DNA from: Stropharia rugosoannulata
Lineage: Eukaryota > Basidiomycota > Agaricomycetes > Agaricales > Strophariaceae
Reading direction: 5' to 3'
Assembly (NCBI GenBank): GCA_028532985.1
Contig: JANCIK010000010.1
Coordinates: forward strand, 2,480,001 to 2,544,000
DNA length: 64,000 bases
The notes beneath the pieces were generated by a model, which had not been told where the DNA came from, did not search any database, and was given only the letters and a program-made list of their open reading frames with translations. A program made the translations under genes and the position numbers. Shown one piece after another: positions 1 through 64,000 of the stretch. Every line of letters begins with the position of its first letter. The stretch's first letter is position 1.

Positions 1-892
1 GCAGCTTGTTGATGTGTGCATGGCTGTGATGTCTGCAACGACGATGCCAGAGCTCTGCATTGAGGGGTAGAGTTGACGACGACGAAGCAGAGCACGCAGA
101 TTCGCAAATGGGACGTGTGAGACCATCCAGAATGGCAGAGTGCGAGGCATTGATAGTTGCAGTGAAGATGGTCTTGCCAGAGTGGTTGAAGTACATCTTC
201 TTTGCATCGATCTCAATAAGGATGCCAGAGCGCTTGGTGAGGTACAGACATGCAAGCAGGTTGTTGCGCAACTTGGGGACATGCAGAACGTGTTTGATGA
301 CTACAGCGTCTGCTTTCTTGCCATTGATGACTGGGTGGAACACCACATTGCCAACACCCTCAGAGTAGACGATAGAATCATCTGCAAGACGAATTGGGAC
401 ACAGTGAGGTTTGTACTCCACAATCCAGTCTTGATGAGGTGTCATATGGCTAGTTGCACCTGTATCTGCGAGCCAGTCGAAATCGTTGCCTTGTGCGTCA
501 CCCGTAGCAAGTGCAGACGCAAAACCTGCATACTCGACGATTTGCGACGTCTCCTCTGCTGGGGGCGAAGTAGAGTGTGCCATTTGACCAATAGCTGCCA
601 GAGTCGACCACATGCTAACTGGGTCATGCAGAATGTGAGCCAATTGTGATTTGAGCTCATTCTGAACATGACTGTGGATGTAGCCAGCAGCAGCAGTCGA
701 CTTGCTTGTCCATATGTCGTGTGCCTCGATCTCAGCCATAGACGGCGTGAGAGAGAGCACAGGACGCTTGCATTCACCTGTAACCAGACGCCATAGCTCC
801 TGAGAGCGTAACCATGCTTTCATGTTGCAAGACCAGAGTTGGTAGTTGGCAGTGCTCAGTTTGTCAAACTGAGGTGTTGCGAAGAAACTCAT
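1..892 (-). pseudogene. Copia A gag-protease-preintegrase fragment, runs off window edge
   Basis: On the minus strand an open frame starts at ATG 892 (MSFFATPQFDKL) and stays open to base 1. It corresponds base for base in length to the first 892 nt of the forward gag-pol starting at 3228. It holds the short Gag domain (NYQLWSCNMKAWL), the aspartic protease motif DWLADTGATSHM and the start of the GAG-preintegrase zinc region. The rest lies left of the window, so whether pol is complete is unknown. It is upstream-linked to its own leader and a broken 5' LTR at 1611-1688, so it is one reverse-strand copia A copy whose LTR has lost its outer part. Confidence 0.85.
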
Positions 893-1610
893 GATTGCAG
901 GTGAAGCGACGTGGTGAACGACGTGATATGGTATGAGGTGGTAGCTGAGAATGGCGCAAACGATGTGACAAAGTTGCGAGACGAGCTGGGGTGAGATGCA
1001 CGAGCAGTGGGCAGAACACTTGCAGTATCACAATTAGGCCGAGTTGAGCACTTGCAGTAAAACGTCGATTGCACGAGCAGCAGTGAACCGATTGACACGA
1101 GACTGTGCAAGAGGGTGGTTCAAAGATGCGGAACGTGTGTGATCCAGTTGTGCGAACGACGATGACGATGTGCGAGTGCAGTGAGCAAAACTGTTTCAGA
1201 GTGTCAATTGGACGGAGTTGAGCACTCTGGTGAAGAACAGTGAATTGCGAGTGAACGGCTGATCGTGACGACCTGTGAGTGGGCAAGTGACGAGAGGCAC
1301 GTGTAACGATGAGGTCCTCAAAAGAACCACGTGTTTCGACGATCAGGGAAGCCCGGGGAGCGAAGTCTCTGGTGAACACCAAGAGAGTGCTATTGACCTA
1401 AAACCAAAAGAGGCGGATTGCTCGATAACCGTGCAAGCTGGTGGAACGCAGGTGGTACCAGAACGACGGTCGTGACGTGGCAGTCGTGCTCACGAAAAAA
1501 CGAGGCAAAACGAACGACGATGAGTGTTAGGTTGAATACCAAGCCACTCAGTGGAGAAAGGACAGTAGAGTAGTGATGAGTAGGATGCTCAGAGCGCAGG
1601 GCTCATAACC
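893..1610 (-). other. Copia A 5' leader (untranslated), with half-tRNA primer-binding site
   Basis: These 718 bp lie between the broken LTR and the gag ATG and match the leader at 2510-3227 in inverted orientation and exact length. The primer-binding site is at 1591-1610, next to the LTR edge. The leader contains short open frames in several phases. None resembles a known protein, and I treat it as untranslated. Confidence 0.8.
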
Positions 1611-1688
1611 TGTTGAAAGCAGACTGCTTACAGGCGCAGAGAGCGAACCTAACTCACACAGAGATGATGGTGGTAAGAGATTAAGAGG
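1611..1688 (-). repeat. Truncated LTR of copia A
   Basis: The sequence begins with the LTR inner end (TGTTGAAAGC on the plus strand) and matches the first 78 bp of the reverse LTR at 16859-17062. It then switches to pol-linker sequence. The last four bases (GAGG, 1685-1688) fit both partners, so the join looks like a microhomology-type deletion junction. The promoter half of the LTR is missing. Confidence 0.85.
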
Positions 1689-2305
1689 GGCACAGCACCA
1701 GGTTTGACTTTCCACCATTTGCCAGGAGGTCGAGATTCACGTGTAGTGCGTCTCAGAGGCTCAGCAACAACTTTGGGTTCCACAGGAATGGGAGGTGCAA
1801 CAGTACGAGGCGGTTTGGGCACGTTTGGGGCAGAATGCTGATCTCGTCAAGTTGAGCATGTTGGTGTTTTCGACGATTGCAGAATGCGATGCAATGACTC
1901 CAACTTGGGTGTGGTACTGTCAGACTCCTCTTTCGACGCCCTATCTGATGGTACTTGACTCGACTTGGTGGGACCAGTGGTTGGACCGGAATACACATGC
2001 AATTTCCCAGAATGCAAATTGGGCAGAGTTGAGCACTTTGGTAAACTCGACAATTTTGCACCAGTAGTCAGTTTCTGCGAGTTGGGAGTAGGTGCATCAT
2101 GTTTGTCGTCAGATGACAAGTCAGATGGTGCTGGTCCCGCCGAAGGAGGTGCAGTTGGTGCATCCGAGTCATCAGTATCCAAGTCAGGCAAATAGGTAGC
2201 AGTTGAATCCCCCCCAGAATCTGGCACATCTGAGAAGTGTGAAGGCGTGCCCTTTGGAAACAGATTGATTGGTGAAGTGACCTTCAAACCAGGAAAGCTG
2301 CGTTC
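1685..2305 (-). pseudogene. Copia A pol fragment: integrase-RT linker region
   Basis: The minus-strand frame reads SFPGLKVTSPINLFPKG followed by the serine/proline/aspartate-rich linker also present at 11312-11900 in the forward element and 13843-14450 in A2. A TGA at 1847-1849 replaces the CGA codon found in the other copies (CST then stop instead of CSTR), a C-to-T change. The fragment has no catalytic domain. It is bounded on the left by the broken LTR and on the right by the precise start of the forward copia 5' LTR. Confidence 0.8.
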
Positions 2306-2354
2306 TGTTAGATTACATGGATTGGACTTGACCATCAGCAGTAGATTAGATATC

Positions 2355-2374
2355 GCGTACTATATTTAGTACGC
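2355..2374. repeat. Palindrome inside copia A LTR
   Basis: Arms GCGTACTA and TAGTACGC are exact reverse complements with a four-base spacer. The same palindrome occurs in the LTR-A copies of the array. In the LTRs at 61854 and 62812 both arms carry matching changes (GCATACTA / TAGTATGC), so the symmetry is kept. It lies upstream of the TATA box, where an enhancer or a regulator site would be expected, but no binding protein can be named. Confidence 0.65.
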
Positions 2375-2404
2375 TCCATATATAGTTAATCTCGCTTATG
2401 GTAG

Positions 2405-2412
2405 TATATAAG
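2405..2412 (+). promoter_or_regulatory. TATA box of copia A LTR
   Basis: TATATAAG lies in the middle of the LTR, about 100 bp before its 3' end, the usual place for the U3 promoter of an LTR element. It is conserved in the other full-length LTR-A copies. LTR-B has a related TATATATA at the matching place. Confidence 0.6.
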
Positions 2413-2509
2413 GCATGTACTAGTGTAGATGCCTCTTAATCTCTTACCACCACCATCTCTGTGTGAGTTAGGTTCGCTCTCTGCGCCTGTAAGCAGTCTG
2501 CTTTCAACA

Positions 2510-2529
2510 GGTTATGAGCCCTGCGCTCT
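2510..2529 (+). other. Primer-binding site for a half tRNA (initiator Met)
   Basis: The 20 bases directly after the LTR (GGTTATGAGCCCTGC...) are complementary to AGCGCAGGGCTCATAACC, which is the anticodon stem-loop of eukaryotic initiator tRNA-Met with anticodon CAT. Ordinary elements pair with the tRNA 3' end instead. Drosophila copia and yeast Ty5 are known to use a tRNA-iMet cleaved in the anticodon region as primer, and this site fits that strategy. The match to tRNA-iMet is from memory of the conserved sequence. Confidence 0.75.
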
Positions 2530-3227
2530 GAGCATCCTACTTATCACTACTCTACTGTCCTTTCTCCACTGAGTGGCTTGGTACTTAACCTAACACTCAT
2601 TGTCGTTCGTTTTGCCTTGTTTTTTCGTGAGCACGACTGCCACGTCACGACCGTTGTTCTGGTACCACCTGCATTCTGCCAGCTTGCACGGTTATCGAGC
2701 AATCCGCTTCTTTTGGTTTTAGGTCAATAGCACTCTCTTGGTGTTCACCAGAGACTTCGCTCCCCGGGCTTCCCTGATCGTCGAAACACGTGGTTCTTGC
2801 GAGGACCTCATCGTTACACGTGCCTCTCGTCACCTGCCCCTTCACAGGCCATCACGATCAGCCGTTCACTCGCAATTCACTGTTCTTCACCAGAGTGCTC
2901 AACTCCGTCCAATTGACACTCTCAAACAGTTTTGCTCACTGCACTAGCACATCGTCACTGTCGTTCGCACAACCCGACCACACACGTCCCGCATCATTGA
3001 ACTATACCTTCGTTGAGTCTCGTGTCAATCGGTTCATTGCTGCTCGTGCAATCGACGTTTTACTGCAAGTGCTCAACTCGACCTAATTGTGATACTGCAA
3101 GTGTGCTGTTCACTGCTCGTGCATTTCAGCCCAGCTCGTCCCGCATCTTTGCCACATCGTCTGCGCCATTCTCAGCTATCACCTCATACCACTTCACGTC
3201 TATCACCACTTCGCTTCACCTGCAATC
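2530..3227 (+). other. Copia A 5' leader
   Basis: About 700 bp between primer-binding site and gag ATG. It contains two copies of the 12-mer AGTGCTCAACTC (2894-2905 and 3068-3079), each followed by a YAATTG-type stretch. The same 10-mer core TGCTCAACTC recurs in the pol linker and in leader B. Open frames of up to about 98 codons exist but overlap each other and show no recognisable domain. Packaging or structural signals are the likely content, an inference from position. Confidence 0.65.
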
Positions 3228-4807
3228 ATGAGTTTCTTCGCAACACCTCAGTTTGACAAACTGAGCACTGCCAACTACCAACTCTGGTCTTGCAACATGA
3301 AAGCATGGTTACGCTCTCAGGAGCTATGGCGTCTGGTTACTGGTGAATGCAAGCGTCCTGTGCTCTCTCTTACGCCGTCTATGGCTGAGATCGAGGCACA
3401 CGACATATGGACAAGCAAGTCGACTGCTGCTGCTGGCTACATCCACAGTCATGTTCAGAACGAGCTCAAATCACACTTGGCTCACATTCTGCATGACCCA
3501 GTTAGCATGTGGTCGACTCTGGCAGCTGTTGGTCAAATGGCACACTCTGCTTCGCCCCCAGCAGAGGAGACGTCACAAATCATCGAGTATGCAGGTTTTG
3601 CGTCCGCACTTGCTACGGGTGACGCACAAGGCAATGATTTCGACTGGCTCGCAGATACAGGTGCAACTAGCCATATGACACCTCATCAAGACTGGATTGT
3701 GGAGTACAAACCTCACTGTGTCCCAATTCGTCTTGCAGACGATTCTATCGTCTACTCTGAGGGTGTTGGCAATGTGGTGTTCCACCCAGTCATCAATGGC
3801 AAGAAAGCAGACGCTGTAGTCATCAAACGCGTTCTGCATGTCCCCAAGTTGCGCAACAACCTGCTTGCATGTCTGTACCTCACCAAGCGCTCTGGCATCC
3901 TTATTGAGATCGATGCAAAGAAGATGTACTTCAACCACTCTGGCAAGACCATCTTCACTGCAACTATCAATGCCTCGCACTCTGCCATTCTGGATGGTCT
4001 CACACGTCCCATTTGCGAATCTGCGTGCTCTGCTTCGTCGTCGTCAACTCTACCCCTCAATGCAGAGCTCTGGCATTGTCGTTGCAGACATCACAGCCAT
4101 GCACACATCAACAAGCTGCTTTCCAAGGACCTGGTCACTGGCATGCTTGTAACGTCGAAAGAGCAACCAGATCCAATTTGCGAACCATGCTTAGCTGGCA
4201 AGATGACGTCTGGTACATTTCCGAGCTCAACTCGCAAATCGACGAAACCGCTTGAATTGGTGCATTCTGACTTGCATGGTCCGCTCTCAGTGCCCACACC
4301 TGAGGGACATCGCTACTGGATCACATTCATCGACGACTGCACTCACCTGCATGCTGTCATGTTCCTAAAGCGCAAGTCGGACGCATTTGATGCATTCAAG
4401 GTGTACAAGGCATATGCAGAGAACCAGCTGAATGCGAAAATCAAGGCAATGCAGGATGACAAGGCTGGTGAATACATGTCAAACGAGTTCATACGGTTTA
4501 TGGAGCAATGCGGCATTCACAGACGACACAGCACACGCAATCGGCCCCAGCAGAATGGTGTTGCTGAACGCGCCAATCGCACTATTGCTGAGCATGTCAC
4601 TGCAATGCTTGTAGAGGCAAAGCTCCCACTCTCGTTCTGGCGACTTGCAGTCATGGCTTACATTCACGTGTGGAATAGGCTCCCTACGTCGTCTCTGACT
4701 GACTCTGTGCCCTACACTGCATGGCATGGCAAGAAACCCGATATGAGCCATCTCCGTGTTTTTGGTTGTGCTGCGTACGTCTTTGTGCAGAGAGACAAAC
4801 GCAAGTC
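3228..4807 (+). CDS. Copia A gag-pol, first part (Gag, protease, integrase), interrupted by LINE
   Basis: Start ATG 3228 gives MSFFATPQFDKL. Residues 1-105 form a short Gag of the DUF4219/UBN2 type. The protease active site DTG is at residues 143-145 (DWLADTGATSHM). The GAG-preintegrase zinc region spans roughly 279-325, with CEPCLAGK at 318-325. The integrase triad is D348 (HSDLHG), D411 (QDDKAGEY) and E447 (NGVAERAN), with 35 residues between D411 and E447. The frame is intact up to the LINE insertion at codon 527, where a T run gives a spurious FFFFF tail and a stop. Gag lacks the CCHC zinc knuckle usually found between the UBN2 domain and protease. The second part resumes in frame at 11183; spliced in silico the total is about 1330 codons. 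Confidence 0.92.
4792..4807. repeat. LINE target-site duplication, left copy
   Basis: The 16 bases GAGACAAACGCAAGTC are repeated exactly at 11167-11182. They lie in the copia integrase C-terminal coding sequence (DKRKS), and the two copies bracket the LINE. Such a length is normal for target-primed reverse transcription. Confidence 0.95.
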
Positions 4808-4825
4808 TTTTTTTTTTTTTTTTTT
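4808..4825 (-). other. LINE poly(A) tail
   Basis: Eighteen T on the plus strand directly follow the left target-site duplication, giving the 3' A tail of the minus-strand LINE. Its position fixes the element orientation. Confidence 0.93.
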
Positions 4826-5252
4826 GTAATCATGGCTTGCGCCAATTTATTACGCGGTGTCCGAACACAGTCCGCGCTGCGAAATACATCACAGAATACT
4901 ACCTACGGTAGAGAGGGAAACATACTCCCCAGGTGAGACACAACACGTGGAACAAGGTTAAGCAGGTAACACGTCAGACAGGGACTAGACACGCAGAATA
5001 GCGCGTCATGTCAAAAAAGCTAGAGGAGGCTCCTTACTCTGTGATGGCCGAAGCGCCCAGTCATGGTTCACCATGCACCGCACCTAAAGGCTTTGTCCGA
5101 AACCCTTCTGGTGATGAGACCTGGAAAGCCCCAACAGTCACTCATCATGCACCATTTAAGGACGGGGATCAGGCTGATGGGGTGCATGCCATTAATGCCG
5201 AAGCTGGCCATGGCTGGCAATCATCACAATCACTGCAAGGCCTCCAAAGCTG
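4826..5252 (-). other. LINE 3' UTR
   Basis: About 430 bp between the ORF2 stop and the A tail. No frame in it resembles a known domain. It presumably carries the RNA signal recognised by the LINE's own reverse transcriptase, which is an inference from LINE biology. Confidence 0.75.
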
Positions 5253-8200
5253 TTATCCGACCCCGGCGGGGGGAGAGTTAGCAAAGACAGTGGGATTGTC
5301 TCGCAAGAATTTGAGAAGCGTAGGGAGGTAGGTCGGAACGCCGTCGTAAGAGTGCTTGAGTAACGGACACTCAATCAAGTGTTGCCTGGTCTGGAGGAGG
5401 ACCCCGCAGTCACAGGAGTACTTTTCGTCAATGTTAAAGCGCTTAAAATAAGCACCGATGGGCGCATGCCCTAGTAGGCACCGGGTCATGCGCGAGGTGA
5501 GAGAAATTGAGTCCCCACAAGAAGAGAGCCACGATCCGCCCTTGGCGTATGATGGTTTGATACAATGTTCCCCATCGATTGAGTCGAGCTGGAGGAAATT
5601 ATGTCCTGCATGATCTGTATCTCGAAAGAACAGTTGACGCCAGGCCCGTAGTTGTTGGTCAGCAACCGCTTTGCGGCAGCTGTCCAAGGAGGAGTCCTGG
5701 TACCTGCCGAGTACCCGGGGTTGGCCCTTCAAAAGAAGGTGAGCTTCATGATGAATGCCCCATTCCGATTTGGATGGGACATCGACGAATGTAATAGAGT
5801 GCGAGGGGTCCTTGGAGAACCATTCGCCTAGGACACGACAAACAGCCAAGGAATGACCTTGGCCGGAGTGAATAGATGGGTCCAGGGCTCTCTTGGCAGC
5901 AGATAGAGAGTCCGTGAACAAATGAATGTTAGTGCAATTGTCTCGCTGTAGAGCACGGACAATAGCGTAGCGAATAGCCGCTAGCTCCGCATCGGGAGCG
6001 AGGACCTTACCAGCGACGTATTTGACATCATCAATATGTACGCCGTTTTGATATAGCACCGCACCCGCGAGGGCTTGGTGAAGCTTGCTGGCAGGGACAG
6101 AAGCGTTCGTGCCAATCAAGATTGAGTCAAGGGTCTCCTCTGCTTTCTTGCAGATAGAGTTATAATGTTTGTGACGTGCATTTTCGATGTGGAGACGAAT
6201 CCACTCGTGATACGCGACAAGGTCGCCGTCGAAATCAGAGACGTCCTTGTGTTCGACAGGGACATACTCCGATCTAAGACGGAAGTGTATGTGGTTAGGA
6301 AATAAATCCAAGAGCCGCTTTTCTGGCTGAGCCTCATCCGCGCACGGAGAGAAAGTCTCAGTCATGAAAGGAAGGTCGACTTGAATATCTGGGATGCTGC
6401 CCCTGAGTTTCTCGCGAACACGTTCAGGGATACGAAATAACGCATGGTAGTGGGGATCGCTACTCTTAGCATATGGGCCCGATAATAGGGATCTTGTAGG
6501 ATGAGTGTCCGACAATGTAGCCACACGGTAAACAGACCGGAGTCTCAGTTTACGAAGGTGGAGGTGAATTGGCATGAGGCCAGTGATGGCCTGAACGCCG
6601 CCAGTAGGCGAGGTGCGGAATGCACCTGTGATCCATACAGCTGCTCTGCGCTGCATGCTAGTAAGGTTTTTCAAGATGCCCTCCATGGGGGCGGACTTGT
6701 AATACCAAAGTTTGTAGCCGTACGTCGCAATGGGTAGGACGCACGACCGGTAAAGGAGGCGTCTCTGTTTAGGAGACAAGCCTCTGGCTGAGTTACCAAG
6801 CATGCCCATGGCTTTCACCGTGGTCAATGCTTTGGTGGAATAAAAGCGGACGTGTTCGTGAAATCTAAGCTCACGATCGAAGAAGAATCCCAAATAGCGC
6901 CAGATGGGCTTAGGGGTGAGAGGGTTATTTCCGGTGAACGGGGTGAACCCAGTGTCCAGAGGAGGATTGAAGCCGTCTCTCGACCGCGAGAAGTGAAACA
7001 GCTCGGACTTGTTATGTTCCATACGAAGTCCAGCAGCAGTGAATAAGTCGACAAGGTAGGCGTAGCCAGCCTTGAGAATAACATTGTTGGTGCCCAGATT
7101 ACCAGATTGAGTAACTAGGGTACCATCATCAACGAAGGATAGGAGCGTCGTGTCAACATTCACGGCTCGTAAATCGTATATCTTCATGATAGGAGAAATA
7201 TAAATGGAGGATAAAACAGGGGAGAGGGCGGAGCCTTGGCCACACCCAACGTCCGCCTGTTTAGGACCAGAAGAGTAATTGTTCCAGAGGTACGATGTAA
7301 CTCTGTCAACAAGGTAAGAGGCAAAGAATTTCGTCACAATGTGAGGAAAGCCGAGCCTTGCAAGGGTCGCCAACAAAAATTCATGGTTGAGCGACGGAAA
7401 GAACTGCGCGATGTCGAATGCCACCACGCTAGTCTTGAGCCCCCTGGCCCATCCTGCGCGAACAAGATGGGTAAGGTAGACTCCTGCATCTTCCGTAGAA
7501 CGCTGGCGGATACTGCCAAATTGGTTCGGGTGGACAAGGTCGAGTTTGATCATATCAAACTGGAAGCGATTGGCAAGAAGCTTTTCGAGAAGTTTACCAA
7601 GGGTATTCAGGAGGACGATTGGCCTGAAGTCCTTTGGAGTTGTGTAGGAGGGTTTATTGGGTTTAGGGATGACCACAGAAACCGATTCCTTAAAGTGTTT
7701 AGGCCAATGGGAAGCACGAATACACCCATTAGCCAACGCTAGGATCACGCTGCGACAAGAGTCGTTGCGAACAATCCTTTTTAAGTGCCGCCATGTAACA
7801 TGGTCAGGCCCAGGGGATGAATTGTTAGAACAAGACGCAAGAGCGTCAGTAAGTTCTAGCTGAGAGAAGTTGACCCATTCCCTCACGGGGACCTGGTCCA
7901 TTTCTTCGAGAATAGAAACATCACAAACACGGTCAGAGGCCACATTATATGTGTTGTGGAGTGCATCCCAAAGATCTGGGAGGTCATGACATGGAGAGCC
8001 ATTGTAAAGAATAGACTCACAGGGGGGATTTTTACGCTGTTGGATCCAATTCATGAGATCCCACGGACGTTTCTTAGATTCAGAGATTTCCTTGATGCGA
8101 GCATCGAAGAAAACACGTTTGGCGCGCCTGGTGTTAGCACAGAACTTTCTCCAATTCGTAGCAGAGTGATCAGCTTTGTACAAATCGAGGGCATCTTGGC

Positions 8201-9164
8201 AACCCCAATCCCACCAGGGTTTGGAATGAGGAACAATACGGGCCTCAACAGCATGTTTGTTCCATGCTGTGGAGAAGGCGTCAGCAATGGCCGAAGCACA
8301 TGCGTCCACCTGAGCCGGAGTATCAATAGTGCAACTAAGTACGCTTATTGATTCCATAATGTCTGTGAGGAAGGCGTCTTCGGCCTCCGACCCAGGTTTA
8401 AGAGACTTTCTGAGGGGGTCAGAAATGGTTAGAGAGAGGGGCAATGACACCGCCAAAGGGCAGTGATCAGAGGCCAGTTTAAGGTCTTCGATACGCTCAA
8501 CAAGGCACATGAGTGAATCGGAAGTGGGGATGAACATCAGATCAATGACTGATGGGGTAAGCCTCGCATTGCGCGAAACAAAAGTAGGTCCTGGGTTGCG
8601 GAAGCGACCCAGGCTGAGTGTAAAGGTGGCTGCCATGTCGAGCAGCCGGTCAGCCGCACTCCTGTGGTGGGTCACATTAGGGTCCCATTCACGAGAGTGG
8701 CAGTTAAAATCCCCGCCCATATAGCACAGGTCGATGGGAAGATTCAGGTCATCTAGAAGACGAACAGCAGAGTGACGCTCATCATTGTATACGTTGAGCA
8801 AATTAAAGGATGCTCCCTGATGGAAGAGGGAGACAAGGAGTAAATCACGATGATTGATCAAGTCAGATCTCATCGTGGGGCGCAGTGTGGACAATCGGCT
8901 AGCGATATAGGCCATGACCCGAGGCGGGCCTTCACTGTCAGGGGGGCGTACCATCGGTGCCCAATTAGGGTTATGCGGTGCGCCAGTAACATCATCGCCG
9001 TCTGGGTTAGACGTAGATGGAGCGGATCTTACAGTCTGCCAGGCAGGTTCTTGTATAAATATTAAATCATACTTGTTATGGCATAGATTTAGAAGTACAT
9101 CAATAAGCAAGTAATTCTTTGCTACATTGAAAGATAAAACCCTAAGACTCTCCGGCCCTCTCAT
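5253..9164 (-). CDS. LINE ORF2: endonuclease-reverse transcriptase-RNase H
   Basis: A 1303-residue protein. Residues 1-240 are an APE-type endonuclease with FIQEP (E39), GGDFN (150-154), SVIDLMF (205-211) and SDHCPL (232-237). The RT spans roughly 490-760, with FRPIVLLNTLGKLLEK, catalytic D584 in FDIAQFF, GCGQGSALSPV and FVDD (677-680) in place of the usual YADD or FADD. An RNase H-like domain spans about 1030-1150 with E1060 (PDAELAA) and D1085 (LFTDS), but the first catalytic aspartate appears missing (GAVLYQNG). A C-terminal zinc motif uses C1251, C1253, H1262 and C1266. The start ATG at 9164 overlaps the ORF1 stop as ATGA, suggesting termination-reinitiation. It carries out target nicking and target-primed cDNA synthesis. 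Confidence 0.95.
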   Translation of the reverse strand: MRGPESLRVLSFNVAKNYLLIDVLLNLCHNKYDLIFIQEPAWQTVRSAPSTSNPDGDDVTGAPHNPNWAPMVRPPDSEGPPRVMAYIASRLSTLRPTMRSDLINHRDLLLVSLFHQGASFNLLNVYNDERHSAVRLLDDLNLPIDLCYMGGDFNCHSREWDPNVTHHRSAADRLLDMAATFTLSLGRFRNPGPTFVSRNARLTPSVIDLMFIPTSDSLMCLVERIEDLKLASDHCPLAVSLPLSLTISDPLRKSLKPGSEAEDAFLTDIMESISVLSCTIDTPAQVDACASAIADAFSTAWNKHAVEARIVPHSKPWWDWGCQDALDLYKADHSATNWRKFCANTRRAKRVFFDARIKEISESKKRPWDLMNWIQQRKNPPCESILYNGSPCHDLPDLWDALHNTYNVASDRVCDVSILEEMDQVPVREWVNFSQLELTDALASCSNNSSPGPDHVTWRHLKRIVRNDSCRSVILALANGCIRASHWPKHFKESVSVVIPKPNKPSYTTPKDFRPIVLLNTLGKLLEKLLANRFQFDMIKLDLVHPNQFGSIRQRSTEDAGVYLTHLVRAGWARGLKTSVVAFDIAQFFPSLNHEFLLATLARLGFPHIVTKFFASYLVDRVTSYLWNNYSSGPKQADVGCGQGSALSPVLSSIYISPIMKIYDLRAVNVDTTLLSFVDDGTLVTQSGNLGTNNVILKAGYAYLVDLFTAAGLRMEHNKSELFHFSRSRDGFNPPLDTGFTPFTGNNPLTPKPIWRYLGFFFDRELRFHEHVRFYSTKALTTVKAMGMLGNSARGLSPKQRRLLYRSCVLPIATYGYKLWYYKSAPMEGILKNLTSMQRRAAVWITGAFRTSPTGGVQAITGLMPIHLHLRKLRLRSVYRVATLSDTHPTRSLLSGPYAKSSDPHYHALFRIPERVREKLRGSIPDIQVDLPFMTETFSPCADEAQPEKRLLDLFPNHIHFRLRSEYVPVEHKDVSDFDGDLVAYHEWIRLHIENARHKHYNSICKKAEETLDSILIGTNASVPASKLHQALAGAVLYQNGVHIDDVKYVAGKVLAPDAELAAIRYAIVRALQRDNCTNIHLFTDSLSAAKRALDPSIHSGQGHSLAVCRVLGEWFSKDPSHSITFVDVPSKSEWGIHHEAHLLLKGQPRVLGRYQDSSLDSCRKAVADQQLRAWRQLFFRDTDHAGHNFLQLDSIDGEHCIKPSYAKGGSWLSSCGDSISLTSRMTRCLLGHAPIGAYFKRFNIDEKYSCDCGVLLQTRQHLIECPLLKHSYDGVPTYLPTLLKFLRDNPTVFANSPPAGVG

Positions 9165-11026
9165 TGAGCTGAACGGGGGGAGTTAGAATTGTTACGCTGG
9201 CTCGCATTTGGGGTGCGTACCTGGGCATATTTAGCAGTGATCCACTCGGGATCATAGCAGTGGCGCCAGAAGGGACAGTGCCTTCTGTCTGTAGCGCTGT
9301 GGTCCCCCTTGCAGTTGGGGCACCTTGGCGCATGTGGACAGTCTTCGCCTTTTGGGGTGGGCGCGACAGGGGGGTTAGCCTTAGGGTTCCCTTTGCAGGG
9401 GCCGCAGAGCTGACGGTGCGAAGCCGCATCATGCAGGCCACTGCAATGAGGGCAGCGCACATGGAACGCGCGGCATGCCGATGTAGGGTGGCCCCACCTA
9501 TAGCAACGAGTGCAAAGTGAGACGCCGACGCGGGCCCTCGCTGCCATGATGCGGCAGGAGCGGCCTTTGATCATAATGGTGCGCCCGATAAGGCGCTTCG
9601 CACGGGTACCCTGTTGGGAATCCCAGACCTCAAAGTACGCAGTTGAGTTAGAACTGGCTTTGGAGACCCTGTCAAGTCGGACAGAAGACCGAAGCTTGAA
9701 ATCAGGAGCGAGGGGAGACGCCTTCATAGCGTTGTTGACCTCCTCGGGGGTAACCTTGACCATCGTAAAAGGCGATGCAAAGGTGGGAACGTCAACGATC
9801 TTGAGGTAAGACCACGACTGGGGAAGGTCAACCACATATTTCATACCCGCCCAGGGCGAGTTGCGGAACATGGGTTCAAAACTCCAATACAAGGCGTCCA
9901 ACGTATGAGCATTGGGAACCTCGTTTGTAGCAAGGGACCAGCCTTCGTACGCAACGGAGGCAGAAAGGACCCGGAACCTAGACTTCTCGGCGATGAAGAC
10001 TGTATTGGCCGCCGAGACAAGCAAGTCAAGGCTGAGATTATGTGATTGCGGTCCCTTGGACGGATCCGCAAACGTGAGAAAGGCCTGCTTCCGGGTAGGA
10101 CCGGACGCAGTGTAAGAAGGAATCCCTCGCTTGCGCTTGGGTTGAGAGCCAGAGGCTTGCTGCTGGATCTCGATGATCTGGCGAGCAGGAATGTTGGGGA
10201 GGGCCTGGGCGAGCTGAACAAGCCCAGCCGGGCCTTTGCCAACGTTGGCAGGGGGAGGACGCGACCTGGCCGCAGCCGAGTAGGACTTACGGGGCTTAGT
10301 CGCGAGGTTGATGGCCGGCGGCATGGGAGGCCGCTGAAACGGGCGGACGGGCCTGGAGGGCCGCGGGTTGACGTTACCGGTTGGCCGGGCCCGTTTAGGA
10401 GCCGGGGTCTCGGTCTCGGCATCTGATGGTTCCTCAGCCTGGGCCGCAGCCGGAGCTGGGGGAGGGGGAGGGACGGCAGAAGCCGGGGGGGCAAGAGATG
10501 CGGTGGGGGCCCCTTCGCCATCAGAGGTGGTGTCCATCGCAGCTTGAGGTTGAGCCCAAGGGATGCCGGAAGCCCTGTTAACAAGGCCGAGCAGCGCAAG
10601 GCGGAGATCGTTTGGGTTACGAGCCTCATCTTCATAATTGTCCCAGTTGGAATTGAGTTCGAGCCAGGCCGTGGTCTCGTTCAGGGCGTGCACAATAGCT
10701 TCGAGGTCCAAATTTGCAGTCTCATCGGTGCAGACGAGATTAAGGAATTGAGGCGTGGGCAGAGAGGGGCCGGTTCCCCCCCCGGAGGAAGAGGCGGGCA
10801 GAGAAGAGGAACGGTCGTCGCCACGAGCCGTCTGAGCATCGTCTTCATCGGAAGAGTCAGAGTCGTCATCCTTGGGAGTATCCGTAGGAGGTCCAGGTGT
10901 AAGCCTCGAGCTGGATCGAGGGTTGGAGGGGTTGGGAAGGGAGCTCGAGCGCGAGGTAGGAGAAGCAGCAGCCGAGGACCCCCTAGAAGATCCACGGCCG
11001 CAGCCGGCTCCTCCTTTGGGAGGCAT
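9161..11026 (-). CDS. LINE ORF1: Gag-like RNA-binding protein with three zinc knuckles
   Basis: A 621-residue protein starting MPPKGGAG. Residues 1-300 are low-complexity, rich in S, P, A and charged residues, with a basic patch KRARP near 211 and PKRKR near 296 that could be nuclear localisation signals. A folded middle part (about 310-490) precedes the zinc knuckles: C505-C508-H513-C518 is a canonical CX2CX4HX4C, followed by a variant at C525-C528-H532-H537-C541 and a third at C569-C572-H576-C584. This arrangement is typical of ORF1 of I-group LINEs, which coats the element RNA. The stop overlaps the ORF2 start by the four bases ATGA (9164-9161). Confidence 0.93.
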   Translation of the reverse strand: MPPKGGAGCGRGSSRGSSAAASPTSRSSSLPNPSNPRSSSRLTPGPPTDTPKDDDSDSSDEDDAQTARGDDRSSSLPASSSGGGTGPSLPTPQFLNLVCTDETANLDLEAIVHALNETTAWLELNSNWDNYEDEARNPNDLRLALLGLVNRASGIPWAQPQAAMDTTSDGEGAPTASLAPPASAVPPPPPAPAAAQAEEPSDAETETPAPKRARPTGNVNPRPSRPVRPFQRPPMPPAINLATKPRKSYSAAARSRPPPANVGKGPAGLVQLAQALPNIPARQIIEIQQQASGSQPKRKRGIPSYTASGPTRKQAFLTFADPSKGPQSHNLSLDLLVSAANTVFIAEKSRFRVLSASVAYEGWSLATNEVPNAHTLDALYWSFEPMFRNSPWAGMKYVVDLPQSWSYLKIVDVPTFASPFTMVKVTPEEVNNAMKASPLAPDFKLRSSVRLDRVSKASSNSTAYFEVWDSQQGTRAKRLIGRTIMIKGRSCRIMAARARVGVSLCTRCYRWGHPTSACRAFHVRCPHCSGLHDAASHRQLCGPCKGNPKANPPVAPTPKGEDCPHAPRCPNCKGDHSATDRRHCPFWRHCYDPEWITAKYAQVRTPNASQRNNSNSPRSAQ

Positions 11027-11166
11027 AGGACTAAAGTGAGTAAGAACTCAGATGTGTACTGCGATCAGAGATCGGGTCTGGTGGAGAAGAGTGTTGGTCG
11101 ATGTGACGAGTGGTGAGCTAGACTGCACAGCCACCAGATGGGAGTACCGGAAAGAGAAGCGTGGCG
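11027..11166 (-). other. LINE 5' UTR
   Basis: 140 bp between the right target-site duplication and the ORF1 ATG at 11026. The element starts CGCCACGC on the minus strand. An internal promoter is expected for this class, but no motif I can assign is visible. That the duplication borders this end indicates little or no 5' truncation. Confidence 0.75.
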
Positions 11167-11182
11167 GAGACAAACGCAAGTC
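11167..11182. repeat. LINE target-site duplication, right copy
   Basis: Exact repeat of 4792-4807. After it the copia coding sequence continues in the original frame (SLQPHVEKC), as in the uninterrupted A2 copy. Confidence 0.95.
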
Positions 11183-13595
11183 ACTGCAACCACATGTTGA
11201 GAAGTGCATTTTCGTCGCTTATCCTACAGGCTACAAAGGCTGGCAGTTCTACAATCCGTCCACTAAGAAGTATGTGATCTCTGAACGTGCTATCTTTGAT
11301 GAACGCAGCTTTCCTGGTTTGAAGATTACTTCACCAATTAACCTGTTTCCAAAGGGCACGCCTTCACACTTCTCAGATGTGCCAGATTCTGGGGGGGATT
11401 CAACTGCTGCCTATTTGCCTGACTTGGATACTGATGACTCGGACACACTAACTGCACCTCCTTCGGCGGGACCAGCACCATCTGACTCGTCGTCTGACGA
11501 CGAACAAGATGCACCTACTCCAAACTCGCAGAAACCAACTGCTTGTGCGAAATCGTCGAGTTTACCGAAGTGCTCAACTTTGCCCAATTTGCATTCTGGG
11601 AAATCACATGTGCATTCCGGTCCAACCACTGGTCCTAGCAAGTCGAGTCAAGTACCATCGGATAGGGCGTCGAAAGACGAGTCTGACAGTACCACAGTCA
11701 AGTTGGAGTCATCGCATCGCATTCCGCAATCGACGAAAACACCGACATGCTCAACTCGACGAGATCAGCATTCTGCTCCAAACGTGCCCCAACTGCCTCG
11801 TACTGTTGCACCTCCCATTCCTGTGGAACCCAAAGTCGTTGCTGAGCCTCTGAGACGCACTACACGTGAATCTCGACCTCCTGGTGAATGGTGGAAAGTC
11901 AAACCTGCTGCTGTGCCCCTCCCGCCGTCTACACCGCCTTCTGAGACTGACGACCTCGATAACGACGAACTTGACAGTTACACTGTTGACGAAGGTCTGG
12001 AAGAGGTTCAGTTTGCTGGTGCTGCTACTGTGTCAGATCCCAAGAACTACAAGCAAGCACTCAAGGGCGACGACGCAGACAGATGGCGAGATGCAGCAAA
12101 CGCAGAGTACAACACACTGTTGCAGAACAACACTTGGGAAATCGTCGACTTGCCACCTGGTGCAAAAGCTATTGGTTCTGGTTGGGTCTTCAAGGTCAAA
12201 CGTCATGCAGATGGCACTGTGGAGCGTTACAAGGCTTGTATTGTCGCAAAGGGCTACAGCCAGCGTCCTGGAGTCGACTACACCGAAGTCTTTGCTCCCA
12301 CCTTCCGTCCAACAACCTTGCGCATGATACTGGCTATTGCAGCTGCAGAAGACCTCGAGCTACGCTCTGTGGACATCTCGTCTGCATTCACCAATGGTGA
12401 CTTGGATGAGGACATCTATATGCTGCAACCTGAGGGATTTCACGAAGGCGCACCAAACAAGGTCTGCAAGCTGCGCAAGTCGCTTTACGGTCTCAAGCAA
12501 TCAGCTAGGCAGTGGAACACGAAGTTACACTCTGTTCTCACTGATATGGGTTTCAAGCGTGTGGAAGCAGACAGGTCCGTGTACATCTACTCAGATGGCA
12601 CAGTTCGCATTTTCGTGCCTATCTACATTGACGACATCACGTTTGCATCCAAATCAACTTCATCCATTGACCGTGCTGTGAAGCAACTCAGTGAACGATT
12701 CAAATGCAGGGATCTCGGTGCTACGGAGTTTCTACTAGGTGTTGGCATAACCAGGGATCGCAGCAAATGCAAGATTTCGCTTCACCAGCGCCAGTTCATT
12801 CTGGACATGCTTGAACGTTACAGTATGCAAGATGCGATTCCTGTCACCACTCCCATGTCAGCTGGCACCGTCCTCACTCGTGCAATGGCACCTAGCAGTT
12901 CTGACGACATTGAGTTCATGCAAAATGTTCCCTACCTCAGCGCCATCGGTTCTCTCCAGTACCTCGCCACAATGACACGTCCTGACATTGCACACACTGT
13001 GTCCTATCTCGCACGTTTCAACAGCAATCCTGGACCGCAGCACTGGACAGCAGTCAAGCACTTGTTCAAGTATCTGAAAGGAACACTTGAGTACAAGTTG
13101 GTTTACTCTGGTTCACTTGGTACAGACCTGTTCACAACTTACTGTGATGCTGCACATGGCGATTGCAAGGACACTGGGCGCTCTACAGGTGGATACGTCG
13201 TTCTCATGGCTGGTGGTGCAATTAGCTGGTCTAGCAAATTGCAGAGCATTGTGACACTCTCTACCACTGAAGCTGAGTTTGTGGCTGCAGTTGAGGCTGG
13301 CAAGGAGATCTCCTGGATGTGCAACATTCTGCGCGAGTTTGGCTACACGATTCCGGTTCCCTCCACACTGCACATTGACAATCAGTCTGCTATCAGTGTA
13401 TCGAAGAACCCAGAGCACCATGGACGCATGAAGCACCTCGACCTTCGTTTTTACTGGCTACGCGACGCTGTAAAGAACAGAGTCATTACACCTTCGTTTA
13501 TACCCACAACACAACAGGTGGCTGACATTCTCACCAAACCACTCTCAGCAGTTAAAGTAGATTACTGTCGCTCTCACATGGGAGTTCGACCATAG
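11183..13595 (+). CDS. Copia A gag-pol, second part (integrase end, linker, RT, RNase H)
   Basis: This continues the frame of 3228-4807 after the LINE duplication; 1580 plus 2413 bases gives a whole number of codons. It begins with the integrase C-terminal end (EKCIFVAYPTGYKGW), followed by a ~220-residue Ser/Pro/Asp-rich linker. The RVT_2 reverse transcriptase starts at NNTWEIVDLP, with VDISSAFTNGDL and the catalytic YIDD at 12624-12635 (Ty1/copia elements usually have YVDD). The RNase H includes YCDAAHGD, STTEAEF and HIDNQSA, and the protein ends MGVRP. There are no stops or frameshifts. An open frame runs upstream into the LINE 5' UTR, but that start (11052) is chance read-through. Confidence 0.93.
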
Positions 13596-13630
13596 TGTAT
13601 ATACTGTAGTATAGAGACTGCCTTGGTCAC

Positions 13631-13637
13631 GGGGGAG
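13631..13637 (+). other. Polypurine tract of copia A
   Basis: GGGGGAG lies immediately before the TG of the 3' LTR, the priming site for plus-strand DNA. The same tract precedes the LTR at 61854, and its complement follows the reverse LTR ending at 63902. Confidence 0.9.
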
Positions 13638-13842
13638 TGTTAGATTACATAGGATTGGACTTGACCATCAGCAGTAGATTAGACATCGCATACTATAATT
13701 AGTACGCTCCATATATAGTTAATCTCGCTTATGGTAGTATATAAGGCATGTACTAGTGTAGATGCCTCTTGATCTCTTACCACCACCATCTCTGTGTGAG
13801 TTAGGTTCGCTCTCTGCGCCTGTAAGCAGTCTGCTTTCAACA
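13638..13842 (+). repeat. Copia A 3' LTR
   Basis: This 205-bp LTR runs from TGTTAGATTACATAGG to TTTCAACA. Relative to the 5' LTR it has one extra A near the start and four substitutions, including two in or next to the palindrome. It is joined directly to reverse-strand pol sequence of A2, so the end is precise. Confidence 0.95.
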
Positions 13843-16142
13843 TTTCCACCATTCACCAGGAGGTCGAGATTCACGTGTAGTGCGTCTCAGAGGCTCAGCA
13901 ACGACTTTGGGTTCCACAGGAATGGGAGGTGCAACAGTACGAGGCGGTTTGGGCACGTTTGGAGCAGAATGCTGATCTCGTCGAGTTGAGCATGTCGGTG
14001 TTTTCGTCGATTGCGGAATGCGATGCGATGACTCCAACTTGACTGTGGTACTGTCAGACTCGTCTTTCGACGCCCTATCCGATGGTACTTGACTCGACTT
14101 GCTAGGACCAGTGGTTGGACCGGAATGCACATGCGATTTCCCAGAATGCAAATTGGGCAAAGTTGAGCACTTCGGTAAACTCGACGATTTCGCACAAGCA
14201 GTTGGTTTCTGCGAGTTTGGAGTAGGTGCATCTTGTTCGTCGTCAGACGACGAGTCAGATGGTGCTGGTCCCGCCGAAGGAGGTGCAGTTGGTGCGTCCG
14301 AGTCATCAGTATCCAAGTCAGGCAAATAGGCAGCAGCAGCAGTTGAATCCCCCCCAGAATCTGGCACATCTGAGAAGTGTGAAGGCATGCCCTTTGGAAA
14401 CAGGTTAATTGGTGAAGTAATCTTCAAACCAGGAAAGCTGCGTTCATCAAAGATAGCACGTTCAGAGATCACATACTTCTTAGTGGACGGATTGTAGAAC
14501 TGCCAGCCTTTGTAGCCTGTAGGATAACCGACGAAGATGCACTTCTCAACGTGTGGTTGCAGTGACTTGCGTTTGTCTCTCTGCACAAAGACATATGCAG
14601 CACAACCAAAAACACGGAGATGGCTCATATCGGGTTTCTTGCCATGCCATGCAGTGTAGGGAACAGAGTCAGTCAGAGACAACATAGGGAGCCTGTTCCA
14701 CATGTGAATGTAAGCCATGACTGCAAGTCGCCAAAACGAGAGTGGCAGCTTTGCTTCTACAAGCATTGCAGTGACGTGTTCAGCAATAGTGCGATTGGCG
14801 CGTTCAGCAACACCATTCTGCTGAGGCCAATTGCATGTGCTGTGTCGTCTGTGAATGCTGCATTGCTCCATAAACCGTATGAACTCGTTTGACATGTATT
14901 CACCAGCCTTGTCATCCTGCATTGCCTTGATTTTCGCATTCAGCTGGTTCTCTGCATATGCCTTGTACACCTTGAATGCATCAAATGCGTCCGACTTGCG
15001 CTTTAGGAACATGACAGCATGCAGGTGAGTGCAGTCGTCGATGAATGTGATCCAGTAGCGATGTCCCTCAGGTGTGGGCACTGAGAGCGGACCATGCAAG
15101 TCAGAATGCACCAATTCAAGCGGTTTCGTCGATTTGCGAGTTGAGCTCGGAAATGTACCAGACGTCATCTTGCCAGCTAAGCATGGTTCGCAAATTGGAT
15201 CTGGTTGCTCTTTCGACGTTACGAGCATGCCAGTGACCAGATCCTTCGAAAGCAGCTTGTTGATGTGTGCATGGCTGTGATGTCCGCAACGATGATGCCA
15301 GAGCTCTGCATTGAGGGGTAGAGTTGACGACGACGAAGCAGAGTGTGCAGATTCGCAAATGGGACGAGTGAGGCCATCCAGAATGGCAGAGTGCGATGCA
15401 TTGATAGTTGCAGTGAAGATGGTCTTGCCAGAGCAGTTGAAGTACATCTTCTTTGCATCGATCTCAATCAGGATGCCAGAGCGCTTGGTGAGGTACAGAC
15501 ATGCAAGCAGGTTGTTGCACAACTTGGGGACATGCAGAACACGTTTAATGACTACTGCATCTGCTTTCTTGCCATTGATGACTGGATGGAACACCACATT
15601 GCCAACACCCTCAGAATAGACGATAGAATCATCTGCAAGACGAATTGGGACACAGTGAGGTTTGTACTCCACAATCCAGTCTTGATGAGGTGTCATATGG
15701 CTAGTTGCACCTGTATCTGCGAGCCAGTCGAAATCATTGCCTTGTGCGTCACCCGTAGCAAGTGCAGATGCAAAACCTGCATACTTCACGATTTGTGATG
15801 TCTCCTCTGCTGGGGGCGAAACAGAGTGTGCCATTTGACCAACAGCTGCCAGAGTTGACCACATGCTAACTGGGTCATGCAGAATGTGAGCCAATTGTGA
15901 TTTGAGCTCGTTCTGAACATGACTGTGGATGTAGCCAGCAGCAGCAGTCGACTTGCTTGTCCATATGTCGTGTGCCTCGATCTCAGCCATAGACGGCGTA
16001 AGAGAGAGCACAGGACGCTTGCATTCACCAGTAACCAGACGCCATAGCTCCTGAGAGCGTAACCATGCTTTCATGTTGCAAGACCAGAGTTGGTAGTTGG
16101 CAGTGCTCAGTTTGTCAAACTGAGGTGTTGCAAAAAACTCAT
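13837..16142 (-). pseudogene. Copia A2 gag-protease-integrase, truncated before RT
   Basis: Minus-strand copy beginning at ATG 16142. One base is missing in the A/T run just after the start (AAAAAAC instead of AAAGAAAC on the plus strand), which shifts MSFF out of frame. The remaining frame is open through protease (DWLADTGATSHM), the preintegrase zinc region (HHRCGHHSHAH, CEPCLAGK), integrase (HSDLHG, QDDKAGEY, NGVAERAN) and the linker, to GEWWK. There it meets the LTR of the forward element and a stop inside that LTR gives WWKC. RT and RNase H are absent. This is the only A copy beside the array not interrupted by LTR-B, and its 5' LTR adjoins the first array unit. Confidence 0.88.
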
Positions 16143-16858
16143 GGTTGCAGGTGAAGTAAAGTGGTGATAGACGTGATATGGTATGAGGTGGTAGCTGAGA
16201 ATGGCGCAAACGATGTGGCAAAGTTGCGAGGCGAGCTGGGCTGAAATGCACGAGCAGTGGGCAGGACACTTGCAGTATCACAATTAGGCCGAGTTGAGCA
16301 CTTGCAGTAAAACGTCGATTGCACGAGCAGCAATGAACCGATTGACACGAGACTGTGCAAGAGGATAGTTCAAAGATGCGGAACGTGTGTGATCGAGTTG
16401 TGCGAACGACAGTGACGATGTGCTAGTGCAGTGAACAAAACTGTTTGAGAATGTCAATTGGACAGAGTTGAGCACTCTGGTGAAGAACAGTGAATTGCGA
16501 GTGAACGGCTGAGCGTGACGACTTGTGAGTGGGCAAGTGACGAGAGGCACGTGTAACGATGAGGTCCTCGAAAGAACCACGTGTTTCGACGATCAGGGAA
16601 GCCCAGGGAGCGAAGTCTCTGGTGAACACCAAGAGAGTTCTATTGACCTAAAACCAAAAGAAGCGGATTGCTCGATAACCGTGCAAGCTGGTGGAGCAGG
16701 TGGTACCAGAACGACGGTCGTGACGTGGCAGTTGTGCTCACGAAAAAACAAGGCAAAACAAACAACGATGAGTGTTAGGTTAAGTACCAAGCCACTCAGT
16801 GGAGAAAGGACAGTAGAGTAGTGATAAGTAGGATGCTCAGAGCGCAGGGCTCATAACC
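16143..16858 (-). other. Copia A2 leader with primer-binding site
   Basis: This 716-bp leader is nearly the same length as the other A leaders (718 bp). The half-tRNA primer-binding site is at 16839-16858. It carries two copies of the GAGTTGAGCACT motif (complement of AGTGCTCAACTC). No coding content is recognised. Confidence 0.8.
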
Positions 16859-17062
16859 TGTTGAAAGCAGACTGCTTACAGGCGCAGAGAGCGAACCTAA
16901 CTCACACAGAGATGATGGTGGTAAGAGATTAAGAGGCATCTACACTAGTACATGCCTTATATACTACCATAAGCGAGATTAACTATATATGGAGCGTACT
17001 AATTATAGTACGCGATATCTAATCTACTGCTGATGGTCAGTCCAATCCTATGTAATCTAACA
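16859..17062 (-). repeat. Copia A2 5' LTR
   Basis: A complete 204-bp LTR in reverse orientation (TGTTGAAAGC...CTAACA on the plus strand). It shares with the LTR-A copies of the array a missing base in GGTCAGTCC (other LTRs read GGTCAAGTCC), which links A2 to the array. It adjoins leader B of unit 1 at 17062/17063, the same junction that repeats through the array. Confidence 0.93.
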
Positions 17063-17787
17063 GACCGATAGTCGAACACACGAAACCTGGGACTGCTAAG
17101 TTATAGAGGTAACGATGACGAACTCGGGGTGCAGCGACGATGACAAAATTGGAGTTGCAAACTCAAGGAGTTGAGCACTTGGGTACTAAAGTGTGAATTG
17201 CTCGACAACGATACAACCGATCGAGATGAGAGTTGGGGGCTCGATGTATCGATGATGAAGGAAGTGGTATGCTGAGTTGCAATGGAGTTGATGTCGATGT
17301 GAGGCCGCAGTGAGCTGAACAAATTTCGAGGTCCTAACTCGAGGAGTTGAGCACTCTGGTGAAGACCAGTTGATTGCGGAAGAACGACGGAGCGTAGTGA
17401 CGTGGCAGTCGGCAGGCAGCGAGGGGATCGTATGAAGAGTGGATCCTCGAAAGAACGGAGTGGGGCAACGATCAGGGAAGCCCTAAAAGCGCAAAAGAGC
17501 GGACAGCTCTGGGAAGCCCAAAGCTGAAGCAGTCTCTGGTGTGAAACCAAGAGAGTGCAGAGGACCTGTAAAGAAAAAGAGTGAATTGCACGAGGACCGA
17601 TTGAGCTGGCGGAACGAGAGTGGTACCAGAACAACGGTCGTGACGTGGCAGTCCTGCTCGTGAAACAACGAGGCGAAACGAGCGCGAATGAGTGTTAGGT
17701 TAAGTACCAAGCCACCCAGGTGAAAGGAGAGTGAGAATAAGAGAGTAGCAATGAGTAGGGACTGCTCAGAGTGCAGGGCTCATAATC
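17063..17787 (-). other. Copia B leader (unit 1 example)
   Basis: 725 bp between LTR-B and LTR-A. Its LTR-proximal part is homologous to leader A (shared CGGTCGTGACGTGGCAGT and GAGTGTTAGGTTAAGTACC), so B is a sister family of A. Right after LTR-B, on the minus strand, it has GATTATGAGCCCTGCACTC, a slightly degenerate version of the half-tRNA initiator-Met primer site. It holds two GAGTTGAGCACT motifs. A 177-codon minus-strand frame (MFWYHSRS...) is open but has no recognisable domain. No gag or pol of family B is present. Confidence 0.75.
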
Positions 17788-17990
17788 TGTTAAAAGCGGA
17801 TGCTTATAGGCACAGAGAGTGGCCCTAACTCAGGTGGGATGGTAGTGGTAATAGATTAAGAGGCATCTACACTAGTACATGCTATATATACTACCAGAAG
17901 CGAACTAAGCTAAATGTGGAGCAAACTAATTATAGTCCGCACTATCTAATCTTAACTGCTGATGGTGATGATTGCCTATGTAATCTAACA
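17788..17990 (-). repeat. LTR of copia B (unit 1 example)
   Basis: A 203-bp LTR with ends TGTTAAAAGC and ...ATCTAACA on the plus strand. It shares blocks with LTR-A (ATTAAGAGGCATCTACACTAGTACATGC region and the TG...CA ends) but has a different middle (GAAGCGAACTAAGC) and TATATATA as TATA box. Its outer end abuts copia A gag-pol at ACAAGCATGCC. The five bases next to it on the minus strand, CTTGT, would be the target duplication of B; the partner copy is not in the window. Confidence 0.9.
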
Positions 17991-18893
17991 ACAAGCATGC
18001 CAGTGACCAGACCCTTGGTGAGCAGCTTGTTGATGTGTGCAACGACGATGCCAGAGCTCTGCATTAAGGGGTAGAGTGGATGACAATGAAGCAGAGCAAC
18101 GGAGATTCGCAAATGGGACATGTGAGACCATCCAGAATGGCAGAGTGTGATGCATTGATAGTTGCAGTGAAGATGGTCTTGCCAGAGCAGTTGAAGTACA
18201 TCTTCTTTGCATCGATCTCAATCAGGATGCCAGAGCGCTTGGTGAGGTACAGACATGCAAGCAGGTTGTTGCACAACTTGGGGACATGCAGAACACGTTT
18301 AATGACTACTGCATCTGCTTTCTTGCCATTGATGACTGGATGGAACACCACATTGCCAACACCCTCAGAATAGACGATAGAATCATCTGCAAGACGAATT
18401 GGGACACAGTGAGGTTTGTACTCCACAATCCAGTCTTGATGAGGTGTCATATGGCTAGTTGCACCTGTATCTGCGAGCCAGTCGAAATCATTGCCTTGTG
18501 CGTCACCCGTAGCAAGTGCAGATGCAAAACCTGCATACTTCACGATTTGTGATGTCTCCTCTGCTGGGGCGAAACAGAGTGTGCCATTTGACCAACAGCT
18601 GCCAGAGTTGACCACATGCTAACTGGGTCATGCAGAATGTGAGCCAATTGTGATTTGAGCTCGTTCTGAACATGACTGTGGATGTAGCCAGCAGCAGCAG
18701 TCGACTTGCTTGTCCATATGTCGTGTGCCTCGATCTCAGCCATAGACGGCGTAAGAGAGAGCACAGGACGCTTGCATTCACCAGTAACCAGACGCCATAG
18801 CTCCTGAGAGCGTAACCATGCTTTCATGTTGCAAGACCAGAGTTGGTAGTTGGCAGTGCTCAGTTTGTCAAACTGAGGTGTTGCAAAAACTCA
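17991..18893 (-). pseudogene. Copia A gag-protease fragment cut by LTR-B (unit 1 example)
   Basis: The minus strand reads the short Gag, then protease with DWLADTGATSHM, then PICESPLLCF. There the frame leaves that of intact gag-pol, because of small changes and the 17-base deletion, and it ends before the LTR-B junction. What remains is a Gag-protease stub without integrase, RT or RNase H. Confidence 0.88.
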
Positions 18894-19609
18894 TGGTTGC
18901 AGGTGAAGTAAAGTGGTGATAGACGTGATATGGTATGAGGTGGTAGCTGAGAATGGCGCAAACGATGTGGCAAAGTTGCGAGGCGAGCTGGGCTGAAATG
19001 CACGAGCAGTGGGCAGGACACTTGCAGTATCACAATTAGGCCGAGTTGAGCACTTGCAGTAAAACGTCGATTGCACGAGCAGCAATGAACCGATTGACAC
19101 GAGACTGTGCAAGAGGATAGTTCAAAGATGCGGAACGTGTGTGATCGAGTTGTGCGAACGACAGTGACGATGTGCTAGTGCAGTGAACAAAACTGTTTGA
19201 GAATGTCAATTGGACAGAGTTGAGCACTCTGGTGAAGAACAGTGAATTGCGAGTGAACGGCTGAGCGTGACGACTTGTGAGTGGGCAAGTGACGAGAGGC
19301 ACGTGTAACGATGAGGTCCTCGAAAGAACCACGTGTTTCGACGATCAGGAAGCCCAGGAGCGAAGTCTCTGGTGAACACCAAGAGAGTTCTATTGACCTA
19401 AAACCAAAAGAAGCGGATTGCTCGATAACCGTGCAAGCTGGTGGAACGCAGGTGGTACCAGAACGACGGTCGTGACGTGGCAGTTGTGCTCACGAAAAAC
19501 AAGGCAAAACAAACAACGATGAGTGTTAGGTTAAGTACCAAGCCACTCAGTGGAGAAAGGACAGTAGAGTAGTGATAAGTAGGATGCTCAGAGCGCAGGG
19601 CTCATAACC

Positions 19610-19813
19610 TGTTGAAAGCAGACTGCTTACAGGCGCAGAGAGCGAACCTAACTCACACAGAGATGATGGTGGTAAGAGATTAAGAGGCATCTACACTAGT
19701 ACATGCCTTATATACTACCATAAGCGAGATTAACTATATATGGAGCGTACTAATTATAGTACGCGATATCTAATCTACTGCTGATGGTCAGTCCAATCCT
19801 ATGTAATCTAACA
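19610..19813 (-). repeat. LTR-A inside array (unit 1 example)
   Basis: Complete 204-bp LTR with TATA box and palindrome, in the same orientation as LTR-B. Its outer end joins leader B of the next unit (CTAACA then GACCGATAG). Since no 3' LTR or polypurine tract occurs in the array, every array LTR-A derives from a 5' LTR. Confidence 0.92.
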
Positions 19814-22565
19814 GACCGATAGTCGAACACACGAAACCTGGGACTGCTAAGTTATAGAGGTAACGATGACGAACTCGGGGTGCAGCGACGATGACAAAAT
19901 TGGAGTTGCAAACTCAAGGAGTTGAGCACTTGGGTACTAAAGTGTGAATTGCTCGACAACGATACAACCGATCGAGATGAGAGTTGGGGGCTCGATGTAT
20001 CGATGATGAAGGAAGTGGTATGCTGAGTTGCAATGGAGTTGATGTCGATGTGAGGCCGCAGTGAGCTGAACAAATTTCGAGGTCCTAACTCGAGGAGTTG
20101 AGCACTCTGGTGAAGACCGGTTGATTGCGGAAGAACGACGGAGCGTAGTGACGTGGCAGTCGGCAGGCAGCGAGGGGATCGTATGAAGAGTGGATCCTCG
20201 AAAGAACGGAGTGGGGCAACGATCAGGGAAGCCCTAAAAGCGCAAAAGAGCGGACAGCTCTGGGAAGCCCAAAGCTGAAGCAGTCTCTGGTGTGAAACCA
20301 AGAGAGTGCAGAGGACCTGTAAAGAAAAAGAGTGAATTGCACGAGGACCGATTGAGCTGGCGGAACGAGAGTGGTACCAGAACAACGGTCGTGGCGTGGC
20401 AGTCCTGCTCGTGAAACAACGAGGCGAAACGAGCGCGAATGAGTGTTAGGTTAAGTACCAAGCCACCCAGGTGAAAGGAGAGTGAGAATAAGAGAGAGTA
20501 GCAATGAGTAGGGACTGCTCAGAGTGCAGGGCTCATAATCTGTTAAAAGCGGATGCTTATAGGCACAGAGAGTGGCCCTAACTCAGGTGGGATGGTAGTG
20601 GTAATAGATTAAGAGGCATCTACACTAGTACATGCTATATATACTACCAGAAGCGAACTAAGCTAAATGTGGAGCAAACTAATTATAGTCCGCACTATCT
20701 AATCTTAACTGCTGATGGTGATGATTGCCTATGTAATCTAACAACAAGCATGCCAGTGACCAGACCCTTGGTGAGCAGCTTGTTGATGTGTGCAACGACG
20801 ATGCCAGAGCTCTGCATTAAGGGTAGAGTGGATGACAATGAAGCAGAGCAACGGAGATTCGCAAATGGGACATGTGAGACCATCCAGAATGGCAGAGTGT
20901 GATGCATTGATAGTTGCAGTGAAGATGGTCTTGCCAGAGCAGTTGAAGTACATCTTCTTTGCATCGATCTCAATCAGGATGCCAGAGCGCTTGGTGAGGT
21001 ACAGACATGCAAGCAGGTTGTTGCACAACTTGGGGACATGCAGAACACGTTTAATGACTACTGCATCTGCTTTCTTGCCATTGATGACTGGATGGAACAC
21101 CACATTGCCAACACCCTCAGAATAGACGATAGAATCATCTGCAAGACGAATTGGGACACAGTGAGGTTTGTACTCCACAATCCAGTCTTGATGAGGTGTC
21201 ATATGGCTAGTTGCACCTGTATCTGCGAGCCAGTCGAAATCATTGCCTTGTGCGTCACCCGTAGCAAGTGCAGATGCAAAACCTGCATACTTCACGATTT
21301 GTGATGTCTCCTCTGCTGGGGGCGAAACAGAGTGTGCCATTTGACCAACAGCTGCCAGAGTTGACCACATGCTAACTGGGTCATGCAGAATGTGAGCCAA
21401 TTGTGATTTGAGCTCGTTCTGAACATGACTGTGGATGTAGCCAGCAGCAGCAGTCGACTTGCTTGTCCATATGTCGTGTGCCTCGATCTCAGCCATAGAC
21501 GGCGTAAGAGAGAGCACAGGACGCTTGCATTCACCAGTAACCAGACGCCATAGCTCCTGAGAGCGTAACCATGCTTTCATGTTGCAAGACCAGAGTTGGT
21601 AGTTGGCAGTGCTCAGTTTGTCAAACTGAGGTGTTGCAAAAACTCATGGTTGCAGGTGAAGTAAAGTGGTGATAGACGTGATATGGTATGAGGTGGTAGC
21701 TGAGAATGGCGCAAACGATGTGGCAAAGTTGCGAGGCGAGCTGGGCTGAAATGCACGAGCAGTGGGCAGGACACTTGCAGTATCACAATTAGGCGAGTTG
21801 AGCACTAGCAGTAAAACGTCGATTGCACGAGCAGCAATGAACCGATTGACACGAGACTGTGCAAGAGGATAGTTCAAAGATGCGGAACGTGTGTGATCGA
21901 GTTGTGCGAACGACAGTGACGATGTGCTAGTGCAGTGAACAAAACTGTTTGAGAATGTCAATTGGACAGAGTTGAGCACTCTGGTGAAGAACAGTGAATT
22001 GCGAGTGAACGGCTGAGCGTGACGACTTGTGAGTGGGCAAGTGACGAGAGGCACGTGTAACGATGAGGTCCTCGAAAGAACCACGTGTTTCGACGATCAG
22101 GAAGCCCAGGAGCGAAGTCTCTGGTGAACACCAAGAGAGTTCTATTGACCTAAAACCAAAAGAAGCGGATTGCTCGATAACCGTGCAAGCTGGTGGAACG
22201 CAGGTGGTACCAGAACGACGGTCGTGACGTGGCAGTTGTGCTCACGAAAAACAAGGCAAAACAAACAACGATGAGTGTTAGGTTAAGTACCAAGCCACTC
22301 AGTGGAGAAAGGACAGTAGAGTAGTGATAAGTAGGATGCTCAGAGCGCAGGGCTCATAACCTGTTGAAAGCAGACTGCTTACAGGCGCAGAGAGCGAACC
22401 TAACTCACACAGAGATGATGGTGGTAAGAGATTAAGAGGCATCTACACTAGTACATGCCTTATATACTACCATAAGCGAGATTAACTATATATGGAGCGT
22501 ACTAATTATAGTACGCGATATCTAATCTACTGCTGATGGTCAGTCCAATCCTATGTAATCTAACA
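19814..22565 (-). repeat. Array unit 2
   Basis: LTR-B at 20541-20743, LTR-A at 22362-22565. Markers G and T. Private changes: GTGGCGTGG in leader B and CACTAGCAG in leader A. The gag-protease frame is open from an internal Met (21580 down to 20738, 280 codons) because the start-proximal A run is short. A GGG run near 20822 alters the tail. Confidence 0.93.
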
Positions 22566-25318
22566 GACCGATAGTCGAACACACGAAACCTGGGACTGCT
22601 AAGTTATAGAGGTAACGATGACGAACTCGGGGTGCAGCGACGATGACAAAATTGGAGTTGCAAACTCAAGGAGTTGAGCACTTGGGTACTAAAGTGTGAA
22701 TTGCTCGACAACGATACAACCGATCGAGATGAGAGTTGGGGCTCGATGTATCGATGATGAAGGAAGTGGTATGCTGAGTTGCAATGGAGTTGATGTCGAT
22801 GTGAGGCCGCAGTGAGCTGAACAAATTTCGAGGTCCTAACTCGAGGAGTTGAGCACTCTGGTGAAGACCGGTTGATTGCGGAAGAACGACGGAGCGTAGT
22901 GACGTGGCAGTCGGCAGGCAGCGAGGGGATCGTATGAAGAGTGGATCCTCGAAAGAACGGAGTGGGGCAACGATCAGGGAAGCCCTAAAAGCGCAAAAGA
23001 GCGGACAGCTCTGGGAAGCCCAAAGCTGAAGCAGTCTCTGGTGTGAAACCAAGAGAGTGCAGAGGACCTGTAAAGAAAAAGAGTGAATTGCACGAGGACC
23101 GATTGAGCTGGCGGAACGAGAGTGGTACCAGAACAACGGTCGTGACGTGGCAGTCCTGCTCGTGAAACAACGAGGCGAAACGAGCGCGAATGAGTGTTAG
23201 GTTAAGTACCAAGCCACCCAGGTGAAAGGAGAGTGAGAATAAGAGAGAGTAGCAATGAGTAGGGACTGCTCAGAGTGCAGGGCTCATAATCTGTTAAAAG
23301 CGGATGCTTATAGGCACAGAGAGTGGCCCTAACTCAGGTGGGATGGTAGTGGTAATAGATTAAGAGGCATCTACACTAGTACATGCTATATATACTACCA
23401 GAAGCGAACTAAGCTAAATGTGGAGCAAACTAATTATAGTCCGCACTATCTAATCTTAACTGCTGATGGTGATGATTGCCTATGTAATCTAACAACAAGC
23501 ATGCCAGTGACCAGACCCTTGGTGAGCAGCTTGTTGATGTGTGCAACGACGATGCCAGAGCTCTGCATTAAGGGGTAGAGTGGATGACAATGAAGCAGAG
23601 CAACGGAGATTCGCAAATGGGACATGTGAGACCATCCAGAATGGCAGAGTGTGATGCATTGATAGTTGCAGTGAAGATGGTCTTGCCAGAGCAGTTGAAG
23701 TACATCTTCTTTGCATCGATCTCAATCAGGATGCCAGAGCGCTTGGTGAGGTACAGACATGCAAGCAGGTTGTTGCACAACTTGGGGACATGCAGAACAC
23801 GTTTAATGACTACTGCATCTGCTTTCTTGCCATTGATGACTGGATGGAACACCACATTGCCAACACCCTCAGAATAGACGATAGAATCATCTGCAAGACG
23901 AATTGGGACACAGTGAGGTTTGTACTCCACAATCCAGTCTTGATGAGGTGTCATATGGCTAGTTGCACCTGTATCTGCGAGCCAGTCGAAATCATTGCCT
24001 TGTGCGTCACCCGTAGCAAGTGCAGATGCAAAACCTGCATACTTCACGATTTGTGATGTCTCCTCTGCTGGGGCGAAACAGAGTGTGCCATTTGACCAAC
24101 AGCTGCCAGAGTTGACCACATGCTAACTGGGTCATGCAGAATGTGAGCCAATTGTGATTTGAGCTCGTTCTGAACATGACTGTGGATGTAGCCAGCAGCA
24201 GCAGTCGACTTGCTTGTCCATATGTCGTGTGCCTCGATCTCAGCCATAGACGGCGTAGAGAGAGCACAGGACGCTGCATTCACCAGTAACCAGACGCCAT
24301 AGCTCCTGAGAGCGTAACCATGCTTTCATGTTGCAAGACCAGAGTTGGTAGTTGGCAGTGCTCAGTTTGTCAAACTGAGGTGTTGCAAAGAAACTCATGG
24401 TTGCAGGTGAAGTAAAGTGGTGATAGACGTGATATGGTATGAGGTGGTAGCTGAGAATGGCGCAAACGATGTGGCAAAGTTGCGAGGCGAGCTGGGCTGA
24501 AATGCACGAGCAGTGGGCAGGACACTTGCAGTATCACAATTAGGCGAGTTGAGCACTTGCAGTAAAACGTCGATTGCACGAGCAGCAATGAACCGATTGA
24601 CACGAGACTGTGCAAGAGGATAGTTCAAAGATGCGGAACGTGTGTGATCGAGTTGTGCGAACGACAGTGACGATGTGCTAGTGCAGTGAACAAAACTGTT
24701 TGAGAATGTCAATTGGACAGAGTTGAGCACTCTGGTGAAGAACAGTGAATTGCGAGTGAACGGCTGAGCGTGACGACTTGTGAGTGGGCAAGTGACGAGA
24801 GGCACGTGTAACGATGAGGTCCTCGAAAGAACCACGTGTTTCGACGATCAGGAAGCCCAGGGAGCGAAGTCTCTGGTGAACACCAAGAGAGTTCTATTGA
24901 CCTAAAACCAAAAGAAGCGGATTGCTCGATAACCGTGCAAGCTGGTGGAACGCAGGTGGTACCAGAACGACGGTCGTGACGTGGCAGTTGTGCTCACGAA
25001 AAAACAAGGCAAAACAAACAACGATGAGTGTTAGGTTAAGTACCAAGCCACTCAGTGGAGAAAGGACAGTAGAGTAGTGATAAGTAGGATGCTCAGAGCG
25101 CAGGGCTCATAACCTGTTGAAAGCAGACTGCTTACAGGCGCAGAGAGCGAACCTAACTCACACAGAGATGATGGTGGTAAGAGATTAAGAGGCATCTACA
25201 CTAGTACATGCCTTATATACTACCATAAGCGAGATTAACTATATATGGAGCGTACTAATTATAGTACGCGATATCTAATCTACTGCTGATGGTCAGTCCA
25301 ATCCTATGTAATCTAACA
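22566..25318 (-). repeat. Array unit 3
   Basis: LTR-B at 23292-23494, LTR-A at 25115-25318. Markers G and T. The gag frame is broken by single-base losses near 24257 and 24274 and by the four-G run near 24070. The TAGGCGAG variant (one C fewer) occurs in leader A. Confidence 0.93.
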
Positions 25319-28070
25319 GACCGATAGTCGAACACACGAAACCTGGGACTGCTAAGTTATAGAGGTAACGATGACGAACTCGGGGTGCAGCGACGATGAC
25401 AAAATTGGAGTTGCAAACTCAAGGAGTTGAGCACTTGGGTACTAAAGTGTGAATTGCTCGACAACGATACAACCGATCGAGATGAGAGTTGGGGCTCGAT
25501 GTATCGATGATGAAGGAAGTGGTATGCTGAGTTGCAATGGAGTTGATGTCGATGTGAGGCCGCAGTGAGCTGAACAAATTTCGAGGTCCTAACTCGAGGA
25601 GTTGAGCACTCTGGTGAAGACCGGTTGATTGCGGAAGAACGACGGAGCGTAGTGACGTGGCAGTCGGCAGGCAGCGAGGGGATCGTATGAAGAGTGGATC
25701 CTCGAAAGAACGGAGTGGGGCAACGATCAGGGAAGCCCTAAAAGCGCAAAAGAGCGGACAGCTCTGGGAAGCCCAAAGCTGAAGCAGTCTCTGGTGTGAA
25801 ACCAAGAGAGTGCAGAGGACCTGTAAAGAAAAAGAGTGAATTGCACGAGGACCGATTGAGCTGGCGGAACGAGAGTGGTACCAGAACAACGGTCGTGACG
25901 TGGCAGTCCTGCTCGTGAAACAACGAGGCGAAACGAGCGCGAATGAGTGTTAGGTTAAGTACCAAGCCACCCAGGTGAAAGGAGAGTGAGAATAAGAGAG
26001 AGTAGCAATGAGTAGGGACTGCTCAGAGTGCAGGGCTCATAATCTGTTAAAAGCGGATGCTTATAGGCACAGAGAGTGGCCCTAACTCAGGTGGGATGGT
26101 AGTGGTAATAGATTAAGAGGCATCTACACTAGTACATGCTATATATACTACCAGAAGCGAACTAAGCTAAATGTGGAGCAAACTAATTATAGTCCGCACT
26201 ATCTAATCTTAACTGCTGATGGTGATGATTGCCTATGTAATCTAACAACAAGCATGCCAGTGACCAGACCCTTGGTGAGCAGCTTGTTGATGTGTGCAAC
26301 GACGATGCCAGAGCTCTGCATTAATGGGTAGAGTGGATGACAATGAAGCAGAGCAACGGAGATTCGCAAATGGGACATGTGAGACCATCCAGAATGGCAG
26401 AGTGTGATGCATTGATAGTTGCAGTGAAGATGGTCTTGCCAGAGCAGTTGAAGTACATCTTCTTTGCATCGATCTCAATCAGGATGCCAGAGCGCTTGGT
26501 GAGGTACAGACATGCAAGCAGGTTGTTGCACAACTTGGGGACATGCAGAACACGTTTAATGACTACTGCATCTGCTTTCTTGCCATTGATGACTGGATGG
26601 AACACCACATTGCCAACACCCTCAGAATAGACGATAGAATCATCTGCAAGACGAATTGGGACACAGTGAGGTTTGTACTCCACAATCCAGTCTTGATGAG
26701 GTGTCATATGGCTAGTTGCACCTGTATCTGCGAGCCAGTCGAAATCATTGCCTTGTGCGTCACCCGTAGCAAGTGCAGATGCAAAACCTGCATACTTCAC
26801 GATTTGTGATGTCTCCTCTGCTGGGGGCGAAACAGAGTGTGCCATTTGACCAACAGCTGCCAGAGTTGACCACATGCTAACTGGGTCATGCAGAATGTGA
26901 GCCAATTGTGATTTGAGCTCGTTCTGAACATGACTGTGGATGTAGCCAGCAGCAGCAGTCGACTTGCTTGTCCATATGTCGTGTGCCTCGATCTCAGCCA
27001 TAGACGGCGTAAGAGAGAGCACAGGACGCTTGCATTCACCAGTAACCAGACGCCATAGCTCCTGAGAGCGTAACCATGCTTTCATGTTGCAAGACCAGAG
27101 TTGGTAGTTGGCAGTGCTCAGTTTGTCAAACTGAGGTGTTGCAAAAACTCATGGTTGCAGGTGAAGTAAAGTGGTGATAGACGTGATATGGTATGAGGTG
27201 GTAGCTGAGAATGGCGCAAACGATGTGGCAAAGTTGCGAGGCGAGCTGGGCTGAAATGCACGAGCAGTGGGCAGGACACTTGCAGTATCACAATTAGGCC
27301 GAGTTGAGCACTTGCAGTAAACGTCGATTGCACGAGCAGCAATGAACCGATTGACACGAGACTGTGCAAGAGGATAGTTCAAAGATGCGGAACGTGTGTG
27401 ATCGAGTTGTGCGAACGACAGTGACGATGTGCTAGTGCAGTGAACAAAACTGTTTGAGAATGTCAATTGGACAGAGTTGAGCACTCTGGTGAAGAACAGT
27501 GAATTGCGAGTGAACGGCTGAGCGTGACGACTTGTGAGTGGGCAAGTGACGAGAGGCACGTGTAACGATGAGGTCCTCGAAAGAACCACGTGTTTCGACG
27601 ATCAGGAAGCCCAGGAGCGAAGTCTCTGGTGAACACCAAGAGAGTTCTATTGACCTAAAACCAAAAGAAGCGGATTGCTCGATAACCGTGCAAGCTGGTG
27701 GAACGCAGGTGGTACCAGAACGACGGTCGTGACGTGGCAGTTGTGCTCACGAAAAACAAGGCAAAACAAACAACGATGAGTGTTAGGTTAAGTACCAAGC
27801 CACTCAGTGGAGAAAGGACAGTAGAGTAGTGATAAGTAGGATGCTCAGAGCGCAGGGCTCATAACCTGTTGAAAGCAGACTGCTTACAGGCGCAGAGAGC
27901 GAACCTAACTCACACAGAGATGATGGTGGTAAGAGATTAAGAGGCATCTACACTAGTACATGCCTTATATACTACCATAAGCGAGATTAACTATATATGG
28001 AGCGTACTAATTATAGTACGCGATATCTAATCTACTGCTGATGGTCAGTCCAATCCTATGTAATCTAACA
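25319..28070 (-). repeat. Array unit 4
   Basis: LTR-B at 26045-26247, LTR-A at 27867-28070. Markers G and T; last unit from the left with GACCGATAG. Private change ATTAATGGG near 26320. The protease-containing frame is 254 codons (27085-26321). Confidence 0.93.
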
Positions 28071-30821
28071 GACCAATAGTCGAACACACGAAACCTGGGA
28101 CTGCTAAGTTATAGAGGTAACGATGACGAACTCGGGGTGCAGCGACGATGACAAAATTGGAGTTGCAAACTCAAGGAGTTGAGCACTTGGGTACTAAAGT
28201 GTGAATTGCTCGACAACGATACAACCGATCGAGATGAGAGTTGGGGCTCGATGTATCGATGATGAAGGAAGTGGTATGCTGAGTTGCAATGGAGTTGATG
28301 TCGATGTGAGGCCGCAGTGAGCTGAACAAATTTCGAGGTCCTAACTCGAGGAGTTGAGCACTCTGGTGAAGACCGGTTGATTGCGGAAGAACGACGGAGC
28401 GTAGTGACGTGGCAGTCGGCAGGCAGCGAGGGGATCGTATGAAGAGTGGATCCTCGAAAGAACGGAGTGGGGCAACGATCAGGGAAGCCCTAAAAGCGCA
28501 AAAGAGCGGACAGCTCTGGGAAGCCCAAAGCTGAAGCAGTCTCTGGTGTGAAACCAAGAGAGTGCAGAGGACCTGTAAAGAAAAAGAGTGAATTGCACGA
28601 GGACCGATTGAGCTGGCGGAACGAGAGTGGTACCAGAACAACGGTCGTGACGTGGCAGTCCTGCTCGTGAAACAACGAGGCGAAACGAGCGCGAATGAGT
28701 GTTAGGTTAAGTACCAAGCCACCCAGGTGAAAGGAGAGTGAGAATAAGAGAGTAGCAATGAGTAGGGACTGCTCAGAGTGCAGGGCTCATAATCTGTTAA
28801 AAGCGGATGCTTATAGGCACAGAGAGTGGCCCTAACTCAGGTGGGATGGTAGTGGTAATAGATTAAGAGGCATCTACACTAGTACATGCTATATATACTA
28901 CCAGAAGCGAACTAAGCTAAATGTGGAGCAAACTAATTATAGTCCGCACTATCTAATCTTAACTGCTGATGGTGATGATTGCCTATGTAATCTAACAACA
29001 AGCATGCCAGTGACCAGACCCTTGGTGAGCAGCTTGTTGATGTGTGCAACGACGATGCCAGAGCTCTGCATTAAGGGGTAGAGTGGATGACAATGAAGCA
29101 GAGCAACGGAGATTCGCAAATGGGACATGTGAGACCATCCAGAATGGCAGAGTGTGATGCATTGATAGTTGCAGTGAAGATGGTCTTGCCAGAGCAGTTG
29201 AAGTACATCTTCTTTGCATCGATCTCAATCAGGATGCCAGAGCGCTTGGTGAGGTACAGACATGCAAGCAGGTTGTTGCACAACTTGGGGACATGCAGAA
29301 CACGTTTAATGACTACTGCATCTGCTTTCTTGCCATTGATGACTGGATGGAACACCACATTGCCAACACCCTCAGAATAGACGATAGAATCATCTGCAAG
29401 ACGAATTGGGACACAGTGAGGTTTGTACTCCACAATCCAGTCTTGATGAGGTGTCATATGGCTAGTTGCACCTGTATCTGCGAGCCAGTCGAAATCATTG
29501 CCTTGTGCGTCACCCGTAGCAAGTGCAGATGCAAAACCTGCATACTTCACGATTTGTGATGTCTCCTCTGCTGGGCGAAACAGAGTGTGCCATTTGACCA
29601 ACAGCTGCCAGAGTTGACCACATGCTAACTGGGTCATGCAGAATGTGAGCCAATTGTGATTTGAGCTCGTTCTGAACATGACTGTGGATGTAGCCAGCAG
29701 CAGCAGTCGACTTGCTTGTCCATATGTCGTGTGCCTCGATCTCAGCCATAGACGGCGTAAGAGAGAGCACAGGACGCTTGCATTCACCAGTAACCAGACG
29801 CCATAGCTCCTGAGAGCGTAACCATGCTTTCATGTTGCAAGACCAGAGTTGGTAGTTGGCAGTGCTCAGTTTGTCAAACTGAGGTGTTGCAAAGAAACTC
29901 ATGGTTGCAGGTGAAGTAAAGTGGTGATAGACGTGATATGGTATGAGGTGGTAGCTGAGAATGGCGCAAACGATGTGGCAAAGTTGCGAGGCGAGCTGGG
30001 CTGAAATGCACGAGCAGTGGGCAGGACACTTGCAGTATCACAATTAGGCCGAGTTGAGCACTTGCAGTAAAACGTCGATTGCACGAGCAGCAATGAACCG
30101 ATTGACACGAGACTGTGCAAGAGGATAGTTCAAAGATGCGGAACGTGTGTGATCGAGTTGTGCGAACGACAGTGACGATGTGCTAGTGCAGTGAACAAAA
30201 CTGTTTGAGAATGTCAATTGGACAGAGTTGAGCACTCTGGTGAAGAACAGTGAATTGCGAGTGAACGGCTGAGCGTGACGACTTGTGAGTGGGCAAGTGA
30301 CGAGAGGCACGTGTAACGATGAGGTCCTCGAAAGAACCACGTGTTTCGACGATCAGGAAGCCCAGGAGCGAAGTCTCTGGTGAACACCAAGAGAGTTCTA
30401 TTGACCTAAAACCAAAAGAAGCGGATTGCTCGATAACCGTGCAAGCTGGTGGAACGCAGGTGGTACCAGAACGACGGTCGTGACGTGGCAGTTGTGCTCA
30501 CGAAAAACAAGGCAAAACAAACAACGATGAGTGTTAGGTTAAGTACCAAGCCACTCAGTGGAGAAAGGACAGTAGAGTAGTGATAAGTAGGATGCTCAGA
30601 GCGCAGGGCTCATAACCTGTTGAAAGCAGACTGCTTACAGGCGCAGAGAGCGAACCTAACTCACACAGAGATGATGGTGGTAAGAGATTAAGAGGCATCT
30701 ACACTAGTACATGCCTTATATACTACCATAAGCGAGATTAACTATATATGGAGCGTACTAATTATAGTACGCGATATCTAATCTACTGCTGATGGTCAGT
30801 CCAATCCTATGTAATCTAACA
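28071..30821 (-). repeat. Array unit 5
   Basis: LTR-B at 28795-28997, LTR-A at 30618-30821. First unit with A in the GACCAATAG marker; still T in GGATCC. Only three G in the run near 29573, so an out-of-frame start is fused to the protease frame (238 codons). Confidence 0.93.
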
Positions 30822-33579
30822 GACCAATAGTCGAACACACGAAACCTGGGACTGCTAAGTTATAGAGGTAACGATGACGAACTCGGGGTGCAGCGACGAT
30901 GACAAAATTGGAGTTGCAAACTCAAGGAGTTGAGCACTTGGGTACTAAAGTGTGAATTGCTCGACAACGATACAACCGATCGAGATGAGAGTTGGGGGCT
31001 CGATGTATCGATGATGAAGGAAGTGGTATGCTGAGTTGCAATGGAGTTGATGTCGATGTGAGGCCGCAGTGAGCTGAACAAATTTCGAGGTCCTAACTCG
31101 AGGAGTTGAGCACTCTGGTGAAGACCGGTTGATTGCGGAAGAACGACGGAGCGTAGTGACGTGGCAGTCGGCAGGCAGCGAGGGGATCGTATGAAGAGTG
31201 GACCCTCGAAAGAACGGAGTGGGGCAACGATCAGGGAAGCCCTAAAAGCGCAAAAGAGCGGACAGCTCTGGGAAGCCCAAAGCTGAAGCAGTCTCTGGTG
31301 TGAAACCAAGAGAGTGCAGAGGACCTGTAAAGAAAAAGAGTGAATTGCACGAGGACCGATTGAGCTGGCGGAACGAGAGTGGTACCAGAACAACGGTCGT
31401 GACGTGGCAGTCCTGCTCGTGAAACAACGAGGCGAAACGAGCGCGAATGAGTGTTAGGTTAAGTACCAAGCCACCCAGGTGAAAGGAGAGTGAGAATAAG
31501 AGAGAGTAGCAATGAGTAGGGACTGCTCAGAGTGCAGGGCTCATAATCTGTTAAAAGCGGATGCTTATAGGCACAGAGAGTGGCCCTAACTCAGGTGGGA
31601 TGGTAGTGGTAATAGATTAAGAGGCATCTACACTAGTACATGCTATATATACTACCAGAAGCGAACTAAGCTAAATGTGGAGCAAACTAATTATAGTCCG
31701 CACTATCTAATCTTAACTGCTGATGGTGATGATTGCCTATGTAATCTAACAACAAGCATGCCAGTGACCAGACCCTTGGTGAGCAGCTTGTTGATGTGTG
31801 CAACGACGATGCCAGAGCTCTGCATTAAGGGGTAGAGTGGATGACAATGAAGCAGAGCAACGGAGATTCGCAAATGGGACATGTGAGACCATCCAGAATG
31901 GCAGAGTGTGATGCATTGATAGTTGCAGTGAAGATGGTCTTGCCAGAGCAGTTGAAGTACATCTTCTTTGCATCGATCTCAATCAGGATGCCAGAGCGCT
32001 TGGTGAGGTACAGACATGCAAGCAGGTTGTTGCACAACTTGGGGACATGCAGAACACGTTTAATGACTACTGCATCTGCTTTCTTGCCATTGATGACTGG
32101 ATGGAACACCACATTGCCAACACCCTCAGAATAGACGATAGAATCATCTGCAAGACGAATTGGGACACAGTGAGGTTTGTACTCCACAATCCAGTCTTGA
32201 TGAGGTGTCATATGGCTAGTTGCACCTGTATCTGCGAGCCAGTCGAAATCATTGCCTTGTGCGTCACCCGTAGCAAGTGCAGATGCAAAACCTGCATACT
32301 TCACGATTTGTGATGTCTCCTCTGCTGGGGGCGAAACAGAGTGTGCCATTTGACCAACAGCTGCCAGAGTTGACCACATGCTAACTGGGTCATGCAGAAT
32401 GTGAGCCAATTGTGATTTGAGCTCGTTCTGAACATGACTGTGGATGTAGCCAGCAGCAGCAGTCGACTTGCTTGTCCATATGTCGTGTGCCTCGATCTCA
32501 GCCATAGACGGCGTAAGAGAGAGCACAGGACGCTTGCATTCACCAGTAACCAGACGCCATAGCTCCTGAGAGCGTAACCATGCTTTCATGTTGCAAGACC
32601 AGAGTTGGTAGTTGGCAGTGCTCAGTTTGTCAAACTGAGGTGTTGCAAAGAAACTCATGGTTGCAGGTGAAGTAAAGTGGTGATAGACGTGATATGGTAT
32701 GAGGTGGTAGCTGAGAATGGCGCAAACGATGTGGCAAAGTTGCGAGGCGAGCTGGGCTGAAATGCACGAGCAGTGGGCAGGACACTTGCAGTATCACAAT
32801 TAGGCCGAGTTGAGCACTTGCAGTAAAACGTCGATTGCACGAGCAGCAATGAACCGATTGACACGAGACTGTGCAAGAGGATAGTTCAAAGATGCGGAAC
32901 GTGTGTGATCGAGTTGTGCGAACGACAGTGACGATGTGCTAGTGCAGTGAACAAAACTGTTTGAGAATGTCAATTGGACAGAGTTGAGCACTCTGGTGAA
33001 GAACAGTGAATTGCGAGTGAACGGCTGAGCGTGACGACTTGTGAGTGGGCAAGTGACGAGAGGCACGTGTAACGATGAGGTCCTCGAAAGAACCACGTGT
33101 TTCGACGATCAGGAAGCCCAGGGAGCGAAGTCTCTGGTGAACACCAAGAGAGTTCTATTGACCTAAAACCAAAAGAAGCGGATTGCTCGATAACCGTGCA
33201 AGCTGGTGGAACGCAGGTGGTACCAGAACGACGGTCGTGACGTGGCAGTTGTGCTCACGAAAAAACAAGGCAAAACAAACAACGATGAGTGTTAGGTTAA
33301 GTACCAAGCCACTCAGTGGAGAAAGGACAGTAGAGTAGTGATAAGTAGGATGCTCAGAGCGCAGGGCTCATAACCTGTTGAAAGCAGACTGCTTACAGGC
33401 GCAGAGAGCGAACCTAACTCACACAGAGATGATGGTGGTAAGAGATTAAGAGGCATCTACACTAGTACATGCCTTATATACTACCATAAGCGAGATTAAC
33501 TATATATGGAGCGTACTAATTATAGTACGCGATATCTAATCTACTGCTGATGGTCAGTCCAATCCTATGTAATCTAACA
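30822..33579 (-). repeat. Array unit 6
   Basis: LTR-B at 31549-31751, LTR-A at 33376-33579. Markers A and C (GGACCC). The gag-protease frame is intact for 277 codons (32658-31825). Confidence 0.93.
31825..32658 (-). CDS. Gag-protease stub, intact 277-codon frame (unit 6)
   Basis: Starts MSFFATPQFDKL, contains the Gag domain and the aspartic protease DTG at residues 143-145, and ends PICESPLLCFIVIHSTP. It lies downstream of a complete LTR-A promoter and leader. It lacks all other pol domains and the Gag zinc knuckle. An expressed product would be a small Gag-protease, but nothing in the sequence shows that it is expressed. Confidence 0.6.
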   Translation of the reverse strand: MSFFATPQFDKLSTANYQLWSCNMKAWLRSQELWRLVTGECKRPVLSLTPSMAEIEAHDIWTSKSTAAAGYIHSHVQNELKSQLAHILHDPVSMWSTLAAVGQMAHSVSPPAEETSQIVKYAGFASALATGDAQGNDFDWLADTGATSHMTPHQDWIVEYKPHCVPIRLADDSIVYSEGVGNVVFHPVINGKKADAVVIKRVLHVPKLCNNLLACLYLTKRSGILIEIDAKKMYFNCSGKTIFTATINASHSAILDGLTCPICESPLLCFIVIHSTP

Positions 33580-36333
33580 GACCAATAGTCGAACACACGA
33601 AACCTGGGACTGCTAAGTTATAGAGGTAACGATGACGAACTCGGGGTGCAGCGACGATGACAAAATTGGAGTTGCAAACTCAAGGAGTTGAGCACTTGGG
33701 TACTAAAGTGTGAATTGCTCGACAACGATACAACCGATCGAGATGAGAGTTGGGGGCTCGATGTATCGATGATGAAGGAAGTGGTATGCTGAGTTGCAAT
33801 GGAGTTGATGTCGATGTGAGGCCGCAGTGAGCTGAACAAATTTCGAGGTCCTAACTCGAGGAGTTGAGCACTCTGGTGAAGACCGGTTGATTGCGGAAGA
33901 ACGACGGAGCGTAGTGACGTGGCAGTCGGCAGGCAGCGAGGGGATCGTATGAAGAGTGGACCCTCGAAAGAACGGAGTGGGGCAACGATCAGGGAAGCCC
34001 TAAAAGCGCAAAAGAGCGGACAGCTCTGGGAAGCCCAAAGCTGAAGCAGTCTCTGGTGTGAAACCAAGAGAGTGCAGAGGACCTGTAAAGAAAAAGAGTG
34101 AATTGCACGAGGACCGATTGAGCTGGCGGAACGAGAGTGGTACCAGAACAACGGTCGTGACGTGGCAGTCCTGCTCGTGAAACAACGAGGCGAAACGAGC
34201 GCGAATGAGTGTTAGGTTAAGTACCAAGCCACCCAGGTGAAAGGAGAGTGAGAATAAGAGAGAGTAGCAATGAGTAGGGACTGCTCAGAGTGCAGGGCTC
34301 ATAATCTGTTAAAAGCGGATGCTTATAGGCACAGAGAGTGGCCCTAACTCAGGTGGGATGGTAGTGGTAATAGATTAAGAGGCATCTACACTAGTACATG
34401 CTATATATACTACCAGAAGCGAACTAAGCTAAATGTGGAGCAAACTAATTATAGTCCGCACTATCTAATCTTAACTGCTGATGGTGATGATTGCCTATGT
34501 AATCTAACAACAAGCATGCCAGTGACCAGACCCTTGGTGAGCAGCTTGTTGATGTGTGCAACGACGATGCCAGAGCTCTGCATTAAGGGGTAGAGTGGAT
34601 GACAATGAAGCAGAGCAACGGAGATTCGCAAATGGGACATGTGAGACCATCCAGAATGGCAGAGTGTGATGCATTGATAGTTGCAGTGAAGATGGTCTTG
34701 CCAGAGCAGTTGAAGTACATCTTCTTTGCATCGATCTCAATCAGGATGCCAGAGCGCTTGGTGAGGTACAGACATGCAAGCAGGTTGTTGCACAACTTGG
34801 GGACATGCAGAACACGTTTAATGACTACTGCATCTGCTTTCTTGCCATTGATGACTGGATGGAACACCACATTGCCAACACCCTCAGAATAGACGATAGA
34901 ATCATCTGCAAGACGAATTGGGACACAGTGAGGTTTGTACTCCACAATCCAGTCTTGATGAGGTGTCATATGGCTAGTTGCACCTGTATCTGCGAGCCAG
35001 TCGAAATCATTGCCTTGTGCGTCACCCGTAGCAAGTGCAGATGCAAAACCTGCATACTTCACGATTTGTGATGTCTCCTCTGCTGGGGCGAAACAGAGTG
35101 TGCCATTTGACCAACAGCTGCCAGAGTTGACCACATGCTAACTGGGTCATGCAGAATGTGAGCCAATTGTGATTTGAGCTCGTTCTGAACATGACTGTGG
35201 ATGTAGCCAGCAGCAGCAGTCGACTTGCTTGTCCATATGTCGTGTGCCTCGATCTCAGCCATAGACGGCGTAAGAGAGAGCACAGGACGCTTGCATTCAC
35301 CAGTAACCAGACGCCATAGCTCCTGAGAGCGTAACCATGCTTTCATGTTGCAAGACCAGAGTTGGTAGTTGGCAGTGCTCAGTTTGTCAAACTGAGGTGT
35401 TGCAAAGAAACTCATGGTTGCAGGTGAAGTAAAGTGGTGATAGACGTGATATGGTATGAGGTGGTAGCTGAGAATGGCGCAAACGATGTGGCAAAGTTGC
35501 GAGGCGAGCTGGGCTGAAATGCACGAGCAGTGGGCAGGACACTTGCAGTATCACAATTAGGCCGAGTTGAGCACTTGCAGTAAACGTCGATTGCACGAGC
35601 AGCAATGAACCGATTGACACGAGACTGTGCAAGAGGATAGTTCAAAGATGCGGAACGTGTGTGATCGAGTTGTGCGAACGACAGTGACGATGTGCTAGTG
35701 CAGTGAACAAAACTGTTTGAGAATGTCAATTGGACAGAGTTGAGCACTCTGGTGAAGAACAGTGAATTGCGAGTGAACGGCTGAGCGTGACGACTTGTGA
35801 GTGGGCAAGTGACGAGAGGCACGTGTAACGATGAGGTCCTCGAAAGAACCACGTGTTTCGACGATCAGGAAGCCCAGGAGCGAAGTCTCTGGTGAACACC
35901 AAGAGAGTTCTATTGACCTAAAACCAAAAGAAGCGGATTGCTCGATAACCGTGCAAGCTGGTGGAACGCAGGTGGTACCAGAACGACGGTCGTGACGTGG
36001 CAGTTGTGCTCACGAAAAACAAGGCAAAACAAACAACGATGAGTGTTAGGTTAAGTACCAAGCCACTCAGTGGAGAAAGGACAGTAGAGTAGTGATAAGT
36101 AGGATGCTCAGAGCGCAGGGCTCATAACCTGTTGAAAGCAGACTGCTTACAGGCGCAGAGAGCGAACCTAACTCACACAGAGATGATGGTGGTAAGAGAT
36201 TAAGAGGCATCTACACTAGTACATGCCTTATATACTACCATAAGCGAGATTAACTATATATGGAGCGTACTAATTATAGTACGCGATATCTAATCTACTG
36301 CTGATGGTCAGTCCAATCCTATGTAATCTAACA
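33580..36333 (-). repeat. Array unit 7
   Basis: LTR-B at 34307-34509, LTR-A at 36130-36333. Markers A and C. Four-G run near 35086 splits gag from protease. One A fewer in the GCAGTAAACG run of leader A. Confidence 0.93.
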
Positions 36334-39092
36334 GACCAATAGTCGAACACACGAAACCTGGGACTGCTAAGTTATAGAGGTAACGATGACGAACTCGGGG
36401 TGCAGCGACGATGACAAAATTGGAGTTGCAAACTCAAGGAGTTGAGCACTTGGGTACTAAAGTGTGAATTGCTCGACAACGATACAACCGATCGAGATGA
36501 GAGTTGGGGGCTCGATGTATCGATGATGAAGGAAGTGGTATGCTGAGTTGCAATGGAGTTGATGTCGATGTGAGGCCGCAGTGAGCTGAACAAATTTCGA
36601 GGTCCTAACTCGAGGAGTTGAGCACTCTGGTGAAGACCGGTTGATTGCGGAAGAACGACGGAGCGTAGTGACGTGGCAGTCGGCAGGCAGCGAGGGGATC
36701 GTATGAAGAGTGGATCCTCGAAAGAACGGAGTGGGGCAACGATCAGGGAAGCCCTAAAAGCGCAAAAGAGCGGACAGCTCTGGGAAGCCCAAAGCTGAAG
36801 CAGTCTCTGGTGTGAAACCAAGAGAGTGCAGAGGACCTGTAAAGAAAAAGAGTGAATTGCACGAGGACCGATTGAGCTGGCGGAACGAGAGTGGTACCAG
36901 AACAACGGTCGTGACGTGGCAGTCCTGCTCGTGAAACAACGAGGCGAAACGAGCGCGAATGAGTGTTAGGTTAAGTACCAAGCCACCCAGGTGAAAGGAG
37001 AGTGAGAATAAGAGAGAGTAGCAATGAGTAGGGACTGCTCAGAGTGCAGGGCTCATAATCTGTTAAAAGCGGATGCTTATAGGCACAGAGAGTGGCCCTA
37101 ACTCAGGTGGGATGGTAGTGGTAATAGATTAAGAGGCATCTACACTAGTACATGCTATATATACTACCAGAAGCGAACTAAGCTAAATGTGGAGCAAACT
37201 AATTATAGTCCGCACTATCTAATCTTAACTGCTGATGGTGATGATTGCCTATGTAATCTAACAACAAGCATGCCAGTGACCAGACCCTTGGTGAGCAGCT
37301 TGTTGATGTGTGCAACGACGATGCCAGAGCTCTGCATTAAGGGGTAGAGTGGATGACAATGAAGCAGAGCAACGGAGATTCGCAAATGGGACATGTGAGA
37401 CCATCCAGAATGGCAGAGTGTGATGCATTGATAGTTGCAGTGAAGATGGTCTTGCCAGAGCAGTTGAAGTACATCTTCTTTGCATCGATCTCAATCAGGA
37501 TGCCAGAGCGCTTGGTGAGGTACAGACATGCAAGCAGGTTGTTGCACAACTTGGGGACATGCAGAACACGTTTAATGACTACTGCATCTGCTTTCTTGCC
37601 ATTGATGACTGGATGGAACACCACATTGCCAACACCCTCAGAATAGACGATAGAATCATCTGCAAGACGAATTGGGACACAGTGAGGTTTGTACTCCACA
37701 ATCCAGTCTTGATGAGGTGTCATATGGCTAGTTGCACCTGTATCTGCGAGCCAGTCGAAATCATTGCCTTGTGCGTCACCCGTAGCAAGTGCAGATGCAA
37801 AACCTGCATACTTCACGATTTGTGATGTCTCCTCTGCTGGGGGCGAAACAGAGTGTGCCATTTGACCAACAGCTGCCAGAGTTGACCACATGCTAACTGG
37901 GTCATGCAGAATGTGAGCCAATTGTGATTTGAGCTCGTTCTGAACATGACTGTGGATGTAGCCAGCAGCAGCAGTCGACTTGCTTGTCCATATGTCGTGT
38001 GCCTCGATCTCAGCCATAGACGGCGTAAGAGAGAGCACAGGACGCTTGCATTCACCAGTAACCAGACGCCATAGCTCCTGAGAGCGTAACCATGCTTTCA
38101 TGTTGCAAGACCAGAGTTGGTAGTTGGCAGTGCTCAGTTTGTCAAACTGAGGTGTTGCAAAGAAACTCATGGTTGCAGGTGAAGTAAAGTGGTGATAGAC
38201 GTGATATGGTATGAGGTGGTAGCTGAGAATGGCGCAAACGATGTGGCAAAGTTGCGAGGCGAGCTGGGCTGAAATGCACGAGCAGTGGGCAGGACACTTG
38301 CAGTATCACAATTAGGCCGAGTTGAGCACTTGCAGTAAAACGTCGATTGCACGAGCAGCAATGAACCGATTGACACGAGACTGTGCAAGAGGATAGTTCA
38401 AAGATGCGGAACGTGTGTGATCGAGTTGTGCGAACGACAGTGACGATGTGCTAGTGCAGTGAACAAAACTGTTTGAGAATGTCAATTGGACAGAGTTGAG
38501 CACTCTGGTGAAGAACAGTGAATTGCGAGTGAACGGCTGAGCGTGACGACTTGTGAGTGGGCAAGTGACGAGAGGCACGTGTAACGATGAGGTCCTCGAA
38601 AGAACCACGTGTTTCGACGATCAGGGAAGCCCAGGGAGCGAAGTCTCTGGTGAACACCAAGAGAGTTCTATTGACCTAAAACCAAAAGAAGCGGATTGCT
38701 CGATAACCGTGCAAGCTGGTGGAACGCAGGTGGTACCAGAACGACGGTCGTGACGTGGCAGTTGTGCTCACGAAAAAACAAGGCAAAACAAACAACGATG
38801 AGTGTTAGGTTAAGTACCAAGCCACTCAGTGGAGAAAGGACAGTAGAGTAGTGATAAGTAGGATGCTCAGAGCGCAGGGCTCATAACCTGTTGAAAGCAG
38901 ACTGCTTACAGGCGCAGAGAGCGAACCTAACTCACACAGAGATGATGGTGGTAAGAGATTAAGAGGCATCTACACTAGTACATGCCTTATATACTACCAT
39001 AAGCGAGATTAACTATATATGGAGCGTACTAATTATAGTACGCGATATCTAATCTACTGCTGATGGTCAGTCCAATCCTATGTAATCTAACA
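36334..39092 (-). repeat. Array unit 8
   Basis: LTR-B at 37061-37263, LTR-A at 38889-39092. Marker A with T (GGATCC), although both neighbours have C. This isolated T allele suggests gene conversion or a non-adjacent duplication. The gag-protease frame is intact. Confidence 0.93.
37337..38170 (-). CDS. Gag-protease stub, intact 277-codon frame (unit 8)
   Basis: Same product as the frame at 31825-32658. The G run that decides gag-protease continuity has five G here. Confidence 0.6.
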   Translation of the reverse strand: MSFFATPQFDKLSTANYQLWSCNMKAWLRSQELWRLVTGECKRPVLSLTPSMAEIEAHDIWTSKSTAAAGYIHSHVQNELKSQLAHILHDPVSMWSTLAAVGQMAHSVSPPAEETSQIVKYAGFASALATGDAQGNDFDWLADTGATSHMTPHQDWIVEYKPHCVPIRLADDSIVYSEGVGNVVFHPVINGKKADAVVIKRVLHVPKLCNNLLACLYLTKRSGILIEIDAKKMYFNCSGKTIFTATINASHSAILDGLTCPICESPLLCFIVIHSTP

Positions 39093-41847
39093 GACCAATA
39101 GTCGAACACACGAAACCTGGGACTGCTAAGTTATAGAGGTAACGATGACGAACTCGGGGTGCAGCGACGATGACAAAATTGGAGTTGCAAACTCAAGGAG
39201 TTGAGCACTTGGGTACTAAAGTGTGAATTGCTCGACAACGATACAACCGATCGAGATGAGAGTTGGGGGCTCGATGTATCGATGATGAAGGAAGTGGTAT
39301 GCTGAGTTGCAATGGAGTTGATGTCGATGTGAGGCCGCAGTGAGCTGAACAAATTTCGAGGTCCTAACTCGAGGAGTTGAGCACTCTGGTGAAGACCGGT
39401 TGATTGCGGAAGAACGACGGAGCGTAGTGACGTGGCAGTCGGCAGGCAGCGAGGGGATCGTATGAAGAGTGGACCCTCGAAAGAACGGAGTGGGGCAACG
39501 ATCAGGGAAGCCCTAAAAGCGCAAAAGAGCGGACAGCTCTGGGAAGCCCAAAGCTGAAGCAGTCTCTGGTGTGAAACCAAGAGAGTGCAGAGGACCTGTA
39601 AAGAAAAAGAGTGAATTGCACGAGGACCGATTGAGCTGGCGGAACGAGAGTGGTACCAGAACAACGGTCGTGACGTGGCAGTCCTGCTCGTGAAACAACG
39701 AGGCGAAACGAGCGCGAATGAGTGTTAGGTTAAGTACCAAGCCACCCAGGTGAAAGGAGAGTGAGAATAAGAGAGAGTAGCAATGAGTAGGGACTGCTCA
39801 GAGTGCAGGGCTCATAATCTGTTAAAAGCGGATGCTTATAGGCACAGAGAGTGGCCCTAACTCAGGTGGGATGGTAGTGGTAATAGATTAAGAGGCATCT
39901 ACACTAGTACATGCTATATATACTACCAGAAGCGAACTAAGCTAAATGTGGAGCAAACTAATTATAGTCCGCACTATCTAATCTTAACTGCTGATGGTGA
40001 TGATTGCCTATGTAATCTAACAACAAGCATGCCAGTGACCAGACCCTTGGTGAGCAGCTTGTTGATGTGTGCAACGACGATGCCAGAGCTCTGCATTAAG
40101 GGGTAGAGTGGATGACAATGAAGCAGAGCAACGGAGATTCGCAAATGGGACATGTGAGACCATCCAGAATGGCAGAGTGTGATGCATTGATAGTTGCAGT
40201 GAAGATGGTCTTGCCAGAGCAGTTGAAGTACATCTTCTTTGCATCGATCTCAATCAGGATGCCAGAGCGCTTGGTGAGGTACAGACATGCAAGCAGGTTG
40301 TTGCACAACTTGGGGACATGCAGAACACGTTTAATGACTACTGCATCTGCTTTCTTGCCATTGATGACTGGATGGAACACCACATTGCCAACACCCTCAG
40401 AATAGACGATAGAATCATCTGCAAGACGAATTGGGACACAGTGAGGTTTGTACTCCACAATCCAGTCTTGATGAGGTGTCATATGGCTAGTTGCACCTGT
40501 ATCTGCGAGCCAGTCGAAATCATTGCCTTGTGCGTCACCCGTAGCAAGTGCAGATGCAAAACCTGCATACTTCACGATTTGTGATGTCTCCTCTGCTGGG
40601 GCGAAACAGAGTGTGCCATTTGACCAACAGCTGCCAGAGTTGACCACATGCTAACTGGGTCATGCAGAATGTGAGCCAATTGTGATTTGAGCTCGTTCTG
40701 AACATGACTGTGGATGTAGCCAGCAGCAGCAGTCGACTTGCTTGTCCATATGTCGTGTGCCTCGATCTCAGCCATAGACGGCGTAAGAGAGAGCACAGGA
40801 CGCTTGCATTCACCAGTAACCAGACGCCATAGCTCCTGAGAGCGTAACCATGCTTTCATGTTGCAAGACCAGAGTTGGTAGTTGGCAGTGCTCAGTTTGT
40901 CAAACTGAGGTGTTGCAAAGAAACTCATGGTTGCAGGTGAAGTAAAGTGGTGATAGACGTGATATGGTATGAGGTGGTAGCTGAGAATGGCGCAAACGAT
41001 GTGGCAAAGTTGCGAGGCGAGCTGGGCTGAAATGCACGAGCAGTGGGCAGGACACTTGCAGTATCACAATTAGGCCGAGTTGAGCACTTGCAGTAAAACG
41101 TCGATTGCACGAGCAGCAATGAACCGATTGACACGAGACTGTGCAAGAGGATAGTTCAAAGATGCGGAACGTGTGTGATCGAGTTGTGCGAACGACAGTG
41201 ACGATGTGCTAGTGCAGTGAACAAAACTGTTTGAGAATGTCAATTGGACAGAGTTGAGCACTCTGGTGAAGAACAGTGAATTGCGAGTGAACGGCTGAGC
41301 GTGACGACTTGTGAGTGGGCAAGTGACGAGAGGCACGTGTAACGATGAGGTCCTCGAAAGAACCACGTGTTTCGACGATCAGGAAGCCCAGGAGCGAAGT
41401 CTCTGGTGAACACCAAGAGAGTTCTATTGACCTAAAACCAAAAGAAGCGGATTGCTCGATAACCGTGCAAGCTGGTGGAACGCAGGTGGTACCAGAACGA
41501 CGGTCGTGACGTGGCAGTTGTGCTCACGAAAAACAAGGCAAAACAAACAACGATGAGTGTTAGGTTAAGTACCAAGCCACTCAGTGGAGAAAGGACAGTA
41601 GAGTAGTGATAAGTAGGATGCTCAGAGCGCAGGGCTCATAACCTGTTGAAAGCAGACTGCTTACAGGCGCAGAGAGCGAACCTAACTCACACAGAGATGA
41701 TGGTGGTAAGAGATTAAGAGGCATCTACACTAGTACATGCCTTATATACTACCATAAGCGAGATTAACTATATATGGAGCGTACTAATTATAGTACGCGA
41801 TATCTAATCTACTGCTGATGGTCAGTCCAATCCTATGTAATCTAACA
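39093..41847 (-). repeat. Array unit 9
   Basis: LTR-B at 39820-40022, LTR-A at 41644-41847. Markers A and C. Four-G run near 40599 separates gag (118 codons) from the protease frame (183 codons). Confidence 0.93.
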
Positions 41848-44604
41848 GACCAATAGTCGAACACACGAAACCTGGGACTGCTAAGTTATAGAGGTAACGA
41901 TGACGAACTCGGGGTGCAGCGACGATGACAAAATTGGAGTTGCAAACTCAAGGAGTTGAGCACTTGGGTACTAAAGTGTGAATTGCTCGACAACGATACA
42001 ACCGATCGAGATGAGAGTTGGGGGCTCGATGTATCGATGATGAAGGAAGTGGTATGCTGAGTTGCAATGGAGTTGATGTCGATGTGAGGCCGCAGTGAGC
42101 TGAACAAATTTCGAGGTCCTAACTCGAGGAGTTGAGCACTCTGGTGAAGACCGGTTGATTGCGGAAGAACGACGGAGCGTAGTGACGTGGCAGTCGGCAG
42201 GCAGCGAGGGATCGTATGAAGAGTGGACCCTCGAAAGAACGGAGTGGGGCAACGATCAGGGAAGCCCTAAAAGCGCAAAAGAGCGGACAGCTCTGGGAAG
42301 CCCAAAGCTGAAGCAGTCTCTGGTGTGAAACCAAGAGAGTGCAGAGGACCTGTAAAGAAAAAGAGTGAATTGCACGAGGACCGATTGAGCTGGCGGAACG
42401 AGAGTGGTACCAGAACAACGGTCGTGACGTGGCAGTCCTGCTCGTGAAACAACGAGGCGAAACGAGCGCGAATGAGTGTTAGGTTAAGTACCAAGCCACC
42501 CAGGTGAAAGGAGAGTGAGAATAAGAGAGAGTAGCAATGAGTAGGGACTGCTCAGAGTGCAGGGCTCATAATCTGTTAAAAGCGGATGCTTATAGGCACA
42601 GAGAGTGGCCCTAACTCAGGTGGGATGGTAGTGGTAATAGATTAAGAGGCATCTACACTAGTACATGCTATATATACTACCAGAAGCGAACTAAGCTAAA
42701 TGTGGAGCAAACTAATTATAGTCCGCACTATCTAATCTTAACTGCTGATGGTGATGATTGCCTATGTAATCTAACAACAAGCATGCCAGTGACCAGACCC
42801 TTGGTGAGCAGCTTGTTGATGTGTGCAACGACGATGCCAGAGCTCTGCATTAAGGGGTAGAGTGGATGACAATGAAGCAGAGCAACGGAGATTCGCAAAT
42901 GGGACATGTGAGACCATCCAGAATGGCAGAGTGTGATGCATTGATAGTTGCAGTGAAGATGGTCTTGCCAGAGCAGTTGAAGTACATCTTCTTTGCATCG
43001 ATCTCAATCAGGATGCCAGAGCGCTTGGTGAGGTACAGACATGCAAGCAGGTTGTTGCACAACTTGGGGACATGCAGAACACGTTTAATGACTACTGCAT
43101 CTGCTTTCTTGCCATTGATGACTGGATGGAACACCACATTGCCAACACCCTCAGAATAGACGATAGAATCATCTGCAAGACGAATTGGGACACAGTGAGG
43201 TTTGTACTCCACAATCCAGTCTTGATGAGGTGTCATATGGCTAGTTGCACCTGTATCTGCGAGCCAGTCGAAATCATTGCCTTGTGCGTCACCCGTAGCA
43301 AGTGCAGATGCAAAACCTGCATACTTCACGATTTGTGATGTCTCCTCTGCTGGGGGCGAAACAGAGTGTGCCATTTGACCAACAGCTGCCAGAGTTGACC
43401 ACATGCTAACTGGGTCATGCAGAATGTGAGCCAATTGTGATTTGAGCTCGTTCTGAACATGACTGTGGATGTAGCCAGCAGCAGCAGTCGACTTGCTTGT
43501 CCATATGTCGTGTGCCTCGATCTCAGCCATAGACGGCGTAAGAGAGAGCACAGGACGCTTGCATTCACCAGTAACCAGACGCCATAGCTCCTGAGAGCGT
43601 AACCATGCTTTCATGTTGCAAGACCAGAGTTGGTAGTTGGCAGTGCTCAGTTTGTCAAACTGAGGTGTTGCAAAGAAACTCATGGTTGCAGGTGAAGTAA
43701 AGTGGTGATAGACGTGATATGGTATGAGGTGGTAGCTGAGAATGGCGCAAACGATGTGGCAAAGTTGCGAGGCGAGCTGGGCTGAAATGCACGAGCAGTG
43801 GGCAGGACACTTGCAGTATCACAATTAGGCCGAGTTGAGCACTTGCAGTAAAACGTCGATTGCACGAGCAGCAATGAACCGATTGACACGAGACTGTGCA
43901 AGAGGATAGTTCAAAGATGCGGAACGTGTGTGATCGAGTTGTGCGAACGACAGTGACGATGTGCTAGTGCAGTGAACAAAACTGTTTGAGAATGTCAATT
44001 GGACAGAGTTGAGCACTCTGGTGAAGAACAGTGAATTGCGAGTGAACGGCTGAGCGTGACGACTTGTGAGTGGGCAAGTGACGAGAGGCACGTGTAACGA
44101 TGAGGTCCTCGAAAGAACCACGTGTTTCGACGATCAGGGAAGCCCAGGAGCGAAGTCTCTGGTGAACACCAAGAGAGTTCTATTGACCTAAAACCAAAAG
44201 AAGCGGATTGCTCGATAACCGTGCAAGCTGGTGGAACGCAGGTGGTACCAGAACGACGGTCGTGACGTGGCAGTTGTGCTCACGAAAAAACAAGGCAAAA
44301 CAAACAACGATGAGTGTTAGGTTAAGTACCAAGCCACTCAGTGGAGAAAGGACAGTAGAGTAGTGATAAGTAGGATGCTCAGAGCGCAGGGCTCATAACC
44401 TGTTGAAAGCAGACTGCTTACAGGCGCAGAGAGCGAACCTAACTCACACAGAGATGATGGTGGTAAGAGATTAAGAGGCATCTACACTAGTACATGCCTT
44501 ATATACTACCATAAGCGAGATTAACTATATATGGAGCGTACTAATTATAGTACGCGATATCTAATCTACTGCTGATGGTCAGTCCAATCCTATGTAATCT
44601 AACA
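41848..44604 (-). repeat. Array unit 10
   Basis: LTR-B at 42574-42776, LTR-A at 44401-44604. Markers A and C. One G fewer in GCGAGGGATCG of leader B, which breaks the 177-codon leader frame. Gag-protease frame intact. Confidence 0.93.
42850..43683 (-). CDS. Gag-protease stub, intact 277-codon frame (unit 10)
   Basis: Same product as the frame at 31825-32658. Confidence 0.6.
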   Translation of the reverse strand: MSFFATPQFDKLSTANYQLWSCNMKAWLRSQELWRLVTGECKRPVLSLTPSMAEIEAHDIWTSKSTAAAGYIHSHVQNELKSQLAHILHDPVSMWSTLAAVGQMAHSVSPPAEETSQIVKYAGFASALATGDAQGNDFDWLADTGATSHMTPHQDWIVEYKPHCVPIRLADDSIVYSEGVGNVVFHPVINGKKADAVVIKRVLHVPKLCNNLLACLYLTKRSGILIEIDAKKMYFNCSGKTIFTATINASHSAILDGLTCPICESPLLCFIVIHSTP

Positions 44605-47360
44605 GACCAATAGTCGAACACACGAAACCTGGGACTGCTAAGTTATAGAGGTAACGATGACGAACTCGGGGTGCAGCGACGATGACAAAATTGGAGTTGC
44701 AAACTCAAGGAGTTGAGCACTTGGGTACTAAAGTGTGAATTGCTCGACAACGATACAACCGATCGAGATGAGAGTTGGGGGCTCGATGTATCGATGATGA
44801 AGGAAGTGGTATGCTGAGTTGCAATGGAGTTGATGTCGATGTGAGGCCGCAGTGAGCTGAACAAATTTCGAGGTCCTAACTCGAGGAGTTGAGCACTCTG
44901 GTGAAGACCGGTTGATTGCGGAAGAACGACGGAGCGTAGTGACGTGGCAGTCGGCAGGCAGCGAGGGGATCGTATGAAGAGTGGACCCTCGAAAGAACGG
45001 AGTGGGGCAACGATCAGGGAAGCCCTAAAAGCGCAAAAGAGCGGACAGCTCTGGGAAGCCCAAAGCTGAAGCAGTCTCTGGTGTGAAACCAAGAGAGTGC
45101 AGAGGACCTGTAAAGAAAAAGAGTGAATTGCACGAGGACCGATTGAGCTGGCGGAACGAGAGTGGTACCAGAACAACGGTCGTGACGTGGCAGTCCTGCT
45201 CGTGAAACAACGAGGCGAAACGAGCGCGAATGAGTGTTAGGTTAAGTACCAAGCCACCCAGGTGAAAGGAGAGTGAGAATAAGAGAGAGTAGCAATGAGT
45301 AGGGACTGCTCAGAGTGCAGGGCTCATAATCTGTTAAAAGCGGATGCTTATAGGCACAGAGAGTGGCCCTAACTCAGGTGGGATGGTAGTGGTAATAGAT
45401 TAAGAGGCATCTACACTAGTACATGCTATATATACTACCAGAAGCGAACTAAGCTAAATGTGGAGCAAACTAATTATAGTCCGCACTATCTAATCTTAAC
45501 TGCTGATGGTGATGATTGCCTATGTAATCTAACAACAAGCATGCCAGTGACCAGACCCTTGGTGAGCAGCTTGTTGATGTGTGCAACGACGATGCCAGAG
45601 CTCTGCATTAAGGGGTAGAGTGGATGACAATGAAGCAGAGCAACGGAGATTCGCAAATGGGACATGTGAGACCATCCAGAATGGCAGAGTGTGATGCATT
45701 GATAGTTGCAGTGAAGATGGTCTTGCCAGAGCAGTTGAAGTACATCTTCTTTGCATCGATCTCAATCAGGATGCCAGAGCGCTTGGTGAGGTACAGACAT
45801 GCAAGCAGGTTGTTGCACAACTTGGGGACATGCAGAACACGTTTAATGACTACTGCATCTGCTTTCTTGCCATTGATGACTGGATGGAACACCACATTGC
45901 CAACACCCTCAGAATAGACGATAGAATCATCTGCAAGACGAATTGGGACACAGTGAGGTTTGTACTCCACAATCCAGTCTTGATGAGGTGTCATATGGCT
46001 AGTTGCACCTGTATCTGCGAGCCAGTCGAAATCATTGCCTTGTGCGTCACCCGTAGCAAGTGCAGATGCAAAACCTGCATACTTCACGATTTGTGATGTC
46101 TCCTCTGCTGGGGGCGAAACAGAGTGTGCCATTTGACCAACAGCTGCCAGAGTTGACCACATGCTAACTGGGTCATGCAGAATGTGAGCCAATTGTGATT
46201 TGAGCTCGTTCTGAACATGACTGTGGATGTAGCCAGCAGCAGCAGTCGACTTGCTTGTCCATATGTCGTGTGCCTCGATCTCAGCCATAGACGGCGTAAG
46301 AGAGAGCACAGGACGCTTGCATTCACCAGTAACCAGACGCCATAGCTCCTGAGAGCGTAACCATGCTTTCATGTTGCAAGACCAGAGTTGGTAGTTGGCA
46401 GTGCTCAGTTTGTCAAACTGAGGTGTTGCAAAGAAACTCATGGTTGCAGGTGAAGTAAAGTGGTGATAGACGTGATATGGTATGAGGTGGTAGCTGAGAA
46501 TGGCGCAAACGATGTGGCAAAGTTGCGAGGCGAGCTGGGCTGAAATGCACGAGCAGTGGGCAGGACACTTGCAGTATCACAATTAGGCCGAGTTGAGCAC
46601 TTGCAGTAAAACGTCGATTGCACGAGCAGCAATGAACCGATTGACACGAGACTGTGCAAGAGGATAGTTCAAAGATGCGGAACGTGTGTGATCGAGTTGT
46701 GCGAACGACAGTGACGATGTGCTAGTGCAGTGAACAAAACTGTTTGAGAATGTCAATTGGACAGAGTTGAGCACTCTGGTGAAGAACAGTGAATTGCGAG
46801 TGAACGGCTGAGCGTGACGACTTGTGAGTGGGCAAGTGACGAGAGGCACGTGTAACGATGAGGTCCTCGAAAGAACCACGTGTTTCGACGATCAGGAAGC
46901 CCAGGAGCGAAGTCTCTGGTGAACACCAAGAGAGTTCTATTGACCTAAAACCAAAAGAAGCGGATTGCTCGATAACCGTGCAAGCTGGTGGAACGCAGGT
47001 GGTACCAGAACGACGGTCGTGACGTGGCAGTTGTGCTCACGAAAAACAAGGCAAAACAAACAACGATGAGTGTTAGGTTAAGTACCAAGCCACTCAGTGG
47101 AGAAAGGACAGTAGAGTAGTGATAAGTAGGATGCTCAGAGCGCAGGGCTCATAACCTGTTGAAAGCAGACTGCTTACAGGCGCAGAGAGCGAACCTAACT
47201 CACACAGAGATGATGGTGGTAAGAGATTAAGAGGCATCTACACTAGTACATGCCTTATATACTACCATAAGCGAGATTAACTATATATGGAGCGTACTAA
47301 TTATAGTACGCGATATCTAATCTACTGCTGATGGTCAGTCCAATCCTATGTAATCTAACA
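44605..47360 (-). repeat. Array unit 11
   Basis: LTR-B at 45332-45534, LTR-A at 47157-47360. Markers A and C. Gag-protease frame intact. Confidence 0.93.
45608..46441 (-). CDS. Gag-protease stub, intact 277-codon frame (unit 11)
   Basis: Same product as the frame at 31825-32658. Confidence 0.6.
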   Translation of the reverse strand: MSFFATPQFDKLSTANYQLWSCNMKAWLRSQELWRLVTGECKRPVLSLTPSMAEIEAHDIWTSKSTAAAGYIHSHVQNELKSQLAHILHDPVSMWSTLAAVGQMAHSVSPPAEETSQIVKYAGFASALATGDAQGNDFDWLADTGATSHMTPHQDWIVEYKPHCVPIRLADDSIVYSEGVGNVVFHPVINGKKADAVVIKRVLHVPKLCNNLLACLYLTKRSGILIEIDAKKMYFNCSGKTIFTATINASHSAILDGLTCPICESPLLCFIVIHSTP

Positions 47361-50112
47361 GACCAATAGTCGAACACACGAAACCTGGGACTGCTAAGTT
47401 ATAGAGGTAACGATGACGAACTCGGGGTGCAGCGACGATGACAAAATTGGAGTTGCAAACTCAAGGAGTTGAGCACTTGGGTACTAAAGTGTGAATTGCT
47501 CGACAACGATACAACCGATCGAGATGAGAGTTGGGGGCTCGATGTATCGATGATGAAGGAAGTGGTATGCTGAGTTGCAATGGAGTTGATGTCGATGTGA
47601 GGCCGCAGTGAGCTGAACAAATTTCGAGGTCCTAACTCGAGGAGTTGAGCACTCTGGTGAAGACCGGTTGATTGCGGAAGAACGACGGAGCGTAGTGACG
47701 TGGCAGTCGGCAGGCAGCGAGGGATCGTATGAAGAGTGGACCCTCGAAAGAACGGAGTGGGGCAACGATCAGGGAAGCCCTAAAAGCGCAAAAGAGCGGA
47801 CAGCTCTGGGAAGCCCAAAGCTGAAGCAGTCTCTGGTGTGAAACCAAGAGAGTGCAGAGGACCTGTAAAGAAAAAGAGTGAATTGCACGAGGACCGATTG
47901 AGCTGGCGGAACGAGAGTGGTACCAGAACAACGGTCGTGACGTGGCAGTCCTGCTCGTGAAACAACGAGGCGAAACGAGCGCGAATGAGTGTTAGGTTAA
48001 GTACCAAGCCACCCAGGTGAAAGGAGAGTGAGAATAAGAGAGAGTAGCAATGAGTAGGGACTGCTCAGAGTGCAGGGCTCATAATCTGTTAAAAGCGGAT
48101 GCTTATAGGCACAGAGAGTGGCCCTAACTCAGGTGGGATGGTAGTGGTAATAGATTAAGAGGCATCTACACTAGTACATGCTATATATACTACCAGAAGC
48201 GAACTAAGCTAAATGTGGAGCAAACTAATTATAGTCCGCACTATCTAATCTTAACTGCTGATGGTGATGATTGCCTATGTAATCTAACAACAAGCATGCC
48301 AGTGACCAGACCCTTGGTGAGCAGCTTGTTGATGTGTGCAACGACGATGCCAGAGCTCTGCATTAAGGGGTAGAGTGGATGACAATGAAGCAGAGCAACG
48401 GAGATTCGCAAATGGGACATGTGAGACCATCCAGAATGGCAGAGTGTGATGCATTGATAGTTGCAGTGAAGATGGTCTTGCCAGAGCAGTTGAAGTACAT
48501 CTTCTTTGCATCGATCTCAATCAGGATGCCAGAGCGCTTGGTGAGGTACAGACATGCAAGCAGGTTGTTGCACAACTTGGGGACATGCAGAACACGTTTA
48601 ATGACTACTGCATCTGCTTTCTTGCCATTGATGACTGGATGGAACACCACATTGCCAACACCCTCAGAATAGACGATAGAATCATCTGCAAGACGAATTG
48701 GGACACAGTGAGGTTTGTACTCCACAATCCAGTCTTGATGAGGTGTCATATGGCTAGTTGCACCTGTATCTGCGAGCCAGTCGAAATCATTGCCTTGTGC
48801 GTCACCGTAGCAAGTGCAGATGCAAAACCTGCATACTTCACGATTTGTGATGTCTCCTCTGCTGGGGCGAAACAGAGTGTGCCATTTGACCAACAGCTGC
48901 CAGAGTTGACCACATGCTAACTGGGTCATGCAGAATGTGAGCCAATTGTGATTTGAGCTCGTTCTGAACATGACTGTGGATGTAGCCAGCAGCAGCAGTC
49001 GACTTGCTTGTCCATATGTCGTGTGCCTCGATCTCAGCCATAGACGGCGTAAGAGAGCACAGGACGCTTGCATTCACCAGTAACCAGACGCCATAGCTCC
49101 TGAGAGCGTAACCATGCTTTCATGTTGCAAGACCAGAGTTGGTAGTTGGCAGTGCTCAGTTTGTCAAACTGAGGTGTTGCAAAAAACTCATGGTTGCAGG
49201 TGAAGTAAAGTGGTGATAGACGTGATATGGTATGAGGTGGTAGCTGAGAATGGCGCAAACGATGTGGCAAAGTTGCGAGGCGAGCTGGGCTGAAATGCAC
49301 GAGCAGTGGGCAGGACACTTGCAGTATCACAATTAGGCCGAGTTGAGCACTTGCAGTAAAACGTCGATTGCACGAGCAGCAATGAACCGATTGACACGAG
49401 ACTGTGCAAGAGGATAGTTCAAAGATGCGGAACGTGTGTGATCGAGTTGTGCGAACGACAGTGACGATGTGCTAGTGCAGTGAACAAAACTGTTTGAGAA
49501 TGTCAATTGGACAGAGTTGAGCACTCTGGTGAAGAACAGTGAATTGCGAGTGAACGGCTGAGCGTGACGACTTGTGAGTGGGCAAGTGACGAGAGGCACG
49601 TGTAACGATGAGGTCCTCGAAAGAACCACGTGTTTCGACGATCAGGGAAGCCCAGGAGCGAAGTCTCTGGTGAACAGCAAGAGAGTTCTATTGACCTAAA
49701 ACCAAAAGAAGCGGATTGCTCGATATCCGTGCAAGCTGGTGGAACGCAGGTGGTAGCAGAACGACGGTCGTGACGTGGCGGTTGTGCTCACGAAAAAACA
49801 AGGCAAAACAAACAACGATGAGTGTTAGGTTAAGTACCAAGCCACTCAGTGGAGAAAGGACAGTAGAGTAGTGATAAGTAGGATGCTCAGAGCGCAGGGC
49901 TCATAACCTGTTGAAAGCAGACTGCTTACAGGCGCAGAGAGCGAACCTAACTCACACAGAGATGATGGTGGTAAGAGATTAAGAGGCATCTACACTAGTA
50001 CATGCCTTATATACTACCATAAGCGAGATTAACTATATATGGAGCGTACTAATTATAGTACGCGATATCTAATCTACTGCTGATGGTCAGTCCAATCCTA
50101 TGTAATCTAACA
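47361..50112 (-). repeat. Array unit 12
   Basis: LTR-B at 48087-48289, LTR-A at 49909-50112. Markers A and C. It has the most private changes: one C lost in GTCACCGTAG near 48805, two bases lost in GTAAGAGAGC near 49050, and four substitutions within about 110 bp at 49675-49790 (AACAGCAAG, GATATCCG, GTAGCAGA, GGCGGTTG). The gag frame is broken several times. Confidence 0.93.
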
Positions 50113-52866
50113 GACCAATAGTCGAACACACGAAACCTGGGACTGCTAAGTTATAGAGGTAACGATGACGAACTCGGGTGCAGCGACGATGACAAAATTG
50201 GAGTTGCAAACTCAAGGAGTTGAGCACTTGGGTACTAAAGTGTGAATTGCTCGACAACGATACAACCGATCGAGATGAGAGTTGGGGGCTCGATGTATCG
50301 ATGATGAAGGAAGTGGTATGCTGAGTTGCAATGGAGTTGATGTCGATGTGAGGCCGCAGTGAGCTGAACAAATTTCGAGGTCCTAACTCGAGGAGTTGAG
50401 CACTCTGGTGAAGACCGGTTGATTGCGGAAGAACGACGGAGCGTAGTGACGTGGCAGTCGGCAGGCAGCGAGGGGATCGTATGAAGAGTGGACCCTCGAA
50501 AGAACGGAGTGGGGCAACGATCAGGAAGCCCTAAAAGCGCAAAAGAGCGGACAGCTCTGGGAAGCCCAAAGCTGAAGCAGTCTCTGGTGTGAAACCAAGA
50601 GAGTGCAGAGGACCTGTAAAGAAAAAGAGTGAATTGCACGAGGACCGATTGAGCTGGCGGAACGAGAGTGGTACCAGAACAACGGTCGTGACGTGGCAGT
50701 CCTGCTCGTGAAACAACGAGGCGAAACGAGCGAATGAGTGTTAGGTTAAGTACCAAGCCACCCAGGTGAAAGGAGAGTGAGAATAAGAGAGAGTAGCAAT
50801 GAGTAGGGACTGCTCAGAGTGCAGGGCTCATAATCTGTTAAAAGCGGATGCTTATAGGCACAGAGAGTGGCCCTAACTCAGGTGGGATGGTAGTGGTAAT
50901 AGATTAAGAGGCATCTACACTAGTACATGCTATATATACTACCAGAAGCGAACTAAGCTAAATGTGGAGCAAACTAATTATAGTCCGCACTATCTAATCT
51001 TAACTGCTGATGGTGATGATTGCCTATGTAATCTAACAACAAGCATGCCAGTGACCAGACCCTTGGTGAGCAGCTTGTTGATGTGTGCAACGACGATGCC
51101 AGAGCTCTGCATTAAGGGGTAGAGTGGATGACAATGAAGCAGAGCAACGGAGATTCGCAAATGGGACATGTGAGACCATCCAGAATGGCAGAGTGTGATG
51201 CATTGATAGTTGCAGTGAAGATGGTCTTGCCAGAGCAGTTGAAGTACATCTTCTTTGCATCGATCTCAATCAGGATGCCAGAGCGCTTGGTGAGGTACAG
51301 ACATGCAAGCAGGTTGTTGCACAACTTGGGGACATGCAGAACACGTTTAATGACTACTGCATCTGCTTTCTTGCCATTGATGACTGGATGGAACACCACA
51401 TTGCCAACACCCTCAGAATAGACGATAGAATCATCTGCAAGACGAATTGGGACACAGTGAGGTTTGTACTCCACAATCCAGTCTTGATGAGGTGTCATAT
51501 GGCTAGTTGCACCTGTATCTGCGAGCCAGTCGAAATCATTGCCTTGTGCGTCACCCGTAGCAAGTGCAGATGCAAAACCTGCATACTTCACGATTTGTGA
51601 TGTCTCCTCTGCTGGGGCGAAACAGAGTGTGCCATTTGACCAACAGCTGCCAGAGTTGACCACATGCTAACTGGGTCATGCAGAATGTGAGCCAATTGTG
51701 ATTTGAGCTCGTTCTGAACATGACTGTGGATGTAGCCAGCAGCAGCAGTCGACTTGCTTGTCCATATGTCGTGTGCCTCGATCTCAGCCATAGACGGCGT
51801 AAGAGAGAGCACAGGACGCTTGCATTCACCAGTAACCAGACGCCATAGCTCCTGAGAGCGTAACCATGCTTTCATGTTGCAAGACCAGAGTTGGTAGTTG
51901 GCAGTGCTCAGTTTGTCAAACTGAGGTGTTGCAAAGAAACTCATGGTTGCAGGTGAAGTAAAGTGGTGATAGACGTGATATGGTATGAGGTGGTAGCTGA
52001 GAATGGCGCAAACGATGTGGCAAAGTTGCGAGGCGAGCTGGGCTGAAATGCACGAGCAGTGGGCAGGACACTTGCAGTATCACAATTAGGCCGAGTTGAG
52101 CACTTGCAGTAAAACGTCGATTGCACGAGCAGCAATGAACCGATTGACACGAGACTGTGCAAGAGGATAGTTCAAAGATGCGGAACGTGTGTGATCGAGT
52201 TGTGCGAACGACAGTGACGATGTGCTAGTGCAGTGAACAAAACTGTTTGAGAATGTCAATTGGACAGAGTTGAGCACTCTGGTGAAGAACAGTGAATTGC
52301 GAGTGAACGGCTGAGCGTGACGACTTGTGAGTGGGCAAGTGACGAGAGGCACGTGTAACGATGAGGTCCTCGAAAGAACCACGTGTTTCGACGATCAGGG
52401 AAGCCCAGGGAGCGAAGTCTCTGGTGAACACCAAGAGAGTTCTATTGACCTAAAACCAAAAGAAGCGGATTGCTCGATAACCGTGCAAGCTGGTGGAACG
52501 CAGGTGGTACCAGAACGACGGTCGTGACGTGGCAGTTGTGCTCACGAAAAAACAAGGCAAAACAAACAACGATGAGTGTTAGGTTAAGTACCAAGCCACT
52601 CAGTGGAGAAAGGACAGTAGAGTAGTGATAAGTAGGATGCTCAGAGCGCAGGGCTCATAACCTGTTGAAAGCAGACTGCTTACAGGCGCAGAGAGCGAAC
52701 CTAACTCACACAGAGATGATGGTGGTAAGAGATTAAGAGGCATCTACACTAGTACATGCCTTATATACTACCATAAGCGAGATTAACTATATATGGAGCG
52801 TACTAATTATAGTACGCGATATCTAATCTACTGCTGATGGTCAGTCCAATCCTATGTAATCTAACA
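50113..52866 (-). repeat. Array unit 13
   Basis: LTR-B at 50836-51038, LTR-A at 52663-52866. Markers A and C. Two bases (one CG/GC repeat) are lost in the GAGCGAATG stretch of leader B, and one G in CTCGGGTGC. Four-G run near 51615 splits gag from protease. Confidence 0.93.
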
Positions 52867-55622
52867 GACCAATAGTCGAACACACGAAACCTGGGACTGC
52901 TAAGTTATAGAGGTAACGATGACGAACTCGGGGTGCAGCGACGATGACAAAATTGGAGTTGCAAACTCAAGGAGTTGAGCACTTGGGTACTAAAGTGTGA
53001 ATTGCTCGACAACGATACAACCGATCGAGATGAGAGTTGGGGGCTCGATGTATCGATGATGAAGGAAGTGGTATGCTGAGTTGCAATGGAGTTGATGTCG
53101 ATGTGAGGCCGCAGTGAGCTGAACAAATTTCGAGGTCCTAACTCGAGGAGTTGAGCACTCTGGTGAAGACCGGTTGATTGCGGAAGAACGACGGAGCGTA
53201 GTGACGTGGCAGTCGGCAGGCAGCGAGGGGATCGTATGAAGAGTGGACCCTCGAAAGAACGGAGTGGGGCAACGATCAGGGAAGCCCTAAAAGCGCAAAA
53301 GAGCGGACAGCTCTGGGAAGCCCAAAGCTGAAGCAGTCTCTGGTGTGAAACCAAGAGAGTGCAGAGGACCTGTAAAGAAAAAGAGTGAATTGCACGAGGA
53401 CCGATTGAGCTGGCGGAACGAGAGTGGTACCAGAACAACGGTCGTGACGTGGCAGTCCTGCTCGTGAAACAACGAGGCGAAACGAGCGCGAATGAGTGTT
53501 AGGTTAAGTACCAAGCCACCCAGGTGAAAGGAGAGTGAGAATAAGAGAGAGTAGCAATGAGTAGGGACTGCTCAGAGTGCAGGGCTCATAATCTGTTAAA
53601 AGCGGATGCTTATAGGCACAGAGAGTGGCCCTAACTCAGGTGGGATGGTAGTGGTAATAGATTAAGAGGCATCTACACTAGTACATGCTATATATACTAC
53701 CAGAAGCGAACTAAGCTAAATGTGGAGCAAACTAATTATAGTCCGCACTATCTAATCTTAACTGCTGATGGTGATGATTGCCTATGTAATCTAACAACAA
53801 GCATGCCAGTGACCAGACCCTTGGTGAGCAGCTTGTTGATGTGTGCAACGACGATGCCAGAGCTCTGCATTAAGGGGTAGAGTGGATGACAATGAAGCAG
53901 AGCAACGGAGATTCGCAAATGGGACATGTGAGACCATCCAGAATGGCAGAGTGTGATGCATTGATAGTTGCAGTGAAGATGGTCTTGCCAGAGCAGTTGA
54001 AGTACATCTTCTTTGCATCGATCTCAATCAGGATGCCAGAGCGCTTGGTGAGGTACAGACATGCAAGCAGGTTGTTGCACAACTTGGGGACATGCAGAAC
54101 ACGTTTAATGACTACTGCATCTGCTTTCTTGCCATTGATGACTGGATGGAACACCACATTGCCAACACCCTCAGAATAGACGATAGAATCATCTGCAAGA
54201 CGAATTGGGACACAGTGAGGTTTGTACTCCACAATCCAGTCTTGATGAGGTGTCATATGGCTAGTTGCACCTGTATCTGCGAGCCAGTCGAAATCATTGC
54301 CTTGTGCGTCACCCGTAGCAAGTGCAGATGCAAAACCTGCATACTTCACGATTTGTGATGTCTCCTCTGCTGGGGGCGAAACAGAGTGTGCCATTTGACC
54401 AACAGCTGCCAGAGTTGACCACATGCTAACTGGGTCATGCAGAATGTGAGCCAATTGTGATTTGAGCTCGTTCTGAACATGACTGTGGATGTAGCCAGCA
54501 GCAGCAGTCGACTTGCTTGTCCATATGTCGTGTGCCTCGATCTCAGCCATAGACGGCGTAGAGAGAGCACAGGACGCTTGCATTCACCAGTAACCAGACG
54601 CCATAGCTCCTGAGAGCGTAACCATGCTTTCATGTTGCAAGACCAGAGTTGGTAGTTGGCAGTGCTCAGTTTGTCAAACTGAGGTGTTGCAAAGAAACTC
54701 ATGGTTGCAGGTGAAGTAAAGTGGTGATAGACGTGATATGGTATGAGGTGGTAGCTGAGAATGGCGCAAACGATGTGGCAAAGTTGCGAGGCGAGCTGGG
54801 CTGAAATGCACGAGCAGTGGGCAGGACACTTGCAGTATCACAATTAGGCGAGTTGAGCACTTGCAGTAAAACGTCGATTGCACGAGCAGCAATGAACCGA
54901 TTGACACGAGACTGTGCAAGAGGATAGTTCAAAGATGCGGAACGTGTGTGATCGAGTTGTGCGAACGACAGTGACGATGTGCTAGTGCAGTGAACAAAAC
55001 TGTTTGAGAATGTCAATTGGACAGAGTTGAGCACTCTGGTGAAGAACAGTGAATTGCGAGTGAACGGCTGAGCGTGACGACTTGTGAGTGGGCAAGTGAC
55101 GAGAGGCACGTGTAACGATGAGGTCCTCGAAAGAACCACGTGTTTCGACGATCAGGGAAGCCCAGGAGCGAAGTCTCTGGTGAACACCAAGAGAGTTCTA
55201 TTGACCTAAAACCAAAAGAAGCGGATTGCTCGATAACCGTGCAAGCTGGTGGAACGCAGGTGGTACCAGAACGACGGTCGTGACGTGGCAGTTGTGCTCA
55301 CGAAAAAACAAGGCAAAACAAACAACGATGAGTGTTAGGTTAAGTACCAAGCCACTCGGTGGAGAAAGGACAGTAGAGTAGTGATAAGTAGGATGCTCAG
55401 AGCGCAGGGCTCATAACCTGTTGAAAGCAGACTGCTTACAGGCGCAGAGAGCGAACCTAACTCACACAGAGATGATGGTGGTAAGAGATTAAGAGGCATC
55501 TACACTAGTACATGCCTTATATACTACCATAAGCGAGATTAACTATATATGGAGCGTACTAATTATAGTACGCGATATCTAATCTACTGCTGATGGTCAG
55601 TCCAATCCTATGTAATCTAACA
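52867..55622 (-). repeat. Array unit 14
   Basis: LTR-B at 53594-53796, LTR-A at 55419-55622. Markers A and C. Private substitution CCACTCGGTGG in leader A near 55359. A single-base loss near 54560 shifts the gag start; the protease frame spans 237 codons. Confidence 0.93.
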
Positions 55623-58381
55623 GACCAATAGTCGAACACACGAAACCTGGGACTGCTAAGTTATAGAGGTAACGATGACGAACTCGGGGTGCAGCGACGA
55701 TGACAAAATTGGAGTTGCAAACTCAAGGAGTTGAGCACTTGGGTACTAAAGTGTGAATTGCTCGACAACGATACAACCGATCGAGATGAGAGTTGGGGGC
55801 TCGATGTATCGATGATGAAGGAAGTGGTATGCTGAGTTGCAATGGAGTTGATGTCGATGTGAGGCCGCAGTGAGCTGAACAAATTTCGAGGTCCTAACTC
55901 GAGGAGTTGAGCACTCTGGTGAAGACCGGTTGATTGCGGAAGAACGACGGAGCGTAGTGACGTGGCAGTCGGCAGGCAGCGAGGGGATCGTATGAAGAGT
56001 GGACCCTCGAAAGAACGGAGTGGGGCAACGATCAGGGAAGCCCTAAAAGCGCAAAAGAGCGGACAGCTCTGGGAAGCCCAAAGCTGAAGCAGTCTCTGGT
56101 GTGAAACCAAGAGAGTGCAGAGGACCTGTAAAGAAAAAGAGTGAATTGCACGAGGACCGATTGAGCTGGCGGAACGAGAGTGGTACCAGAACAACGGTCG
56201 TGACGTGGCAGTCCTGCTCGTGAAACAACGAGGCGAAACGAGCGCGAATGAGTGTTAGGTTAAGTACCAAGCCACCCAGGTGAAAGGAGAGTGAGAATAA
56301 GAGAGAGTAGCAATGAGTAGGGACTGCTCAGAGTGCAGGGCTCATAATCTGTTAAAAGCGGATGCTTATAGGCACAGAGAGTGGCCCTAACTCAGGTGGG
56401 ATGGTAGTGGTAATAGATTAAGAGGCATCTACACTAGTACATGCTATATATACTACCAGAAGCGAACTAAGCTAAATGTGGAGCAAACTAATTATAGTCC
56501 GCACTATCTAATCTTAACTGCTGATGGTGATGATTGCCTATGTAATCTAACAACAAGCATGCCAGTGACCAGACCCTTGGTGAGCAGCTTGTTGATGTGT
56601 GCAACGACGATGCCAGAGCTCTGCATTAAGGGGTAGAGTGGATGACAATGAAGCAGAGCAACGGAGATTCGCAAATGGGACATGTGAGACCATCCAGAAT
56701 GGCAGAGTGTGATGCATTGATAGTTGCAGTGAAGATGGTCTTGCCAGAGCAGTTGAAGTACATCTTCTTTGCATCGATCTCAATCAGGATGCCAGAGCGC
56801 TTGGTGAGGTACAGACATGCAAGCAGGTTGTTGCACAACTTGGGGACATGCAGAACACGTTTAATGACTACTGCATCTGCTTTCTTGCCATTGATGACTG
56901 GATGGAACACCACATTGCCAACACCCTCAGAATAGACGATAGAATCATCTGCAAGACGAATTGGGACACAGTGAGGTTTGTACTCCACAATCCAGTCTTG
57001 ATGAGGTGTCATATGGCTAGTTGCACCTGTATCTGCGAGCCAGTCGAAATCATTGCCTTGTGCGTCACCCGTAGCAAGTGCAGATGCAAAACCTGCATAC
57101 TTCACGATTTGTGATGTCTCCTCTGCTGGGGGCGAAACAGAGTGTGCCATTTGACCAACAGCTGCCAGAGTTGACCACATGCTAACTGGGTCATGCAGAA
57201 TGTGAGCCAATTGTGATTTGAGCTCGTTCTGAACATGACTGTGGATGTAGCCAGCAGCAGCAGTCGACTTGCTTGTCCATATGTCGTGTGCCTCGATCTC
57301 AGCCATAGACGGCGTAAGAGAGAGCACAGGACGCTTGCATTCACCAGTAACCAGACGCCATAGCTCCTGAGAGCGTAACCATGCTTTCATGTTGCAAGAC
57401 CAGAGTTGGTAGTTGGCAGTGCTCAGTTTGTCAAACTGAGGTGTTGCAAAGAAACTCATGGTTGCAGGTGAAGTAAAGTGGTGATAGACGTGATATGGTA
57501 TGAGGTGGTAGCTGAGAATGGCGCAAACGATGTGGCAAAGTTGCGAGGCGAGCTGGGCTGAAATGCACGAGCAGTGGGCAGGACACTTGCAGTATCACAA
57601 TTAGGCCGAGTTGAGCACTTGCAGTAAAACGTCGATTGCACGAGCAGCAATGAACCGATTGACACGAGACTGTGCAAGAGGATAGTTCAAAGATGCGGAA
57701 CGTGTGTGATCGAGTTGTGCGAACGACAGTGACGATGTGCTAGTGCAGTGAACAAAACTGTTTGAGAATGTCAATTGGACAGAGTTGAGCACTCTGGTGA
57801 AGAACAGTGAATTGCGAGTGAACGGCTGAGCGTGACGACTTGTGAGTGGGCAAGTGACGAGAGGCACGTGTAACGATGAGGTCCTCGAAAGAACCACGTG
57901 TTTCGACGATCAGGGAAGCCCAGGGAGCGAAGTCTCTGGTGAACACCAAGAGAGTTCTATTGACCTAAAACCAAAAGAAGCGGATTGCTCGATAACCGTG
58001 CAAGCTGGTGGAACGCAGGTGGTACCAGAACGACGGTCGTGACGTGGCAGTTGTGCTCACGAAAAAACAAGGCAAAACAAACAACGATGAGTGTTAGGTT
58101 AAGTACCAAGCCACTCAGTGGAGAAAGGACAGTAGAGTAGTGATAAGTAGGATGCTCAGAGCGCAGGGCTCATAACCTGTTGAAAGCAGACTGCTTACAG
58201 GCGCAGAGAGCGAACCTAACTCACACAGAGATGATGGTGGTAAGAGATTAAGAGGCATCTACACTAGTACATGCCTTATATACTACCATAAGCGAGATTA
58301 ACTATATATGGAGCGTACTAATTATAGTACGCGATATCTAATCTACTGCTGATGGTCAGTCCAATCCTATGTAATCTAACA
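55623..58381 (-). repeat. Array unit 15
   Basis: LTR-B at 56350-56552, LTR-A at 58178-58381. Markers A and C. Gag-protease frame intact. Last complete unit on the right. Confidence 0.93.
56626..57459 (-). CDS. Gag-protease stub, intact 277-codon frame (unit 15)
   Basis: Same product as the frame at 31825-32658. Confidence 0.6.
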   Translation of the reverse strand: MSFFATPQFDKLSTANYQLWSCNMKAWLRSQELWRLVTGECKRPVLSLTPSMAEIEAHDIWTSKSTAAAGYIHSHVQNELKSQLAHILHDPVSMWSTLAAVGQMAHSVSPPAEETSQIVKYAGFASALATGDAQGNDFDWLADTGATSHMTPHQDWIVEYKPHCVPIRLADDSIVYSEGVGNVVFHPVINGKKADAVVIKRVLHVPKLCNNLLACLYLTKRSGILIEIDAKKMYFNCSGKTIFTATINASHSAILDGLTCPICESPLLCFIVIHSTP

Positions 58382-60684
58382 GACCAATAGTCGAACACAC
58401 GAAACCTGGGACTGCTAAGTTATAGAGGTAACGATGACGAACTCGGGGTGCAGCGACGATGACAAAATTGGAGTTGCAAACTCAAGGAGTTGAGCACTTG
58501 GGTACTAAAGTGTGAATTGCTCGACAACGATACAACCGATCGAGATGAGAGTTGGGGGCTCGATGTATCGATGATGAAGGAAGTGGTATGCTGAGTTGCA
58601 ATGGAGTTGATGTCGATGTGAGGCCGCAGTGAGCTGAACAAATTTCGAGGTCCTAACTCGAGGAGTTGAGCACTCTGGTGAAGACCGGTTGATTGCGGAA
58701 GAACGACGGAGCGTAGTGACGTGGCAGTCGGCAGGCAGCGAGGGATCGTATGAAGAGTGGACCCTCGAAAGAACGGAGTGGGGCAACGATCAGGAAGCCC
58801 TAAAAGCGCAAAAGAGCGGACAGCTCTGGGAAGCCCAAAGCTGAAGCAGTCTCTGGTGTGAAACCAAGAGAGTGCAGAGGACCTGTAAAGAAAAAGAGTG
58901 AATTGCACGAGGACCGATTGAGCTGGCGGAACGAGAGTGGTACCAGAACAACGGTCGTGACGTGGCAGTCCTGCTCGTGAAACAACGAGGCGAAACGAGC
59001 GCGAATGAGTGTTAGGTTAAGTACCAAGCCACCCAGGTGAAAGGAGAGTGAGAATAAGAGAGAGTAGCAATGAGTAGGGACTGCTCAGAGTGCAGGGCTC
59101 ATAATCTGTTAAAAGCGGATGCTTATAGGCACAGAGAGTGGCCCTAACTCAGGTGGGATGGTAGTGGTAATAGATTAAGAGGCATCTACACTAGTACATG
59201 CTATATATACTACCAGAAGCGAACTAAGCTAAATGTGGAGCAAACTAATTATAGTCCGCACTATCTAATCTTAACTGCTGATGGTGATGATTGCCTATGT
59301 AATCTAACAACAAGCATGCCAGTGACCAGACCCTTGGTGAGCAGCTTGTTGATGTGTGCAACGACGATGCCAGAGCTCTGCATTAAGGGGTAGAGTGGAT
59401 GACAATGAAGCAGAGCAACGGAGATTCGCAAATGGGACATGTGAGACCATCCAGAATGGCAGAGTGTGATGCATTGATAGTTGCAGTGAAGATGGTCTTG
59501 CCAGAGCAGTTGAAGTACATCTTCTTTGCATCGATCTCAATCAGGATGCCAGAGCGCTTGGTGAGGTACAGACATGCAAGCAGGTTGTTGCACAACTTGG
59601 GGACATGCAGAACACGTTTAATGACTACTGCATCTGCTTTCTTGCCATTGATGACTGGATGGAACACCACATTGCCAACACCCTCAGAATAGACGATAGA
59701 ATCATCTGCAAGACGAATTGGGACACAGTGAGGTTTGTACTCCACAATCCAGTCTTGATGAGGTGTCATATGGCTAGTTGCACCTGTATCTGCGAGCCAG
59801 TCGAAATCATTGCCTTGTGCGTCACCCGTAGCAAGTGCAGATGCAAAACCTGCATACTTCACGATTTGTGATGTCTCCTCTGCTGGGGCGAAACAGAGTG
59901 TGCCATTTGACCAACAGCTGCCAGAGTTGACCACATGCTAACTGGGTCATGCAGAATGTGAGCCAATTGTGATTTGAGCTCGTTCTGAACATGACTGTGG
60001 ATGTAGCCAGCAGCAGCAGTCGACTTGCTTGTCCATATGTCGTGTGCCTCGATCTCAGCCATAGACGGCGTAAGAGAGAGCACAGGACGCTTGCATTCAC
60101 CAGTAACCAGACGCCATAGCTCCTGAGAGCGTAACCATGCTTTCATGTTGCAAGACCAGAGTTGGTAGTTGGCAGTGCTCAGTTTGTCAAACTGAGGTGT
60201 TGCAAAGAAACTCATGGTTGCAGGTGAAGTAAAGTGGTGATAGACGTGATATGGTATGAGGTGGTAGCTGAGAATGGCGCAAACGATGTGGCAAAGTTGC
60301 GAGGCGAGCTGGGCTGAAATGCACGAGCAGTGGGCAGGACACTTGCAGTATCACAATTAGGCCGAGTTGAGCACTTGCAGTAAAACGTCGATTGCACGAG
60401 CAGCAATGAACCGATTGACACGAGACTGTGCAAGAGGATAGTTCAAAGATGCGGAACGTGTGTGATCGAGTTGTGCGAACGACAGTGACGATGTGCTAGT
60501 GCAGTGAACAAAACTGTTTGAGAATGTCAATTGGACAGAGTTGAGCACTCTGGTGAAGAACAGTGTATTGCGAGTGAACGGCTGAGCGTGACAACTTGTG
60601 AGTGGGCAAGTGACGAGAGGCACGTGTAACGATGAGGTCCTCGAAAGAACCACGTGTTTCGACGATCAGGGAAGCCCAGGGAGC
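58382..60684 (-). repeat. Array unit 16 (partial, right edge)
   Basis: Contains leader B, LTR-B (59107-59309), gag-protease and most of leader A, then stops inside leader A at GGGAGCG. Here the sequence switches to forward-strand RT, so LTR-A is missing. Private changes GTGTATTG and GACAACTTG lie near the break. In the nested-insertion model this is the remnant of the outer A copy (A1). Confidence 0.9.
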
Positions 60685-61811
60685 GGCTGCGCAAATCGCT
60701 TTACGGTCTCAAGCAGTCAGCTAGGCAGTGGAACACGAAGTTGCATTCAGTTCTCACTGATATGGGTTTCAAACAAGTGGAAGCAGACAGGTCAGTGTAC
60801 ATCTACTCAGATGGCACAGTTTGCATTTTCGTGCCCATCTACATTGACGACATTACATTTGCATCCAAATCAACTTCATCCATTGACCGTGCTGTGAAGC
60901 AACTCAGTGAATGATTCAAATGCAGGGATCTCAGTGCTACAGAGTTTCTACTAGGTGTTGGCATTACCAGGGATTTCAGCAAAAGCAAGATTTTGCTCCA
61001 CCAGCACCAGTTCATTCTGGACATGCTTGAACGTTACAGTATGCAAGATGCGATTCCTGTCACCACTCCCATGTCAGCTGGCACCGTCCTCACTTGTGCA
61101 ATGGCACCTAGCAGTTCTGACGACATTGAGTTCATGCAAAGCATTCCCTACCTCAGCGCCATTGGTTCCCTTCAGTATCTTGCCACAATGACACGTGCTG
61201 ACATTGCACACACTGTGTCCTATCTTGCACGCTTTAACAGCAATCCTGGACCACAGCATTGGACAGCAGTCAAGCACTTGTTCAAGTATCTGAAAGGAAC
61301 ACTTGAGTACAAGTTGGTTTACTCTGGATCACTTGGTACAGATCTGTTCACAACTTACTGTGATGCTGCACATGGCAATTGCAAGGACACTGGACGCTCT
61401 ACAGGTGGATACGTCGTTCTCATGGCTGGTGGTGCAATTAGCTGGTCTAGCAAGTTGCAGAGCATTGTGATGCTCTCTACCACTGAAGCTGAGTTTGTGG
61501 CTGCGGTTCAGGCTGGCAAAGAGATCTCCTGGATGCGCAACATACTTCGTGAGTTTGGCTTCACGATTCCGGTTCCCTCCACACTGCACATCAACAATCA
61601 GTCTGCTATCAGTGTATCGAAGAACCCAGAGCACCACGGATGCATGAAGCACCTTGACCTTCGCTTTTACTGGCTATACAACGCTGTACAGAACCGAGTC
61701 ATTACACCCTCATTTATACCCACAACACAACAGGTGGCTGACATTCTTACCAAACTGCTCTCAGCAGCAAAAGTAGATTACTGTTGCTCTCATATGGGAG
61801 TTCGACCATAG
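60685..61811 (+). pseudogene. Copia A pol 3' fragment (RT end and RNase H)
   Basis: Forward frame beginning LRKSLYGLKQSARQWN, continuing through YIDD and RNase H (YCDAAHGN, STTEAEF) to MGVRP. A TGA at 60912-60914 replaces the CGA present at the matching place in 11183-13595, so the frame is interrupted once. Several conserved residues have changed (HINNQSA for HIDNQSA, LTKLLS for LTKPLS). The 5' part of the element is missing: RT starts directly at the break with array unit 16. Confidence 0.9.
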
Positions 61812-61846
61812 TGTATATACTGTAGTATAGAGACTGCCTTGGTCAT

Positions 61847-61853
61847 GGGGGAG
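61847..61853 (+). other. Polypurine tract
   Basis: GGGGGAG directly before the TG of the following LTR, as in the element ending at 13842. Confidence 0.85.
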
Positions 61854-62057
61854 TGTTAGATTACATGGATTGGACTTGACCATCAGCAGTAGATTAGATA
61901 TTGCATACTATATTTAGTATGCTCCATATATAGTTAATCTCGCTTATGGTAGTATATAAGGCATGTACTAGTGTAGATGCCTCTTGATCTCTTACCACCA
62001 TCATCTCTGTGTGAGTTAGGTTTGCTCTCTGCATCCGTAAGCAGTCTGCTTTCTACA
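61854..62057 (+). repeat. Copia A 3' LTR
   Basis: A 204-bp LTR. Relative to 2306-2509 it has lost several CpG (TCGCG to TTGCA, TACGC to TATGC) and ends TTCTACA. It is joined directly to reverse-strand gag start sequence, so the LTR end is precise. Confidence 0.92.
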
Positions 62058-62093
62058 CAGTTTGTCAAACTGAGGTGTTGCAAAGAAACTCAT
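62058..62093 (-). pseudogene. Copia A gag start remnant
   Basis: Only the first 12 codons (MSFFATPQFDKL) remain on the minus strand, from ATG 62093 to the LTR junction. Confidence 0.75.
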
Positions 62094-62811
62094 GGTTGCA
62101 GGTGAAGCAAAGTGGTGATAGACATGAAGTGGTATGAGGTGGTAGCTAGTAATGGCATAAACGATGTGGCAAAGTTGCAAGGCAAGCTGGGCTGAAATGC
62201 CCGAGCAGTGAACAGCACACTTGCAGTATCACAATTAGGCCAAGTTGAGCACTTGCAGTAAAACATCAATTGCATGAGCAGCACTGAACCGATTGACACA
62301 AGATTGAATAAAGGTATAGTTCAATGATGCAGAACGTGTGTGATGGAGTTGTGCAAACAACAGTGACGATGTGCGAGTGCAGTGAGCAAAACTGTTTCAG
62401 AGTGTCAATTGGACAGAGTTGAGCACTCTGGTGAAGAACAGTGTATTGCGAGTGAACGGCTGAGCGTGACGACTTGTGAGTGGGCAAGTGACGAGAGGCA
62501 CGTGTAATGATGAGGTCCTCGAAAGGACCATGTGTTTCGACGATCAGGGAAGCCCAGGGAGCGAAGTCTCTGGTGAACACCAAGAGAGTGCTATTGACCT
62601 AAATCCAAAAGAGGCAGATTGCTCGATAACCGTGCAAGCTGGCAGAATGCAGGTGGTACCAGAACAACGGTCGTGACGTGGCAGTCGTGCTCACAAAAAA
62701 ACAAGGCAAAACGAACGACGATGAGTGTTAGGTTAAGTACCAAGCCACTCAGTGGAGAAAGGACAGTATAGAAGTGATGAGTAGGATGCTCAGAGCACAA
62801 GGCTCATAACC
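62094..62811 (-). other. Copia A leader, CpG-depleted copy
   Basis: 718 bp, co-linear with the other A leaders but with many CG to CA or TG changes (for example AAACATCAATTGCATGAG against AAACGTCGATTGCACGAG in the array). The primer-binding site next to the LTR is also altered (AGAGCACAAGGCTCATAACC). This looks like an older or methylated copy. Confidence 0.8.
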
Positions 62812-63015
62812 TATTGAAAGCAGACTGCTTACAGGCGCAGAGAGCAAACCTAACTCACACAGAGATGATGGTGGTAAGAGATCAAGAGGCATCTACACTA
62901 GTACATGCCTTATATACTACCATAAGCGAGATTAACTATATATGGAGCATACTAAATATAGTATGCAATATCTAATCTACTGCTAATGGTCAAGTCCAAT
63001 ACATGTAATCTAACA
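62812..63015 (-). repeat. Copia A LTR, reverse
   Basis: A 204-bp LTR whose inner end has mutated from TG to TA (TATTGAAAGC). The palindrome has both arms changed to GCATACTA / TAGTATGC. The outer end CTAACA joins the Tc1-like transposase. Confidence 0.9.
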
Positions 63016-63429
63016 GTTGATGACAGTACTATGCACTTCAAGCAAAACAGCAAGACTCTGTTCACTGCAACAATTAAGGAAAGCTTCGACATACTTGACA
63101 TACCAGAAAAGGAGTGGATTTTCCAACAAGACAATGACCCAAAGCATACCTCAAAAAAGGCCACAAAATGGCTTGAAGACAACAATATCAATGTTCTTAG
63201 GTGGCCTGCTCAATCTCCTGACCTCAATCCCATTGAACACCTATGGAACCATATCAAACTCAAACTTAATGGATAGTCAACACCACCTAGAGGAGTACAT
63301 GAATTGTGGGACAGGTTGGCTGCAGAATGGAACAAAATTCCAGCAGAAGTATGTCAAAATCTTATTAGCAGCATGCCAAGGAGGATTGAGGCTGTTATCA
63401 AGGCCAAAGGGGGACATACTAAGTACTAA
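63016..63429 (+). pseudogene. Tc1/mariner transposase, C-terminal catalytic part
   Basis: The forward frame contains FQQDNDPKHTS (second catalytic Asp) and SPDLNPIEHLW (catalytic Glu) with 34 residues between them, the DD34E signature of Tc1. An in-frame TAG at 63274-63276 interrupts the frame; beyond it the same phase continues as VHELWDRLAAEWNKIP and SMPRRIEAVIKAKGG to TAA at 63427-63429, which is the normal Tc1 C-terminus. The N-terminal DNA-binding domain and first Asp are missing, cut off by the LTR at 63015. Confidence 0.93.
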
Positions 63430-63454
63430 GTAGTTGAGTAGTTGGTAAATAGGG

Positions 63455-63475
63455 GGTCAAAAAACTGTCCCAATG
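63455..63475. repeat. Inner inverted repeat of Tc1-like element
   Basis: GTCAAAAAACTGTCCCAATG is the reverse complement, almost exactly, of 63639-63659. A subterminal repeat pair near one end is plausible for Tc1 elements with long terminal repeats, but only one end is present here. Confidence 0.6.
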
Positions 63476-63638
63476 CTTCATTATTTCATTTATTTTATTG
63501 TGACGCAAGTTCTTCTTAAAATCACGTGATATCACTTGTTTTGGCTAGGTCACATGTCCAACTACCTATGTGTGAAATTTCAGGTCCTTACATAATCTGA
63601 TTGTTCTGCTATTCACTGATATGTCCAAATGTCCCAAA

Positions 63639-63664
63639 CATTGGGACAGTTTTTTGAGCCACTG
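63639..63664. repeat. Right terminal inverted repeat of Tc1-like element
   Basis: Read from outside the end is CAGTGGCTCAAAAAACTGTC, a typical Tc1 terminus. It is followed by TA at 63665-63666, the expected target dinucleotide. The left terminus is absent. Confidence 0.75.
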
Positions 63665-63787
63665 TACACTAGTACATGCTATATATACTACCAGAAGCAA
63701 ACTAAGCTAAATGTGGAGTGAACTAATTATAGTCTGCACTATCTAATCTTAACTGCTGATGGTGATGATTACCTATGTAATCTAACA
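63665..63787 (-). repeat. Partial LTR-B
   Basis: Begins at TACACTAGTACATGC, inside the LTR, and ends ATCTAACA. The Tc1 element sits at the TA of the LTR-B sequence CATCTACACTAG, so it transposed into this LTR. The part left of the Tc1 element is not in the window. Confidence 0.85.
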
Positions 63788-63902
63788 GTACATGCCTTAT
63801 ATACCACCATAAGGGAGATTAACAATATATGGAGTGTACTAATTATAGTACGTGATATCTAATCTACTGCTGATGGTCAAGTCCAATCCATGTAATCTAA
63901 CA
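63788..63902 (-). repeat. Partial copia A 3' LTR
   Basis: Starts at GTACATGCC, inside LTR-A, directly after the outer end of LTR-B, and ends ATCTAACA. LTR-B therefore appears to have inserted into this LTR-A at CTA-GTACA. It is followed by the complement of the polypurine tract (CTCCCC at 63903-63908), so it is the 3' LTR of a reverse element. Confidence 0.85.
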
Positions 63903-64000
63903 CTCCCCTGTGACCAAGGCAGTCTTTATACTACAGTATATACACTATGGTCAAACTCCCATCACATAGGACAGTGCCTGGGTACCGTAATCTATAGTGC
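63903..64000 (-). pseudogene. Copia A 3' end (polypurine tract and pol C-terminus), runs off window
   Basis: The minus strand reads into the pol end ATGGGAGTTTGACCATAG. The last arginine codon CGA has become TGA (63951-63953), two codons before the normal TAG. Further upstream the match to RNase H becomes patchy, with an apparent insertion, before the window ends. Confidence 0.7.

What the first reader, a model, noticed from the sequence alone, without database searches (positions are those of the whole stretch)
17063..60684. A 43.6-kb satellite made from two nested copia retrotransposon 5' ends
Fifteen full 2.75-kb units and one partial unit, each LTR-B / leader B / LTR-A / leader A / gag-protease stub, run head to tail. 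Tandem arrays of this length built from LTR-element pieces are known mainly from plant centromeric satellites; I am not aware of a described fungal equivalent with this architecture. The shared private deletion and identical junctions show amplification of a single founder.
Basis: partly seen in the sequence, partly recalled or inferred. Interest (0 to 1): 0.9.

Follow-up and report, generated by a model that had tools for sequence, protein, structure and literature searches.

The report
Copia-built satellite at a mushroom centromere
In a fungus that is likely a gilled mushroom, a 43.6-kb stretch is built of 15 nearly identical 2.75-kb copies of the front ends of two copia retrotransposons, and evenly spaced arrays of other copia pieces occur on at least nine more chromosomes, each in the one copia-rich spot that is likely that chromosome's centromere.

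Summary
The array is real in the assembly: 15 complete head-to-tail units (2751-2759 bp, 17063-58381), a 2304-bp partial unit to 60685, and an array-type copia 5' end continuing left to 15395. All pieces read on the minus strand. Substitutions between units average 2.1 per 2755 bp; most other differences are 1-2-bp indels that I read as sequencing error.

The object is wider than reported. All located copia markers fall in one interval (at most about 121 kb) on each of 13 chromosome-sized contigs, and ten of these show constant-period arrays (2.75-7.8 kb). I read unit anatomy on five. Five of five junctions between an LTR and foreign copia sequence lie exactly at an LTR end; uninterrupted target sequence exists elsewhere for the four sites checked.

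Best reading: copia elements inserted into each other, which created direct repeats, and these likely expanded by unequal recombination inside probable centromeres. Kilobase-sized LTR-derived centromere arrays are known in Solanum, and copia-specific centromere clusters in Agaricus and Ganoderma; my searches found no fungal report combining both. No CENP-A, Hi-C or raw-read data were available: centromere identity and copy number are inferred. Host unnamed, probably Agaricales.

The parts
17063..58381 (-). 15 complete tandem units U1-U15; first bases 17063, 19814, 22566, 25319, 28071, 30822, 33580, 36334, 39093, 41848, 44605, 47361, 50113, 52867, 55623
   Evidence: junction motifs and alignment
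58382..60685 (-). partial unit (2304 bp), cut inside the A part
   Evidence: 2 substitutions against U15 and against U6
17063..17787 (-). leader B of U1 (725 bp), abutting LTR-A at 17062/17063
17788..17990 (-). LTR-B of U1 (203 bp)
   Evidence: isolated 203-bp match elsewhere; junction motif
17991..19609 (-). gag-protease stub and leader A of U1, with the shared 17-bp deletion
   Evidence: Pfam on the matching frame of U2 at 20738-21580
19610..19813 (-). LTR-A of U1 (204 bp)
   Evidence: isolated 204-bp matches elsewhere; junction motif
15395..17062 (-). array-type A 5' end at the left edge (LTR-A, leader A, part of gag), 0 substitutions against U1, U4, U9, U15
13843..15394 (-). body of a different A element (rest of gag-protease, integrase) joined at a homologous breakpoint near 15395
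11052..13842 (+). oppositely oriented copia 3' half (integrase SH3, RT) ending in an LTR at 13638-13842, bordering the A body
60686..62057 (+). copia 3' end with LTR at the right edge of the array, 93.8% identical to 12470-13842
62058..63016 (-). further A leader and LTR-A, about 92-93% identical to the units
2301..4807 (+). oppositely oriented A copy (96% to 14564-17067); shows the uninterrupted gag target

Best explanation
The 43.6-kb array is a nearly uniform satellite made of copia retrotransposon 5' ends inside the one copia cluster of its chromosome, which is likely the centromere, and it was likely born when copia elements inserted into one another and the resulting direct repeats then expanded by unequal recombination. 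Shown by the calls: the unit and its junctions at exact LTR ends, uninterrupted target sequence elsewhere, one copia cluster on each of 13 chromosome-sized contigs, constant-period arrays on ten of them, and a homologous breakpoint at the left edge. Inferred: element A integrated into the leader of an element B, and a second B integrated into A's gag-protease region. That leaves two B 5' ends (928 bp each) in the same orientation one unit apart. A misaligned exchange between them yields two units with both junctions, and further exchanges lengthen the array. The same rule would give 5'-end units (C10, C12), 3'-end units (C9) and LTR-sharing full-length units (C8), and all three were seen. That the arrays carry CENP-A or serve the kinetochore is predicted and untested.
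For: 16 identical LTR-A/leader-B and 16 LTR-B/gag junctions. Five of five LTR/foreign junctions in the arrays read (two on C10, one each on C12, C9, C7) lie exactly at an LTR end, with uninterrupted target sequence in other copies for the four sites checked. Copia pol marker: 137 places, 100 listed, all in one interval per contig; LTR marker: 182 places, 100 listed, likewise; all 48 and 50 matches lie in the same intervals. Constant spacing on C1, C5-C9, C11-C13. Breakpoint: 0 substitutions in 15395-17062 but 18-20 in 15221-15394. Block-wise alleles with the outgroup state at the left end. One repeat cluster per chromosome with an exclusive copia family is the published pattern of putative Agaricus bisporus centromeres (passages).
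Against: No CENP-A, Hi-C, methylation or read data. Only one side of each nested insertion is kept, so no target-site duplication could be shown. U8 breaks the allele block at column 382, and U12 has four clustered substitutions without a donor among the copies held. One of four outside B copies (86% identical) does not carry the U1-U4 state at column 5. The C7 unit has an inverted breakpoint that is not at an LTR end. C2, C3 and C4 show no array in the places listed, and 37 and 82 marker places were not listed. Unit anatomy of C1, C5, C6, C11 and C13 was not read.
Confidence: 0.7

Rival explanations
1. The founder unit arose by nested insertion, but the array grew from extrachromosomal circles (rolling-circle replication or circle reinsertion) rather than by unequal crossing-over.
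For: Very low substitution divergence between units, mean 2.1 per 2755 bp; the C8 unit has one LTR per element, the form a one-LTR circle would give.
Against: Column 5 and column 382 alleles lie in blocks along the array with the outgroup state at the left end, which points to more than one growth step.
Confidence: 0.18
2. The unit number is an assembly artefact: a short true array was inflated, or a longer one collapsed.
For: Most unit differences are 1-2-bp indels; an error-rich contig C20 holds four more unit junctions; no reads could be examined.
Against: Substitutions are ordered along the array rather than random, both edges are distinct, and constant-period arrays recur on nine other chromosomes.
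Confidence: 0.1
3. The copia clusters are not centromeres but other heterochromatin where these elements accumulate; the arrays have no tie to chromosome segregation.
For: No functional data; some Agaricomycetes are described with other centromere make-up, such as LINE-rich, LTR-poor Tricholoma matsutake (as cited in the Ganoderma paper, passages).
Against: One cluster on each of 13 chromosome-sized contigs, none at contig ends; the same pattern supports centromere calls in Agaricus bisporus and, with Hi-C, in Ganoderma leucocontextum.
Confidence: 0.12
4. The founder chimera was made by template switching during reverse transcription and then integrated as one piece.
For: LTR-A and LTR-B belong to related subfamilies, about 80% identical, which could be co-packaged.
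Against: Foreign sequence abuts the exact outer LTR end in five of five junctions; by general knowledge that end exists only in finished cDNA and is joined to foreign DNA by integrase.
Confidence: 0.04

Closest known systems
Large repeat clusters (putative centromeres) of Agaricus bisporus with exclusive family Copia-28 (PMC7473861; passages seen)
   Same: One large repeat cluster per chromosome; one copia family and LINE families exclusive to the clusters; truncation by elements jumping into the same or other families; AT content as the rest of the genome, so no RIP.
   Different: The word 'tandem' does not occur in its main text; no array of copia pieces appears in the passages seen.
GlCEN427 copia of Ganoderma leucocontextum (PMC10817607; section 3.3 read, other passages seen)
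   Same: Copia LTR confined to Hi-C-predicted centromeres of 13 chromosomes.
   Different: 1 to 8 LTR copies per chromosome as paired and solo LTRs; section 3.3 describes no tandem array. LTR about 427 bp, here 203-204 bp.
Kilobase-sized LTR-derived centromere arrays of Solanum verrucosum and potato (PMC13232507; section on centromeres read)
   Same: Some centromeres are single arrays of 1.7-4.1-kb LTR-derived units, with different units on different chromosomes and no higher-order repeats.
   Different: Plant; Ty3-type (CRM, Tekay) elements; megabase scale; CENH3 mapped. Here Ty1/copia, tens of kilobases, no CENP-A data, and founder junctions still readable.
CoLT-rich centromeres of Phytophthora sojae (PMC7082073; passages seen)
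   Same: A copia family with about 90% of its copies in CENP-A-bound centromeres.
   Different: Oomycete; 'tandem' does not occur in its main text.
Cassandra LTR-sharing tandem arrays in plants (PMC7215508; passages seen)
   Same: LTR-internal-LTR-internal repeats, as in the C8 unit here.
   Different: Small non-autonomous elements without coding domains; the C10 unit has two LTRs and two truncated internal parts.
Ogre-derived satellites of Lathyrus sativus (PMC7004042; passages seen)
   Same: Satellites from LTR elements whose arrays expanded mainly at primary constrictions.
   Different: They grew from short tandem repeats inside the element's 3' untranslated region, not from nested insertions.

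Membership tests
Satellite DNA | Long head-to-tail array of near-identical units | tested here: met
   15 full units and a partial, mean 2.1 substitutions per 2755 bp
Satellite DNA | Localised rather than dispersed | tested here: met
   unit junction pattern: 20 places, 16 on C10 and 4 on C20
Copia-specific fungal centromere cluster (Agaricus or Ganoderma type) | One copia cluster per chromosome | tested here: met
   13 of 13 chromosome-sized contigs, from 100 of 137 and 100 of 182 listed places
Copia-specific fungal centromere cluster (Agaricus or Ganoderma type) | Element absent from the rest of the genome | tested here: inconclusive
   no listed place lies outside the clusters, but 37 and 82 places were not listed
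Copia-specific fungal centromere cluster (Agaricus or Ganoderma type) | Hi-C contacts, methylation or CENP-A at the cluster | not testable with these tools
Solanum-type kilobase centromere arrays | LTR-derived units of kilobase size | tested here: met
   2.75-kb unit with copia domains; 3.4-5.5-kb units on C7, C8, C9, C12
Solanum-type kilobase centromere arrays | Different unit on each chromosome | tested here: inconclusive
   five anatomies read and all different, but C5, C8 and C13 periods of 5.49-5.55 kb could be one form
Solanum-type kilobase centromere arrays | CENH3 (CENP-A) binding | not testable with these tools
   no ChIP data
Cassandra-like LTR-sharing arrays | Unit is one LTR plus one internal domain | tested here: not met
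   C10 unit has two LTRs and two truncated internal parts; the C8 unit does have this form
Ty1/copia element pieces | Copia gag and domain order gag, protease, integrase, RT | tested here: met
   window frames with Pol_BBD, gag_pre-integrase, rve, SH3 and RVT_2

The most novel reading that the evidence does not exclude
A mushroom in which most centromeres rest on their own retrotransposon-made satellite: one centromere-targeted copia family nests into itself, and where each insertion lands sets the unit that the chromosome then amplifies. The founder junctions are still readable, so satellite birth is caught in the act, many times over in one genome.
Probability: 0.5. Interest if true: 0.85.

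Novelty: new variant of a known kind. Interest (0 to 1): 0.72.

Why it matters
How centromere satellites begin is an open question, because mature arrays have usually lost the traces of their origin. Here one genome likely holds about ten young arrays of different form with exact insertion junctions, uninterrupted target sites and a recombination breakpoint preserved. That makes a concrete rule testable: centromere-seeking elements insert into themselves, and the insertion point sets the satellite unit. It would also extend the Solanum type of centromere to fungi with small genomes, where chromatin and long-read tests are cheap.

Tried and rejected
Oomycete host. TTTAGGG telomere repeats (211 overlapping pattern places; 0 for four TTAGGG repeats) first suggested an oomycete with CoLT centromeres. 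Rejected: the named best relatives of the copia protein and of a LINE protein from the C12 flank are Agaricomycetes, mostly Agaricales, and the heptamer is printed for Coprinellus disseminatus (passages) and Rhizoctonia cerealis (passages). Rhizoctonia was considered as host; neither list of named relatives shown supports it.

Species naming failed. The eukaryote SSU model did not complete; the bacterial SSU and 5.8S models gave 0 matches.

Gene conversion of U12 from another A copy: its four clustered substitutions were compared with the A copies held; none carries the set. RIP: indices are not RIP-like (TpA/ApT 0.77 in the array and 0.75-0.77 in the flanks). Tandem Repeats Finder cannot see this period.

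In my first, returned version of this report I gave 17 scanned flank ORFs and called the C9 junction a protease junction; recounting gave 18 ORFs, and the joint lies in the gag-pre-integrase region (frame).

Full report
OBSERVATION. The window is bases 2,480,001-2,544,000 of contig C10 in an unnamed 47.97-Mb genome of 20 contigs. Self-comparison shows a ladder of repeats in steps of about 2755 bp between 15278 and 60685. Junction motifs bound 15 complete units (2751-2759 bp) and one partial unit of 2304 bp. On the minus strand each unit is LTR-A (204 bp), leader A, a gag-protease stub, LTR-B (203 bp) and 725 bp of leader B. Pfam finds Pol_BBD in the stub above its cut-off and copia gag below it. 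LTR-A and LTR-B are about 80% identical, LTR plus leader about 72%, so A and B are related subfamilies. The units lack 17 bp that the left-hand A copy has.

UNIT VARIATION. Of 2759 alignment columns 33 vary; most are 1-2-bp indels, many in homopolymers or short repeats, which I read as residual sequencing error. Counting substitutions only, two units differ on average at 2.1 positions of 2755. Full-length A copies elsewhere among those held are 94.0-95.5% identical to unit A. Two substitutions form blocks: column 5 (U1-U4 against U5-U15) and column 382 (U1-U5 and U8 against the rest). Of the B copies held outside the array, 3 of 4 carry the U1-U4 state at column 5 (the fourth is only 86% identical), and 4 of 5 carry the U1 state at column 382 (the same divergent copy has a gap). 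The left end therefore looks older and the derived alleles spread on the right. U8 breaks the block, and U12 has four clustered substitutions with no donor among held copies; both stay unexplained.

EDGES. On the left, 15395-17062 has no substitution against U1, U4, U9 or U15, while 15221-15394 has 18 to 20 plus the 17-bp gap. This is a homologous breakpoint that joins an array copy to the body of a different A element, which runs on to 13843. On the right the array stops at 60685 against a copia 3' end (60686-62057), followed by another A leader and LTR (62058-63016) that is 92.3-93.0% identical to the units.

GENOME CONTEXT. A 26-base copia pol marker (up to 2 mismatches) has 137 places and 0 in the reversed control. 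The 100 listed, all exact, lie in one interval per contig on C1, C3-C13 and on the unplaced contigs C18 and C19. A 29-base LTR marker has 182 exact places, control 0. The 100 listed run from C1 to C10, include three on C2, and again lie in one interval per contig. The 48 and 50 matches lie in the same intervals. The widest, on C5, is about 121 kb when all four calls are pooled. So each of C1-C13 carries one cluster. I take C1-C13 as chromosomes because contigs appear ordered by size: telomere places put C1 at 5.04 Mb or more, C12 is 2.91 Mb and C20 12.8 kb; lengths of C3, C11 and C13 were not read. The 37 and 82 unlisted places were not located.

MANY ARRAYS. The pol marker has constant steps on C1 (7803 twice), C5 (about 5.49 kb), C6 (6.87), C7 (5.40), C8 (5.51), C9 (3.41, then 7.32), C11 (4.97), C12 (3.54), C13 (5.55), C18 (5.39) and C19 (5.54). 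With C10 that is ten of 13 chromosomes; C1 rests on three places only. C2, C3 and C4 show none in the listed places. I read anatomy on five. C10: two nested 5' ends. C12: eight full units and a partial of an A element from LTR into the reverse transcriptase. C8: a whole element with one LTR per unit. C9: from the gag-pre-integrase region to the 3' LTR (domain position). C7: a B element from LTR-B on, plus an inverted pol piece. C7, C8 and C9 were each read for one unit and 0.5-0.6 kb more.

JUNCTIONS. Five joints link an LTR to foreign copia sequence, and all five lie exactly at an LTR end: leader B/LTR-A, gag-protease stub/LTR-B, RT/LTR-A on C12, LTR/gag-pre-integrase region on C9, and inverted pol/LTR-B on C7. 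Uninterrupted target sequence is present in other copies for the first four; the C7 site was not checked. On C12 and C9 the compared copies differ from the array by single bases near the joint. C8 has no such joint: its LTR follows a G-rich tract as expected of a polypurine tract. The inverted breakpoint inside the C7 unit is not at an LTR end. Exact outer LTR ends against foreign DNA are what integration makes (general knowledge). No target-site duplication could be shown, because only one side of each insertion survives.

MECHANISM (inferred). A inserts into B's leader, and a second B inserts into A. The two B 5' ends, 928 bp each, are direct repeats one unit apart; a misaligned exchange between them yields two units with both junctions, and more exchanges lengthen the array. 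Self-nesting would give 5'-end units when 5' repeats recombine (C10, C12), 3'-end units when 3' repeats do (C9), and LTR-sharing units when LTRs do (C8). The first C12 unit carries seven private substitutions in its first 301 columns, as expected if it is the outer element of the nest. Growth from circles is not excluded but fits block-wise alleles less well.

PROBABLE CENTROMERE. One repeat cluster per chromosome with an exclusive copia family and LINEs is what was called putative centromeres in Agaricus bisporus (passages). A copia LTR confined to Hi-C-predicted centromeres was reported in Ganoderma leucocontextum (section 3.3). Agrocybe chaxingu has copia and LINE concentrations at predicted centromeres (passages). 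Over C10:2,430,001-2,604,000 I listed 28 ORFs of at least 250 aa outside the array, 21 of them not inside the window. Of 18 of these 21 scanned by Pfam (one only in part), 8 had a retroelement domain, one a Tet_JBP domain and 9 none; 3 were not scanned, one because one search failed. Transposons are prominent, but host genes are not excluded. There are no functional data.

HOST. Named best relatives of the copia protein are Agaricomycetes (59% identity over 392 residues to an Agaricus bisporus protein). Those of a LINE protein in the C12 flank include Candolleomyces, Cyclocybe, Psilocybe and Coprinellus. Telomeres are TTTAGGG, as printed for Coprinellus disseminatus (passages). I place the host in Agaricales with moderate confidence.

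NOVELTY. Kilobase LTR-derived centromere arrays that differ between chromosomes are known in Solanum (section read). In ten searches of the open-access library (one search returned no paper) I saw no fungal report of such arrays. I read passages or sections of only some of the papers listed; subscription papers and preprints are not held. It is a new variant of a known kind, with unusually legible origins.

Noticed in passing
window 5253-11026 (minus strand): A LINE-like pair of long frames (1303 aa with endonuclease and RT domains, 621 aa without a Pfam match) lies beside the array; a frame with the same Pfam domains lies in the C12 flank (L035:2850-5492).
   Followed up: partly
L025:4784-5557 (+), with a cysteine-rich minus-strand frame at C10:2582882-2585176: A Tet_JBP oxygenase domain lies near a frame that by eye resembles KDZ transposases (recalled, not tested); such pairs are recalled from mushrooms and bear on DNA methylation at these sites.
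   Followed up: no
contig C20 (L039, first 6000 of 12,776 bp): Error-rich copies of the C10 units (one about 98.5%, one about 92% identical with many gaps); probably unpolished reads of the same array or a second nucleus, so the true array may be longer.
   Followed up: partly
window 47361-50112 (unit U12): Four substitutions within 104 columns in one unit, with no donor among the A copies held.
   Followed up: yes
C6:2595126-2630424: Six pairs of LTR markers about 911 bp apart in the same orientation, repeating every 6.87 kb: two LTRs per unit as on C10.
   Followed up: no
C12:1457254-1460786: The first unit of the C12 array has seven private substitutions in its first 301 columns, as an outer element of the original nest would.
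   Followed up: partly
C7:1688216-1709841 and C18:4254-36599: Nearly the same period (5.40 and 5.39 kb) on C7 and the unplaced contig C18, and likewise C13 (5.55) and C19 (5.54): the unplaced contigs may be missing parts of those arrays.
   Followed up: no
contig ends (C1, C2, C4-C9 among the places listed): Seven-base telomere repeat TTTAGGG instead of TTAGGG in a probable Agaricales genome.
   Followed up: partly
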